Below the pieces are notes generated by a model. That model made no database searches. It saw nothing but the letters and a program-made list of their open reading frames with translations, and was not told where the DNA came from. This document shows positions 1 to 64,000 of a stretch of 64,000 nucleotides of DNA, piece by piece. The translations under genes and the position numbers were made by a program. Position 1 is the first letter of the stretch. Each line of letters opens with the position of its first letter. The stretch is taken from contig SJOL01006493.1 of assembly GCA_004794785.1 (NCBI GenBank), positions 811,824 through 875,823 of the forward strand. The letters are read 5' to 3'. The DNA comes from Opisthorchis felineus. Lineage: Eukaryota > Platyhelminthes > Trematoda > Opisthorchiida > Opisthorchiidae.

Positions 1-3000
1 GTCTGCTCCGGCCTCTGCTGTACACTTGAGCGACTCTACTCTCATACCGCGAGATGAAAGCATTGGTAACCATCGCAATGCGGGCCTTTTACCTGGTTAT
101 CCAGTTTCAAATAAAATGGTGGGGTGATGGAAGGCCCCAGAGACAAATGCTACGCTGGTTCATCTAGGAGAAGTTCCCCCCCCCTCGTTGAGGCTTGGAC
201 GGACCGACGGATAAGCACAGCCCCCCTGGTATTAAAAAAGCCAATGTTGGTGTTCGCTGCTATGCCACCATACTTAGACATGCTGGTGACTCTCAGCTGG
301 CCTCGGCGTGGTTGCCTGTCGACCGCAGTCCCTCGGGCTTACACCACCATCAGCAGCTTGCACGTAGCACCACAGGCGGCTCCTTCCAAACCGTTTGTGG
401 TTTACTTATTGTTCGCACCCGTCCAGAGGATCAACCACGTTTGACCGGGAGTTCCGTTTCAGATGCCAGCCAGCCACAGACTGGCAATACAGTGGTGAAG
501 ACAGGTAACACGCGTCCTTCGTATGACCACCTTATAGTGAATTCTGATCACACAGCTAAAAGTGCGCATAGTGTAGAGAAAACCTTTGTTTGTACACTGA
601 AAACTTCACCAATCATGAAGCACTCATCTGGGTCAAAGGTAAATTTGTCAATCTCGGCTGTCAGATTGCCATTTCTCCCGAGTACCAATGTGGCCGTTTA
701 CCTACGCACACATTAAAGCTTTCCAGGGAAGCAGGATGAGTTTTCGGAATCAGATCACACTTTTCCTAGAATAACCATTCGATTTAATCCGAATTTCTAG
801 ATCGTTGTCGACGGCTGGTGACCGCCCACATAAAAAAAATACATTTATGGGTTTGCTACGTTGCAGTCTGAAAAAAACACTTGACATTCAGAGGCAAGGG
901 GCGGTGGTCGAATACTGGTGTCAAGATAGACAGATGTTCTGATTAAATTACTTTTATGCCCACAGAACCGGCTGTCTCACTTTAATCAATACAGCGTCGC
1001 CGAATTGTAGCATCCGGGTGTTGGATTACGCGTCAGAAGAACAAATTATTGTCTAGGGTCAAAGGAATGACCTGTGACCTGCACATGTCTTACGGTCGAT
1101 AATGCTGTATGTTTTATGGGGACGTGGGTCATTGGTCTTCGAATAAAGGTTGCCACGGAATTCGGGACTGATGCCTGCAATTTGCTTAGCGAAATAGTAG
1201 GGTTGGACGTACATAATGAACAGTCTAGTGGGTAGTAAAATTTTGAGCTTGCTGTCACATTCTGAGATTTTAGACGCCAATCGTTTAAAACCAAGGTTAT
1301 TGGGCGCGTAAATCTCAGCATGCGTTCGTTTCTTTCAAACCATAGAACACTGACGAAAGCAAGCCAGGTGCCTACCAGAAGCTTTTGAATACAGACCGTG
1401 CAGGTTTTACAAGTCCTGGTTATAAGTCACGGGGAAATTTGGTTACCGACAACTCCTAAGACTTTTCAGTGACGCCCATAGTGTCTTAACTGACAGCCTG
1501 AATTCCTTGATTTTGAGAAAGTGATGGGATTTCCTGATGAACCTAGCTCAGTGTGGAAACCTGCAGAGATAAATAAAAATAGAGCCCCATGTCGTTGATG
1601 ATTTGTGTAGGGTTCACATATAGGTTGCTTTGAACTACAATGTCAGTATTATTCGAGTCATATGACGTATGTCATGCCTGTCGTTTGATCTTTCAGGACT
1701 GTAGCACCTAATAGGCCAATTTGTTCGAGACTAACATGCATAGGTCTTGTTCGAAAAATGAAAGCCATATAGTTCTGTTGGATTTTGGCTTTCTGTTTCG
1801 GAGCTGAAGTGCCTGAACCTGTTAAATGCATTAGCTGTTGGGTACTGTCATTCTATTTACCCTAATTACCTCAGTATAAAGTAGTCGCACTGACTCTTAT
1901 TCAGTATGTTGACGTTGTTGGGACAATGATTATAACCAGGCAACTGTAAGTTCGAAGGGACCCGACTATCGTTTCGCTTAACCTTGTGACTAATTTTACC
2001 ATCCATCTGGCCACCCTATCCCCATTCTAAAAATTTCGAGTGTCCAGCAGCGTGCTGTGTTTTTGTCGGCATTTCATGTCTGCGGCTGGTAAGAGTGCGC
2101 GAAGTCATTTGATTTTTCTCACTTCTGCCCTCGTGCCAGACCATTATTTTCCCGGGGAAAAACGGCAGATATTTTAGAGATGAGTGCGAAATTCCGATTT
2201 TTTTCGATAGTTGGATCCCAAATTGACGAACTAAGTTGTTAAACAATTTGTTGACTAGTATATCCAGTGGGGTAAATATACTTCCTCCAGTATCCACCAA
2301 CTTCATTTGTCCGTGCAGTTAGCTACACCATCGAAATGTATGTGTTTGCTGGCAGACACGGCAGTGCAGAGGATTTGAAGAAATTGACAAGTGTTCATCA
2401 CTAAATGTTTTACGGGCGCGTACGGCTTGAACGATGACCTATGGTTAAAATGCTCAAGAGCTTTTTCTACGATGAGTTACGCTTTAAATTAGTGGTACTT
2501 GTGCAGAATGCATTCAGACCGTATTGCATTATTCCGAGTCGGAGAATAAGCGTAAGGTGATTGCGAATGACTATCCTTCTCTGGAGTGACTGATACACCC
2601 ATGAAAGAGTACCTGGTGACCCGAAATGAACATTACGATACAATCGGTGAATTTTATGTATACAAATGTCAACAATTGATGAAGCTCTAAGGCGTATCTA
2701 TCCTTCCATCACACAACGAACTCTTAACAGGGGGTGCAAAATTTCTATTCAAACCAATGAATGGAGCGTTTATACATTGAGCATTTGCCAACTTATTTTA
2801 AATCAGTATGGCTCAGGAACATCGAGTAATTTAACCCAATCCAACCGTTGTTTGATGCGCGCATTTGTATAAATATGGTTTGATGTTGGTGTGCTTTGCC
2901 AGTGGCAGAATGATGAACATCACTGAGCAATGAGAAGGCCTTCAGTGCGCCAACTGTATTAATATCACTCCGATTGTCCTATTTCCTGAAAATTCTGATC

Positions 3001-4550
3001 CCACTTATTCTGAAATGTCTCGAAAGTCGAGAGAGCCTCCAGATTGTGATGATCTGGATGGCATGTCTTTCAGACAAAACACGTACTTCCTGACACATAA
3101 GGTCTCCTAAAACGGGGATGGGAAACTGAAATTTAAAAGTAAACATTTCTAATGCTTACCAAAAGATCGATAGCTGGTTCCAGCGGGTCAACTTATGAGG
3201 AGGGACGAGAGTTTGCTGGATGATAAGGTTCAAAATAAGCTAAGTTGACATATGCTTACTGTGTAATGCGTGTTATTTTTCGTTAAATACACATCAACAT
3301 CACCAGACTCAGCTCCTTCTGAGAGAAAGGAGTAGGGAATATGACAATGATTTTCCCCGTTTTAGATGATCATCCTTTTGCAATTTAAGTACAGCTATCT
3401 TCCTAATGCTGTTGTGAGTTATTTTTCGTCCGAAAACATATCCTTAAACTTCGTTTGGCTAACCCTATGCGTAATCTTCAGTTCAAAGTGGCATAATATG
3501 AAAGACATGCCTTCAAAGCACACAGTTAGCTGTATGGTCAAAACAACCGACGGACTTCTATAGCATAATTCACGTTCAAAGAGCTTTTGAGGTGAAAGTG
3601 ATCCTGATGGATACCCATAGGTATCTTGAATCAACCAATAAACTTACTGACCTCTCTCGTAATTGGTAACTCTGTAGCAAAAATCATGCGGTGCCAATTC
3701 CATCGGAATAAATGGTCGGTTTTCAAACTGAGTCAGACACACACATAGTAAAAGTAAAGCAGTAAAATAGTCAGAAAATGGAAAGCCCCTGTCCCTTTGT
3801 TTGGTTCTGGTCTGCGTATTTCTTCTCAACAACTGTATGTCACTTCGAATGGTGCCGCTATTGTAAAGCTGATTTATGACATTAATTGGATGAGCCTTTT
3901 CCTTCTGACCACGGCCTAAGTCAGCAGAGCCAACCGATCAATCCCGCATTTGTTGGATATTCTGAATGATTCGGAAAGCCATAGCGTTGGAAAGCAACTG
4001 ATTAAGCAAGTTGTTTCCAAGTATAGAGAGTGACAAGCACACCGAACTATTCTCTTCGATTAACGGACAACGCTCGTACCATTCTAATTTTGAGGCAAAA
4101 ACAATTCGTTTACTGTGAAACCCAGTTTGATTGTAATGATTCAACGTGAAGCTTCCACACACGGACTCTGATGCCTTGGAAATTCAGTCAGTGGTTCCGA
4201 AACAAGTGAAAGTCTGCTGAAATAAAGTTTTGCATTGAAACCAAGTACGGAGTCAACTGTGTTAACTTCTACGAAACACGCTTACTGACACGCATTTCTC
4301 AAGAACCGCCTGAGCAAGCTGTTTGAACCACTATCTGATGCTCAGGGTCCTCTCCTCTCCTAATATTACGACATAAGGTCGCAAACATAAAGGCACAACC
4401 AGCGTGTTGTCTTATGCTTGTTCAGAATGATCTCTGCGACACACTGTCATCGGGATGTCTGAAAGGAGTGTTAATCTACGCCACTGCTGAGTTGGAACTG
4501 GAATAACTTATCCGTGGTCATTGGTTTGTTCGCTGAGCTGGGTAATTTGA
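1..4550. other. No recognisable gene; one repeat-like open frame at the left
   Basis: Positions 195-716 contain a 173-codon open frame (KKANVGVRCYATILRHAGDS, ASAWLPVDRSPSG) overlapped by another of similar length. Richness in GC relative to the rest suggests an old transposon or exon fragment, but I recognise no family. From about 720 to 4550 I see only short open frames of the length expected by chance. Confidence 0.5.
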
Positions 4551-4592
4551 TTGCAAACGTTTCACCACTAATTGGGGTGACATCATCAGTGC
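4551..4592 (-). ncRNA. Hammerhead-like motif, extra-base variant
   Basis: Minus strand: stem I GCA/TGC, core CTGATGA (4589-4583), one extra T, stem II GTCAC/GTGGT (five pairs with two wobbles) and GAAACGTT. Same plan as 37701-37739, and homologous along about 70 bases to 30814-30856 (GTGCGTTGT and GGGTAATTTGATTGC flanks). Core bases are intact apart from the extra T. Confidence 0.45.
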
Positions 4593-4810
4593 GTTGTTAG
4601 CGTGCGTAGTGGAACGTAGCGACGGATCGGTGGTTGCGCGTTGAGTAGTTTTGCGTGTGAGTTAATATACGTGCTGCTAGCCGGGGTGATTCATCAATCA
4701 CGGTTGCTTGTTTGGTCGGGCGGTTCCGAGGTTGGTCTGTTATCCTGTGTCCTGATTGGTCGTTGACCAAGTGGACGTCGCAGGATTATAGTTCAAAGAC
4801 ATTAGTAGCA

Positions 4811-5269
4811 TTCTGGTTTCGTGAGAGACTCACCTGGAACCCAGCTGAATCCCTCGTTTGTGATGTTTCCATGCAACTGAACGTGTTGCACCAGGCCGCC
4901 TCATGTTCCAGTTGCTACGATAGTCGAGATATCGCGACCTTATGAGCAGTGCATTGCGTAAAATTACATGCATCGCGATATCTTGAATATCGTAGCAACT
5001 GGAACATGAGGTGGCCTGGTGCAGCACATTCAGTTGCATGGAAACATCACAAACGAGAGATTCAGCTGGGTTTCAGGTGAGTCTCTCGCGAAACCAACTT
5101 GATTTGCAAATGAGTGTATTTCTTGAAAACAGTCCAATTTGGGTTCAAGTAGAACATAAGGTTGACGAAAACTCGGGGACTGCGCCTGCCTGATGGGCCC
5201 CAAAAAGGGCGAAACCGGTCGTGGGCTGTCGAAGAATTTTCAGCAACCTTATGAGTAGTACATTGCGCA
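4811..5269 (+). mobile_element. Hammerhead-bearing repeat, inverted-plus-direct composite with TSD
   Basis: Flanked by 13-bp duplications ACATTAGTAGCAT (4799-4811 and 5270-5282, sharing the edge base). The left part, to 4936, is the unit's body in minus orientation (contains CTCACCTGGAACCCAGCTGA). From 4937 the complete unit runs plus: ACCTTATGAG, GGCCTGGTGCAGCACATTCA, TTCAGCTGGG, ATGAGTGTATTTC, the hammerhead at 5184-5226, then the first bases of a following unit. The duplication shows the whole inverted structure inserted in one event. No protein is encoded. Confidence 0.85.
5184..5226 (+). ncRNA. Hammerhead ribozyme with core mutation (A9 to G)
   Basis: Same fold as the 44339 and 57854 copies, with stem II GCCC/GGGC and stem III ACC/GGT intact, but the core reads CTGATGG (5190-5196). 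A9 is one of the invariant core bases, so this copy is expected to be inactive or very weak. Confidence 0.75.
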
Positions 5270-6066
5270 ACATTAGTAGCATAGTTATAAAGGCCAAACT
5301 TGGAGTTACTTCATTAAGCACTCTTAGGTGAAAACTGACGATACTAATGGGCCGTCCCATGTAATCACCCAAGCATATATATCCGTTTTCCCAAGGTTAA
5401 AAGCGCGCTCGTCTCCTGCTCTCACATACTGAATGCACACTCGGAGAGAACATATTTCGACTGTATGGTGTTGGCTTAGGAGGGTCAAATGTCTGGGGAA
5501 TAAGTGTTGTTTGAAATGCTTGTATGAGACATGCAATGGTGCAGTGCTTTTAGCTTTATGTGTGCTATTTAGTCAGATGCACTTCCACAGCTGCGCCTTA
5601 CGTTCAGATCCAGAGAAAATTCAGCTTCATAATTTAGCTACTTAAAACTTATTGGTAGTATGAGAGATATAACTGTCCACAACTCACCAGGTTGTGGGAT
5701 CGGAACAAATGTTGGCAATCTGCCGATCGATCGAGTCGACATCTATGTTTCATTTTGGTCCACACAACTCGGAGCAGAACGACAGTATTCTCAGTGGAAG
5801 ATGCTTAAAGAGGGCATTTTACTAAACATAATCAGAGCTTTGCTCAGCCCAATATTATGAAAGCCAATGAAAGTACCAGTATGAGTGATGCAAATAATAG
5901 AATAATTGATCAACATATAAAGTAATCTGTGTACATATGACTCGTAGAAAGTGGAAGAACATTCGTCTGTGTGTATTTGGTGGTTCTTATGAGTGCTGAT
6001 TGTTGGTGTATGTGTGTAGATGACATACTATCTGTTTCAACATTTTCGACGCTTTGGTCTGTCCAC

Positions 6067-6498
6067 CTATGAACATGTGTAGAAAAGAAGCTCCGGTAGA
6101 AATCCTCGGTCGACTTCCCCATGTTCCTGCCCATCAGGCGTTTCCCAGAAATGGAACAAAATTTCTTCAGAATCTCTATCTTGATTTTCTGAAGCGCTCG
6201 GCTTTAAACGGTGTGGACGTTTTGCATGAGATGCTGTACGCTGTGAAGATCGCCTAGGTCCTGCAACTCCGTCCACGACAGCACCACGATACGATATTCG
6301 CTTTGTGTTTGAAGTAGATGGGTTCTTTTCTCGAAGATAATCGTTTTGGCCACAAAATACCCGGACCTCAGGACGACCGAAGAAACCGATATAGAATGTT
6401 GACGAGTTTAAAGTGGCTAGTGTGGCACCTGAAACGGACTTAGGTCTGTCACACTGAAATGTCTGGACACTCAGCAGGTAACGCTGATATGCGAGAAT
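6067..6498 (-). CDS. BTBD-like gene, exon g: PHR C-terminus and stop
   Basis: 143 codons plus TAG. The acceptor is TATTGTACTTCAG/ATT. It opens with ILAYQRYLLSVQ and GATLATLNSSTFYIGF, corresponding to the family's V.....Y.A.A.L.G...YYG region. It closes with DRGFLPELLFYTCS, corresponding to the family's final G.IPE.IFY. Between them are about 60 extra residues rich in Arg, Ser and Lys. No canonical AATAAA is evident on the minus strand in the first 600 bases beyond the stop, so the 3' end of the mRNA is not defined. Confidence 0.85.
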   Translation of the reverse strand: MLAYQRYLLSVQTFQCDRPKSVSGATLATLNSSTFYIGFFGRPEVRVFCGQNDYLREKNPSTSNTKRISYRGAVVDGVAGPRRSSQRTASHAKRPHRLKPSASENQDRDSEEILFHFWETPDGQEHGEVDRGFLPELLFYTCS

Positions 6499-9400
6499 CT
6501 GAAGTACAATAAATGAAAACATGCCGTTACAGAAGGCTTGCTCAGCTCAATTTACAGTTATCTGAAAAGTTTGTATGAGTAAACAACAATGAAGAGGCCT
6601 AACAAGCACGACAAAATTCATATGAAAGCAAACACCGTATTGAATGTTTTACATAAGAATAAAGAACTGGAGTAACCGGTCAATTTCCTATTGCAGTTGT
6701 ATCACAACTTGGCTTAATCTTCCTGGTCGTGGCTCTCGAGAACAACCGACAACAATGCCAGAATAAGTACGTATAACGAGACGGATCAGCATTGCAATCC
6801 GCTTCTAAATCCGATGAATCAGACGCTATGGAAACATCATATAACAAGATTACAACTGCGAATTGACTGTTGGGTAAGGAAAGGGATTCTATTAAAAACG
6901 AAAACGAACATATTCGAAGTTCTGTAGGATATGTTAGGTGAACAGCAAAGTAACTAAAAGAAAAAGAGGACATTTTGCTACCAGCATACGTGAATTGACT
7001 GTATCGAAGTACCACTTTGGTCTCATAACAGACCATTTACGTCGACAACTGTCCGGCTTCTGAAGTATATTTAGCTAAAAATAAATCAGCTGCGTTTTTA
7101 CGAGCCTTCTCAGTCAAAATATGCTGAATCTATTTTCTACAAGTGGAAAAATGGGCTCCTTGAGTCTAGAAAAATCCTCAGTCAAATGGAATCTTATTGT
7201 GAAGTTAGTAAACGCCTGCATCTCCATCTCTGACTGTGGTAATCTGAGATGTAACAAACACATTTTACCCATGAAATCTGTTAAAAAGTCGCCTTAATAT
7301 CACGCACTCACCAGGATTCCTGGTTGAATTTGTCATTAATAGGCTTTTAAATTTGTGCACCTAATTTTGTGACCTATTTTAGTCTCTGCACTGTAAGGCA
7401 ATTTTGACATCTTGCATAGGCTTTGAACACCAATATTAGCTGGTAGAAACACTTGTATGAATTATTCTGGCAGCTTACCCCCAATACACTTCACAACAAA
7501 GACTGACCTTTGCAACAACCGCCTTTTGTGCTTATTTGTTTGTGTTCAATATACACAGAATTTGCAATTCGCACAGTGTGTTGGTGATGATGGATTGCCT
7601 GAAAGCATAAAATTGTCAGAGACCTAATGCTCCTTTTCACGAACAGTCTATTTTTTAGAGCACACATACTTAAAGGTATCGTTTGAGTAACGTTATGTTC
7701 TACTGCTAGAGGCCATTGGAGCAGAAAATTATTTCATGAGGGTTCTTTGATCAGATGACTCCAGCAACAAAGGGATGTAAGTATCTAAACACCTGAAGAA
7801 ACTAGCCTTTGGAAGCCATATTACAGCGAACACAACACAAGCATTTGGACCAGTGTGCTGCAGGCCCGATATGAAACAACGTAAAGTACACCATCTCACC
7901 CCGTCGAACGGCATTCTCCAGAAGTCATTGAAATGACTTTGACAGATAAGCGGTTATGAAGGAGAAGCACAGATATCAGGGTTGTCTTGAAACCTTCCTG
8001 TAAGGACAGACTCGATGGAAAGATGCTACTGGGAAAATAGAGGACACTAAAGATGGTGATTTGTTTATTCTCATCAACATCTGCACTAATGGAAATCATC
8101 AATAATTTTTGATAAAAACATGTAACACCTGGTGAATAGCCGTTAGGCTGGACTTCATTCAGAGTGTCCATCTCGCAGATTTCCTTCGTACCCAGGTAGC
8201 ATTATTTATCATCAGGCGGGATCCAGATGGCATCATTCTTCACTGAAAATGGCATTACCTTTACCCCTCTGAAGAAATGAGTTTTTCTCGATAACTTCTT
8301 CCAAGATGATTTCCATGCAAAACACCCATATTGTAGTTCTTGAGATTGACCTCAACAAAGCATGTTCCCTCTCATACCGCTAATTGAACCTTCGATAAGA
8401 TCGCAGAGGATGTTTGAGAAACCAAGCTCTCTTAGGTAAAAATACTACCACCACATTTAACGAGATACATGGTTGTATCACACATACTCAGCTAGACGAT
8501 GAGAAGTAAAAGATAGTTCCGTGATCGCCGCCACCATGGCTGCTTTAGTTAAGTCCATCACACGCAACAGCTGGCTAATGGACCGCTTCATCCAACTAAG
8601 CCTGAATTTTTGGATGAACTGGACATCTGTCAACTGCTTTTTTTTTGGGGGGGGGGGAGTAGAAATGTGTATAAAATTCACTCACACACTCACACTGCAA
8701 TCTGCCTCGTCTTCAGTATCATCTTATATTGATACTATGCGACATACATGTTCGTTTGTTTGTGAACTTCAAGGCTAGCTGATGTTGCTGTTGGGGGCCC
8801 TTACCGATTAGTAGCTGTAAGAGCTGCCTCCCTGCGAGGTTACCGGTAAAGAGGACCATAACTCCTCAAACAGTTTTTAAGCTAACTTTACACACCACGA
8901 TTTCGTGCACATTACCTATGTTTTCTTGCGGACATCCAGTTGGCTGGTCATGGTTTTGTCCAAGCCGTGACTACAACAGCTTCGTCCCTGTTGTTTTCGT
9001 GCCGAAATTTCGCTAGCAATTAGTTCTTTGTCATTACAAATTCCATATCCTTCCTCTATAGTGGCAGCCATGGGATTTACTAAACCAGCGAAACATGGTG
9101 AAGCCCTCCTATACCAACCAAACCTCAGCGATAGATTTTGCTGGGACCCATGAGGATCTTATTTTATACCTTTGAAGCAAGGGACAGAAGCAAACTCAGC
9201 CAAATTATTCACTTCTGACAGTGGTAATGGGTTAGTAATATAAATTGGAACAAGTACGTTTAGGAAGCCACTCCAGTGGCAGCAAGTATTGCACTATGCT
9301 GATACCGTAGATAAATCACAATGACTAAGAAAGTTTCCTATCATGAACTCCCAGATCCCGTTCTTTTCCCATACAGTTCTTTCGTTTGAACACACTGTTA

Positions 9401-12400
9401 AACCACTACTAAGATTCTCAGTGACACAATACTTCATAAGACCAACTCATACGCCATTTCTTAGCTCCGGGATTTTCCGCATTACGTTACATTACCATTC
9501 CAGTTATGATGAGCCTGTTGGACAGGTTTCAACCTGCACCAGATTAGGGTGAAATTATTGATGACGATTGAGGGCCTAGTTGACGAAGAGTGTTCATTCA
9601 AATCACTTCCGGGAGATTAATTATCATGCCACTAACTAATTTCTCTGGGGTCACATCAGACATAAAGACGGGAACAAACTAATTCATGGTTGGCCTGTTA
9701 TCCCACGTTCCCAAAGATGGAGCACGGCTTTTAGAACTTTTAGAGCGAAATCACATTCAAACATTAAGATCGGTTACACGCAAACGAATTGAGTGGATGT
9801 GAACAAATTCTAGAAAGTTATTTCATCGTGGCATGATAAAAAGCTGAGCTGTTCCGCTATACAACCCTATGTGGTCCATGCTTGTGCACAGACGGGATGA
9901 AATCGGTATCAAACATCGAGTAGTGAGTCCGTTTCACTTAGAAAGCCTCTTATACGTACAAAATTATGTCACTAATGTATGGATAATTCACAAGGAGAAA
10001 GCCGTTCCTGTGGTCATTAGGAGGGGATGTCAGGCCAAACTAAGGTGAAGATGGTCTTCGATTGTCACCCGACAGTCGTGCGTCATTTCGATTAGTTGGG
10101 CACAGTTCACCGAACGTCATGATCTTAAAATCTGCCACAGTACATCGCTTACACATGCATGGTGAGTATACGTCATAAACAGACTAACCCAACGTGCACA
10201 GTCCAGATGCAGGTACACCCGTATATTGGTAATGTGTCGGAATATTGGTGGCTCGGGTGTATTCATTGGTAATTGATCAGGTGGCTGTTGATCTTTTCGC
10301 CAAGCCTGGCAATTGCAGACATTGCGTCATCATTTGAGGAGGCATCAATTCGCTGTTGGGCAGGTGATCATGTCTCGGGTGGTGACGAAACGTCTGCAAA
10401 TCAAGTATCTAATATCCCACCCACTTCCTTCTTTTTGAAGAGTATGTACCGATGATTTTCATATATCCTTCGCATGTGATTTCTGGCGTGACGTAGACTG
10501 CTGGTGTATTAGCCAAAAGGACCAATCACAGAAGATCAGATTTGTTCTCTACCTTCATTCTTTTGTTATCTACAGGCTTGACACATACGCACAAACTCAA
10601 CAGATCTGGAGGAAATCAGTGGGGTTCCAGAACAGGAGGTCACAACGTCATGTGAACTGAATTTTAATGGTATAGATGTCAACCTTTCCATCGAAACCTA
10701 GGCTGAAAAGCGGTCGTCATGGGCAGCGACACATTGCTGTACAAATCTACATTTTTTTTGTATGCTGCACCCAACTGCTCAGTAAGTCGATGAAACCTTG
10801 TTCAGAGTTTGTAACTGACTGCTTAATTTAGGTTCGAGTTCCGCCGTTGGAGCCCTTCGGAAAAGAACTCCACATCACCTCTCTTCCGGATGTCCATTGG
10901 TCCAGAACACGGCCTCAAGAAAGGTGTTGTGGATCTCTGATCTCGTGAATCAGAAAACAGAATGTCCCTAGTCCCGTTGGTACATCGAAACCCATATAGA
11001 ACTCTGGTGGAGGGAATCACTGTTCGGTTACCGCCCTCTAGAGGTGTTAATCTAAGAAATCTCCCAGATAAAAGTTTTCTATAAAAAATGGAAAAATCCA
11101 GACCGGCAGCCGTCCATTATTGCAAAAAACGGTCGATGGTTAGGACCCAGTCCACTGTCTCGACAAGGGGACCCAAGTTTAAAAACTGGTAGGTAGAGCA
11201 AGAAGAAGACATAAAGTTTACTTGGTGAATTGCGCCCACTGTTGTCTTGAAAAAAAAACATTTTCCAACCTTGACAAATAAATGATGAAGAGGACAAAGG
11301 ATGGGAGACAGAATTTAAGGCGACAGACACCAAAGTGAACCAGAAAATTCCCATGGGCCCCACAGCTTATATGTGCTCAGGAATCTATAAAAACCTCCCC
11401 AAAGGAGACCTGGGGAGAGGGGGCGACAGACCTAATAACCCTACATAACTACGGAGATATTCGATCAAAAGCATTGTCCCGATGATAGAATGATTGATGT
11501 CGATCAGCTAGTGATAGAGACTTTACAAAATTTGTGATACTGTATTCATTGTAACTTCGCAGTTGAATATTCTTTTGGGCACTTGGACCCGAAGTTCACG
11601 CAGTTTTCATGGGCCCTGACAATTTGTGGTTAACGTGTCATTGCAATGTTATAAGTAGAATGGTGCGAATTCGCGAGTTTTGAGTTTCAGCAATTCGATC
11701 ATATGTGCTCAAAAGCTTTCAGATGCAGTGCTGAGCAAACTGTGCGTACATAGACCCTAGACCGTGTGGCCGTCTGAGGAATTCAATTAGTCGTTTTATT
11801 GCGAAACAACCAAAAAATGACTGGCAGGTACTGGGAATACAGAGAGGGAACAAATAAGTGTAAAGCTCTGATAAAAGAACTGCTAAGTCAAACAAGCGGA
11901 TTCACAACACAGTAGTCATCAGGACCAATCTCTCATTCATGTGAGAACAATGCGGAGGCATGAAACAGAATCGGTTCTATGGACTGAAAACATATCGGCC
12001 TGACACCACCACAAATTCACTACTCATGTTTCTGGAGACATGCTCAAGTAGTCCAAGTTGCTTGCCTACGAGAAACACTTTTCCAGCCAGACACAATCCT
12101 GAAGACCTATGTTAAAATTTTGGCGTCTTCGAGTTACGCTTGATTACTGCGGACTTATTACATTCAAACAATGACTCAGGAAATCGTTCACCTCTTCGTA
12201 TATCGAATTCAAGACGGTGTGTGCAGTGTCAAATGCTCTTCTTTACGTTGATAGCTATTTTAGCGGCGGTGTACGTTTTGTGCATCGGCTGAGAATCATT
12301 CCAGACAAAGGTTTTTAACTTTTTCTCTTAACGACAATGAAGCGAATCGACGGCCGATCGATAAGTGTGCGTATGAGCATGTAACCACAGATTTTCTGAA

Positions 12401-15400
12401 AGCTAAATGTGCAAATCTTTGAAATCTTAGGCTATATAAGATATCAATCATAAGACCGGAAAGACAATTAACAATTTTGACACTTTGTTGTTTTAGATTA
12501 TGGTTGATTTCTGCCGTGGGTCGTTAGAAATGTGAAACTCGCTAGAAAACATACCGGAACCAACTTACTTTCACCGGACACGGAAATGTCACATCATACA
12601 CCCGAGTAGACCCATCTGATACGATTTGGATGCTTGCTATGGCTTGAATATCCGCATCTGATGTTTTCTTTTTCCTTTTCGCCATTCGCGTTAGATTCCG
12701 GTTGACTTCACCCGACATCGTCAGAACGGTCGGTTCAGGATTCTGACTGCTCACCCGACGGCTGATCACGTGTGGCCGACCTGTCCAGTCGTATCGGGCT
12801 ACCTCCAACAGACTACTGGAACGGGGTAGTGCTTGGTGTCTTCTAGACTGTGTGTCAGCCGGTGAATCGACAGATCCATGAAACTGGGTGCCAACGGAGG
12901 AGCACCCTCTGTTGTTTGTGGTAGCTCGGGGAACAATGTGTTTGAGTTCCACAGTTACATTGAGACGTTCACCAACCTGAGTTGACCCGTAGACTCCAAT
13001 GCCAGAGAGAAATATTGGTGCCGAAACCTGCAAAAGTAAACGAAATAGCATGCTGAAGTGAGAACACGTACAGCAAACTGGTATTTTCCCACTCAGCGGC
13101 GAGAGGAACCACTGAAACCATGGTTTAGTGGTAAACTTGTGCTAATTTCAACGATTACCTGGTGGTAAATGATGGATCGTCCACGAACATGCGCATAATT
13201 AATATGAACTGTGTCCTAGATCTAATTTATTTTTGGTGCAGCAAGACGAAAAGCCCGTAGTTCTCGGATCCCACCAGTTAAATAAAGGTTATTTGTAAAT
13301 CCGAGCGTGTGAGCGCAATCGTACGAAGGATATGTTACACAAAAACCAGAAAAACTGGAGTAAGTTAATCAAGATCGATGGACAGAAGGGGTTCGACAAC
13401 GTTGCATCTTAAAAACCCTTAAAATACTTAGCTACGCAAGAATCCGGCTTGACGGCAGTAGCCCCAAAGAATTATTTTTGATTCATTTGAGACTGACTAG
13501 ACAGCAACAACTTACAAAAGGGACCGTATCGGACTACGCAAACCACGCAGAACCATTCGACAGCCCAACATTCGTAAACTTGCTCCGAATGCAAATGTGT
13601 GAAGCTCATATAAGTTTTACATTTCCGGTAGAATTTCATTGCTTAACACTGCATATTCAGTACTTTCCTCAGGATAGATCAACACAGACGAAACAACATT
13701 TGGTCTCTCCTCCGGCGGTCCTGGTTGACCGAGAGTGCTGTGGCCTGTTCTCTAAAAGAGTTGCTTCTTCCAGGATTAGCCGCTATAGGGGGAGATTCCT
13801 GTGTTATCTAAGTATCTTTAAAATGATGAGTCAAACTAATTAAAGGGCGAAACATGTATTTTCACTTTTTGCCTATGCATCTTACATAAACTCCGACGGT
13901 TCTTTTAATAAATGATCTCCCCTTAGCCTGATAGTTGAGACGAATCAGTACTTCATCTCCGTAAAACTCTATAAATCATGGGGACCCAGCCAAATTGTAG
14001 AGCCGTTCATATTTCGAAGGGATAAAACATTTCGTTGAGTAGTGACGCCAACGCTTTAAAGCGGTCCACGTCCAAAGAAGGCTGTCGTGTAGATGGACAT
14101 CCGTATGAGATACATAGGCTATGTGGCTATGCCAATTGTGGTGGATTTTGTTGGAGAGTTTTCCAATGCGAGTTGTCTTCTGCAGGGACGTAACCGTGTA
14201 TCGTATTACATCAATTAACTGTGGTCATGTGATAGACCGACACCTTAGAACAAGAAAGGAATTCGACACCACATGCCTGGTCGTTTCGGTTACAGCGCAC
14301 ACACATGGGATGGAAACATAGAACCTAATTCATTACACACGGAGCGCACACGTCCTCAAGTGAAATACATTTTTGCCAATGATCGATATATGCGTCCCTT
14401 TCGTGGACACCGGAAAAAGATAGGCCGATGGTAATTGAATAACTGTGTAAACCTAGAGGTATCTTCAATATTACTCATGTGCTTACTGAAAGCTCCGGAC
14501 AGCCAACTATCAGTTTCGCCATTCTTGGGACTCATTAAATTGACCCAATCCTCAAAGTTTCACCAGCCTTGGTGCCTAACATTAGATTTTACGTATGTTG
14601 CAAAACATACTCGTTGACAAATTAATTTGGTGTTGACGGGAGAGTGAGTTGAATTTCACCCGCACCTATCGTTCATGAGTTAAGGGATGCTGAAAACACT
14701 TTGTTTACAACGTGTTTAGTAAAGCGCCGATTTCAGCTGTTCATCAAGGCATCGTAGTGCTCCGGTGCCGTCGATGCGACCGGTAGACGATGAGGATGCT
14801 TTAAACCTCAATCTTGAGCTCGAAAGTACTGTTTATCGCCCGTATCGTGAAAGCAACACTACCTATTCACGTTGGTCACAATGATGGCAAACGATAGGAT
14901 GGGTAGGTAGGAAACGGGCTGATGGGGAGCGAAGTGCTAATGAGAGACAAAGCTGATAGTAGAACATTCCGTCTAAGCAGTTAGTTCCTAATCATACCCG
15001 ATTCTAGTACAAAATCTGGCCGAGTTGACGCACTTATACTATCTAAACAGTACCATCAAGTTGTTTTACGAATGGGCACAGTCCTTTTGGCTGAGGACAT
15101 TGGATCAATCCTAGTGGAGCCCTACGTAACGTCCGCGGCCGCAGCTCGTTCATCATACAACAACGTTAACCCCGGTTTGGAAAGGTCGACCATTTTTGCA
15201 GGCCGTGTAGTGGTTGTTAGGGTAAACGTTCCAATCGAATTACAGAAAATTCTGAGAACATGACTATGATCTCATTTGAACACTGTTTAGAAGGGAACGG
15301 GAAATCGCGAGCATCTTTAGTGGACCTAATCAAGAGAAGACACATTCAAAAGTGATCACAATCAACTCATATAAATGCCAGAATGGATATTCTTACAGTC

Positions 15401-18400
15401 TTAACCGGTTTACTGTGCTTTTTCGAGCAGGTTTGTGAATAAATTTGTTCATATTGGTCATGCCACAAACAGCGAAAACTGGGAAGACTGAGCGGCACAC
15501 AAGTTAGCTCTAGATTTTACCGTGCGTAATGCCACTCAGATTTTCACAATTAAGGACGGACCGAAAGTAAAACAGTTTGCATTGGGTTCAGGACAACGAT
15601 ACCCACATGCATACTTGTAATTCAACACGCCTTTAAAAAATAACCCCTTGAAGCAGTCAGTTTCATAAGTGTGGGATTTGTTTCCGAAGCAGTCGACTAA
15701 ACACCCAGTGGGATCGAAAGAGAATCCATTCGGCTCCCTAAAAGCCTGTCTGCACATACCTCTAGAAAAGAATCATCAAAATGACAATAAACTGGAATGC
15801 CTATATTTCACCGGCGTTGACAGCACACTATACAGCAGCTCCCTACTAAATTGGTTTTATGGTAGTGTGAGATCTGGTAGTTTGCAACTAAGTTGTCCCA
15901 TCAGTGAGGCCGACCCATGCTCAGAAGCCGAGAATCACTGTACAGCTGTTTCATCCTTATTGGGAATCATCAGCAGTGCACATCTCACGAAACTCAAGGA
16001 GTTTCGCACTCGCGACCTTCCGGCTAGTAGTTTGAACACTATATCCTGTCTAATGCGAGTTAATCACACTGCTGATCAGCTGCCTATAGCTGAACGGTCA
16101 AGTTTTCAAACTACTAGCCGGGAGGTCGCGGGTTCGGAGTTTCGTGAGGTGTGTACTGCTGATAATACACAATGAGGATAAATCAGTTGTATAGTGCTTC
16201 TTTTTTCCAGCATAGATTGGCTTCACTGATAAGACAAAAAATCTCAAATAATTTGATTCGATTGGAAGTTTGACACGGAAGCGGGGTTGAACACATTTGC
16301 AATACGTTTAGAAGGTAACGAAGGTAGATATTAACACAAAAAGGACGCGATATTACTGATTATTTTAAAGAACACGTGTATGAAGTTATCTAACAGATTC
16401 TCAGTGTTCCGTTAGATTCTTCAGCTTACATAATAGACATGACGAGAAACGGCGTATATATAAAATAAAAAGAAACTCTAAAATAATCTCGGCAACACAT
16501 GAGCCGTTTCAAGCTGGTAGGAAGGTAAGGTCACGCCAGACGGACAGCAAGTAAGCGTCAATGCAACTCAAAGACTAGATTACAGTCCGTACTTATCTGA
16601 ACAACTCCTATAACGTAATTCAGGATACCTGAAACACTGTAAACGATTCAAAATGCTTTCTAAGGTTTAGCTTGCGGCTGGAGTTGGCAAGGTGGGCCCC
16701 AATAGCATCTGTGATGTCACCGATCCCCTTAGTTTAATCTAACACTCATGCAATCTTATGCAATAGCTGGAGTATTTGTTATGCTCAAGCTTCCTGAGAA
16801 TAACTCCTGGAAACACCGGGAGGCCACCGAAGTTTTTTTAAGCAAGTGTAGAAAATGGTTGTGGAGAGTCTATTTTAATCATGCTCCCAATACGAAACCG
16901 GTATCACCTTGCATATATCCATGTGGGTATCGAGGTTCCAGCTATAAATTGGTTGTTGGGGAAACATAAATGCCGATGAATTGTAGGGTGAACGGACTGC
17001 AATGGGATGAAAAAAGTGGTAGCCCCTCTATCTCTCGTGATAAATTGTGCTTAGTGTCCACAATATGCAGCGCAGAGGGACAGAACTTTGTATTCCACTG
17101 CCAGATCTTCGTTTCTGTTGAATAAAAATTTGTGCCCCACATGAATACCGCGAACCTCTCTTACAAACTAGTACAAAATACAAGCTACCTTGTGGGGAAG
17201 GAAACAAGAGGACGAAATTCCAAGTTTCCCATCCGCATTCTTCCATATCCATGTTTTTTTCAAGCCACGTGGGCTTCTTATTGATATTCCTTCTCCTATT
17301 GTCCAAACAATCCCGGGATTTTTGCATAATCAGTCCGGCTGGTTGAGCTGCAGCCAACCTTCATACAGTATGAAGGACCTAAATCTTATTCTAAGTTTTC
17401 CACTTTATTTAACGTAGGCTTGACCTAATGAGTATATATTATGCACTACTCTGCTGAACTAAAACAAATTTGTGACAAACATGGTCAGTAAACAATGACT
17501 ATTTCTGATCTCCTTTTGACGCAGAAATCAATGGTATCATTCCACTGATGGCACCAATAATTATTGAGCTCTTAGATATCTCACGATCTGCAACCAACGC
17601 GTTACTTCTACTGCAGGTTTCAAGGGGCAATTTGTGGGTGATGCCGTGTGCCGGTCTGAGTCTAAGCTGTTTGCCAACGTAGGATGGCGACATTCAAAAC
17701 GAGCCGGCTGATGTGGCGAGACAGTTTATCAGAAGAGCTCAAATTATCAATCATTCGATGTAACCAACAGCCATTTGAAGTGCAGCTTCCTCTTGAAAGA
17801 TTAAATCGACCAGGAAGATTTCCATTTCGGGATATTTTTTCGAGGGGTGAGTTTCAGTGAAAAACTGCCCTTCTTCGACACCGGTGCATTTTCTTGAAAA
17901 GTGCCTTCATGAAGTTGTAGAAATGTTTTACGAGGAGCGCAACCGAAACCATCTGCAATTAATCCGATCGCAAGGTGTATTGAGAGGTCGCTTGCATTTA
18001 AAGTTAAGAAGTGCCCAACTGAAGTCAAAGTGTTTTCAGAATAATGAATTCCAAACAATATTGGCAATATCAGAATAACTCACCTGGAAACTGATCCTAT
18101 GTTGATGACTACCATTTGCATTTGGAGTGATTGCATGTTTGCCAGTTCGAGAGAAGCGTGAACACCTCCATACTTTCGGACCACATCTTGGTTCCGAAGA
18201 GAACAGTGGCGATCCGTTTTTTGTTGAACTGACGAGCGGATGAGTCGTTTCTGACTGCGTGGTTGAGCAGGAAAAGTCCAGTTGTGTGCCCATGGATTGA
18301 CCACATTCCTCATTAGCCCGATCACTGTCTTCGTCCCCTTGTTTATCGGTGGCCAGTTGACTAGCTTCGGTTTGTTCGTCTCTTGGAAGTCCTGTGAAGT

Positions 18401-21400
18401 CGTTAGTGGTGATGTGGACGAACAGATCCCGGACCTGCAGGATATACTGGTGTGATGAACTACGGCGATGTATTAAGCATGATAACCCAATTGCCCTGGG
18501 GGCAACCAACTATATCGGGATTGTAGTGTGCGTATGGTTCCCGAATGAATGGGCTCCAGAAAACAAGAGAAATACGAGTGAAGATGGTGGAGTAATTTAT
18601 TCGTAAGGACATTGTACTCTTCGTGTCACAGCGCGATCATTCGGTTTGGTCCTCGTCAGAATGGGGGGGGGCTTGGATGTAAGATTCCTTCTTAGTTGGG
18701 GTCACCAGTTGTGTCCTACCGGGAGTCCTGCTCAGGTCATGTGAGAGGAATCCAGTAGTACACAGTAGTACGCATTGACTACTTCGTATCGTAATGTTAA
18801 GGAAAATCTGGTGGACGGTTACGTAGACAACTAAATTTTTCAGCTTGTTGACTGACCATCTAGAGAGCTTCTTTAATGAAGCTGGTGGCATGACACGTAC
18901 GCAAAATATCAGTTCACGTTTTCCTCAAAAAGTGTAACTGTCCACTGATCTGCACCTTAAGCTAGTGTTAACGGGAGACTCAACTGAAAATGTCTTTTAT
19001 GAGATTTCAGTTGACAATGTTGTACAAAGGCCACTTCGTTTTTCGGTTTAGACGATATGCAAGCTACTGAAGTAGTTTTCTTAACATGACCCTACCTGTG
19101 GGGTGGATGAAAACGCGTCGACAGCTCAAAACGGGTTTTGCTCTTTTAGTGGTTTGCTAGGCAAACATAGCTTTCGAGTTTCTACAATATCGTTTCTTAC
19201 TTAGGTGGCCGGTTTAGCACTTCTTTTAAGAGTAGGGTTGGGCTTATATACAGCTAATCTTCAGGTAACATTAAGTCTATTTTAAAATTTGTATATGACT
19301 ACAATTAACCATCTAGTTCTGGAATGCAGATCTCGCCCCTTGAGCAGTTATCAACCACTTTTCCCAGTAAGCCAGTAAACTCCCGCCGATATTAGGTCTT
19401 CTAATTTATCATCATTTGCATATTCTTTCTCCGTAACAAAGGTTTCTTACCCAACACGGTCGTTTTGCATTCTTACTAGTAACCTAAATGGGCTCAGTTT
19501 TATCCTTCTTATGTCTTTTGAGTTCGGTACTATTGCACAACTCTCCGCGTGACTTGCTTCTCAATCTAACCATATTTAGCAAAATAGTGGCATGTATACA
19601 ACAAACAGACGCACCTATTTTGAATAGTTTGATTATTTGTTTATTATGACCGCTTCCAAAAGTGTGTAGCCGAAGAAGGAGACAAATGTATTACAAGGAA
19701 CTTTTCGAGGTTGAACAAACGCAGGGTTTTTTTCCTGACAGAACATCAAGCTTCGGAAAACCCCTCGACAACCCAATACCGGTTTCTCCCTTTTTGTGTC
19801 TCATCAGTTAAGCGCAGCGCCCGCGGTTCCACCGACTGACTGAACATCATATGTTACAATATACACTCATTTGCGGATCAAGTGTATCTTGACTGGAGAC
19901 AAATAAATCTTGCGTTTATGATATCCTTCAGTTGACTATACAAATATTGGCCCATGTTTTAGTTGGTATGATATTCAATGTATTCAAGGCATTCAAGGCG
20001 TGTTCTCTTGACAACACATTCAATTGAAGAATATCACAGACAAAAGATTTGTTGGAGTCTTTCGCTGACACCAATGTACTTTGTCAAACAAAGGAACTGT
20101 TCGCAAGAAGTTATCAACCGATTTGGAATATACTTCTTGTCGCCGACTTTCATTTTTCAGGATGGGAACTCTTCAATACATTGTGCACATGTGACCAGTT
20201 TCCTCGACTATTCTTCTCACTGGCATTGCCGGGTGGAAACCCATATATGGGCCGAGAGATCCCATTCACGGTTTTTGAAGCTTCCCAAGGTGCAGGAAAA
20301 GCGCCACAATGGAAATCAAACAGAGGAAAGGGAAAAAAAGAAACAATCCAAAGTTGAGTCGGCCCAGGTGTCATCTAGTCGTAAAAAACAGCTGTCAGAT
20401 GCGAAGTGACTTAAAGCAGTTCTTGGAACCGTTACAAAGTAGGCTTCACAGTCTTAGCCGCGAATTCAACCACATTACCCGTGTCGCGCGTTGTATAATG
20501 CGCAAGCAAACCGTCAGCCCAAGCATGGAAGTGCTAGGGGTCTTGATCTCAAGAAAGTGCTCAAGGAAGCACTGAAATTATCAGCGAACTACTGACCGTC
20601 TTGGTGAGTTGGAGAACTCACTAAGCGTTGACGCCTGTACTTAAGACAGTTTGGCCAAACTCTGACCGACGCCATTGGCTTTGAATATGCTTGGAACGGT
20701 TACTTTGCATGCGGGATCAGCTGCTATTTTATCTTTAGAATCCAATAGGTTTTCCCACCGGATGGCATGCTCGATGTTGGATGCTACTGATTACTTAGCA
20801 AACTTGACTTATTTGTCGCATGATCATAATGAAAACTAGGTCCGTTTCTCATGACCGCAGAAATGACTTTCGTAGCACCGAAAGAGAGTTTCTGTTGCGG
20901 TTTCTCTCTAAAAGTGATATCGAGGTAGGTCTTATTTAGCTTCTTCAAGGTCGCCTTAAAAACAACACTTAGTTGATAAGCTCAAGTAATTGACACTCCC
21001 CACTACTCTCGGCAAATATAGGTGTCTTTCAAGGGGGTGTCTCTCCTTCCTTCGTCGTTTATTTTTAAGTCATTGACATGCCAATGCCCAAATGTTTCAT
21101 TCAGTATAACTATACGATAGAAATCTTTTTTGTCGTACGTGCGGTATTCCTTAGCTTATGTGTATCTTATGTGAACCTGAAGGCCTGACTTCATGTCCAC
21201 ATGAGATGTTCATAATAGCGTTCACTGTCACTTAACGCCCTGGAGTGTTCCGTATTCAAGGAAAGCCATAAAATAGCCTGTTTGATAAACCCATTGCCTT
21301 AGCACGTGGTCCGAATTCCAACCATTCCGCATCAGCTTACTTCAGTCCCGACCTAAAGCTGACACCTTGACGTGGTGGTCGGGCTTGAGTACTGCAATGA

Positions 21401-24400
21401 TCCCGCGGGCTACACTGGCTGGAACGTCGTTCCACAAGGTGCAACCATGCCAGGAAGGCCAAAGGGGAGCAGTCAGACCAAGAGCAACGAGATCCCGTAC
21501 TACGAGTAATCGTGCTACGAGGCGGTCTGGAGGTAAAGTCGTACTGTCCTCTGTAGCAGGAGTGTGAAGGCAGTAAGGTGTTTCCCCCAGGCGACCAGCA
21601 TGTCCATATTTATGGAAGCAGCGATGCTGCCTTCCTCCGAGGAAGGACGGGTTAGAAAAGGTCGGCCCCAAAACCTGCACACTCCGATCGTCCAACGGTT
21701 GACCGTGACCGCCGGCGTATTATCCAATACGGTCCAAATACTTTTAAAACCAAAGAGTCCGGTGCTGCTCAAAAGGCACCTGCTGTGCGCAACCGCATCA
21801 GGAATGAGACAGTAATGCCTTATTCCCTGCGTCCCCGGGTTAGGTCAACCCCCTGCAGCCGAGCAGGTCAGACTATTGAGTCATCAGCTACGGGGAGGGT
21901 CCCCCAAGAAAACCCTACAGTCCACTGCCATGTGGGTCAGACTTTTGAGTCAAAGGCTCAAGGTGGGGTACCTCAACCAAACCCCCTTCCTCGGCCTGGG
22001 CAACCGGAAAGTATCATTTGCCCGCGCAGTCCGGTGTCCACCGATGTCCCTCCCCAACCCATTCCCATCACACAAGCAAAGGTCACTGGGTCACTTGACT
22101 GTCAGTTATCTGACCGAAGGGCCTTATGCTCCTCGCTGCTTAGTAACAGTAAACAAAATATTACCCTTCTAAATCCACGAGATCCTTTATATATAGGAGC
22201 TTTTAACGTCCGTGTTCTATGTCAAATTGGCAAACAGTTAATGCTTGCTGAAACCTTACACTCCCTTAAAATTGATGTATGCTGTGTCTCCGAAACACGC
22301 ATACAAGACCCAAGCGTGGTTATGCATCTCAGAACGCCAAGGATGAACTCCCCTCTTTCACATTTCTCCCTCCGTGATGATGATGACTCGTGGAATATAT
22401 GGCGTGGGAGTTGCACTCAGCCCCAGAGCTGAACGCGCTTCACTGGACTGGATCCCAGTGAACAGTCATCTTTGCGCCGTCCGGTTATTCAGTTCAATCA
22501 AGCTCAATGCCTCTCAACACAAAAAGCGGTGCCTGTTTGTAGTGTCGGCTTATGCCCCAACGGAAGGCAGTTCTGGTGCTGAGAAGGATACTTTCTATCG
22601 AGAGCTACCCGGGCTAATTCGTCGAGCCAAAAGCACTGGCACTGCGATCCTTGCGGGCGATATGAATGCTCAAGTAGGTCGTCTTAGCTCCTTGGAATTA
22701 CATTTGGGCGGTCGATTCGGTGTCGAGCTCGCCTCACAGACAACGAAGATCGACTCCTTCAGTTGTGTGCTGACCATGAACTGTTTTTGGCAAGTACGAA
22801 CTTTCAACATAAACGTTCGCATCGAGTAACCTGGCGGCCACCAACTGCAAATCGACCGTGGACCCAGTTGGACCACGTGGCCATCAGCCATCGGTGGAGA
22901 GCCACAATTCAAGACTGCCGTTCCTTCTGGGGCACACCACTTGATTCCGATCACGCCATGGTGCGTGCACGCCTGACAGTTCGCTTCCCTTCAGGCCCTC
23001 GCAAATTAGCAAGAAGCATGCCATTCTACTATCTTCGAAGAACGACCATAGCTCAACAGTACCGATCTGAGCTAGCCCAACAACTTTCCACAGTAAACCA
23101 ATACTGTCGTGACAGTGAGCATGTGGATGAAGCGTGGCAAAACGTGAAAGGAGCTATGTTAGCGGCGTTCAGTGCTGTCTGTCCGACCTCTCCGATTCGA
23201 CCAAAAGACCACTGGATGTCGGCGAGATCGTTATTCATGATTGAAGCCAGGAAATCCATATCAGCAGGCAACGAGTACGACGGCCCACGCAAATCCCTCA
23301 AACGCCAAATAGTGAAGAGTCTAAGGAAAGACCGAGAGCTATGGTGGACATCGAAAGCTCGGGAGATGGAGAAGGCTTTTGCTACGGGAAACAGCCGTGC
23401 CCTATATCAACTGATACGATCGACTGGCCCTAGAAAAGCAACGGTCAGCGAAACGATAAGTGAAAAAGATGGCTCATTAATTCACTCGCATAAATGTCGA
23501 CTGGAATGATGGGCCAAACACTTCGAAGAACAGTTCAGCTGGCCTCCTGCAACACAGCCTTTGCAGATAATGCATACGGGCGAATGGGATGTAAACCTCG
23601 ATCGCCCGTCAGAAGAAGAAATAAAGTACGAAATATCCGTACTGAAAAGTGATAAGGCACCAGGACCGGACGATCTTTATCCAGCCCTCTTCAGAGAAGG
23701 AGGAGAATCCCTGGTGACCCATCTGACAAAGCTTATTGGTGCTGTATGGAACGAACAGGTGCCTGCAGAATGGGGCAGGTCGACAGTTATCCCTATCTTC
23801 AAAAAGGGTACGCGGACGCTGTGCGAAAACCACCGTGGCATCAGCCTGTTAGCTGTGGCATCGCAGGTGCTCTCTGGTCTTATCCTTCGAAGTTTGACTG
23901 CACATAGGGAGAGACTGACAAACCAATGTAGGTTCCGTCCTGCAAGAGGATGCATTGATCACATCTTCACCCTCCGACAAATTCTGGAACAGCGAGACTG
24001 CTTCCAGCAACCAGCAATGGTTGTATTTCTTGATCTGAAAGCTGCCTTTGACTCTGTGGACCGTCAGGCACTATGGCAGTGTCTGGGGAGCAGAGGTGTC
24101 CCCCATAAATTCTTGACCCTCCTTAAGGCGCTGTACGCCAACTCCCGCGGCCGTGTGAAGGTCTACGGGAAGCTCTCTCCTGAGTTCACCACATCAAGTG
24201 GTGTCAGAGAGGGCTGTTCTCTTTCACCCTTCCTCTTCAACTTCGTCATCGATACGACCATGGAAGACTCACTGTCAGCCTCTAATGCCCGTGGGGTCGA
24301 AGTGCTTCCTGGGCGTCCGCTCACAGATATCGAGTACACAGACGACATAGCTCTTCTTGGATCTGACCCCGTGGTAATTCAAACAATATTAAATAATCTA

Positions 24401-27400
24401 AATAATTCCGCCTCACGGTTTGGCATGCGCTTCATACCTGCAAAGTGTAAGGTGCTACTGCAAGACTGGGTGGACCCGAACCCTAGCCTCATGCTTGCGG
24501 ATGAGCCGATCGAGGTAGTAGACAAATTTGTCTACCTGCGCAGCTGCATCAGTGTCAGCGGTCTCGCGAAAGATAACGTTTCCATCCGGATTGGGATGGC
24601 TAGAGCAGCTTTCGTGAACCTGCATCACCTGTGGCATAGGCGTGACATCAGCTTATCCGTCAAGGGTCGAGTTTACAATGCTGCGGTGCGCTCCATACTA
24701 CTATACGGATCAGAAACCTGGCCGTTGCGCGTCGAGGACGTCAAAAAACTTTCAGCGTTTGACCATCAATGCCTTCGGAGCATTGCGCGAGTCCGGTGAG
24801 AACACTGGATCAGTAATGCTGAAGCATGTCAAAGGATTTTCGGAAGAAACAACTCGTTCACGATTGATGAACTGAGCACACTCCATAGGTTGCGCTGGCT
24901 TGGCCACGGGCTCCGTATGCCACCCGACCGACTTCCTCGAAGGGCTCTTTACGCACAACCACGTGAAGGGTGGAAACGAGCCAGGGGAGGTCAAACAATC
25001 ACTTGGCAGCGAAGTATGAAAGCCATTACCAGCAAACTCAGCTGTGCTGGTCATTGCCGCCTTCCTGGATGGGGACCCCGAGACGGGCCACATAAATGGT
25101 TGGAGACATTGTCAGACATGGCGCAGTCGCGCCCTCAATGGCGCTCGTGCATCCAAGCTATTGCCTTCAATCAATAGCTCCCTTCCCAATCCCCTCACTT
25201 GACAGTCCACTGACAGTGCTCCATTTATGCACCAATTTATCAGCTCCCGCCTCCAATGCGCAGCTACCTACCCCACCTCCCCAAATCATCGGTGAACGAA
25301 ATTGTGGCAGCTACAACCACTGTACGACAAGTACGCGGTTGTTACAGCTGACGATGTTGATGGTGATGATGAGCTTACTTCAGATTAATCACCTCAACTG
25401 AGCCCAGACGGTTCAGCCCATGTTAAGTCCTCTTTCATTTGTGTCAGATGACTCATTCTTTAACCGTAAGCCGAGGTTTATCCTTGGGTATGTGCACCAA
25501 TGTGGAAATCTTCGGATTACTTGAGATACGATACTGCCTCGCGAAACGGTGTGAGAAACAATCTTTAAGATGCAGTGGAATTTAAAAGAATACTCTTGTT
25601 CACTTCGGAGTAAATCCGAGAAGCAAACTTCCCATACAGTCTTCTGATTTTAGAATCAAGAGAACATACTACGGGTCATCAACCCAAATATCTCGATATG
25701 CTAGGTGGACGATAATTTCGTTATGACGAAAATAACTCACACACAAAATCGACACGGATTGTTCAATACGACGTTTGGAGGCACTACCTTTATAACTGAA
25801 ACTAAAGAGAACAGTCGAACTCCGACCAAAACACAAAGGCACCCGTGAGACTGTACGGGCTTATCTGATCCAGAATTTTGGTTGACTTTCTATCACAAGA
25901 ATGGCATGACGAAGGGAACAAGCACAGGGCAAGTTCTTTAGAGTTCTTTAGTTCTTTTCGTTAGATCTTATAGACGAGGAATGTGGATTGCTGTTGGTCA
26001 TACCGATCCGTACTGCCTCGCCGAGATATATCGTTTGCCTTTTTTTAGAACACACAGTCAATTTTCTTAATTGTGTTGGATCATATCTATGGGTGTTCTA
26101 CTTCACAAAGGCTTGGAAGCATCTGGTAATGATTATTCAGTCTTATTGGAGTAGCCTTCAGGGTCCTAAAGATAAAGCCGCATGATACCACGGTTATTGT
26201 GAAGTTCTTTCACCGTTTTTGAATGTGCTTTACTGTGGATGCTGTTGGACTGAATCGGTCTCACTACTAGCAACAACAGCTTAAGAAATTTCATCGGAAG
26301 GCACTAACATCTGTGCGTCACTTGGGTGTAAGTTGTTGGGTTTCATTACGTAGATGCTCGGATTTTGTCCCAAACTCTAGTCTTTCTTCAGCCTAGTGGT
26401 GCATGGTATAACACCTCACTACCCATTAGAAGCCTCATTTCTGTCTCACTCAGAAACGAATGTGCTGCGGTTTTTGGTTTCAGGCATGCTAAACAATTTT
26501 CCACTTTTTGCCCTCAAGGTCCACAGTTAATTTCCCCACATAGTCCAAAACAGATAGTTTCTCCGTGGGGTAAAGTTCTAACAAATCATCGCGTTTGGGA
26601 GATGTTAACCACAATGGAGGACATTGTCATATGGTTGATCAATTCTGCATATACACTCATGATAGGCAAGCCCTGCATTTGCCGGGTCCACAGTCCGTAT
26701 AAACTGACAATACTGTCCACAATGACAGAACTAGTAACTTATGGACCAATATGATCAGAGCACACCAAGTTTTTACCGGCCACTTTGATTCCAATCTAAA
26801 TAGTCCACTATGTTCGGCATGTAGTTTTTTTCTTTCTGTCATTTGACTTAGCCATACTTACCCACCTAGGGGTTGAACAAATTTCAGTATTTTTGTAACT
26901 GTGCAGGTTATTTGATAAATCTGCTTCCCTCAGATTTTTATTATGTCGATGAAAAAGTTCATATCACACTTAAATACATGCGAAGAACTTGAAAGGTTAT
27001 GGACGGGGAAACAAATGTGGATTTCATATAGTGATTTTCTTTTGCATCCCTAATTTCGGGCCTCCATGTTACTAATACAAAATACCTAATATCTTTAGAC
27101 AACGTATGGATACAAAGTATTTTTAACTCCTTCTAAGGATACCTTTCATCCTGCTATGGTTTGAAATTCTGAAGAGGAATTATTTTCTATCAGACCGGCA
27201 ATTATAGGCTTTTATCGTAAATCCCCAATCCCGGATTTGTAGTTTAAGAGAGTAAGGAAAGATGTTGTGGGTATTCGCTGGATTTACTGAACTTCTGGCT
27301 TGTGACAGAACGTAAAAGAACTTCAAAATTATAAGTCTGCAGAGGTGCTGAGAGTAGGTGTGATTCGGAATGTTCTGAGTGAAATGGATGTTTTGGATGA

Positions 27401-30400
27401 CCTGCTCACGTACGTCAACATGACTTGAAGCAGCGCAGTGATAAGAAGTTGAACCGTTCTGTTCCAACATGCTTCCAAGCTCAAAATCTGAGAATTTAAC
27501 ATGCCATAGCAGTTCTTGGTTTTCAAAAAAAATGAATTCCTAACATTTGCTACGGACATCGCTGACACTCTAATAAACAACTATAACTACACAGAAAGGG
27601 TCATACTGTTTCCAGAATATATGTAGCACACTGTTGCTTCAAAGAATAGAGAATATTTGATAATACCGCCCCCAATGAACCGGAATAGACACCTGGCAAA
27701 TGCCGATATACATGAAACTAGCCGTGGTGTTAAGTCAGATAGATCCAACCGAATACCGCACACTATTAGTTCTTGAAACATCCTCAACATGCACAAGTCG
27801 CACATCACAAGTCACAAGAACAGCACCCGAGTGTCACTCAGTTCCACCAAGCCATAGCACATTGGTCACCTGCGGCAAGCGCATTTAACGCTGCTCCACC
27901 ATTCTGCGTTCAGTAGGTCATGAAAGCCATGGATCACAAGGAGATACGACGAACTTCACTGAAAAGAATGCATTTGAAGGCTGTGGGAGGGTCGTGGGAG
28001 GGTATTAAGAGAGTTCACATGTGGCACCATAGTATTCGCACGCTTACCATTTCAAGTGAAAGAAAGCCCGAGTAAGCCACATTCGTCGCGAAATCATTGA
28101 GCGTCATTGTTGGGAATCGAACCAGGGGGAGGAACCTCGCAGCAACCTGAGCTCGATTCACTAGAACATCACGAAGGCCGAGCCGAACGCATTCAGCCCC
28201 AGCCCAGCGTCTCACCGCAGCAAATACTTCTGATTCTTTACAATTCAATGTGTCCCGCTGAAGCAATGATATAAAGTTAGTTGCATCCATTTCCAAGAGT
28301 CCAGGTGAGCTCAGTACATGAGGGGCCTGTTCAAGTGAAGAACGATGAAAAGTATAGTTAAGGTTTATTTGAGAGCATATTTCAGCTAAGTTGTGATTTA
28401 ACGAAATAAGCGGAATGAAACGATGTGAATGGTTAAGCTATGATGTAGTCATGGACTAACTTTTAATCATAGCGGAATGTTTCAAACGAGTTACATTCTT
28501 GGAGAACCCGGGTCATCCGAGGTGATTACGTGGTTCAGGTACAATTAAAACCAAGTAAGCTTTACGACAGACTTTCGGATGAAACGAATTTAGGCCAGTC
28601 AAAAGTCTATGGCAGATCATCCGTTATCTTCAGTTTTTAGTATTGTTAGCTAACCAGAAAGCACTAGTTACGCGTTCAGCGACAAAAAATAGGCTACCCT
28701 TAAGAGGTATCGCCAGCTAAAACTGACCCCACCGAACAACTTATTCTTTATGCTCACGAATTTTGAAAAGCATCAGTGAACCACACTAACCGAAACAATG
28801 CTTTAAACCACAACTAACAATTCTCTGAAGAACTCAAATTCACCTGAACCAATCACAGTTAGCTGACTAATATATGCAAGCGATTTTTCACCCAGGTCGG
28901 GCTTCACACACGGTATCTCTACAGTTTACTTGCCAATTTTTATTTTCGCTCGATATACTACACCGAATAATGTGGCAATAATGCACCAAAGAGCCAAAAC
29001 CAATGAAACCTCGGTCCATCTCCTTGAATTTTGGGCCTACTGAGAACCTCAGTAAGTTTGTTGATGGATTGTTGTTCCACTTCACTGGACACATTTCGTC
29101 GTGATCACATGGCACGGTGCTTCAAAAACTGCACCAAAATGACTGATTGCTAGCCACAAAACTTCAATGCTGTATGCAACACAAAAGAGCACACTTCATT
29201 TCACATACCAGCACATCGATCACGTGCCAACAACGGCGGGTTAGATCTTCTTCGTCAAAGAAGAGGCTCCTATCAAGCATCAAACATACGTTGGATGCAG
29301 TAATGAGTTCCTGGAAAAGTGAGACGATGGAAAACGGATTTAAAAACAGAGTCGTTATTATCAGTTCAGGCAGAACATAGAAACCAAAGAAACCTACCTT
29401 GAGATGCTCAACGCAGCGTTGCCCAAGTGGTGCAAGCATGTACTTCTTCGCAGCGTACAATACGTAGAAAACAATATCTGGGTCATCGTTCAACTGGATT
29501 TCGTCAGTGTACACATAATGGAGCATGGTTTCGAAGGCCTGTTGGTGAGCAAAGATAGTTGAGAGGGGAAAGAACAGTGCGTGATATGCTGAAACAGGGT
29601 AACACGTATGCGAGAGGTAACATCACCTCGTCTCAGAATATTGGTGAGTAAACAATCAGTTCATGTGACAAAGGAAATTTTACCATTTGAAAAGTGCTGT
29701 TTGTCTTGTACATGCAAAAAAGGGTCGTAATTGGTGCTGTTACCACGATCATATTTTGTGAAGGCACTCACATTTTAGTGAGTTAAACCGCTAGCATGTT
29801 GTAGGCAAAATTTCAGTAATTTTAAGTTCGAGTCTCAGAAAATTTATACTTGGGTGAATGTGCAGCAAAAGGACTTCTTTCTGTACAGTTTTAGATTCTG
29901 AGACGCCCCGGGAATTGTGTAGTGGAAGCGAGAAAATTATATGGACGCTCAGATTCTTGAGATCACACCGGAAGTTGTTGGGCTAAAAGCGAGCACTGCG
30001 ATCAACTGCAACCAAAATCGCCTGCAGAAACCCGGTTAGAAGGTGAAAAATGGCATAAATAATCTGAAACAGGGCTCAAAGTACTTTGCCTTTTGCTAGG
30101 ACTTCCCGTCAAGCTGAAGCAAAATTTTAGGAGGCAACTTGCAAACAACTTTTCCTTTATCTAGTAGAGATTCGAGAATATCCGCTGAATAGAGCAGACC
30201 TTGATAAGCTGAAGATACGGAACCAATAACTTTGCACATAGTATAGTCTATGGTGGCCTGTCTTCATCCAAAATCCCCGTAACGGGATAGTTCTGCACCG
30301 TGCTTGTGGAATCTCCACAACAGAAGCAGTCGTTTTTTGCAGGTCAATAGCCATGTTGAAGCTGTTTGAGTGCATGTAATTTTGCAGCGGGTTTTCGAGT

Positions 30401-32050
30401 ATCACATTCGTTGGATCCATTCGGCGGATCACATTCGGCGGATCCATGTGCTCTCGCCACCGCTCTGTTTGTTCAACTGGTTTGTAATGGTTCTGTAGTG
30501 AGAATCTACTCGATATTTTCTGGACCGTCATTTATCGACTTCTGATTAAAAAACGGAAGACGGATATTGTGAACTCCACTTGGAACAGCGTGGGGGAACA
30601 AGGTTATCATAAAAGGATGGGAAACCACAGTAACGGAGTAGACCAGTGTCGGATATCTGTCTGTCTAGCGCCCTATAGGGCAATTTGTCACCTACATCGT
30701 TCCGTTTGTTCACCATTACTACCAAACATTTCCAAAATTAAATAACCGAAACTAGCTTGCTGTCGATAGGAAGTTGGTAGCTCAGGTTCTGTACACTGAG
30801 GTGGGCAAATTGGTTGCACACGTTTCGTCACTAACTGAGGTGATATCAGCAGTGCGTTGTAGTGATGAGTGGTTGTTGTGAGAAACACTCCACACCTCCA
30901 AAATTGTCTCCTCAATAGAGTTGCTTCTCTAGGAGTGTCTCCTCGAGGGAGAAATAACCAGGTTAACAGATGGCTGCTCATATCCTACCACCATTGAACG
31001 ACATCAAAATGTGGTGCGGCTTTAGCGAAATACACTCATTTGCATACCAATTTGATTTTTACGTGAGACTCACCTGGAACCCAGCTGAATCTCTCGTTTA
31101 TGATGTTCCTCCGTAATCCCAATTTCCTCAGTCTAACCAGGCTTCATCGGATTGATTTATTTGGACGGAACAATTTTGTGACAGAGATAAGAGATGCGAT
31201 TACAGGGTATGAATTACTGACCAGAGCTTGTCACATCAAAGGTTAATGAACTTACCCTTGGGTGTATATCCGGAACGCGATACTCCGTGTGCTGTTCAGA
31301 AGTGCGTGAATGCATTTCCGCTACCGGACCATAGAACATGGCCTCAAATACAGGTGATGCGGTGGCGAGAATGAGACGATGGGCTGCGAAACGTTTGCAT
31401 GGTGTATGTTGCATGGCGGAAACACGGTGCGACTGACTAACTGGTGATTCCACTGAACCAGATTTTGTGATGGCGTTATCTGGAGCTGATTCCTCATGGT
31501 TAGAAGGTTCGCCCACAGAGTTACACGATTGAACACGAACCTGGTGAATAAATTCACCGTCAGTTTCCGAGAGACCTCTGAGTGATTCATTCTCAGGACA
31601 TGACGTTGAGAGAGGTTGGTCGCGGGGTGCGATGAGAGCCCGCTCAGTAACACTCCGCGCTTGTTGTGCCTCGTTGGTGATGTCATCTAAGTCGGAATTA
31701 AGATCCAGTTCTTCTTGATTTTCCTGACCATCCTCAAGTGAGTTGTAACTGCAAACCAGGTTCGACACTGCATGTTCACGGTCACTGATACCCATGCCGT
31801 TTGACCTCTCAGGGGGTGAACTGGACTGCTCGTGTTGCACTTTGGGTATTAACTCTGTCCCTCTTGGGGATCTTGCATACAACTGCATACCCGTCGGGCC
31901 GCCCGGTGCGCCTGGGTCCAAGGGTTCAAAACTTGGAAACATGGAGTTAGTATCCAAATCACTCGCACCACCAACTATGAACCAAACGTCTGCGAAACGT
32001 TCACTTTGAAGCAGTCGGTGCCAAAGAGATTGAGGTCCTGAACAGCCAGC
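6067..32050 (-). CDS. BTB-BACK-PHR protein, BTBD1/BTBD2-like, seven visible exons (5' end missing)
   Basis: Join, minus strand: 32050-31256, 29538-29398, 29310-29209, 28326-28048, 18434-18084, 13027-12569, 6498-6067. Every exon length is a multiple of three (795, 141, 102, 279, 351, 459, 432), every intron is phase 0 and GT-AG, and the frame stays open for 852 codons before TAG at 6069-6067. Domains in visible-residue numbering: split BTB (about 19-320), BACK (about 313-455), PHR (about 527-852). Family knowledge: BTBD1/2/3/6 proteins have this order and are regarded as cullin-3 ubiquitin-ligase substrate adaptors. The BACK segment (RDTL, VRRWAGAEC, LVRFPTMTL) looks closest to BTBD1/2. Oddities are about 190 extra residues inside BTB and about 95 inside PHR. 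The initiator codon must lie upstream of 32050, because an in-frame TAG abuts the exon as part of the acceptor. Function is inferred from family only. Confidence 0.88.
6499..12568 (-). other. Last intron of the BTBD-like gene (6.07 kb)
   Basis: GTAAGT at the 5' end and TGTACTTCAG at the 3' end. Contents noticed are the T9-G11 run and purine-rich sequence around 11190-11440. No coding exon, LINE or hammerhead was recognised. Confidence 0.75.
8638..8657. repeat. T9-G11 homopolymer junction
   Basis: Nine T followed by eleven G in the 6-kb intron of the BTBD-like gene. The G run could be a sequencing or assembly weak point. Confidence 0.9.
12569..13027 (-). CDS. BTBD-like gene, exon f: PHR domain, first half, with basic insertion
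   Basis: 153 codons, phase 0 on both sides, acceptor ACTTTTGCAG/GTT and donor GTGAAA/GTAAGT. It starts VSAPIFLSGIGVYGS...LNVTVELKH, the PHR signature (relatives: IFVVGFGLYGS...Y.V.I.LK). Where relatives continue directly, about 95 residues are inserted, ending with a basic cluster KRKKK (visible residues 673-677). The domain then resumes with IVSDGSTRVYDVTFPCPVK, matching the family's SDGS.T..V.F..PV. The basic run could be a nuclear-localisation signal, but this is untested. Confidence 0.85.
15536..15766 (-). other. Cys-rich open frame in intron, unrecognised
   Basis: Minus-strand open frame of about 70 codons ending TGA at 15538-15536, with seven Cys in a secreted-domain-like spacing (TGCLVDCFG, ETDCFKG, YACGYRCPEPNANCF). 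A TTCTTTTCTAG tract and a later GTGCAGACAG could be acceptors, but I see no partner exon and no signal peptide. It sits in the intron between exons e and f of the BTBD-like gene, same strand. It may be a lone exon, a decayed retrocopy or chance. Confidence 0.2.
15894..16240. mobile_element. Inverted pair of SM-alpha-like SINEs with hammerhead
   Basis: Two copies of one repeat face each other: 15894-16036 in minus and 16102-16240 in plus orientation, separated by 65 bases, so the transcript could fold into a hairpin of about 140 bp with mismatches. Shared blocks are CTACTAGCCGG, GAGGTCGCGGGTTCGGAG (B-box-like) and GTTTCGTGAG, followed by the ribozyme region. The minus copy carries an intact hammerhead (15936-15978). 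In the plus copy the equivalent core reads CTGATAA and TAAA and is dead. The tRNA-like head plus hammerhead recalls the schistosome SM-alpha repeat. It lies in a 5-kb intron of the BTBD-like gene, whose strand matches the intact copy. Confidence 0.75.
15936..15978 (-). ncRNA. Type-I hammerhead ribozyme, SM-alpha-like, intact core
   Basis: Minus strand: stem I CACTG/CAGTG (15978-15974, 15940-15936), core CTGATGA (15973-15967), stem II TCC/GGA with a T-T mismatch at its base (15966-15953), GAAA (15952-15949), stem III ACAG/CTGT (15949-15942) and A17 at 15941. Predicted cleavage is between 15941 and 15940. Both five-pair stem I and four-pair stem III are fully Watson-Crick. Stem II is the weak element. 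Being in the sense of the BTBD-like pre-mRNA, it could cut that intron. Confidence 0.75.
16241..18083. other. Intron sequence without recognised content
   Basis: Part of the 5,056-nt intron between exons e and f of the BTBD-like gene. Short open frames on both strands look like chance. The stretch 13028-15535 of the same intron is also featureless apart from a CG-poor open frame at 13478-13843 that I do not recognise. Confidence 0.6.
18084..18434 (-). CDS. BTBD-like gene, exon e: BACK end, linker and start of PHR
   Basis: 117 codons, phase 0 on both sides, acceptor ATCCTGCAG/GTC and donor TTCCAG/GTGAGT. The first residues, VRDLFVHITTNDFTGLP, continue the BACK domain (relatives have V.SLFLHFTVN.KP). 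A polar linker of about 65 residues rich in Thr, Ser, Glu and Gln follows, longer than in vertebrate BTBD2. The last 30 residues, including VWRCSRF and HQHRISFQ, begin the PHR beta-sandwich. The join to exon f restores the family pattern: a strand, then a Phe-Leu/Val-x-Gly-Ile/Phe-Gly motif. Confidence 0.85.
18435..21333. other. Intron sequence left of the RTE LINE
   Basis: Holds the hammerhead remnant at 19771-19813. Overlapping plus-strand open frames at 19978-20575 have a Lys/Glu-rich stretch (EEREKKKQSK) and a helix-like DLKQFLEPLQSRLHSLSREF; these could be a decayed retroelement ORF1, but nothing confirms it. Confidence 0.4.
19771..19813 (-). ncRNA. Degenerate hammerhead remnant
   Basis: Minus strand CTGATGA (19807-19801), then GACACAAAAAGGGA, GAAACCGGTA. 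The order matches the 308-bp repeat's ribozyme, and the flanking CCCCTCGACAACCCA matches its 3' side. Stem II no longer pairs at its base. It lies inside the 9.6-kb intron of the BTBD-like gene. Confidence 0.6.
21347..21433 (+). ncRNA. Candidate HDV-like self-cleaving ribozyme at the LINE 5' end
   Basis: The first templated bases, CCCGACC (21347-21353), are exactly complementary to GGTCGGG (21377-21383), giving a 7-bp P1 that starts at the element boundary. Immediately inside, ACC (21364-21366) pairs with GGT (21374-21376) to make a 3-bp P3 with a 7-nt loop. No base separates P3 from the P1 return strand, as in HDV. The 10 nt between P1 and P3 would hold J1/2 and the P2 strand. A hairpin TGGAAC-GTC-GTTCCA (21419-21433) could serve as P4 and is followed by CAAGG, which could hold the catalytic C. 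I could not settle P2. HDV-like ribozymes at the 5' ends of R2 and RTE-type LINEs are established; this copy's activity is inference. Confidence 0.5.
21785..25177 (+). pseudogene. RTE endonuclease-reverse transcriptase, frameshifted
   Basis: Endonuclease: IGAFNVRVLCQIGKQ and CCVSETRIQD (about 22196-22310), AILAGDMNAQVGR (about 22645-22683) and SDHAMV (about 22950). Reverse transcriptase: DKAPGPDDLYPALF, GISLLAVASQVL, FLDLKAAFDSVDR, REGCSLSPFLFNFVID and the catalytic box EYTDDIALLG, where most relatives have EYADD. The C-terminal region includes GSETWPLRVED, HRLRWLGHGLRMP and WLETLSDMAQ. Breaks are a frame change near 22375-22395, a one-base shift near 22735, TGA at 23507-23509 (an Arg codon in relatives) and TGA at 24797-24799 (Trp expected). 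The final stop is TAG at 25175-25177. The frame upstream of the endonuclease is Pro/Ser rich and its true start is unclear. Catalytic residues remain readable, so decay is recent to moderate. Confidence 0.9.
25384..28047. other. Intron sequence right of the RTE LINE
   Basis: No gene, SINE or ribozyme recognised. AGTTCTTTAG is repeated in tandem near 25931-25955. The plus-strand open frame at 26365-26754 has no family resemblance I can name. Confidence 0.5.
28048..28326 (-). CDS. BTBD-like gene, exon d: BACK domain
   Basis: 93 codons, phase 0 on both sides. The acceptor is TTGAACAG/GCC; a second AG closer to the conserved block was rejected because it breaks phase. The donor is ATG/GTAAGC. 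It encodes VLSSPGLLEMD, LLQRDTLNCKESEVFAAVRR, WAGAECVRLGL and RFLPLVRFPTMTLNDFA, all typical of BACK in BTBD1/2. The intron before it is 882 nt; the one after is 9,613 nt and holds the RTE LINE. Confidence 0.93.
29209..29310 (-). CDS. BTBD-like gene, exon c: BTB-BACK junction
   Basis: 34 codons, phase 0 on both sides, acceptor CTTTTCCAG/GAA and donor GTGCTG/GTATGT. It encodes ELITASNVCLMLDR, then LFFDEEDLTRRCWHVIDV. This matches the family's N-A-C...L..SRLF-E..L..RCW.VID pattern, which opens the BACK domain that orients a cullin-3 adaptor's substrate module. Confidence 0.92.
29398..29538 (-). CDS. BTBD-like gene, exon b: BTB core
   Basis: 47 codons, phase 0 on both sides, acceptor CACCAACAG/GCC and donor AAG/GTAGGT. 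It encodes AFETMLHYVYTDEIQL followed by VLYAAKKYMLAPLGQRCVEH, the central BTB helices that are the most recognisable part of BTBD1/2/3/6 proteins. The intron to exon c is only 87 nt, the shortest in the gene. Confidence 0.92.
30814..30856 (-). ncRNA. Hammerhead-like motif, mutated copy
   Basis: Homologue of 4551-4592. Minus strand reads GCACTGCTGATATCACC, then AGTGACGAAACGTGTGC. The core A6 is C and stem II has one mismatch, so it is probably inactive. It lies in the 1.7-kb intron of the BTBD-like gene. Confidence 0.4.
31027..31108 (-). repeat. Fragment of the hammerhead-bearing repeat body
   Basis: Minus-strand fragment with GAAATACACTCATTTGCATA, GAGACTCACCTGG and AACCCAGCTGAATCTCTCG on the plus strand. 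It lacks the ribozyme part. A variant hammerhead-like motif lies about 170 bases to its left (30814-30856); the same neighbourhood is seen at 4551 and 4811. It is in the 1.7-kb intron of the BTBD-like gene. Confidence 0.75.
31256..32050 (-). CDS. BTBD-like gene, exon a: BTB N-terminal half with long insertion
   Basis: 265 codons. The acceptor is a pyrimidine-rich tract ending CATGTAG before GCTGGC; the donor is CCAAGG/GTAAGTTC. The start encodes RFADVWFIVGG, the conserved first strand of the BTB fold (residues 18-28). The next conserved piece, KRFAAHRLILATASPVFEAM, appears only at residues 219-238, where relatives have about ten residues between the two. The 190 intervening residues are rich in Ser, Glu, Asp, Pro and Asn and look disordered. 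The exon ends with YRVPDIHPR, which leads into exon b exactly as in relatives. The reading frame has no interruption, so the insertion is translated unless a cryptic intron removes it. Confidence 0.88.
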
Positions 32051-32720
32051 CTACATGAAAAAGAAGTTGTATTGTAACAGGCCTGATCTTTTGGAAACCA
32101 TTCTTCAGTGTTCCGTTATAAATCTGTTTTACGTAGGAGTGATGATCCTTGAGAGGCGGCATAAGTTGTTGCCCCGATTTAAGCGTGAACTCCATGACCC
32201 AAAGTAAATACAAATCATAACACGTACGATTATTCTGAAGTGACACCACTATCAAGGAAACGTTACACACACTGGCATGTATGGCATACTGTAAACCAAT
32301 ATAATCGTGTGTAGACTGTACAAGGCAACCTCGTCGCCATAAAAGCGTCATACGTGGTCAGTGATTTTAAATGATCCAGAAAGCACCTTCGTCCGGAATG
32401 GCTGCACAAATTACCCCGACTGATCAACAGAGAGTATTTTTTGGTGGATATGAAGACGAGCCCAAAATGTCGCCGGTTTCACTCTCTTTTGGTCATCGTT
32501 CCTATTATGAAGTGAGGAAGTGAAGTGTAAGGCTCCGTGCTAAATTCGAGCACACGGATATCAGAGATATTGCGAACTAGCTGCCTATTGAATCTTACTT
32601 GAGATCATGACAATTCCACAACTCATCTGCCTATTCCACTCGTGTACTTTTGATGTCCACTTGTTCTAGTCATCCGTACCTGCCATTCACCTTGTCACAA
32701 AGGCCGCGCTGTCTGACATA

Positions 32721-32742
32721 TGTGTGTGTGTGTGTGTGTGTG
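32721..32742. repeat. (TG)11 microsatellite
   Basis: Eleven uninterrupted TG units between the two minus-strand genes. They adjoin a GC-rich, CpG-containing stretch (about 32750-33010) that has no recognised coding exon. The stretch might be an old repeat or part of an upstream exon or promoter of the BTBD-like gene. Confidence 0.95.
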
Positions 32743-33590
32743 AACGTGCGTCGTTTGCTTACCCACTCATGTTCATGTCCCGTCTGCTGGGCCTGCCCTG
32801 ACTTGCTCTGTCATGAGACCCGTGTGATTACACGGCCGATCCGAATCACGAGACTGGCCACGGAAGGGACGACCGCAACCCACATCTCCGAGCCAGCACT
32901 CCGCTCGTCGTTGTCTTGGTCGCAAATCTTGACAATGCACTGTGCCGGTCAGTGAGACTTGCGCACACCTTAGAGCCATGAGTGTGGACAATTGAGGCTT
33001 GTCGTGTATTTTGCTTACTTTTGTGTAAACAGTACCGCAAACAATCGATCCCAATTCTTCTTTTTGATATTCGGGGTCGTCAAACCTACGCGTGGCTCAA
33101 AGTTCGGTATCAGGAACCTCAACACTACCTGCCATGACTATTTAAACTGTCTACCCGTTCTTTAAAAGGAACTGATGTAGGTTCTTGAGAATCCTGTTGT
33201 CGTTTTCAGACGAGAGAGCGTCAAATAAATTAACTTCTTGTGGGTTAGAGAATACTTAGTGATGGGGTTAGGCTGTCCGGTTGCGAGGGTGGTTGTGAGA
33301 TATGTAGATATTTTATACGCACCACTCCCGTTTAGACGGTTTTGCTTCCCCCTGGCACTATTTTGCTAGTGAGTCCACACCAAAGGGAGGGGGATAGTTG
33401 AACTTGAGTTTCGCTCCTATCAGCAGTGCATACCCTCGGGGTTTGAACTCCGGATATCTGATGTACTCCACCAGCGCATGCTGGGCACATCTGAATTATC
33501 ACGTTTGAACAGGAGAACCAATCACATCGGTCAGACGTGAACACGTTCGCCTGTTCAGATGTGGTGATTCGGATGCGTCCAGCTTTAGCT

Positions 33591-33710
33591 GGTAGATTAG
33601 CGGTGACACGCTCGCCTTGCATGTAAGATGACCTGATTTCGAAACCGGACACGGACAAGAATATACACTACTGATGAGCTATAATAAGTCTGAAACTCGA
33701 ATTCATTAGT
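33591..33710 (+). mobile_element. SM-alpha-like SINE: tRNA-like head plus hammerhead remnant
   Basis: The head runs TTAGCGGTGACACGCTCGCC, TTGCATGTAAGATG, GATTTCGAAACCGG, with A-box and B-box spacing like a tRNA-derived promoter. It resembles the head at 57228. About 15 bases downstream is CACTACTGATGAGCTATAAT followed by AAGTCTGAAACTCG: the hammerhead core and GAAA are present, but stem II is weak and the 3' side of stems III and I has decayed. It lies upstream of the first visible BTBD-like exon. Confidence 0.6.
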
Positions 33711-34660
33711 TCCCCATTTGGCGTGGACTCACCAGTATGATTGCGCCAGGACAAGATGACTGACTGTCCAAACGAGAGGGATTTGAATTCTACGAATCCC
33801 GCAGCCAGCTAAAACCAGCCATTTTCTGGCCTTGACAACATGTTTTCGGTAATTAAATGCAGCAAACTTGTGGCTGGCTGTTGTGATATTATTGCCTATC
33901 AAGGCCGGTAGTATCATAAGCAAAGCTCTAAAAGGATTTGATTGTTAAATTATGATCGTTCAGAGACCTGGACAGCTGGTTTGCTCTGACAGAAAAAATC
34001 AACGGGATTCTGAATTCGTCAACGTTCGGCCAACTCAGTTTGATTTTTCGTAAATGAACATGCTTATAAAAATTTATTGATACTTTTGAGGAATCAACGG
34101 TGTATTTTACATTACGACTACAAAAAGCGGTCCGATTTGATCACTGTGCTTGTCTAGTTAATTTTACCAGGAGATTAACTAAACGTATTATCCTGCACGA
34201 TTAGCGTTCATGTTCTCGTGGGCGTGTAAAATTCCGTAAGCCCAGATCCATAAGTCACACGTCCCTGTTGTACACTTCAGTCACCCCAGAGTGTGACACA
34301 TGTCGATTGGGTGACACGCGGTGGTGAAGCCCTTTCCAGTTTGCATGTGCAAACTGAAGCGAGCTTCGGGACAGTGCCATATTTCTCAGCCGAATTACTT
34401 GGTCAAATACCTATTTCCCGCTGAACGTACGAGAACCTTTAAGTATGTCCATGGGATATTTCGGTGAATTTATGTGGGTTCGGTTCAGGCATTGCTCACC
34501 TTCTGTGCCCTCTGGCCTTGCGTTGCTGGATCAACTCAGCTAGTAAGGTGGGGCTCACATTGCACTCCACACAATTCCACCCCCAGGGTGGATCCCATTT
34601 TTCCAATATTCGAGGCGACGTTTTTGCCCAGATGTTTGCTTGTGCGGTAGTGACACAAAT

Positions 34661-34790
34661 CCTCTGCCTCTCAACTTCCCCTGTCTAGGCTTGGGCAACC
34701 TGGCAGTATCCCAGCCCTCATGCTTCCTTCGGGTGGCATGGCAGCTGGGCACCGGAAGGGTGTTACAGCTGAACGATTATTATTACATAT
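34661..34790 (+). mobile_element. tRNA-SINE, 5'-truncated copy with target-site duplication
   Basis: A 130-bp insertion flanked by 13-bp duplications TAGTGACACAAAT (34648-34660 and 34791-34803). From CTAGGCTTGGGCAACCTGG onward it aligns at roughly 80% by eye with the SINE at 54514-54685, but the tRNA head is missing. It ends GTTACAGCTGAACGATTATT, close to the last conserved bases of the RTE LINE at 25341-25355. It lies between the two minus-strand genes. Confidence 0.85.
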
Positions 34791-35515
34791 TAGTGACACA
34801 AATGCCATTTCTGAGCTGTAAAGGGAGCCAGCAACTTTACGCACATCTGTGGTTCTAACGAACTGTCTTAAGCAGGCGACCAAGTGTAAAACAGCCAAAA
34901 CTCCAGATTTACCTTCATTTTAATAAGAAACACCACCTCTTACCAGCAACATGGTCATCAAGAAAAATAGTGAATACAATTGCCGCGCAAGTAGTCTGTT
35001 TTGGAAAAAAATCGATAGGAGTTCGAAGTGCTCGGATGACGGTAATCACACAAGCAGCTACCTTGAACATGCTGAAGTGTTTGAAAGCCTCGTATGCACA
35101 GCACAGTGTCGACTAGCCTCACTGTAGCCAGCGCCTAAGCAATTAAACCGAGTGTAACAGACAAGTGAAGTTTCACCACCAAGACAGCTAGTAATGGCTG
35201 TTTGTATGAAGTAAAAACATCCTAAAATCTACGTAAGGGTTACTATTTGATCAAGAACAAATTTAATAGTGACTTTTTGAAAACAGTGTGTTTTGTGATG
35301 AGGTCCTGGTTTAGGTTGATCACTGGTTATTAGTACAGGTAACCTCGAATCTTCCTTTAAACGTCGATATTGAAAGATTTTTCGAATATTTCCCTCGGAA
35401 AAACGGGTGAAATGGCACTTGAGTGCTATGATTAGCCAATCTCCTCATGGTCAGCGACGCTAGTCGGTAAGATATAAAACTTCAAGTTAGCAGTCAGAGT
35501 TACCTCCGACGAATA

Positions 35516-36582
35516 TTAGTCCTCCAATATATCATGACTCACTCTCCAATCACTATCGTGTGAAACATCAACCGCTTCGACCAGGGATGAATCCGAATAT
35601 TCAGGCGTCTTGCTCCGATCTGAGCTCTCAGGAGAAGGATTCTGTGGTTCCTGACTCCCAGAGTTGTTGAGTATACTCCGAATATCAGGTGTTACAACGG
35701 TTGGTGCCTGAATGTCCTCCACACTGCTCGCACCACTCGTGCTGCTTTGGACTTCAGAGGGCATATTGAGTACTCTCTGAACGACCACATTGGGTTGTCT
35801 AACCACACGAATTCTGCGGTCCATAGTGCGTCCTGATTGGTTGTTAACGGAGGCGTTCGACGCATGGTTTGGTGTGCCTTCGTTGTTTAGTGGTCTCGAG
35901 TGAATGGGGGGAGCACTGCGATATGTGGTAGAGGATCTATGGGAATCGGGCGCCAAATTCAGCGTTACCGGCGGTCGTGTACCAAATCCAGGGGGATCTA
36001 CCGAACTGACATTGTTTGTTGCGTTATATCCGCGATTTTCAGCCAGGACACGACGCAATCTTAAATTCAATGGCATTCTAGTCTGTGAGGATGTACTAGC
36101 TCGAGCTGGGATCGTCATGCCAGTGGGTCGCACACTTGGTCTGTTTGTACCTAATACTCTTTGACTATTATCACGTGCGGCACTTAGTGGTGCTGGAGGA
36201 ATGTTGTGTGTACCTGACTGACTGGGTAAGGAACTCCGGGAGTTGGGGTTATTCACCATTAGCGGTTGATCGTTGGTTAAATTTAAATTCGTCCTTGGAT
36301 TCGTGAAGCGTGTTGCAGCTTGAGGTATGTGGCTATCCGATAGACCACGTTGAACAATACCAAAATCTAAAGAGAACCTCGTTGGATTTGTGTGTGAAAA
36401 ACGGTTCAGGTAAGTGTCACGTTCGATTAATGCGGAATGGGCAGTATCGTAAATATGATGATCGAGTTGGGGGTAGCTGTCAGCGGAAGGTCCAGGATTG
36501 TCCAGCAGCTCGGAATTTTGGTTTGGAGAAGCTTCTCCCAGACTAATCATACTTTCGGTGTTGGCGGTTGGAAGGTTTCTAG
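35516..36582 (-). CDS. Unrecognised Ser/Asn/Pro-rich protein, terminal coding exon
   Basis: Open for 354 codons to TAA at 35518-35516. I chose a start at the acceptor TATATTTTGTTATAG/CTAGAAACC, which has a strong pyrimidine tract; the open frame runs a little further upstream to a second possible acceptor (GCTTCACAG/CCGGTC, about 36642). Composition is Ser, Asn, Pro, Thr and Arg rich with little predicted fold. A short basic stretch (RRIRVVRQPNVVVQRVL) is the most structured-looking part, and the C-terminus is acidic (SHDSDWRVSHDILED). No family is recognised. A 1-kb open frame with biased but non-repetitive composition argues for a real protein. It ends 3.5 kb upstream of the first visible exon of the BTBD-like gene, on the same strand. 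Confidence 0.65.
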
Positions 36583-37700
36583 CTATAACAAAATATACAA
36601 AGGGATCATGAAAGAATATGTCCTCGGTAGTGACCGGCTGTGAAGCAAACAAATCTCAGTTTCAAAATTCTAACTGCTAAATCACCGCACTTACAGGATA
36701 AAAAATCAGTCAAAATATCAGCACTAGATTGGGCAGTAGAACGTGGTTGATTTAGGTTGGTGAAAGTAAGCAACTGGCCTTTGGGACGCACTATTTGGCG
36801 GACTTTGGCTCCTCTACATCTCATCATTCTTTCATTTCGCCTGCTTTTTAGTGAACCCGTTAAACTTCTTTGTGCAAGCACACACCTGCCTGAGAGCCCA
36901 TTTCCCGAATCACATCACTCAAGCCTGAACATGTTCTAGAGCAATAAATGTAAACACTAGATTAACGGGCGTTTTTATGTATCCTCGACAGGGCCATCCC
37001 TGCAGAGCAAACATGTTCGGCCAATCTCGTATGTGTGCCTTGGGGCTCTAAACACTAAACAACCTCTAAGCCTGTTTCATGATAACAATCTCTTCTACTC
37101 ATGTTGCTCATTGTTATAATTTTAGTTTAATAATCACCGTCACTGTTGGAAAAACTGTGGTGTAAACATTTGGGTGATGAATCACACCAATTACAACCGA
37201 AGATATGATTTTGCAACCAACTCGCCTTCATAAAAAAAACGTCGAAAATCTCCACCGAATCGATCGATAGCCAAAAGCTTTGTCACACTGTATCAGAATT
37301 CAACGACTTCACGGGTCACGCGAACAGCACCTGAAAACATCTGACAACAGGATATCATGCGGCGCAGGGAGTGGACCCGTCATGCTATCCGTGTGTCGTA
37401 GTGAAGCACCAAGTTGAACTAAGGGTCGAGGAAGGGTTTACAGAGATGCGTTGCCGGTAAGATTCATCAAATTCTACTGGTGGAGTTTTTTTTTTAGGTT
37501 CTAAAGTTGCCTGAGGTTGGCAGGCCTGTCTTGTATCAACAGTTGCTGAATAATCCGTCCCATCAATCAATTGGCGGCATCAATCGGTTAACTAAGCAAA
37601 TTTTAAGTTAAAGCACAAAACTTTCTAAGCCCTTCTGGTCCTGATGAAGTAAGAATCGTTTCAGAGGGGCTTGGTAAACAATCAGTAGTTTCTAACTGGG

Positions 37701-37739
37701 CAACGTTTCGCTTTTGACACAAAAGCTTCATCAGGTCAA
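37701..37739 (-). ncRNA. Hammerhead-like motif, extra-base variant
   Basis: Minus strand: CTGATGA (37734-37728), one extra A, a perfect 6-bp stem GCTTTT/AAAAGC with a 5-nt loop, GAAA (37709-37706), CG, TT. The palindromic ACGT would make a 2-bp stem III with cleavage after the second T. Stem I pairs poorly. The extra base after A9 is not canonical, so cleavage is uncertain. Short-stem hammerheads are known from Penelope-like elements; that link is inference. Confidence 0.45.
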
Positions 37740-38269
37740 GTGAGCAGGTCACCAAATTGGCCAAGTTATAAGGCAGACGGAGGACCAATCATTAAGTCCT
37801 CTTCCGATTACCACCCTAGTGTCAATTAACGGCTCTTGCCGGTTAGTGTGGTTGCCAAAATCTTGAATTGATAGGTTCGAGAAGTTTCAAATTAGTTCCG
37901 ATCGTACCCATTGTCTCGCACATGTACCATAATATGCTGAAGTCTGCACCACAAGACCCGATTGAAATACACTTAGTGCCAAGCATACATGTCAGATCCC
38001 CAGAGGTTTAAAGATTTGAACTTTTCTGGGACAAGGCCACAAGGCCGACATGGCATGTAAGCCCCCTGATTTTTGCGGTAATCCAATCTATTGAAGACGA
38101 GTACCTTTGTGGATGATCACAGAATTCAGGACGCAGGAGACAGCAGCTCTGGAAATCACCAGGCGGTTAATACAGACTAGTTGCAAACAGCTCGGTTAAC
38201 CTGGTCACCGAGGTCAAACTTGGCCGAAGAATTCACTTGTACGTCCATATGTCCTCCAAGCATAAAATG

Positions 38270-38587
38270 TCATAAGTACGTTTCCTCAAGAAAATATAAT
38301 GCGATATTCCAAATATCGTACCAAGTGAAGCATGAGTCGGCCTTTGTCTAGGGCATTTTGTTGAAGAATATTAGAAAGGAGAGATTCAGCTGTGATCCAG
38401 TTGCGTCTCCCGTGAAAACCAACTAGATATGCAAATCAGTGTATTCGGCGAATTTTGTACAAGCTGGGTTCAAGTAGAGTATAAAGCTGACGAAAACTAG
38501 AGGACTGTGCCTGCCTGATGACGCTGTATAAGAGCGAAGCCGGTCGTGGGCCGTCCGAGAGTTTTCAGCAACTCTATGAGTAGAACT
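38270..38587 (+). repeat. Hammerhead-bearing repeat, single diverged unit
   Basis: Plus-strand copy of the 308-bp unit, starting near CATAAGTACG and ending AACTCTATGAGTAG. Recognisable blocks are ATTCAGCTGTGATCCAG, ATATGCAAATCAGTGTATT, GGGTTCAAGTAGA and GACGAAAACTAGAGGACTG. Its hammerhead (38507-38551) has a disrupted stem II and GAAG in place of GAAA, so it should not cleave. No target-site duplication was recognised. Confidence 0.75.
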
Positions 38588-41500
38588 TCCATGAACCAAA
38601 TCTTATTGAAAAGAGTATCAGTACTAAAGTCTCCAAGACAGAGTATATTTAACATAGCCTTTAACACTATGCCTTTTTCACGCTAAGATCGATGACTCAT
38701 TGACGATTTGAATTGTTCGTTGAAAGGTTTAACTCATCATCAGATTTTATGCCAGTTTGAATACCACTTGGAACACCACCTGGACAGTGAGTCATCTTTA
38801 GATTTTTATCGAGGCACATTGGGACTCATAATGAGTCATCCTAATAACTTGCCGAGACATCGTTGTCTCCCTTAACAGCTGCAGAAAGACTAGCGAAAAG
38901 TCAATCCTTAGGGTCAAATTTTGGCCTGCATGGGCACCTACTGTCGACCGTTTGAGCCAGAAAATCGAGGTTCCCGTAATGAGGGGACAGCATAGCAACA
39001 CCTTCGAGAGACTCCAGCCTAAAAGACGACCAAGTTCAGACGTTGCAGCACTTTTTATCATAAGCCAAATGGGACCTTAACAATTTAGACAAAAAATAAG
39101 GCTGATGCAAATGGTATAAGAAACTAGGTAAAACCTGCGGAACCCCGAAAACCCGTCACTAGTTTATAAAGACTATGTGATCCGTATTCCTGAGCTGACG
39201 ATTTTTACGTTCAAAGCGCTGCGCAACATGCCTCTTATGTTTCAGTTCGCATAAAATCTTTTGACTTTTCAAGTAAGCTTGACTAATTTAATGATTCAAA
39301 GTTTGATTCCGATTTTCAATTAACCGGAAGTATACGGAGTAAACGAAAGAAAACTCAACCGGACCTAACCCCACAAAAACTGCCTCAATAGTAGTCCCGG
39401 CGCGATCAATCAGCCACCGCTTGCCGTCAGTCCGACCTATCGATCCTCATACAAAAAATTTAGAGTCAGTTAGCGAGACCTGACTGCCAAACATTCAACC
39501 ACAGGCTTTGTTACAGGCCAAAACACTTCCATTCATAATCCTACCACAGACACACGGGAAAAAGTGGCGTGCCTGTGGCCTTGAAGGATTTCATTCCTTT
39601 CGTCCGACCGCAGTGCATCTGGAAGGCTTGCGGAAGGCACCACTCTGTGTACATGCTGTCGAGGCAGGGTTTGTTTACGGGTACTTTCGAAGACAGTAGG
39701 TTGAGACAGGTCTCTTCAAATGAAACAGCACTTGTGAATTCATATCAGAGTTGAAAAAGGGTTCGATTTAGACTTTTTATATGCTTGCATTGAATTTCAC
39801 GAAGATCGTCACACTAGAATTTTCCACATGTATTAAAGGGCAACTGTTGTCTCCGAAAAACCGGTGATCCGTCATCGTTCACATTTCTGATAAACCGGAC
39901 GAGCACGGAGCCAAACTATGAATGCACGTTGATAACGGCACCACATACGTTAGCTTAGCTCGGACTTGTCGAAAAGCCACCAGAAAATGGCGTACAACTA
40001 GGCACTGAAACCGTATGTAACCTTCTGTGGGAACTTGTTGAACAAAGGTGGTATCATCACGGATAGGTTTCTTTCATACTCACCGAACACTCTTCGGCAG
40101 ATCGCAACCGGTTTCACCCTTCTGAGTACCCTACTGAGTAATTAGACTACCTAAAAATTTCGATGCAAGTGCTGAACCATATAGCGTGAGTTCGGTAACC
40201 GCTTGGTTTTGGGGTTAACCACGTGAACATTATACCTGAACCAACACAAGGCGATCGAGTCCTGCTGCATCTACCTGGTGACGTTCCACCAGGACGAGAC
40301 AGGTAGTTACCTCTTCTAAGACCAACCACTGCAGTGGAGAACTGTACGGAACCTGCTATCAATAACAAAAGTCTGTTTCAGCATGTGCACAGTCTGTAAT
40401 ATTGGAGATTGCTGTTTTATTTGCGCATCATTTATCCTTACGGATGGTGGTCAAAGTGACTTGTTTTGTCCCGTTTTTTTCCTAAAACATTTATTTCAAT
40501 CAACTTTCGCGTAATGACTCGTATTGGAGTGTACACTGCCTCTAATTACACATAAGTATGTACTTTCCGAAAAACTATTCTCGAGGAACTCAGGTGTGCC
40601 ATTTTTGGTAAATGGTGCACAGACTTGAACCCATGCACCAATATGGGGACCCACATTATGGTTACCACATATCACTAGTGCCCCTTTTGCTCGTTTCATA
40701 CATAGCAGCATGTTTAAAGTTGTTAATCCCTCAAACTCGAAGACAGCCAACCTCCATCAGATTGGGGAGTATAGAGATCAGGATTCTGGTTAATTCACTT
40801 GGTAATTCCTCGTATTTACCTCAGCGGATTTCAGGCAAACATATTACGCATTTACAGGAGGTCACGGCAAGTACGGTGAGCAGACGTCAAACAAACTGAA
40901 TTTGATAGCATCAACAAACTCGTAACCATTTTTGATAATGATTAGGCAGAATATGATACACAGCGGACGTTCCAATGTCGAATGTTGGACACTACTGTAA
41001 CCGTTGTACGAGTGTATTCCACCACATCCCACAGGGTTGCTAAACTGGAAAGTAAACTCGAAATACATAAGACTTCATAGTCACCAGCGTTATCCCCAAA
41101 CCTCCTTACGAGATACCCAGGCATTCACAGCGTCGAACTCCATAAAATAACGCCACATTTTTTGACATATCTGTATTGTCCACTTGGCCGCTGTGTTTTT
41201 TTAAAGAAGAGTTCGACACCTGGTCCATTTAGAGGCTCCATCTATAGGTCTAGATGTGGCAGCTTTGATGTCTGATGCAAAGTGATCCATCTTCGTAGCT
41301 TGCTTTTGTTTGGTTGTGCATGAACAGCTTGATGTTTTCCTGAATCCGTAAAGGATCAATACTTCCTAAGGGAATTTCGCTGGCAATCGATACTATCCTG
41401 AAAAATGGTGTCCTTCTTTGCAGCTTCCTCCTTCGTTGAGTTCTGCTAACCTGCAGTATCTTCCCGACTCGAGAATTCTAACCAAAGGCGGTAACTTCTT

Positions 41501-43659
41501 AACATACATACAAAACAATGTGAGATCACCTGCTGGACTATCATCCATAGCCTCCGACTTAAGTGCAACACATGGTCAGCCCCTCAGATTTCCACCGTTC
41601 TCAACATGGCATAAGGCGATTCCAAAAAATATCGAATATGAACTGACAGCTTCCCAAGTCATCCAAATATAAATGGCCAACTCAAACAGTACGGTATAAA
41701 GTCGTGTCCTTGTATGACATAGCCCGTAAGCGTCTTCCTGACAATCACGTGAGGACGTGGTGCAGCTATCACGAACTGGCTAGCAACATATTGTCAGTTC
41801 GCCAGGTCATCCAAGCGCAGAACAACGGGAATCCCGCATAGTGTCAAAAAAAAAATTATTCGCACTTTGACGACGGCCGAATTTCATGATCAACTGCAGC
41901 TGTGTTTGGCCGCATTAGGGTGCATTTATCACCAAACCTTGCTAGAGCTAAACGATGTGGTATTTATGCATAATATTCTGTCAATAATATGAGGAAAAAC
42001 AAAGGGGAAGCGTGGTGAGATTCCTTTCAGATATACGCAGTCGTTTGGCAGATACTTGCATTCCAACGCAATGTCGACAAAAAGTGACGACGCGTTAGTA
42101 TTAGTGTTGCGCACGAGAAGTCCTGGAATTAAATTAATCCGATGGAGTCAAGTTGACTTTTATAGCGGAGTCACAGACAACGTCTTGCTATCAAAACACC
42201 ACGTAATGGGGCTGAGTTCAAAATAATGCTCATGTATTCTATTATCACCAGAGGTGTACACGACTTAGCGTAACTGCATCATGGCAGGATTACAACGTGG
42301 TGAAGAAATACCTAGCTTCTCAAGTTTTTGGTTATAACCGCTATCACTTGTACATTTCATTGGTTTTTATGTGGATGCGAGCTGTTTCACAGCCCATGTG
42401 GAGCACAAGAATCGGGTCTATGCCCATTCTTTTATGAAATCAGAGCAGGCAGATAATTTCCTTATTTGACGTTGTGCATTAGCTTAAATGTATGTGATTC
42501 GCGCTTGGAAAGCAATTAGAATTAAGTGAAAAGTGGACGGTTATCTAATTATGTCACAGCCGTCTTTTGGTGCTTCTCGGTCCTTCGCCTCCCGACGATG
42601 TACGGAAACTACAGTAGTAACTTGTCCGGTATGACTAATCTGGGGTAAAAGAACCAGAATTGTTCTGCCAAAAAACGGCGATCATATAGGCTTGTTGTGA
42701 GATGCGTATGCAATGACTGCATTGTACATTAGCTCTGAAGCCTGCTGTCCTTATATGAGGTGGTGCCATTGGTGTGTTTAGAAGGAGTAACCACATGAGT
42801 TAGGTCGCGTCAGAGTGAGCTTCAGGATGTAGCCGTAATCAGATGAGCACAGAACAGCTGCTTCCCACTTAGTGGAGCTCACCAGCGCAGCTCACGCGAT
42901 GGTCTATTGTGAATATAGTTGTAGTAAATTCTGTGAACCATCGATACGTTTTTGGCACTCGTGTATCTCACAGGTAGCCTTAACTGAGCTGATGCGTTTC
43001 ACCATGTGGACGGATCTCCAGCTGAAAAATAGTGTGCACGTAGTCTGCTCATGCTTGTTGTCCTGGTTCACAGTAAAATCCATTTTAGAACGACCACACA
43101 CACAAAACCTGATGCATTGTTTAACAGCAATCCTCGCGGTGCATTGATCCATTTTGTGTGAGTGCACCTGACACAAACTCAAAAAGTTAGTTTGGCGCAT
43201 AATCGACAAAGGCAGTTATTCACACGTCTCATTGGCTACGAAATCTGGAGAAACAATTGTTCGTTGATCATCGTCCTATAGAAGTTAATTCCTGTAAGTG
43301 GTGTTTCACTCAAGCATGCGTATGTGTGAATAATGCTGTCGACGAATCGTAATGAACAGAAGCATCCACGTATGCACACATTCTTCCGTGAGACTATCGA
43401 TAGTAAAAGATACTTCCTGACTTCACTCACGATACGAATAGGAGGTTACACCGAAGAGGTAGGGTACGATGCCCACACGATGCCCTTGGGTAAAGTCCGA
43501 TGTGATGAATACCTTAGTGGCTAACCTTATTTCCTGGTTCTCGCAATTTGCCATCTAATAGTGTGGATAAAAAAGATGAATTACGAGTAAGCGTTAGATG
43601 AGAGCTCGACAAGCACGGCATTGCTTTGCGATTGGAACATACGGGTAAATTCAAGCACT

Positions 43660-43985
43660 GGGTCTCGTGCGGCTTCAGAATTTGACTACCAAGATCAGGC
43701 AACCTGGTCATCTGAATGCTTTACTCTCTCCTGTAGGACTTTATTAAGCAAAGGCCATTCTGTGGTTTGCGTAGCCAAAAGCTCTTCCACCAAAGTAACG
43801 CTATTGTGGAACCAAACACATACCCTAATTTTCTTCAGCCAAATTCCTCCATTGGACAGATATCGCACCATCAGATGCATAGACCTTCTACACAGTGACT
43901 TTATGGCTCACAAAGCACCGTTCCAAGTCAGTTTTTTTCAATCAGATCGTCATCGCGAAATCTATTTCTAGAAAGCACGAGACCC
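43660..43985. repeat. Possible MITE-like unit with short inverted ends
   Basis: GGGTCTCGTGC (43660-43670) and its exact complement GCACGAGACCC (43975-43985) bracket about 300 bases. Flanking target-site duplication is not clear, and the inner sequence has no recognised coding capacity. Confidence 0.25.
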
Positions 43986-44166
43986 GATGGGTTCAAGTAT
44001 CTCGTGTAACTTTGATTATCCAACCCGGGAAGAATATAATCCTAAGCGATTGGGAAGTTGAGCAATAAACCTCTGTTCGGGATGTCATGATAATTCCACA
44101 TTTTCACCGAAAGTATGCCAAATACCCGGGAAGTTTTGACCTCACCCGTAATAAAATGGGATTCCC

Positions 44167-44424
44167 GAAATACATTCATTTGCGTACCAATTTGGTTTTG
44201 ACATAAACGAAGGATTCAGCTAGGTTCCAGGTGAGCCTCCCGTCAAAAACAAATTGATATGCAAATGAGTGCATTTCGCTAATTTCATGTAATTTGGGTC
44301 CAGGTAGAACATAATGTTGACGGAAACTGGGGGATTGCGCCTACCTGATGAGCCCCAAGAAGGGCGAAACCGGTCGTGGGCTGTCGAAGAGTTTTAAACA
44401 ACTTTATAAGTAGTGTATTACTTC
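44167..44424 (+). mobile_element. Hammerhead-bearing repeat, partial unit with inverted left end and TSD
   Basis: Flanked by perfect 15-bp duplications TAAAATGGGATTCCC (44152-44166 and 44425-44439). About 38 bases at the left end are in minus orientation (CATTTGCGTACCAATTTGG); from about 44205 the sequence is plus, beginning inside the unit (AAACGAAGGATTCAGC) and running through an intact hammerhead to TTTATAAGTAGTGTATTA. Same family as 4811-5269, but more diverged. Confidence 0.87.
44339..44381 (+). ncRNA. Type-I hammerhead ribozyme, intact core
   Basis: Stem I has six pairs (44339-44344 with 44376-44381). The core is CTGATGA at 44345-44351. Stem II is GCCC/GGGC (44352-44355, 44362-44365) with a 6-nt loop. 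GAAA is at 44366-44369. Stem III is ACC/GGT (44369-44371, 44372-44374), and C17 is 44375, so predicted cleavage falls after 44375. All invariant core bases are present. Stem III has no loop in a monomer, so two molecules may pair through the ACCGGT palindrome, as proposed for other short-stem-III hammerheads. Compared with the 57854 copy, one stem I position changes from G-U to A-U, which preserves pairing. Confidence 0.85.
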
Positions 44425-44730
44425 TAAAATGGGATTCCCTACACTGAGACACTCATTCTGACCTTTTGCAGGGAAGATCACGGTGTTCAATTTGTTTAGA
44501 AGTGCAATTGTCTGGCAAGGTCTGGCAAGAACAGATCTACTTCACTATATTTTTACCACATCTGGGTACCAGCTTTCCAACAGAGTAGTGGGAATTTACT
44601 GTGTCAAGAGTAAATCTCGCCGAACGAAGTGCAATATGGCGTTTTCGACTACCTCTGTGGTCGGATTATTTGGCGCCTTACAAGCAGCAGCTTTACGAAT
44701 AGATTCAATCAATAAAAGATTCTGACTAAC

Positions 44731-45005
44731 CGCTAGAGCTTCTCTGCAACCAGAACGGTGGAACTTCATTTGAAAGATAGTGTGAACGATAAGGCGCGCT
44801 TGCAGGAGGAGGCAAACATGGACGAAGAAAAATCCTGCTGTCATATGCACTCGTGTTAGTGGGAAGATGTCGGTAACTGCGGAACATCGGAGACTGTCGA
44901 GGGATACTTATCGGACTTGTTTCTGCCTCGTCCTGTTCCATTATGGGTTGCCCAGACAGATTGTTTTGAGACCACGCTGAAGGTTCCATTGGGTACTGAA
45001 CACAT
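44731..45005 (-). CDS. Probable upstream exon of the Ser/Asn/Pro-rich gene
   Basis: Open frame of 91 codons, low-complexity with Ser and Pro (SYRHLPTNTSAYDSR, PCLPPPASAPYRSH). A near-ideal acceptor (TTTTTTTGTTTATTTTAG/ATG) stands on its 5' side. A donor-like AGCG/GTTAGT is on the 3' side, with one base left over; the terminal exon at 36582 starts with two bases, so phase fits and the joined codon is Ala. Composition matches the downstream exon. The weak points are the non-consensus GTTAGT donor and the one-in-three chance of phase agreement. Confidence 0.4.
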
Positions 45006-48000
45006 CTAAAATAAACAAAAAAACGAAAAAGTCGATTGAGGACTTGAAAAGCATGCAGCTATTGTAAGGACTGTGGTCCAAAATAGAGGGACGGTCATTT
45101 TGATACTTATACCTTCTACCAGCAAAGCTGGACTGATCAGATTTGTCTGAAATGAAATGACCAGGCTCTAGCTATATGGTATTCGTTAGTAATATGAATA
45201 TGAACTCATGAATGGGTTGGGAACAGGAATGATATGTGACCAAGTTGGACGACCCTTACCCAGCCCAAGCACCTTAAAAAGTCACCGCTGTGCCGAGCAA
45301 AATCTGTCGATGTTCCCGATATTGTTTGGTACAACTAAACGGGCTACTGTGGTGTCGTATTTGCATTACATATGAACTGATAGTCAGATCAATTCGACAA
45401 GCGTTGCCTGATGATAAGAAAAGGTTCACTAACACATGGCCATCAAACATCTTAACTTGCACTTCTGGACACACACCTTTATTGTCCGAAGGAGCTTTTA
45501 AAATAAAATTGAGTTACTTTGAAATGTTCTGCAGCTTATCTGGACTATGTAACAGTGAAGGAAGTAGATGGAAGTAGACTCCCGGGATTTAGTCGATTAG
45601 AAAACGATTGGTGATCTAGCTGTCTGGGTAACACAGGTCAGTGCTGCTACTGTAGCCGATGGATCTGCCAGCATATTTCAAAGTAAAACGTGGACTCTCA
45701 TTGACCCAATGACAAAAAATATATATTAATCGGACGATACGTAAAGCAAGCAAGGTCATGCACAACGTCACACAGTATCAGCAGTGCGCGTCGAAAATTT
45801 CAAAGAGTGAAGTTAATTTATGGTGACGGAAGCAGCGGAGCCGAAATCGTCTGTACGCACAACTCCAGTAGCTGTGTTCTGATGAAACGCGGTTCGGCGA
45901 ATGACAAGACCGTTCAGCTGCGATCGTAAAACAGTGTTTCGAGAGCTGACTTAGAGTCAATCACATGACCCCTTGTGACCAAGTGCTTTGTAATCGATCA
46001 AGCAATATTCCTGATCTTGGTATTCTTGGTCTCGCAATCTTGATGTGCCATTAATTTTTTTCCGCGTTAGTTTATTCCGGCTGAGTGGACATCGGTGCAA
46101 ATGCAAGTAAACTGGTAAATAACGCGTGAGATAGAGTTTTCGGGCAAACGGTGCTCCCGATGGGCTGAATCGATTACTCTTGTCATGGAAAGCAAATAGA
46201 AGTTAGCAGATGAATGGGTACGTGCACAAGCTGAATACCTTTCAAGGTAAACTTGGTCACTACGTGATCACTGTCGTTAGACAGTCCACACACGGATAAA
46301 ATTCTGGTGCCTAGCTGCAAGCAGCGACATAGTTCGATTGATAAGTATGAAATAACCAGTCCCAATAAATGAAGTCCTCTAGCTGAATACGTACGCCTGA
46401 AATACAGTCAAAGACATGTAGTATTTTGAGAGCTTCTTATCCCATGAGTAAATCAGTCAAACTGTCCCCCTCAAAATGATATTTCCTCTATCTACTACTG
46501 AATAAAATCATTTTGTTGTGGAGAGGAAACTCAGGGAATGTTCACGAGCTGTGGGCGACAGATAGAAGTTGCAAGTGAGCAAGCGGCACCCCTCAACAGA
46601 AGGCGCGAATTTGGGTAAGTTTTCAAAGACTATTTCCAAAACTGCTAAAATTATACCTCCGTTTGATGTGGCGTCTGTAGGTTTACAGAGGATGTTCAAG
46701 CGATATTCATCGCAGACAGTCTTCACTAAAGGCCCTGCTAGTGAACCTAAGACACTTGGATGGCGCGTCCTCCTGAATAGTTTGGGCAGCGAAAGATAGT
46801 AAGGAGCATATTTCAGCGGACACCATAATAATCCCTCTGATGCAAGCCAAACAGAAGACCATATTAAGGTGGCAGACCAGTATCACGGTCTGGCGCTATC
46901 TATCTATGAATTGCGCAACTTATTCCGAAATAAAGTGCAGAGCTGGTATCGTATCACAGACAGGTATTATATCATCATCATGCTGACGCACATGAGTGTC
47001 ATGGATTACAAAATGTCCAACGGTGAATTCGATTTTCACTGAGTAAAAGTGCACGTAGAAAAACACCCAGTAGCGCCACGAAATCAAGAGAAAAGTTTAT
47101 TTTGTTCAGATTTTAGGCCATCTTGTGAGTCCACACGAACTGAGAAGATAAGATGACATGCTTAATTTGATTAAAGCGTTGCCTGAATACTTTTTGTCCA
47201 AATCTGCCAACTTGAAGCGGAGGACTTTGTTGAAGATTCTTGCGACGGAGAATCGTACAGCTACGTTTAATGAGGCCAGTAATTATGAGATTCACATATT
47301 GTTGTCCCATTCATTAATGCGTCTCGTAATCGAACTACAACGATGCCAGTAAGCTACGTTACTTAGTCAACCTGTATCAGCTAATTACATATCGGGTGCA
47401 TCGGAAAAGCCTGTCCAGTAGAGTTTGAGTTTCACACACTGGACATAGGATTAAAACAGAGCTTCAGGCCGCATGCTATGCTTACTTCCCTGAGCTATCG
47501 ATTTCTAAGTCCTTTGAGTATATCTCTCAGGAGGATCTTTCGAGTCTATATTGGCTATTTTAGGTTGAAAGATTCCAGAAGATCCACACTGACAGATGAC
47601 TTGGCTTTTATGCACCGGCAACTTCGTTGTGTGTGTACACTAGTCCAACTGACTACCTTCAACGTCCATTTTCAGATGCACATTCAAAAGAGGTCTCGTA
47701 GACCCAACTCCGTAGCCGGTCCATCCACATGTTGTCTTGCCTTTGCAGTATTGTCTCGATAATCCTTGTTTCGCAACGAAATGATTAGTTAACCGGCTAA
47801 GGGACAACTGTTTGTTTTTGAAAAAAATCACTTTACGTCAAAATGCTCCTGTCAGGGAGATCTCTAACAGTTAACAATGGTCTGTCCAGCAGTTTGACTT
47901 TGCATGCATGCTGTCAATTAACCATTCATGCCCATTTAATGACAAAAATGGTTCCACAATCATAAAAACTACATAAAAGCAAGGCAATCTTATCTAATGG

Positions 48001-51000
48001 CGACTGGTCTATAGTGGCACGAAGCGTACTGAATTTCTCCCAGAATATGGTAAGCGGTAGGTTTTACCGCTTCCGGAAAGTTTTTTTCTTTAGAATCCAG
48101 TCACGCAACCTTTCGAATACCTCTCATTTTGTACCACCACAATGCGCTCACCTAAATGGTCGATAACTCCAGAACTGAAACGTTTATTTCTGATAGTGCA
48201 GCACTCCGGAACTTTCGTGTTTTTCTTCGGCTGACTATGTCATTTGCTCGCTTCACGTCCGACATGAATGCTTTGCAGTGCGTCCTTGCATTTCGTATCA
48301 GTCTACCACAGCACCAAATTATTCACTATCTCACTCCCACACAACTGCAACTAACAAGCCAGTTCACTGTTTTAAGTGCGATATCATGTAGATCAAAAAG
48401 GTAAACTTCCTAGAAGCTGAGTTTCGTCAAAAACCCTTCCAGTAACCGAAATGAAGCGAACTGAGGAATCCTCATATACTTTGGTTGAACTATTTGCTCA
48501 GTTAAAGCCACAGGATGTTACGCTTATACCAGCTTCTCAAGGCGGTCTGTGTATGTGGAATATTTGCATAAACCACGTGCTTGGCACATCTTAGTTTTGT
48601 ATCCTTCGTCAGTTTAGATCCTAGTTTAATTTACTTGGTTCTTAGACATCCATATAACCCAAGATACAGGGTGAACACAAGTACAATATTGACACGACTT
48701 AATCAGACCCAGAAAGGAGGCTAAACTGTGCAACTGATCCCGAAATACGAACAGTCTTCGCACATGAGGCTCTCGCATTCGTGACGACATGATGAGGTTT
48801 TACAGGTAGGTAGGAGGATTCGTGACTTTTAGTGACTTTGACGGACAACGTTACAGTACTGTACCCAGTGGCTGATAGCCAACCAGTAAAGGATGGAGGA
48901 AGAACGCAAATATAGATATTCTCTGCTAGAAGCACAGTCTTAGCTTCGATTTTTTTGCGGCTTGTGGTATACGAACCGCAAAACTGCCACTCGTAGCATA
49001 AGTAGGCTTAATATGTTTTGTTTAATTATACAATGGTCCGCAGGACGCTTCCCTCTCGATAAAGTGCCATTCGCCATCAATAAATTCGGAAGACCGTAAT
49101 CGAATTTGCCTCCGCAAGCGGCGAGAAATTAGCACTTCAAATTCCGACAACGATTAAAAATTCTGCGCTACCTTAGTTGCCAAATAAAAGCACGTTTCTG
49201 CTGAAACCCCACCCCTGGTCTTCCGGCCGAAATTATTACCATCACTGCTTTGAAGAAGGGTATACAGTTTTTCCACAAGGGTAGAGGTTTTCTTGTAAAC
49301 TATCAGCTGTTTCGGCTATGTCCACATTAACTAGTATTCACTATTTTACAAGTGCTTCATTCCTCGCTGAAGCAACCAAAGCAATTCACGCAACAGAAGT
49401 CTGGCTTAACAATTTCCTCGAATCTGAAGACACCTGAAGGTGGATCCGCCTAATGCCAGCGCTCGTGCTGTGTCACCAATGACAAGCATATCAACGGCAT
49501 GTTGGCATGCTGTGTCCGACTCCCATGCGATTGCGCAGTTAGGCTAAGCATTGAGAAATACATAAAAATGACGTATTTACACTTTACTGCATCAGACAAT
49601 CAGAATGAAGTTGTAAAATTCTAGTAGACCACAGCTTCTTTGTTTTATTACCACCGTAATGACCTCATGATACCGAAATAAGTCAGTGTCGTCAGATTCA
49701 CAACATTTATATCTAATCAGTGGAGGTCATTACAGTGTTTATGAAGTACTTGTGTGCAGTTAGGACCAAACAACAGTCAGTCGAATTTTGGAGCAGGATG
49801 CATGCTATCTTCAAATGAAACTGCTAAATGAGGTAATGCTCTTGAGAAAGTTCATCACGTGGGATCGTTGGGATCGCATGCTATATTGATAAGCGCTGTT
49901 GTGGGCTCCTTAAAAAACTGACCAGCATTCAAAAGGAGTCTGCGGAAAAGAAGATTGCATAGCTGCAATATTTTCCTCAATATAGCATTCTGTATAACCT
50001 GGGATTGCAGAGTAGTCATGAAATTTTCGTCAGTCCATACACACAGAGGGTTGAGTTAAGTGAACGGACACCAAGTCCTGTCTTCCAAAAACACCATTGT
50101 AGGTGAGAAACTGTCTTTAGGAAGGAAGCATTTTTGATGGATAACATAAAAACTGTGCTCCTTCTAGAAGAGACCAGTGCGGCAGACCTCTTTAGATGCT
50201 TTTTTTCACAAGAAACGACTTTAAGAACATGAGTTGATTAGGCTGTACTTGTAACAAGTTTCGTTTGCACTGCATCCGTGACCACTGGCATCTAATACCA
50301 GTAATCAAGTACAATGCAGCAACGCTCTGACTAAATGCATTGTCCCAAGTTCAAGATAGATTATATTCTTATAGCTGATTATTTGAAATCAGGTCTTACA
50401 AATGGCTATATATAATTAAGGGCACAGAGAGCTAGGCGTGAACTACTCCGTATAAAGAAATATAAATTAAAAAGACACCATTCTTGATGCAGGATCAAAA
50501 AGCGAGCTAATAATAGACTGAAATCTGCTTCACATGCGTACTTTCAGTCAAGCCAACAGCAACGATGTGTGATTCCCATTGTTATAGGTCATTAATGCTT
50601 CACGTGATCACACGTGGAAATGTGTCTTACGTAATCTACTAAGAATTTCTATCTTTCCAAGTGGATGAGTGGTCTCAGCCTGATGAAACGTAACACTTAA
50701 GGAGACCACCGCAGGGAATGTATTTCTGGTTCGGTGAGACGCGTGGGACCCATAGCAGATTTACTCAGCTTGTGATGTGATTGACGCGTTGAGCCCAATG
50801 ACGAGCGTCATGAAGCTCTGTGTAATTTACTTCAATTCTTGATGTTATAGACGTGATGCAGAAGGATCTTCAAGGTCCCTGAGCAAAATTAACTTACAGT
50901 TTGTCACAGAAAAACATGTAACCACATTGTACGGCTTGGACATGACTGTAATCTCATAATGCACCACAGAAAAATGTTATTCGTGGTATCGTCCACTTTA

Positions 51001-51674
51001 TTCAGGAAAATAGTTAGCCCAGATAACCCGGTACTATTTTGCCCATAGTCCCAATCTCGAATGGTTTGGTGCATCTTATCAGAAGCTAGGAAACTGTATT
51101 GTTTTTGCGTCTAAGATTTCTCTAAATGATAACCATCCCCTCATAAGGACCGTTTCCATGTCCTGAAATCCCACTAATTTAGTCAGGCTCCCCCACATAA
51201 AACCATATGAAACGAACCACCCAACCTTGCGATGTGCGTCGCTTTCCCAAAAAGGAAAGAATGTGAGAAGGTTGTCAACCAAGACCCCTCATCGAAGTTC
51301 ACTACACTGATGGATGTCCTTTGAACCCTAATCAGTCCCTAATGTTGTAGTAACCCCAGAACACAAGTTTTGTGAATTTCCTGTGAAGCTAACTTTTCGG
51401 AGTGGAAATCAGATCACATTGCTGTCCAGTGTTGAGGGCCATCAGTGGAACAGTATAATATCCGAAGATGATGTCGTCTTCATCTTTAAAGACGAAGGCC
51501 AAGCACAAGCAATTCAGAATGCTTGCGGTAGGCCAGCAGCAGGTCCTCTCTCACCCACTCTTTTCTCTTCTTTTCATTCCAAGGCTCTAAATATAACTAG
51601 ATAAACTCTGTGGTTGTACAGCAGTGAAGCATCACCGGCAACATTGATGTCGCTGTCTCTGATGATGAGAATAC

Positions 51675-51801
51675 CTGAATGAGATAATGAGTCAAGGCTT
51701 GATTTTTGCCGTTTCGGTGGCGCAAGCCAAAGGGCCTGACGCACAATTGCCTGTCTTCCAACGTTCAGGCTGGCTATGACACCAAGGCTTCCCAAGCCAA
51801 C
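51675..51801 (-). CDS. Possible exon, unrecognised, minus strand
   Basis: Acceptor TAATTTATTTCAG/GTTGGC, then 42 open codons and one extra base before CATTCAG/GTATTC. The peptide begins VGLGSLGVIASLNVGRQAIV and continues RQALWLAPPKRQKSSLDSLS: a short hydrophobic stretch followed by a basic, Ser-rich tail. It could belong to the minus-strand gene ending at 35516, but its exit phase does not match the exon at 45005, so another exon would have to lie between. I recognise no family. Confidence 0.25.
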
Positions 51802-54513
51802 CTGAAATAAATTAATACAACCGGGCAGTTGACCATGACATCGGTGTCATACGCTTTTCTAGGACTATGGTTTCGAATGAAGCTACAGTTCAGTTAATTG
51901 ACAACAGTTAGAGGAACAGTGCATAGGTTAGTGTATGGTAGACAGCCGTGAGGTGGGATCAAGTTTGGGACTAAGAACGGGGTAGTTAGTCGGACTACAA
52001 TTGTTTCACCTGTTAGTGAAAATCATGAATAAAAAATCAAGGTTCGACAGAGAATTTGGTTTGCCAAAGTGCAACCCATATACCAAACTGAAGCAGATGA
52101 GACAAAAAGTTTGACGTCCACAACAAAAGTTACGCCTGCTATCCTAGCCATGTGAAAATCTCCAGGAGAGTCAGCTGTCATAGCCGCGTGGAACCACCTG
52201 AATCTTGTGCTACTTATCTTCTAGAACGAGATCAGCTTTCACTTGCTGGCTGCGGTGGTGTGGAAACACGGCTTCTGTGAGCTTAGTATTGAATTGCGGT
52301 TAGAGCTGGTGACAATCAGTGAGTTTAGATGAGTGTGCACTGAGAGACAAATAAGAGTTTAAATTTGCTTTTGCATATAACTAAAGCAGCAGTTCTTCAT
52401 CCATACTCTATCAAAAAATTACTTCCAATTTAAACTGAAAATTGCAACTACCACACCGCATTTTCACCTGAAAACTAGGTGGGACCCTTTGAAGACGATG
52501 AATTAGACGAATCAAGCGAAATATCCGAACCTAGTTGGAAATCAGGGAAGCGCATGTCTTAAAAATTACACAGATGGAAGATTTCATCGGAACCTAATCG
52601 AAGGACAGTCCACTCATAGAATGGCTAGAAATACCACTCTATTAGTGGGACGCTTAACCGTTTTTTTAATTTTCCGCCAGTTTTATACAATTCCTTCTTA
52701 AATGGCAAGATGCGCCAGTATATCGCGGTTTCTTTGCTGTAGTAATAAGATTCTGACAGAATGGATTGGTTCGGAACATCCTCGTGTATTGTCCCTCCCG
52801 GCATGGTCGCCGAAAGGAAAAATGCAAGGCAAGACATATTTATCTAGCTGTACAAGAACAAGATAACACGAAATAAACTAGAACGAGTGTTCAGCTCAAC
52901 TCAATATAAAGAATGCTACAAAAGAGCTGCGGTATTATTTATTTCTCTGGTAATTAAAGCCCGACTGACTTCCACCCACTGCATTAGTATGTATGGAAAT
53001 TTATCCCCTCAAATAAGGACTACTTTCAGACTAAAAACACTTCTTGGATTCCGCATGGGTTGTTTTGTCAAGGAGGGTAGCAGAACACTAAGTCAAATAT
53101 CGGTATTTAGCTGAAAATGAAATTTATTTTCATTCATTTTTCCTGAATTCAAATATTTATTCCGCATGGAAGGACTCATAATAAATCGCCATGACTGACG
53201 TTAACTGACCAAACATGACCGTATAATCCAAGGAACAATGACGAACTAGTGATGTTCATAAAAATAACCAGGTCCGTTTGATACCCAACGCCAAGATTGG
53301 CAACAGTCCAGAACGTGCTTAGGAAATGCATGAGTACGAATTGGAAACTAAGACTGACTTCTTTACACAAACGAACAGCTTTGTCCAGTTAGGAGAGGTT
53401 ACGCTCATCTTACGGATGACTGTGGTCTCCATTTGTTTACTACAAAGACTCGGGCGTTCTTCTCAGTTAATCGACGGTACCATGAGCTTCTTATTCTCTG
53501 AGGATGTTCTTTCATGTATACCAACTATGAAGTAAAAATTTGCATTTTTGGAGCAGCATTTCTCAGTATTTACTGTTCTGAGATTTAGAATGTCATCCAG
53601 CTCTGCAAAAAAACACCTTGCGGGAATCCGTGATTCCAAAATAAATACCAGAGTGGCTCACCAAAGAACCCTCACTGTTTAGGAATCAGGTGTTCCCTAC
53701 CAGAAAAACTACTATTTAAAACAGGTTTCCTAGATATCAGGAAAGAAAAGAATCAGAACCTCGACGCAGTTGGACACAAGGCATTCAGTACAAGTCATAG
53801 GTGGTAACCACAACACTCCTTTGAACAATATGCATGTCCCTATGAGACTACTCAATTTTTTCCTTGTTGAAAAGAACAGCACTAAACTCGATCTTCAGTC
53901 CTACCAGGACTCATCATTATGGATAACCACTGGCTATGCTGTTCCATTAAACTAAAAAGTGTATTAGAGCTACTTAAGTTTCAAATGCCGAACTTTCATC
54001 CTCACGAACAGAGTGAGTGATTACTTCGCACGAAAACAAAAGTAGACACCATGGAGAGTGCTTGGCCACAAAGCCATTTCACAAACTGGCCCAACTTAGT
54101 TTGGACAAATAATTGCGTGGATGTGTTTGCCTGCCGACTTTTGCTCGAACGCGGACAAGACAATTTTGTCACAATCTACCACTTGTAAATGTCGGCACCA
54201 CATATACACGCTCAAAAAACCTGCATATGCATCAAGCATGGAGAACAGACTTGTTTGCATATTACAAAGCCACTCACCCGAAACACCAGTGACAGAAAGT
54301 GGTCAGCGGTGTGTGGGCGGTTTGTGGAATGAACCACAAGTAGCCTGATAGTTCCGATTTTGCATGCAGTCGCAAACTAGTCGGTGGAACTTTATGCGAA
54401 ATTTCATCTTCATGCTTAGTGGAAACCGTAGGCTTGTGCTTTCAAAACACGGTTTATGACTGAAGCATACGAATATTCTTCCTCTCTTGTAGAACAAAGC
54501 AATGTGGTAGTCC

Positions 54514-54685
54514 TAGCTCGAGACAGCTCAGTGGTTAAGACAGGAATGTCCGTGGTTCGAATCTGACCCCTAGTGTGTAGGCTTGGGTAACCTGGAAGTA
54601 TTCCAGCCTTCGTGCTACCATCGGGTGGCGCCGCTGCTAAATACCGAAAGGGTGTCACGTCTAAGCCATTATTATTACTATTTTT
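54514..54685 (+). mobile_element. tRNA-derived SINE, full length with target-site duplication
   Basis: A 172-bp insertion flanked by perfect 12-bp duplications ATGTGGTAGTCC (54502-54513 and 54686-54697). The head has an A box (CAGCTCAGTGGTTAAG, about 54524) and a B box (GGTTCGAATCT, about 54554) of an RNA polymerase III promoter. The body includes GCTTGGGTAACCTGG and TCGGGTGGCG, and the tail is ATT repeats plus T. Its antisense translation yields the junk peptide often seen in fluke gene predictions (GQIRTTDIPVLTTEL), which should not be called a gene. Confidence 0.9.
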
Positions 54686-57227
54686 ATGTGGTAGTCCAAA
54701 GCTGACTAGAGAAATGTGACAAATTATTTTAGAGAGTGCAGAACGGTAGAAAAACACATCAGCAATAATAACATGAGAACTTCCACCTCTGACAAATAAG
54801 CCATCCAACAACTCGTTCTATCACAGAAAATTTGACAAACAAATATATTACTGTATCAAATGAGATAACTATAGGGGTGTGAAATGACTGTCAAGGTAGA
54901 TTCCACTAAGCAGCTCGAACCCAGTGTTACACGCCATTTGTTTAAAATTTTGATTCTCCGGTTATTATCCTATCGGATGGTCTTCTTAAAGCAAATACGC
55001 ATTTCCCTACATGCCTTGCAAAACTTACAATACACGAAATTCACCTCGGAATATCAAAGATCTAATAACAAGTGCCAGTTAGTAAAAGTGAAATTGCACG
55101 GTTTGAAAATTACTGTTCCATTGTATTGCTAGTCAACGAAGAGGCGAAGCTAATTTTCCAGTGTACTACCGCCTCCATATAATTTTAATTATATGTAGCA
55201 TATTGGATGTACAACGGTCACTTTGAATGCGGCAAAATACCCGCGAAACAACCAAAAAAATGTGCATAGTTCCTATCAAAGCAAAGTGGGCACTGACTTT
55301 GGAGCTTTCTTGACCGAGGGGTTATCTATCAGTGTAGTTAAAAACTACATAGATGATGATGGTCTTGAGTTTAACAAGGCGAATTCTGATCTTGCGGTAA
55401 AAATCCGGAGGTGTTTAGTTGAAAACATAAGCAGTTTACTTACATCGTGCTTGGTTTATTTTTGTGCTCAAATTTAGTTTGCTCGCATCGATTCCGATAA
55501 GTTACTTCCACTAATGCTGGAATGTAAACATCAGTAAATGAATGAAGCCTTTAATTCCAGGACTTCATTCACCATAGATCCAATATCTTTCACGGGCACA
55601 CTTCCAGTCCAAGAGCTGACGGACTACGTTGCATCCGATAAAAATGGAACGACTGTGTGCGATAACCTATAGAACCAGTTGAACAACAAATCGGTTTCTG
55701 AACCGGTTGCAAGCATTTCACAAGAACCTATCAACCAGAGGTCTCTACAAACAATAGAAGTAATGTCTGCAAAAACATGCATTCAACGGGTGTACCTAAC
55801 GTTTTACGAGCGTTTGACCACAAATATCATGGCCGGAAACGAATGGCAAAAAACGGAGAATGGTGTTACGAGTGGGTACAAGAGGTTAATGATCTAGAAC
55901 ATACAGATGTTAACAGCTGATAGACATTTTAAAAAGGAACAGCACTCTGTAACTCGCCGATTAGAAACTCGCTGAAGTCTGCTAGCTTGATCACTATTGG
56001 GCCAATCACTAGCGAGCAAACAGGCGAGACGACTATGAGCAGCTTGAAAGTTGTCTTTCAGAAGATCGCGTGAATGAAAAATGCTTTCCCTTTGGCTATT
56101 TCAACGTCCAAGTTCAAAGCACCATTTTAAAAAGTAAGCCTGTGTGATCTTAATTCTATTTTGGTTGATGTGTTAAGTGGCTACCACTAAACAAATACAG
56201 TATCCTGTTTACGCATTTATCACGTAACCTTACTGGTTTCTCCCAATAAACTTTTAAGCGAATTTGGCGTATTTGCACAAGGTAGTTCATTCGGGCGGAC
56301 GTTTTTCATAGACCCCTCTGAATACTGCCTCAATAACTTACTCCCATCAACAGCAAATCAAACAGCAAGAGTAGGTATTGCGACCTCACGCACTTCGTCA
56401 GAAGGCGAGGCCAAGTGCAACATACACATAACAGTTGCTATGGCGTTAGGTGGAGGCGTGGAAATGGCTAAAGCACATTCTAGAGCTTTAAAACAGAGGA
56501 GGTAAAAGTTACTGTTATTTGTTCACTGTAATCCGCATGCTCTGTTTTGCTACAATGATGGTACCTGTTGTAGGGCTGTGTGGTCTCGTAGAGAGCTCCA
56601 TCCAATCCAACGGTATCGGTTTGTGGAGTCGATGAACTTTGTTTAAGAAAAGATGCCCCTCACACGCATAGGCTATGTAGTGGGGGTGGCTTTATTGGAA
56701 AGTAGCAACGATAAACGATGATTGCGGGTTGAAGCAGTGGCTGAAGGACGCATTTATTCTGGTCGTAAAAAATGAAATGAAACAAAAACTGTAGAGAATC
56801 GGTTTGTTCCTGTTATCTAAAACAGCCCAGAGCCAAAATCGGTTGTAGTGGGCCAAAAAGTTATTTTTCACTTACTTTTTCACTTTAGTTTAAGATGTTT
56901 GCTACTGTTACCTGATATGGTAACCACTGAATTTCCGGAAAGTAACTGTTGCGTCTGGATGGCGAAGAGCACACACCTTAAAAGGCTGTCTCACTGAAAA
57001 TAAAGACTTAAGTAATGCTGAAGTTCCACCTTTAAGGAAGATCAACCCCGTTGAACTGTAATGACCTAGGTTGAGCAAATAAGTACATTCCACATGCACC
57101 GCATTCAGTAGCCCCCTACTGAAAACTTAGAATACTCACGGTCGTTCGAAAGACAATACATAACGCTGTTCACTTGTTCAGGTATGGTAATTCAGACGCG
57201 TTTTGTATGCATCGATGAATTGGCGGT

Positions 57228-57400
57228 AATGCACTCATCTTGCACGTGACCGTCAAAGGTTCGAATCCAGGTACCGCAGAAAATATGCATTGCTAACTAG
57301 CTGTACACAGCTTGAGCCTAGTGATTCCTTTCTGCCTTGGACCAGCCCTAATCACCGCATTGAGAAGGGGAGGGGATGGCTCAAATGAGGATGATAGAGA
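57228..57400 (+). mobile_element. tRNA-headed SINE, same family as 33591
   Basis: GGCGGTAATGCACTCATCTT, GCACGTGACC and GGTTCGAATCCAGG give a clear B box, and TACCGC pairs with GCGGTA as an acceptor stem would. It is not a functional tRNA: the anticodon arm does not form well and the sequence matches the SINE head at 33591 base for base in many positions. A hammerhead-like CTAACTAGCTGTACACAGC downstream is too decayed to call. Confidence 0.6.
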
Positions 57401-57508
57401 AACAAAGTTAAATTTGTGTCACTTTTATACGCACTCATCCGACCAAAACAGGTGAGCATTAATTTTACGCAATGTACTGCTCATAAGGTTGCTGAAGATT
57501 CTTCGACA

Positions 57509-57551
57509 ACCCACGACCGGTTTCGCCCTTTTTGGGGCTCATCAGGCAGGC
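57509..57551 (-). ncRNA. Type-I hammerhead ribozyme, intact core, minus strand
   Basis: Minus strand: CTGATGA at 57545-57539, stem II GCCC/GGGC (57538-57535, 57528-57525), GAAA at 57524-57521, stem III ACC/GGT, C17 at 57515. Stem I keeps six pairs including three G-U wobbles. Predicted cleavage is between 57515 and 57514. It is the inverted partner of the ribozyme at 57854. Confidence 0.83.
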
Positions 57552-57853
57552 GCAGTCCCCGAGTTTTCGTCAACCTTATGTTCTACTTGAACCCAAATTG
57601 GACTGAACCTTATGAGTAGTACATTTCGTAAAATTACATGCATCGCGATATCTCGAATATCGTAGCAACTGGAACATGAGGCGGCCTGGTGCAGCACATT
57701 CAGTTGCATGGAAACATCACAAACGAGAGATTCAGCTGGGTTCCAGGTGAGTCTCTCACAAAACCAAATTGATTTGCAAATAAGTGTATTTCTTGAAAAC
57801 AGTCCAATTTGGGTTCAAGTAGAACATAAGGTTGACGAAAACTCGAGGACTGC

Positions 57854-57895
57854 GCCTGCCTGATGAGCTCAAAAAGGGCGAAACCGGTCGTGGGC
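57854..57895 (+). ncRNA. Type-I hammerhead ribozyme, intact core
   Basis: CTGATGA at 57860-57866. Stem II is GCTC/GGGC with one wobble and an A5 loop (57867-57879). GAAA is at 57880-57883, stem III ACC/GGT at 57883-57888, C17 at 57889. Stem I has six pairs (57854-57859 with 57890-57895). Relative to the other copies one C is missing from stem II, but four pairs still form. Confidence 0.83.
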
Positions 57896-59845
57896 TGTCG
57901 AAGAATTTCCAGCAACCTTATGAGTAGTACATTTCGTAAAATTATATGCATCGCGATATCTCGAATATCTTAGCAACTGGAACATGAGGCGGCCTGGTGC
58001 AGCACATTCAGTTGCATGGAAACATCACAAACGAGAGATTCAGCTGGGTTCCAGGTGAGTCTCTCACAAAACCAAATTGATTTGCAAATGAGTGTATTTC
58101 TTGAAGGTGAGCACTACGTTCATCCACAACGCAACTGCTGGCCAATCGTTCCTGATGCATTAGAAGGGTGCCTTGTTTTGATACAGCCGGCTCGGAAATT
58201 CAGCAGAGTAAGGAAAGTGAAAAACGAGGCTTAACATTACGGGACGGTATACAGTGTCTTCTAAGTGAAACTTAAGTGCCATAGAACAACTGTGTCATGC
58301 CAGCAAGTTTACAGCTCCATACGGTATCAGTGACTATTACTGGTTACAAAATATGTTTTGAGCGCGTATGAGTACTGAACTATCAGTGTGGAAGAAATTG
58401 GGTACCACCGTATGCTCTTCATTCTGTTTTTTTAATACAGAAAACATATAAAAAAGTTTTCGCTTCATTTGTTAAAGCCTTCATCATGAGAGTGTCCTAT
58501 GTGCCCATGGAGAAGAAGCCATGTCATTTCACTCGCAGTATGTATGATTTAGCAAAGGGCGATCGTAGTCCTTCGATATTTTGCTGTCTGGAGTGTTCCT
58601 AGAAGCATTGAAGAGCGTTTCGTGAGACTGGAAGTAGAAGGATCATTCTGGCCTGCTTAGCATGGTGCAAGTTTGCACGCTCTGCTTCACTAAATGTAAA
58701 GACTTTTGTTCTCTACGGATTATAACTGGTAATTACCTGAGGCTGACAAAATAAGGATTCTCTTCGCTATCCACATGCTCACTACAGTGCAGTATAAATG
58801 AAAATCGTGTCTTTTCTAAACTGCTAAACTAATTTATCTTGTCTCTAACTTGGAGCTGATGCTTGTTATTGCACACTGAATACACGGAATTCATTTGCCT
58901 TGTGTGAACAGTGTGCGCTGAATTTGCTGACCTCCAAAGAAACCAAATCAGGGGATATTACCTTGAAGGAGCGACAACTTCCGATTGGCCATTTAAGCTT
59001 CTGTCAGTTTTAAGTGCCCTGAAGAGAACCATTCTCGGCTCAGACTAGAAGCTATATTTTGAAGAAAATTGCGACTAAAATTCTCCTTACAAAGGACCTA
59101 GTTAGGTCTTCTGTTTCTGAGGAGGGTAGCCATTACAGGTTGATTGTACCATAGTGGGCGACGTTCTCCGGGATTGCATAGGGTGAGTTATTCGGATTTC
59201 ATCCATGTGAAGCATACAGACGAAATGGTTATAAGCTACGTCCTCGACTACACTTCCTTCTAAACTCATTCAGCGCGGTTCCTTGGGTCTCCGATGTTGA
59301 CATGTCTAAGACCGCCTACTTCCGAAAGTTCAGCAGATGTTTTGATGTGGCATGCAAAAAACGTCCCACGCTCATCAACACGTTCTCCAACCGTTCGCGG
59401 CTGCCATACATTAGTTATCCTTCACATGTCAAGGTCCAACAGCTGTCCCTATTGAAGCCTTCGGTGGCTGTTTGAATCATAAGCAATATGGGGCTTATAG
59501 AGTACATTATCTATTTTCTTCTAAGTCAGCACTCCATTAACCATCTCCTCAAGCAGACCATCCTTCCTATTTGATTCCTTTGCTCCCCATATTTCTATCT
59601 GAACCCTCGCTTGACTTGGTGGTTCAAATTTCGGGGTAAGCAAAGAGTGAGCAGTTTCGTTTCAGTGTGCTTGTGGTCTTATACCCAAACATACCAAAAG
59701 TCACGGATCACATAACAGACCCTATGAAACGGAACTTCTATGTAAACCCAGAAATGGTGATCTTAAAAAAGTTCCAAAACAAAAATCCAACGTAAAAACG
59801 TAACGCACCACCCACAAAGATGCTGAAAACTTTTTGAAGAAGAAC

Positions 59846-59928
59846 ACCATAAACGAGAGACTCAGTTGGGTCTCTCGTGAAAACTAAATTGGTACGCAAA
59901 CGAGAGTATTTTGCTAAAAACCCGGTCT
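59846..59928 (+). repeat. Fragment of the hammerhead-bearing repeat body
   Basis: Plus-strand fragment with AAACGAGAGACTCAGTTGGG, TCTCGTGAAAAC and TACGCAAACGAGAGTATTTTG, matching the central part of the 308-bp unit. No ribozyme core and no visible duplication. Confidence 0.65.
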
Positions 59929-61710
59929 AAAAATTGTCCATCCCCAAACCGCTGTCAGTATCATTAAACAATAGTTGAAAAGCTATGTCTGACACTTGCG
60001 TAAAATTGTTTTTGAAGAGGGACTTGCTGATGCAGAAAGTAGTAATACACAATCAACGAGATTTGGCAATTACTGTGCACCCCTTGTATTCACGACAGGA
60101 TCAAATAATGTTGTGAATTGCCACCAGCTATTTTCTCAGTGATTGGCGCAGTCAGAATAGAGAAGAGAAGAAACGTTTCCAACCATATTTCACAACTGTA
60201 ACCTGCGGAATAAACGTTAAGCAACGACAAGTCCTATCGAGAGTGAAGACGTTCGGACACTACTGTTGCGGTTGATACGCTAGGTGAGTGGTCCTATCGT
60301 TAAAAATTTTTCATTTGTGTGTTGCTTATCAAAGTTTGAACTACATTAAGACACAGCCGTTCTAGACTTCCACGTAATGCTCTCCAGCTAAAGCGAGGGT
60401 ACTAAGCGCTGGGTTTCGTCGACAGACAGCATTGAATTTGCACAATTTGCAACAGTTGCCTTCTAAAAGTTCCTACGATGTAGAGTGCAAACAAAGCCGA
60501 CAAAGGTCTCCTTATAAGAGGACTTTTCACGTATACAAATGATAGCTACACAGGAACCTGACTTTGTCACAAAGTAATTATCAAGCTAAATACGACAGAT
60601 GACAGGATGCATCAACCAAAGATGAAGTGTCGGTGGTAGCAGAATTTCTTTTGCGCTTCTTGTCGTTTGCGGCATACTATTCGCCAAGGTCTCTATCTTC
60701 ATGGAGGCATGAGAACGCTTTTTGGTAAACAACACAGTTATGTGTTAGCTGGGCTGCCGATAGTGTTCCAGCTTCTGATATAGGGAGCAAGTTGGGTTCT
60801 TATACAACTCGTTAAGCTCAAATAGCAAATCGCGAAGTAGTAGTGGTGACTGTGTAACCGCAATAGCAAGCTAGCTCTATGAGAACCAACGGCCAGAAAG
60901 AAATGATTCAAATTGAAGGACTAGAAGAATGTTCGAATAACTTATATTCGTGTGCGCTGCAAACCCCGCATTATAAGAAAGTAGCACTTTTCACGGGGAT
61001 ACGAACATGCACAGTTACCATACAGAATGCGCTGAGAGATTTAGTAGACCTTAATAAAGGGTCTTCTGTGTCTATTCGTGAGAAATTATTTATGACATAT
61101 TAATCGGTATAAATGACGCTCAGGTACTGGAGGCGCGCCAGCAGATAAGTTGCTTATGCTTACATTTATCGGCTGAACGCTAACAAAGTATTGCCAAATA
61201 TTGCAATCGCAGGTGAACTGAGAAATGGAACACCAACGGTCAAAGCTGGAGGTCATGGGAAGCATACATGTTAAGGGTTTAGCGTCCGCTTAACAATTCT
61301 AAATAATTGGACAAAGAAGAAAATAAAATCAGTAAAGCCTAAGACAAGAAGAGAACAGGTGGGACAAAACTGACCCATATGTTCTACAAACTGGAGCTTG
61401 AAAACTAGAAACATTATTCGTTACTAACTGTGATATAAATGCTCACTTACTGTCCATAGGGGCTTGTACTGGCTACCAAGTCAGCCAAACGAATGTAAGG
61501 ATGAAACGACGCAGTGCTAACCAGGCTCATGTCCAAGATATATGGCGGCGTAACTGGCTAACAGTAAAAAATTACGACCCTGTAATGTTCTGGACGCTGA
61601 GCACAAAAGAGCGACTGGGATAATGAATAAAAAAAGACCCACGTCAACGTATACGGTGAAGATTGATAAGGTCAAAAGTGCTAGCAAGTTCAATTAGGTG
61701 ACAAATCAAC

Positions 61711-61775
61711 ATGGTAGTAGATAAAAATAATAAAAATAGATAGATATATACAAAATTAAAATAAAACCAATTGAA
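61711..61775. repeat. A-rich low-complexity tract
   Basis: AAAAATAATAAAAATAGATA followed by similar A/T-rich sequence. No gene signal. It could be the decayed tail of a retroelement. Confidence 0.6.
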
Positions 61776-63671
61776 AGTGAGAACATCTGTTGATCACCTG
61801 ATTTTTACTGAAAATTTCGGAGAAAACCTATTTGAAAAACTTATCAGCTGGGTCTGATCTTCGTTAAATCATTCAATTAACTTAAGTGTAACATTTAATT
61901 CTTCCTCCCCTAGAGACCGCAGGCATTTCACAGCTCCGTATGCATCGTAGACTCCAATGAGCTCGCACATTCAACTTTTTTCAGTAATATCGTACGCAGT
62001 ATCATCCGGTTTCTGCACTAGGTGCTCATCGGAAAAGATGACGCTATGATTAGGACGCCTTGCCAGTAAGAACGAAAAAATTAAGGATATGAGGATGGTG
62101 CATGGAAATCCAGAACAATGGGAAAATAAACGGAAACGCAGTAGGTCCTCATAGCAAACCAAACACATCAGTTTTACATGACATTTGGGCAGGCAACTCA
62201 GTGACTAGCTCGTAGCACCTGTAAATGGCTTCCTGCTCATTACCATTTATTTTCTCCCTGTCAGCACTGGTCTCGTTATTGTACAAAGTTTGTTTTAATG
62301 AAATATATACATTAACCCACGCCTCTTGGGCTCAACGGGACTTTGCGCCTTTTGCTAATTGACTGATGATGTGACTGGCGGTTGAACAATACTGAATATC
62401 AGCAATTTCCAGCGTGAACAAAAACTTTAGCTGAAAACACTGGACCTATCCATTAACATCAATGGATTAATATTGCACCTACCGGAGGTTTGGAATACCA
62501 GGAAAGTAAAATGTTCCCTTTTTGGTGTGGTGGTTCAACGGAATGCGGACCTTCGGGAGTCCTTGGATTGTTCCCCTTGTGATATTATGTCTGACTACAT
62601 TAATAGTTTGTTCCGTTCATCAGAGACTCCTTAGGGCAGATCAACTATGGTACTCATGCATGCTTCCGTACCGAAAGGGACACCCTCACCCTCGAGGGAC
62701 AAGGATCCTTGTCCGTGGAGTCCAGTAAATACCACATTAAGTTCTGAAGCCAACCTACTCGACTCATAAAGCCATCAGGCGTAGAGGAGAACAGAAAATA
62801 AGAGCCAAGACGGATAATAACATCAAGGCAGTTGAAGCGACAGGAGCTGTGTATTCGTTACAATAATAATTGGATCCGTTGGTATACAACGAAGTGGAAA
62901 AGACCTTCGTAAAAACTAACTATGAGAACCAGCCCAATCATACTGGTTTGTGAGAAATACTGACAAGTGTTGATCCAGCTTGTTTGAAGACGATACGTTG
63001 CTGATCGCCAAATGGACACTCAGAAAAATGTGAAAAAGAACAAAGATTTGCTAACATCACACACAGGAGTGACGTTCTAGGCATGATGCTATCGCAAGGG
63101 GGTTGAAAACTACTCACTGAACACCTCACAGTCAAAATCCCATTCGCGCACCCCAGCGCCTTAACATGATCTGTTCGTTTCCGCACGTAAGCAAGGCTGA
63201 CCTACAATGCGACACTACGGCCAATTCAAACAAATTCGGACTGAAGTTTAAGTGCGAACCGGTGAGGCTATCATGACAGACACTTCAGAGGTAATAGGCC
63301 AACGGACGCAGCAGCCGAGTTGAAGGTTTAAACTGTGAGAGACCAGTACGGGCGGCAGAATCAACAAGTAGGGTCAGCAGATTCATTCAAATCCAATTTT
63401 GCTTCTGGGTTGAAGGTGATTTAGCATGTCAGCTGTTTCTATTCAAACTGAAATCCATCCAAAGATAATCCTGGCCCTTCCCAGCCATCGACCTCCTCTT
63501 AATTCGCCTCCGGCAACCTCGCCTTCTAGCTAATTGTGAAATAGCACCCTACGATGACGACATATAAAATTACAGGCTACAGGTATTACGAATCTACGGA
63601 TTGATACACAGGATCGACGTATTCGCCCAAGTTTCCCAAGTCGGTTTTGTTCTTATCGTTCAGCGGCTGTT

Positions 63672-64000
63672 TTAAACCTGAAAGTCACAAGCAAAAAAAG
63701 GGTTTAGCCCTGCTATTTGAGTTCTCATCACGCTTGCCAGCGCGAGGACTCGCATAAATATGTCTAATAGTGCTTTGAACTGGGTTCTAGGACGAGCGTG
63801 GACAACTGTCGGAGGAAGGTTATCCCACGCAGCTACTACACGAAATGAGAAACATTATGCCTAATAAGAGTGTGCGCTCTGAGCTTGAAAATTTTCTTAC
63901 CATGTCCCCACCGTGTGTTTGCTGGCTCAACGGTGAAAAACCTGTTGGCCAAACCTTGTTCAAACAGGGCATAAGTAAGAATTAGGTCTCCTCGGAGGCG
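63672..64000 (-). pseudogene. CR1-like LINE reverse transcriptase, C-terminal fragment
   Basis: Reading minus from the window edge gives [20 protein letters not shown], then [27 protein letters not shown] single missing base near 63840 shifts the frame to [15 protein letters not shown] and TQFKALLDIF, ending at TAA 63674-63672. The RGDLI...LANRFF...AWN.LP...FK..LD pattern is the conserved tail of CR1/Jockey-type LINE proteins common in flukes. The remainder lies beyond the window. It is unrelated to the RTE LINE at 21346. Confidence 0.8.

Follow-up and report, generated by a model that had tools for sequence, protein, structure and literature searches.

The window, a 64,000-nucleotide stretch of Opisthorchis felineus contig SJOL01006493.1, holds three copies of a short repeat whose outer ends sit at two fixed positions of the repeat unit, which we call site A (unit position ~213) and site B (~49). 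In all three copies an inverted arm adjoins a direct arm, and each copy is enclosed by its own target-site duplication (TSD), of 13, 15 and 9 bp; the first-pass annotation had described this arrangement, and the duplications were confirmed by the sequence and a TSD search. Copy 1 lies between two 13-bp occurrences of ACATTAGTAGCAT (4799..4811 and 5270..5282); its inverted arm (4812..4936, minus strand) has its outer end at unit 187, slightly upstream of site A, and its direct arm (4937..5269, plus strand), in which the hammerhead core is altered to CTGATGG, ends at site B (unit 49). Copy 2, flanked by the 15-bp TAAAATGGGATTCCC (44152..44166 and 44425..44439), ends at site A (unit 211) with its inverted arm (44167..44200, minus strand) and at site B (unit 49) with its direct arm (44201..44424, plus strand), which retains a hammerhead core and belongs to an older subfamily. 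Copy 3, flanked by the 9-bp AGGTGAGCA (57450..57458 and 58105..58113), has the opposite assignment, with an inverted arm (57459..57605, minus strand) ending at site B (unit 57) and a direct arm of about 1.6 units (57606..58104, plus strand) ending at site A (unit 215). Three further pieces have their 3' ends at the same sites: a diverged copy of about 75% identity (38301..38586, plus strand; unit 41, site B) and two fragments at site A (31027..31107, minus strand, unit 211; 59843..59911, plus strand, unit 210). The earlier picture of an inverted left part and a direct right part holds insofar as there are two arms, but the naming of left and right is arbitrary, and what stays constant is where the two outer ends lie. 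Two direct parts had also been said to begin at the same base, which is nearly the case (unit 26 in copy 1, unit 25 in copy 3); a shared inner junction is not supported, and the near-equality is probably a coincidence because across the wider set the inner ends fall at scattered positions. The window's list of open reading frames (ORFs) of at least 150 aa has none inside the three copies, shorter frames of the 309-bp unit falling outside that list. No Penelope reverse transcriptase (RT) or GIY-YIG frame of this length is therefore present in them, and the element could be at most a non-autonomous partner of Penelope-like elements (PLEs).

The unit, put at about 308 bp in the first-pass annotation, has a length of 309 bp in 59 of the 66 units that are complete. 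It is small, tandem, without LTRs and dispersed, as read at 59 places in the genome and in the three window copies. Tandem arrays reach about 11 near-identical units; the larger arrays are mostly near-homogeneous (L011, L013, L014, L016), and unlike units occur within one array at L018 and L030. The unit had further been said to carry a type I hammerhead ribozyme. An Rfam search of the window returned zero matches at the gathering score, and the candidate ribozyme in copy 3 (57845..57908, plus strand) is an HH9 match of 25.1 bits (E = 5.6e-4) against a gathering score of 52. The hammerhead core pattern gave 164 matches, a figure in which the window copies count twice and some matches are due to chance, with CTGATGA and GAAAC unchanged in 130. 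The sub-threshold match and the core pattern favour the assignment, to which the altered core in the direct arm of copy 1 is an exception. The 81 nt around the HH9 match fold no more stably than shuffled sequences (z = -0.26), and any double change is seen in 4 of the 34 predicted pairs (covariation term -0.18).

Candidate copies number in the thousands in the 630-Mb genome. Scoring took in the best-ranked 40 of 5257 candidates from one list ordered by similarity and the best-ranked 40 of 4579 from a second, which biases the proportions; at 62 loci we segmented 72 copies, 35 of them two-armed and 37 one-armed. The arms are head-to-head in 35/35 two-armed copies, with the sense 3' ends outward. 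A clear TSD, defined as a score of at least 7, was found in 32 of the 72 copies and was absent in 40, compared with 3 of 600 null pairings in which flanks were paired across different loci; the commonest length is 13 bp. Both features, the head-to-head inverted segment and the TSD, occur together in 20 of the 72. The first-pass annotation had staked its reading on most copies not lacking TSDs or the inverted segment, and the counts do not refute it outright: copies are dispersed, but either feature occurs in slightly fewer than half of a similarity-ranked sample, with 35/72 two-armed and 32/72 bearing a TSD. It had also considered an ordinary satellite with no dispersed insertions, which is not what we observe, as copies are dispersed and 32/72 have a clear TSD. 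One search query starts at unit ~119 and the other at ~137. This biases the lengths of the arms, the proportion of copies with a single arm and the uncorrected tallies of arms crossing the inferred cleavage site (41/42 B arms and 33/55 A arms), none of which were used. An apparent hot spot of inner ends at unit 113-137 (32 of 97 inner ends) was rejected as biology, because queries starting at those positions select such arms.

In two-armed copies bounded by a TSD, the outer ends follow a simple rule. Of these 20 copies, 19 pair one A end with one B end, the remaining one being copy 1 of the window, and none is A+A or B+B; the B ends lie at unit 23-57, with a mode of 49, in 20/20. Where a clear TSD is lacking, the rule is less evident: only 6 of 15 two-armed copies are A+B, the others being 4 B+other, 3 A+other and 2 A+A. 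When the eight leading bases of each TSD are compared with the unit sequence that continues past the end, 122 of 240 positions agree beyond site A, where permuted TSDs give 75.5 (sd 6.8); beyond site B the agreement is 67 of 176, with permuted TSDs giving 51.3 (sd 5.5, P = 0.0035). The TSD bases thus fit the unit beyond both ends, as if reverse transcription had been primed by both target strands. At the inner junction, microhomology of at least 2 bp is found in 17 of 32 gap-free junctions, against an expected 15%. Either arm of a two-armed copy can be the longer one, and when the arm matched by the query is excluded, 10 of 11 secondary B arms exceed the length of a cleaved linear monomer (11 of 12 if L057, whose B arm is the query match, is included). 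On the unit, 143 or 166 nt separate site A from site B; when a single unit is folded as a circle, the prediction places them at the two sides of one helix end, a proximity that a single ribonucleoprotein would require. A common motif, ATGAGT..., was also considered at A and B, but within the unit it is not above shuffled sequence and among window pairs it reaches the 4% level, and we set it aside.

Some PLEs of the same genome leave comparable scars. The genome encodes a PLE ORF with RVT_1 and GIY-YIG domains, both above cut-off, and has 2873 PLE candidates, of which only a few were read. In four of eight PLE loci the arms are head-to-head, two start sites separated by about 40 nt each account for one of the ends, and the TSDs measure 11, 13, 12 and 12 bp; in two others (C795 and C860) one end lies elsewhere, and two were unreadable and left unscored for end sites. 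The proposal that a PLE would share the sequence or termini of the element was not borne out in the one family compared (loci L076 and L077), where the best match is 14 bp (E ~0.015). Rfam gave no match at E = 1 on six GIY-YIG loci. Beside the arrays, a query with a single PLE family noted no PLE frame except that at L046, which is a different element.

Among described systems, the metazoan non-LTR retrozymes, whose named carriers include platyhelminths, resemble the element in their non-coding unit of 170-400 nt, type I hammerhead, occurrence as dimers to multimers, low G+C content and, where present, larger TSDs, and its one-pair helix III, closed by a palindromic tetraloop, is as described for the axolotl; unlike the element, they are described with neither inverted arms nor fixed outer ends in the available text (PMC7229834). 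PLEs share with it the head-to-head inverted terminal segment, the TSD, a minimal hammerhead, a tail on one side and reverse transcription that starts internally at two sites (PMC3846280, PMC11167929); their pseudo-LTRs (pLTRs) are inverted, one of them with the tail (PMC3846280), and a PLE protein cuts each of the target strands and extends it, starting from two sites inside the RNA (PMC11167929). In contrast to PLEs, whose start sites are ~30-40 nt apart, those of the element are much farther separated, and it encodes no protein in the ORF list of at least 150 aa, with no ORF between the repeats. The Schistosoma W36.2 repeat, described as resembling the SINE-like SMalpha family, is likewise a trematode element with a 333-335-bp unit dispersed on autosomes too; some W families have functional hammerheads, and a possible TSD is reported for one W25.2 element, whereas their published descriptions, as available, contain no head-to-head anatomy or start-site rule (PMC8490949). 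Plant LTR retrozymes are also non-autonomous retroelements with a hammerhead, and with circular RNA, but theirs is a type III hammerhead accompanied by LTRs, a 4-bp TSD and a suspected Gypsy helper (PMC4918200).

We consider it probable, at about 0.68, that the element is a metazoan non-LTR retrozyme inserted by PLE machinery. A circular or multimeric retrozyme RNA would be bound by the PLE RT/GIY-YIG protein, perhaps as a dimer, which would nick both target strands about 13 bp apart. Priming would then start from one 3'-OH at A and from the second at B, internally in the RNA and not at its end; the two cDNAs would extend a variable distance, through at least one unit, and join in the middle, whereas a single cDNA would give a one-armed copy. 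The first-pass annotation had offered retrozyme-like copying with an inverted end of either Penelope-like or twin-priming origin; the wider data favour the former, and classical twin priming is unsupported because the second end is fixed at B and not random. Twin priming by a LINE leaves a 5' inversion within the TSD, and its second priming point is expected to vary. That a LINE mobilises the unit in trans, the inverted arms being ordinary twin priming, would suit the presence of such inversions and of a LINE-type RT in the window (23510-24799), and LINEs are named as candidate helpers in reviews (PMC11722881). This reading is already disfavoured and quite unlikely, given the narrow range of B ends in all 20 two-armed TSD copies and arms of which either can be the longer.

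It is improbable, too, that the unit is not a retrozyme but a PLE deletion derivative, made of the repeated pLTRs of an unsampled family: published PLEs have pLTRs of about 200 bp, minimal hammerheads and tandem copies, and only a few of the PLE candidates here were read, but the unit used as a DNA query returned copies of the unit, L076 and L077 share at most 14 bp with it, and the sole PLE frame noted near arrays is the different one at L046. A less likely variant of PLE-driven insertion deserves more weight, namely that the template is never circular, PLE machinery copying long multimeric array transcripts with no role for the hammerhead in insertion. Anolis PLE insertion in vitro is unchanged by ribozyme mutants, unprocessed RNA apparently being the main substrate (PMC11167929); arms do cross the cleavage site, and L018 and L030 mix unlike units. 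Against it stand the near-homogeneous larger arrays, as expected from one circle copied repeatedly, and the circles published for other animal retrozymes. An ordinary satellite spread by recombination, with inversions as chance rearrangements, would account for the long tandem arrays, but not for dispersed TSD-bounded copies with fixed outer ends and target/template matches, and this already disfavoured explanation is very improbable.

Returning to a retrozyme inserted by PLE machinery, the retrozyme class is already known, and it is the evidence on mobilisation that is new relative to the open-access literature searched, in whose available text we saw no report of a head-to-head two-site anatomy in a retrozyme. 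The helper of animal retrozymes has been left open, with LINEs or PLEs proposed (PMC7229834, PMC7761336, PMC11722881), and one of these papers describes the repeats as lacking a conserved motif that would reveal it. The insertion scars shared by the element and the Penelope retrotransposons of the same genome point to the copying enzyme; on sequence grounds alone, PLEs are favoured by the fixed pairing of A and B ends, by the length of the TSD and by the matching anatomy of local PLEs, features that offer an easy test applicable to other genomes. More tentatively, a general rule may hold in which the PLE RT complex primes once per target strand, using one of two sites in a folded RNA for the first strand and the other site for the second, and the cDNAs are joined head-to-head; animal retrozymes would then act as "SINEs" of PLEs, as circular or multimeric RNAs pared down to the two start sites and a ribozyme. 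Such a one-end-per-site rule would constrain models of PLE integration, a process described as poorly understood (PMC11167929).

The hammerheads themselves vary in stem II. One of those in copy 3 has this stem shortened, and in the diverged copy at 38301-38586 it differs yet can pair, with GAAG replacing GAAA. The usual stem II is kept in the cores found in four copies fetched by a search with that diverged copy.

In the window, the first-pass annotation had described three copies of the roughly 308-bp hammerhead unit in which an inverted arm is joined to a direct arm and the whole is flanked by a target-site duplication (TSD), and the window sequence bears this out: the duplications measure 13 bp for copy 1 (4799-4811 and 5270-5282), 15 bp for copy 2 (44152-44166 and 44425-44439) and 9 bp for copy 3 (57450-57458 and 58105-58113), each pair enclosing both arms. 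To these three we added 39 places found in the genome (630 Mb, 1848 contigs) with copy 3 as query (5257 first-look candidates, 40 scored) and 20 of the 39 found with the diverged copy 2 (4579 candidates, 40 scored), giving 62 loci, which were segmented with a Viterbi procedure. A single genomic unit served as reference, its numbering beginning just past the inferred cleavage site. This yielded 72 copies or fragments, 35 two-armed and 37 one-armed, fractions that, like the arm lengths, are biased because copies were ranked by similarity to the two queries. All 35 two-armed copies are head-to-head, with the sense 3' ends outward, and no tail-to-tail arrangement occurs among the 72. A composite with main arms ending at 54 and 217 (L013) was scored as one-armed under our rule. 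A TSD score of at least 7 was reached by 32 of the 72 copies, versus 3 of 600 when flanks from different loci were paired; the lengths are 13 bp in ten copies, 14 bp in four, 9, 11, 12 and 15 bp in three each, 8 and 10 bp in two each, and 16 and 22 bp in one each.

The outer 3' ends of TSD-bearing copies fall at two fixed places in the unit, site A (187-217, mode 213, n = 30) and site B (23-57, mode 49, n = 22). Two-armed copies with a TSD have one end at each site in 19 of 20 cases, the remaining one, window copy 1, combining B with 187, and neither A+A nor B+B occurs among the 20; the longer arm may be either of the two. This pairing is less exposed to the similarity ranking than are the fractions and arm lengths. 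Two-armed copies without a clear TSD (n = 15) comprise six A+B, four B with another end, three A with another end and two A+A, while one-armed copies end at A or B in ten and two cases with a TSD, and at A, B or elsewhere in 12, 10 and 3 of the 25 without. Four further window fragments have outer ends at A, A and B (three) and at unit position 308 (one); the latter (19778-19823; 46 bp, 83%) ends next to the inferred cleavage site, not at A or B.

The eight TSD bases nearest each end were compared with the unit sequence that would follow there. Past the A ends they agree at 122 of 240 positions (75.5, sd 6.8, for permuted TSDs; 0 of 2000 as high); the corresponding matches are 67 of 176 past the B ends (51.3, sd 5.5, p = 0.0035) and 35 of 96 past the 12 free 5' ends (25.7, sd 4.0, p = 0.02). 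Such a trace is what one would expect if synthesis were target-primed on both strands and assisted by short stretches complementary to the RNA. Microhomology of at least 2 bp is found at 17 of 32 gap-free arm-arm junctions, three gapped ones being left out, versus 15% expected.

If a hammerhead-cleaved linear monomer were the template, the B arm could reach at most about 49 nt. Secondary B arms exceed this in 11 of 12 cases (10 of 11 without L057, whose B arm is the query match itself), so the template was either circular or an uncleaved multimer, two possibilities that these data do not tell apart. The largest arrays hold about 11 units, with a median of 0 differences inside arrays and 3 between loci; in L072 there is 1 difference within the array versus 25.5 to other loci. 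Mixed arrays, with up to 17 differences in L018 and up to 11 in L009 and L030, suggest either that synthesis switched templates or that the source array was itself mixed. The array in L018 (1556-2894) contains units differing from one another at 16-17 bases, as if copied off two templates. The predicted circular fold of one unit has -97.1 kcal/mol, versus -76.5 (sd 4.6; z = -4.5) for shuffles, and in this fold, modelled for one sequence and with part of the helix below 0.5 pairing probability, A and B are predicted to lie on opposite sides of the same helix end.

The type I hammerhead claimed for the unit is present, with an Rfam match that lies only under the gathering score, and its stretch folds no more stably than shuffled sequences. 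As we read it, helix III is a lone A-U pair with the palindrome CCGG as its cap; in PMC7229834, axolotl hammerheads are reported to have a helix III of this kind and to cleave better as dimers. In one diverged copy (38301-38586, about 75%), the only such example, stem II is wholly different but pairable.

In the features tested, the element agrees with the metazoan non-LTR retrozyme as outlined in PMC7229834, and its insertion anatomy is that of Penelope-like elements (PLEs) as presented in PMC3846280 and PMC11167929. It is not itself a PLE, because its copies contain no reverse transcriptase (RT) frame. The element class is already known; new, relative to the open-access papers searched, are the evidence that insertion is of the PLE type and the rule of one end per site; the enzyme that mobilises animal retrozymes is left open in the portions available of PMC7229834, PMC7761336 and PMC11722881.

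An RT query of the genome gave 2873 PLE candidates, of which 150 were scored; 23 of the 150 lie in stop-free frames of at least 800 aa, four of these being over 2000 aa, longer than one element can fill. Paired by coordinates, the scored candidates include six head-to-head, one tail-to-tail and four same-strand pairs. The frame of our reference locus, L076, carries RVT_1 (49.8 bits) and GIY-YIG (24.3 bits, cut-off 22.6) and has a minimal hammerhead-like motif at the start; an Rfam ribozyme search of six other GIY-YIG loci found none. Among the best 120 of 490 relatives of the genome's PLE protein, those with the highest identity belong to Opisthorchis viverrini (90%, covering 53% of the query) and Clonorchis sinensis (88%, covering 58%), so the source would probably be a trematode close to the opisthorchiid flukes. 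Between the PLE loci L076 and L077 and the unit, the best match is only 14 bp (E about 0.015).

PLE ends were examined at eight loci. Four (C1522, C841, C845 and a mini-PLE in L028) have one end at start site S1, near position 2300 of L076, and the other some 40 nt beyond it; their two flanks share strings of 11, 13, 12 and 12 bp, respectively. C795 has S1 on one side and an opposite arm extending past the second start site, S2; C860 has S2 at the right and a left arm that stops elsewhere; C143 gave no match to the PLE reference; and C1743, a near-perfect palindrome beside N, was left out of end scoring. In L077 (72-5401) a PLE forms a near-perfect 5.3-kb palindrome by N runs, possibly an assembly artefact.

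A retrozyme with a 13-bp TSD (L046, 1601-2190) begins at the tail of, or inside, a PLE copy. Fragments of PLEs also occur close to retrozyme copies in L028, L031 and at window copy 1. The fragment at window 4515-4773 (82% to L076 2040-2299) stops at S1, with copy 1 about 40 bp to its right, and a short one at 30790-30858 (83%, L076 2219-2287) lies about 170 bp from the retrozyme fragment 31027-31107. The window also holds LINE remains at 21656-24799, with overlapping frames and the RT domain RVT_1.
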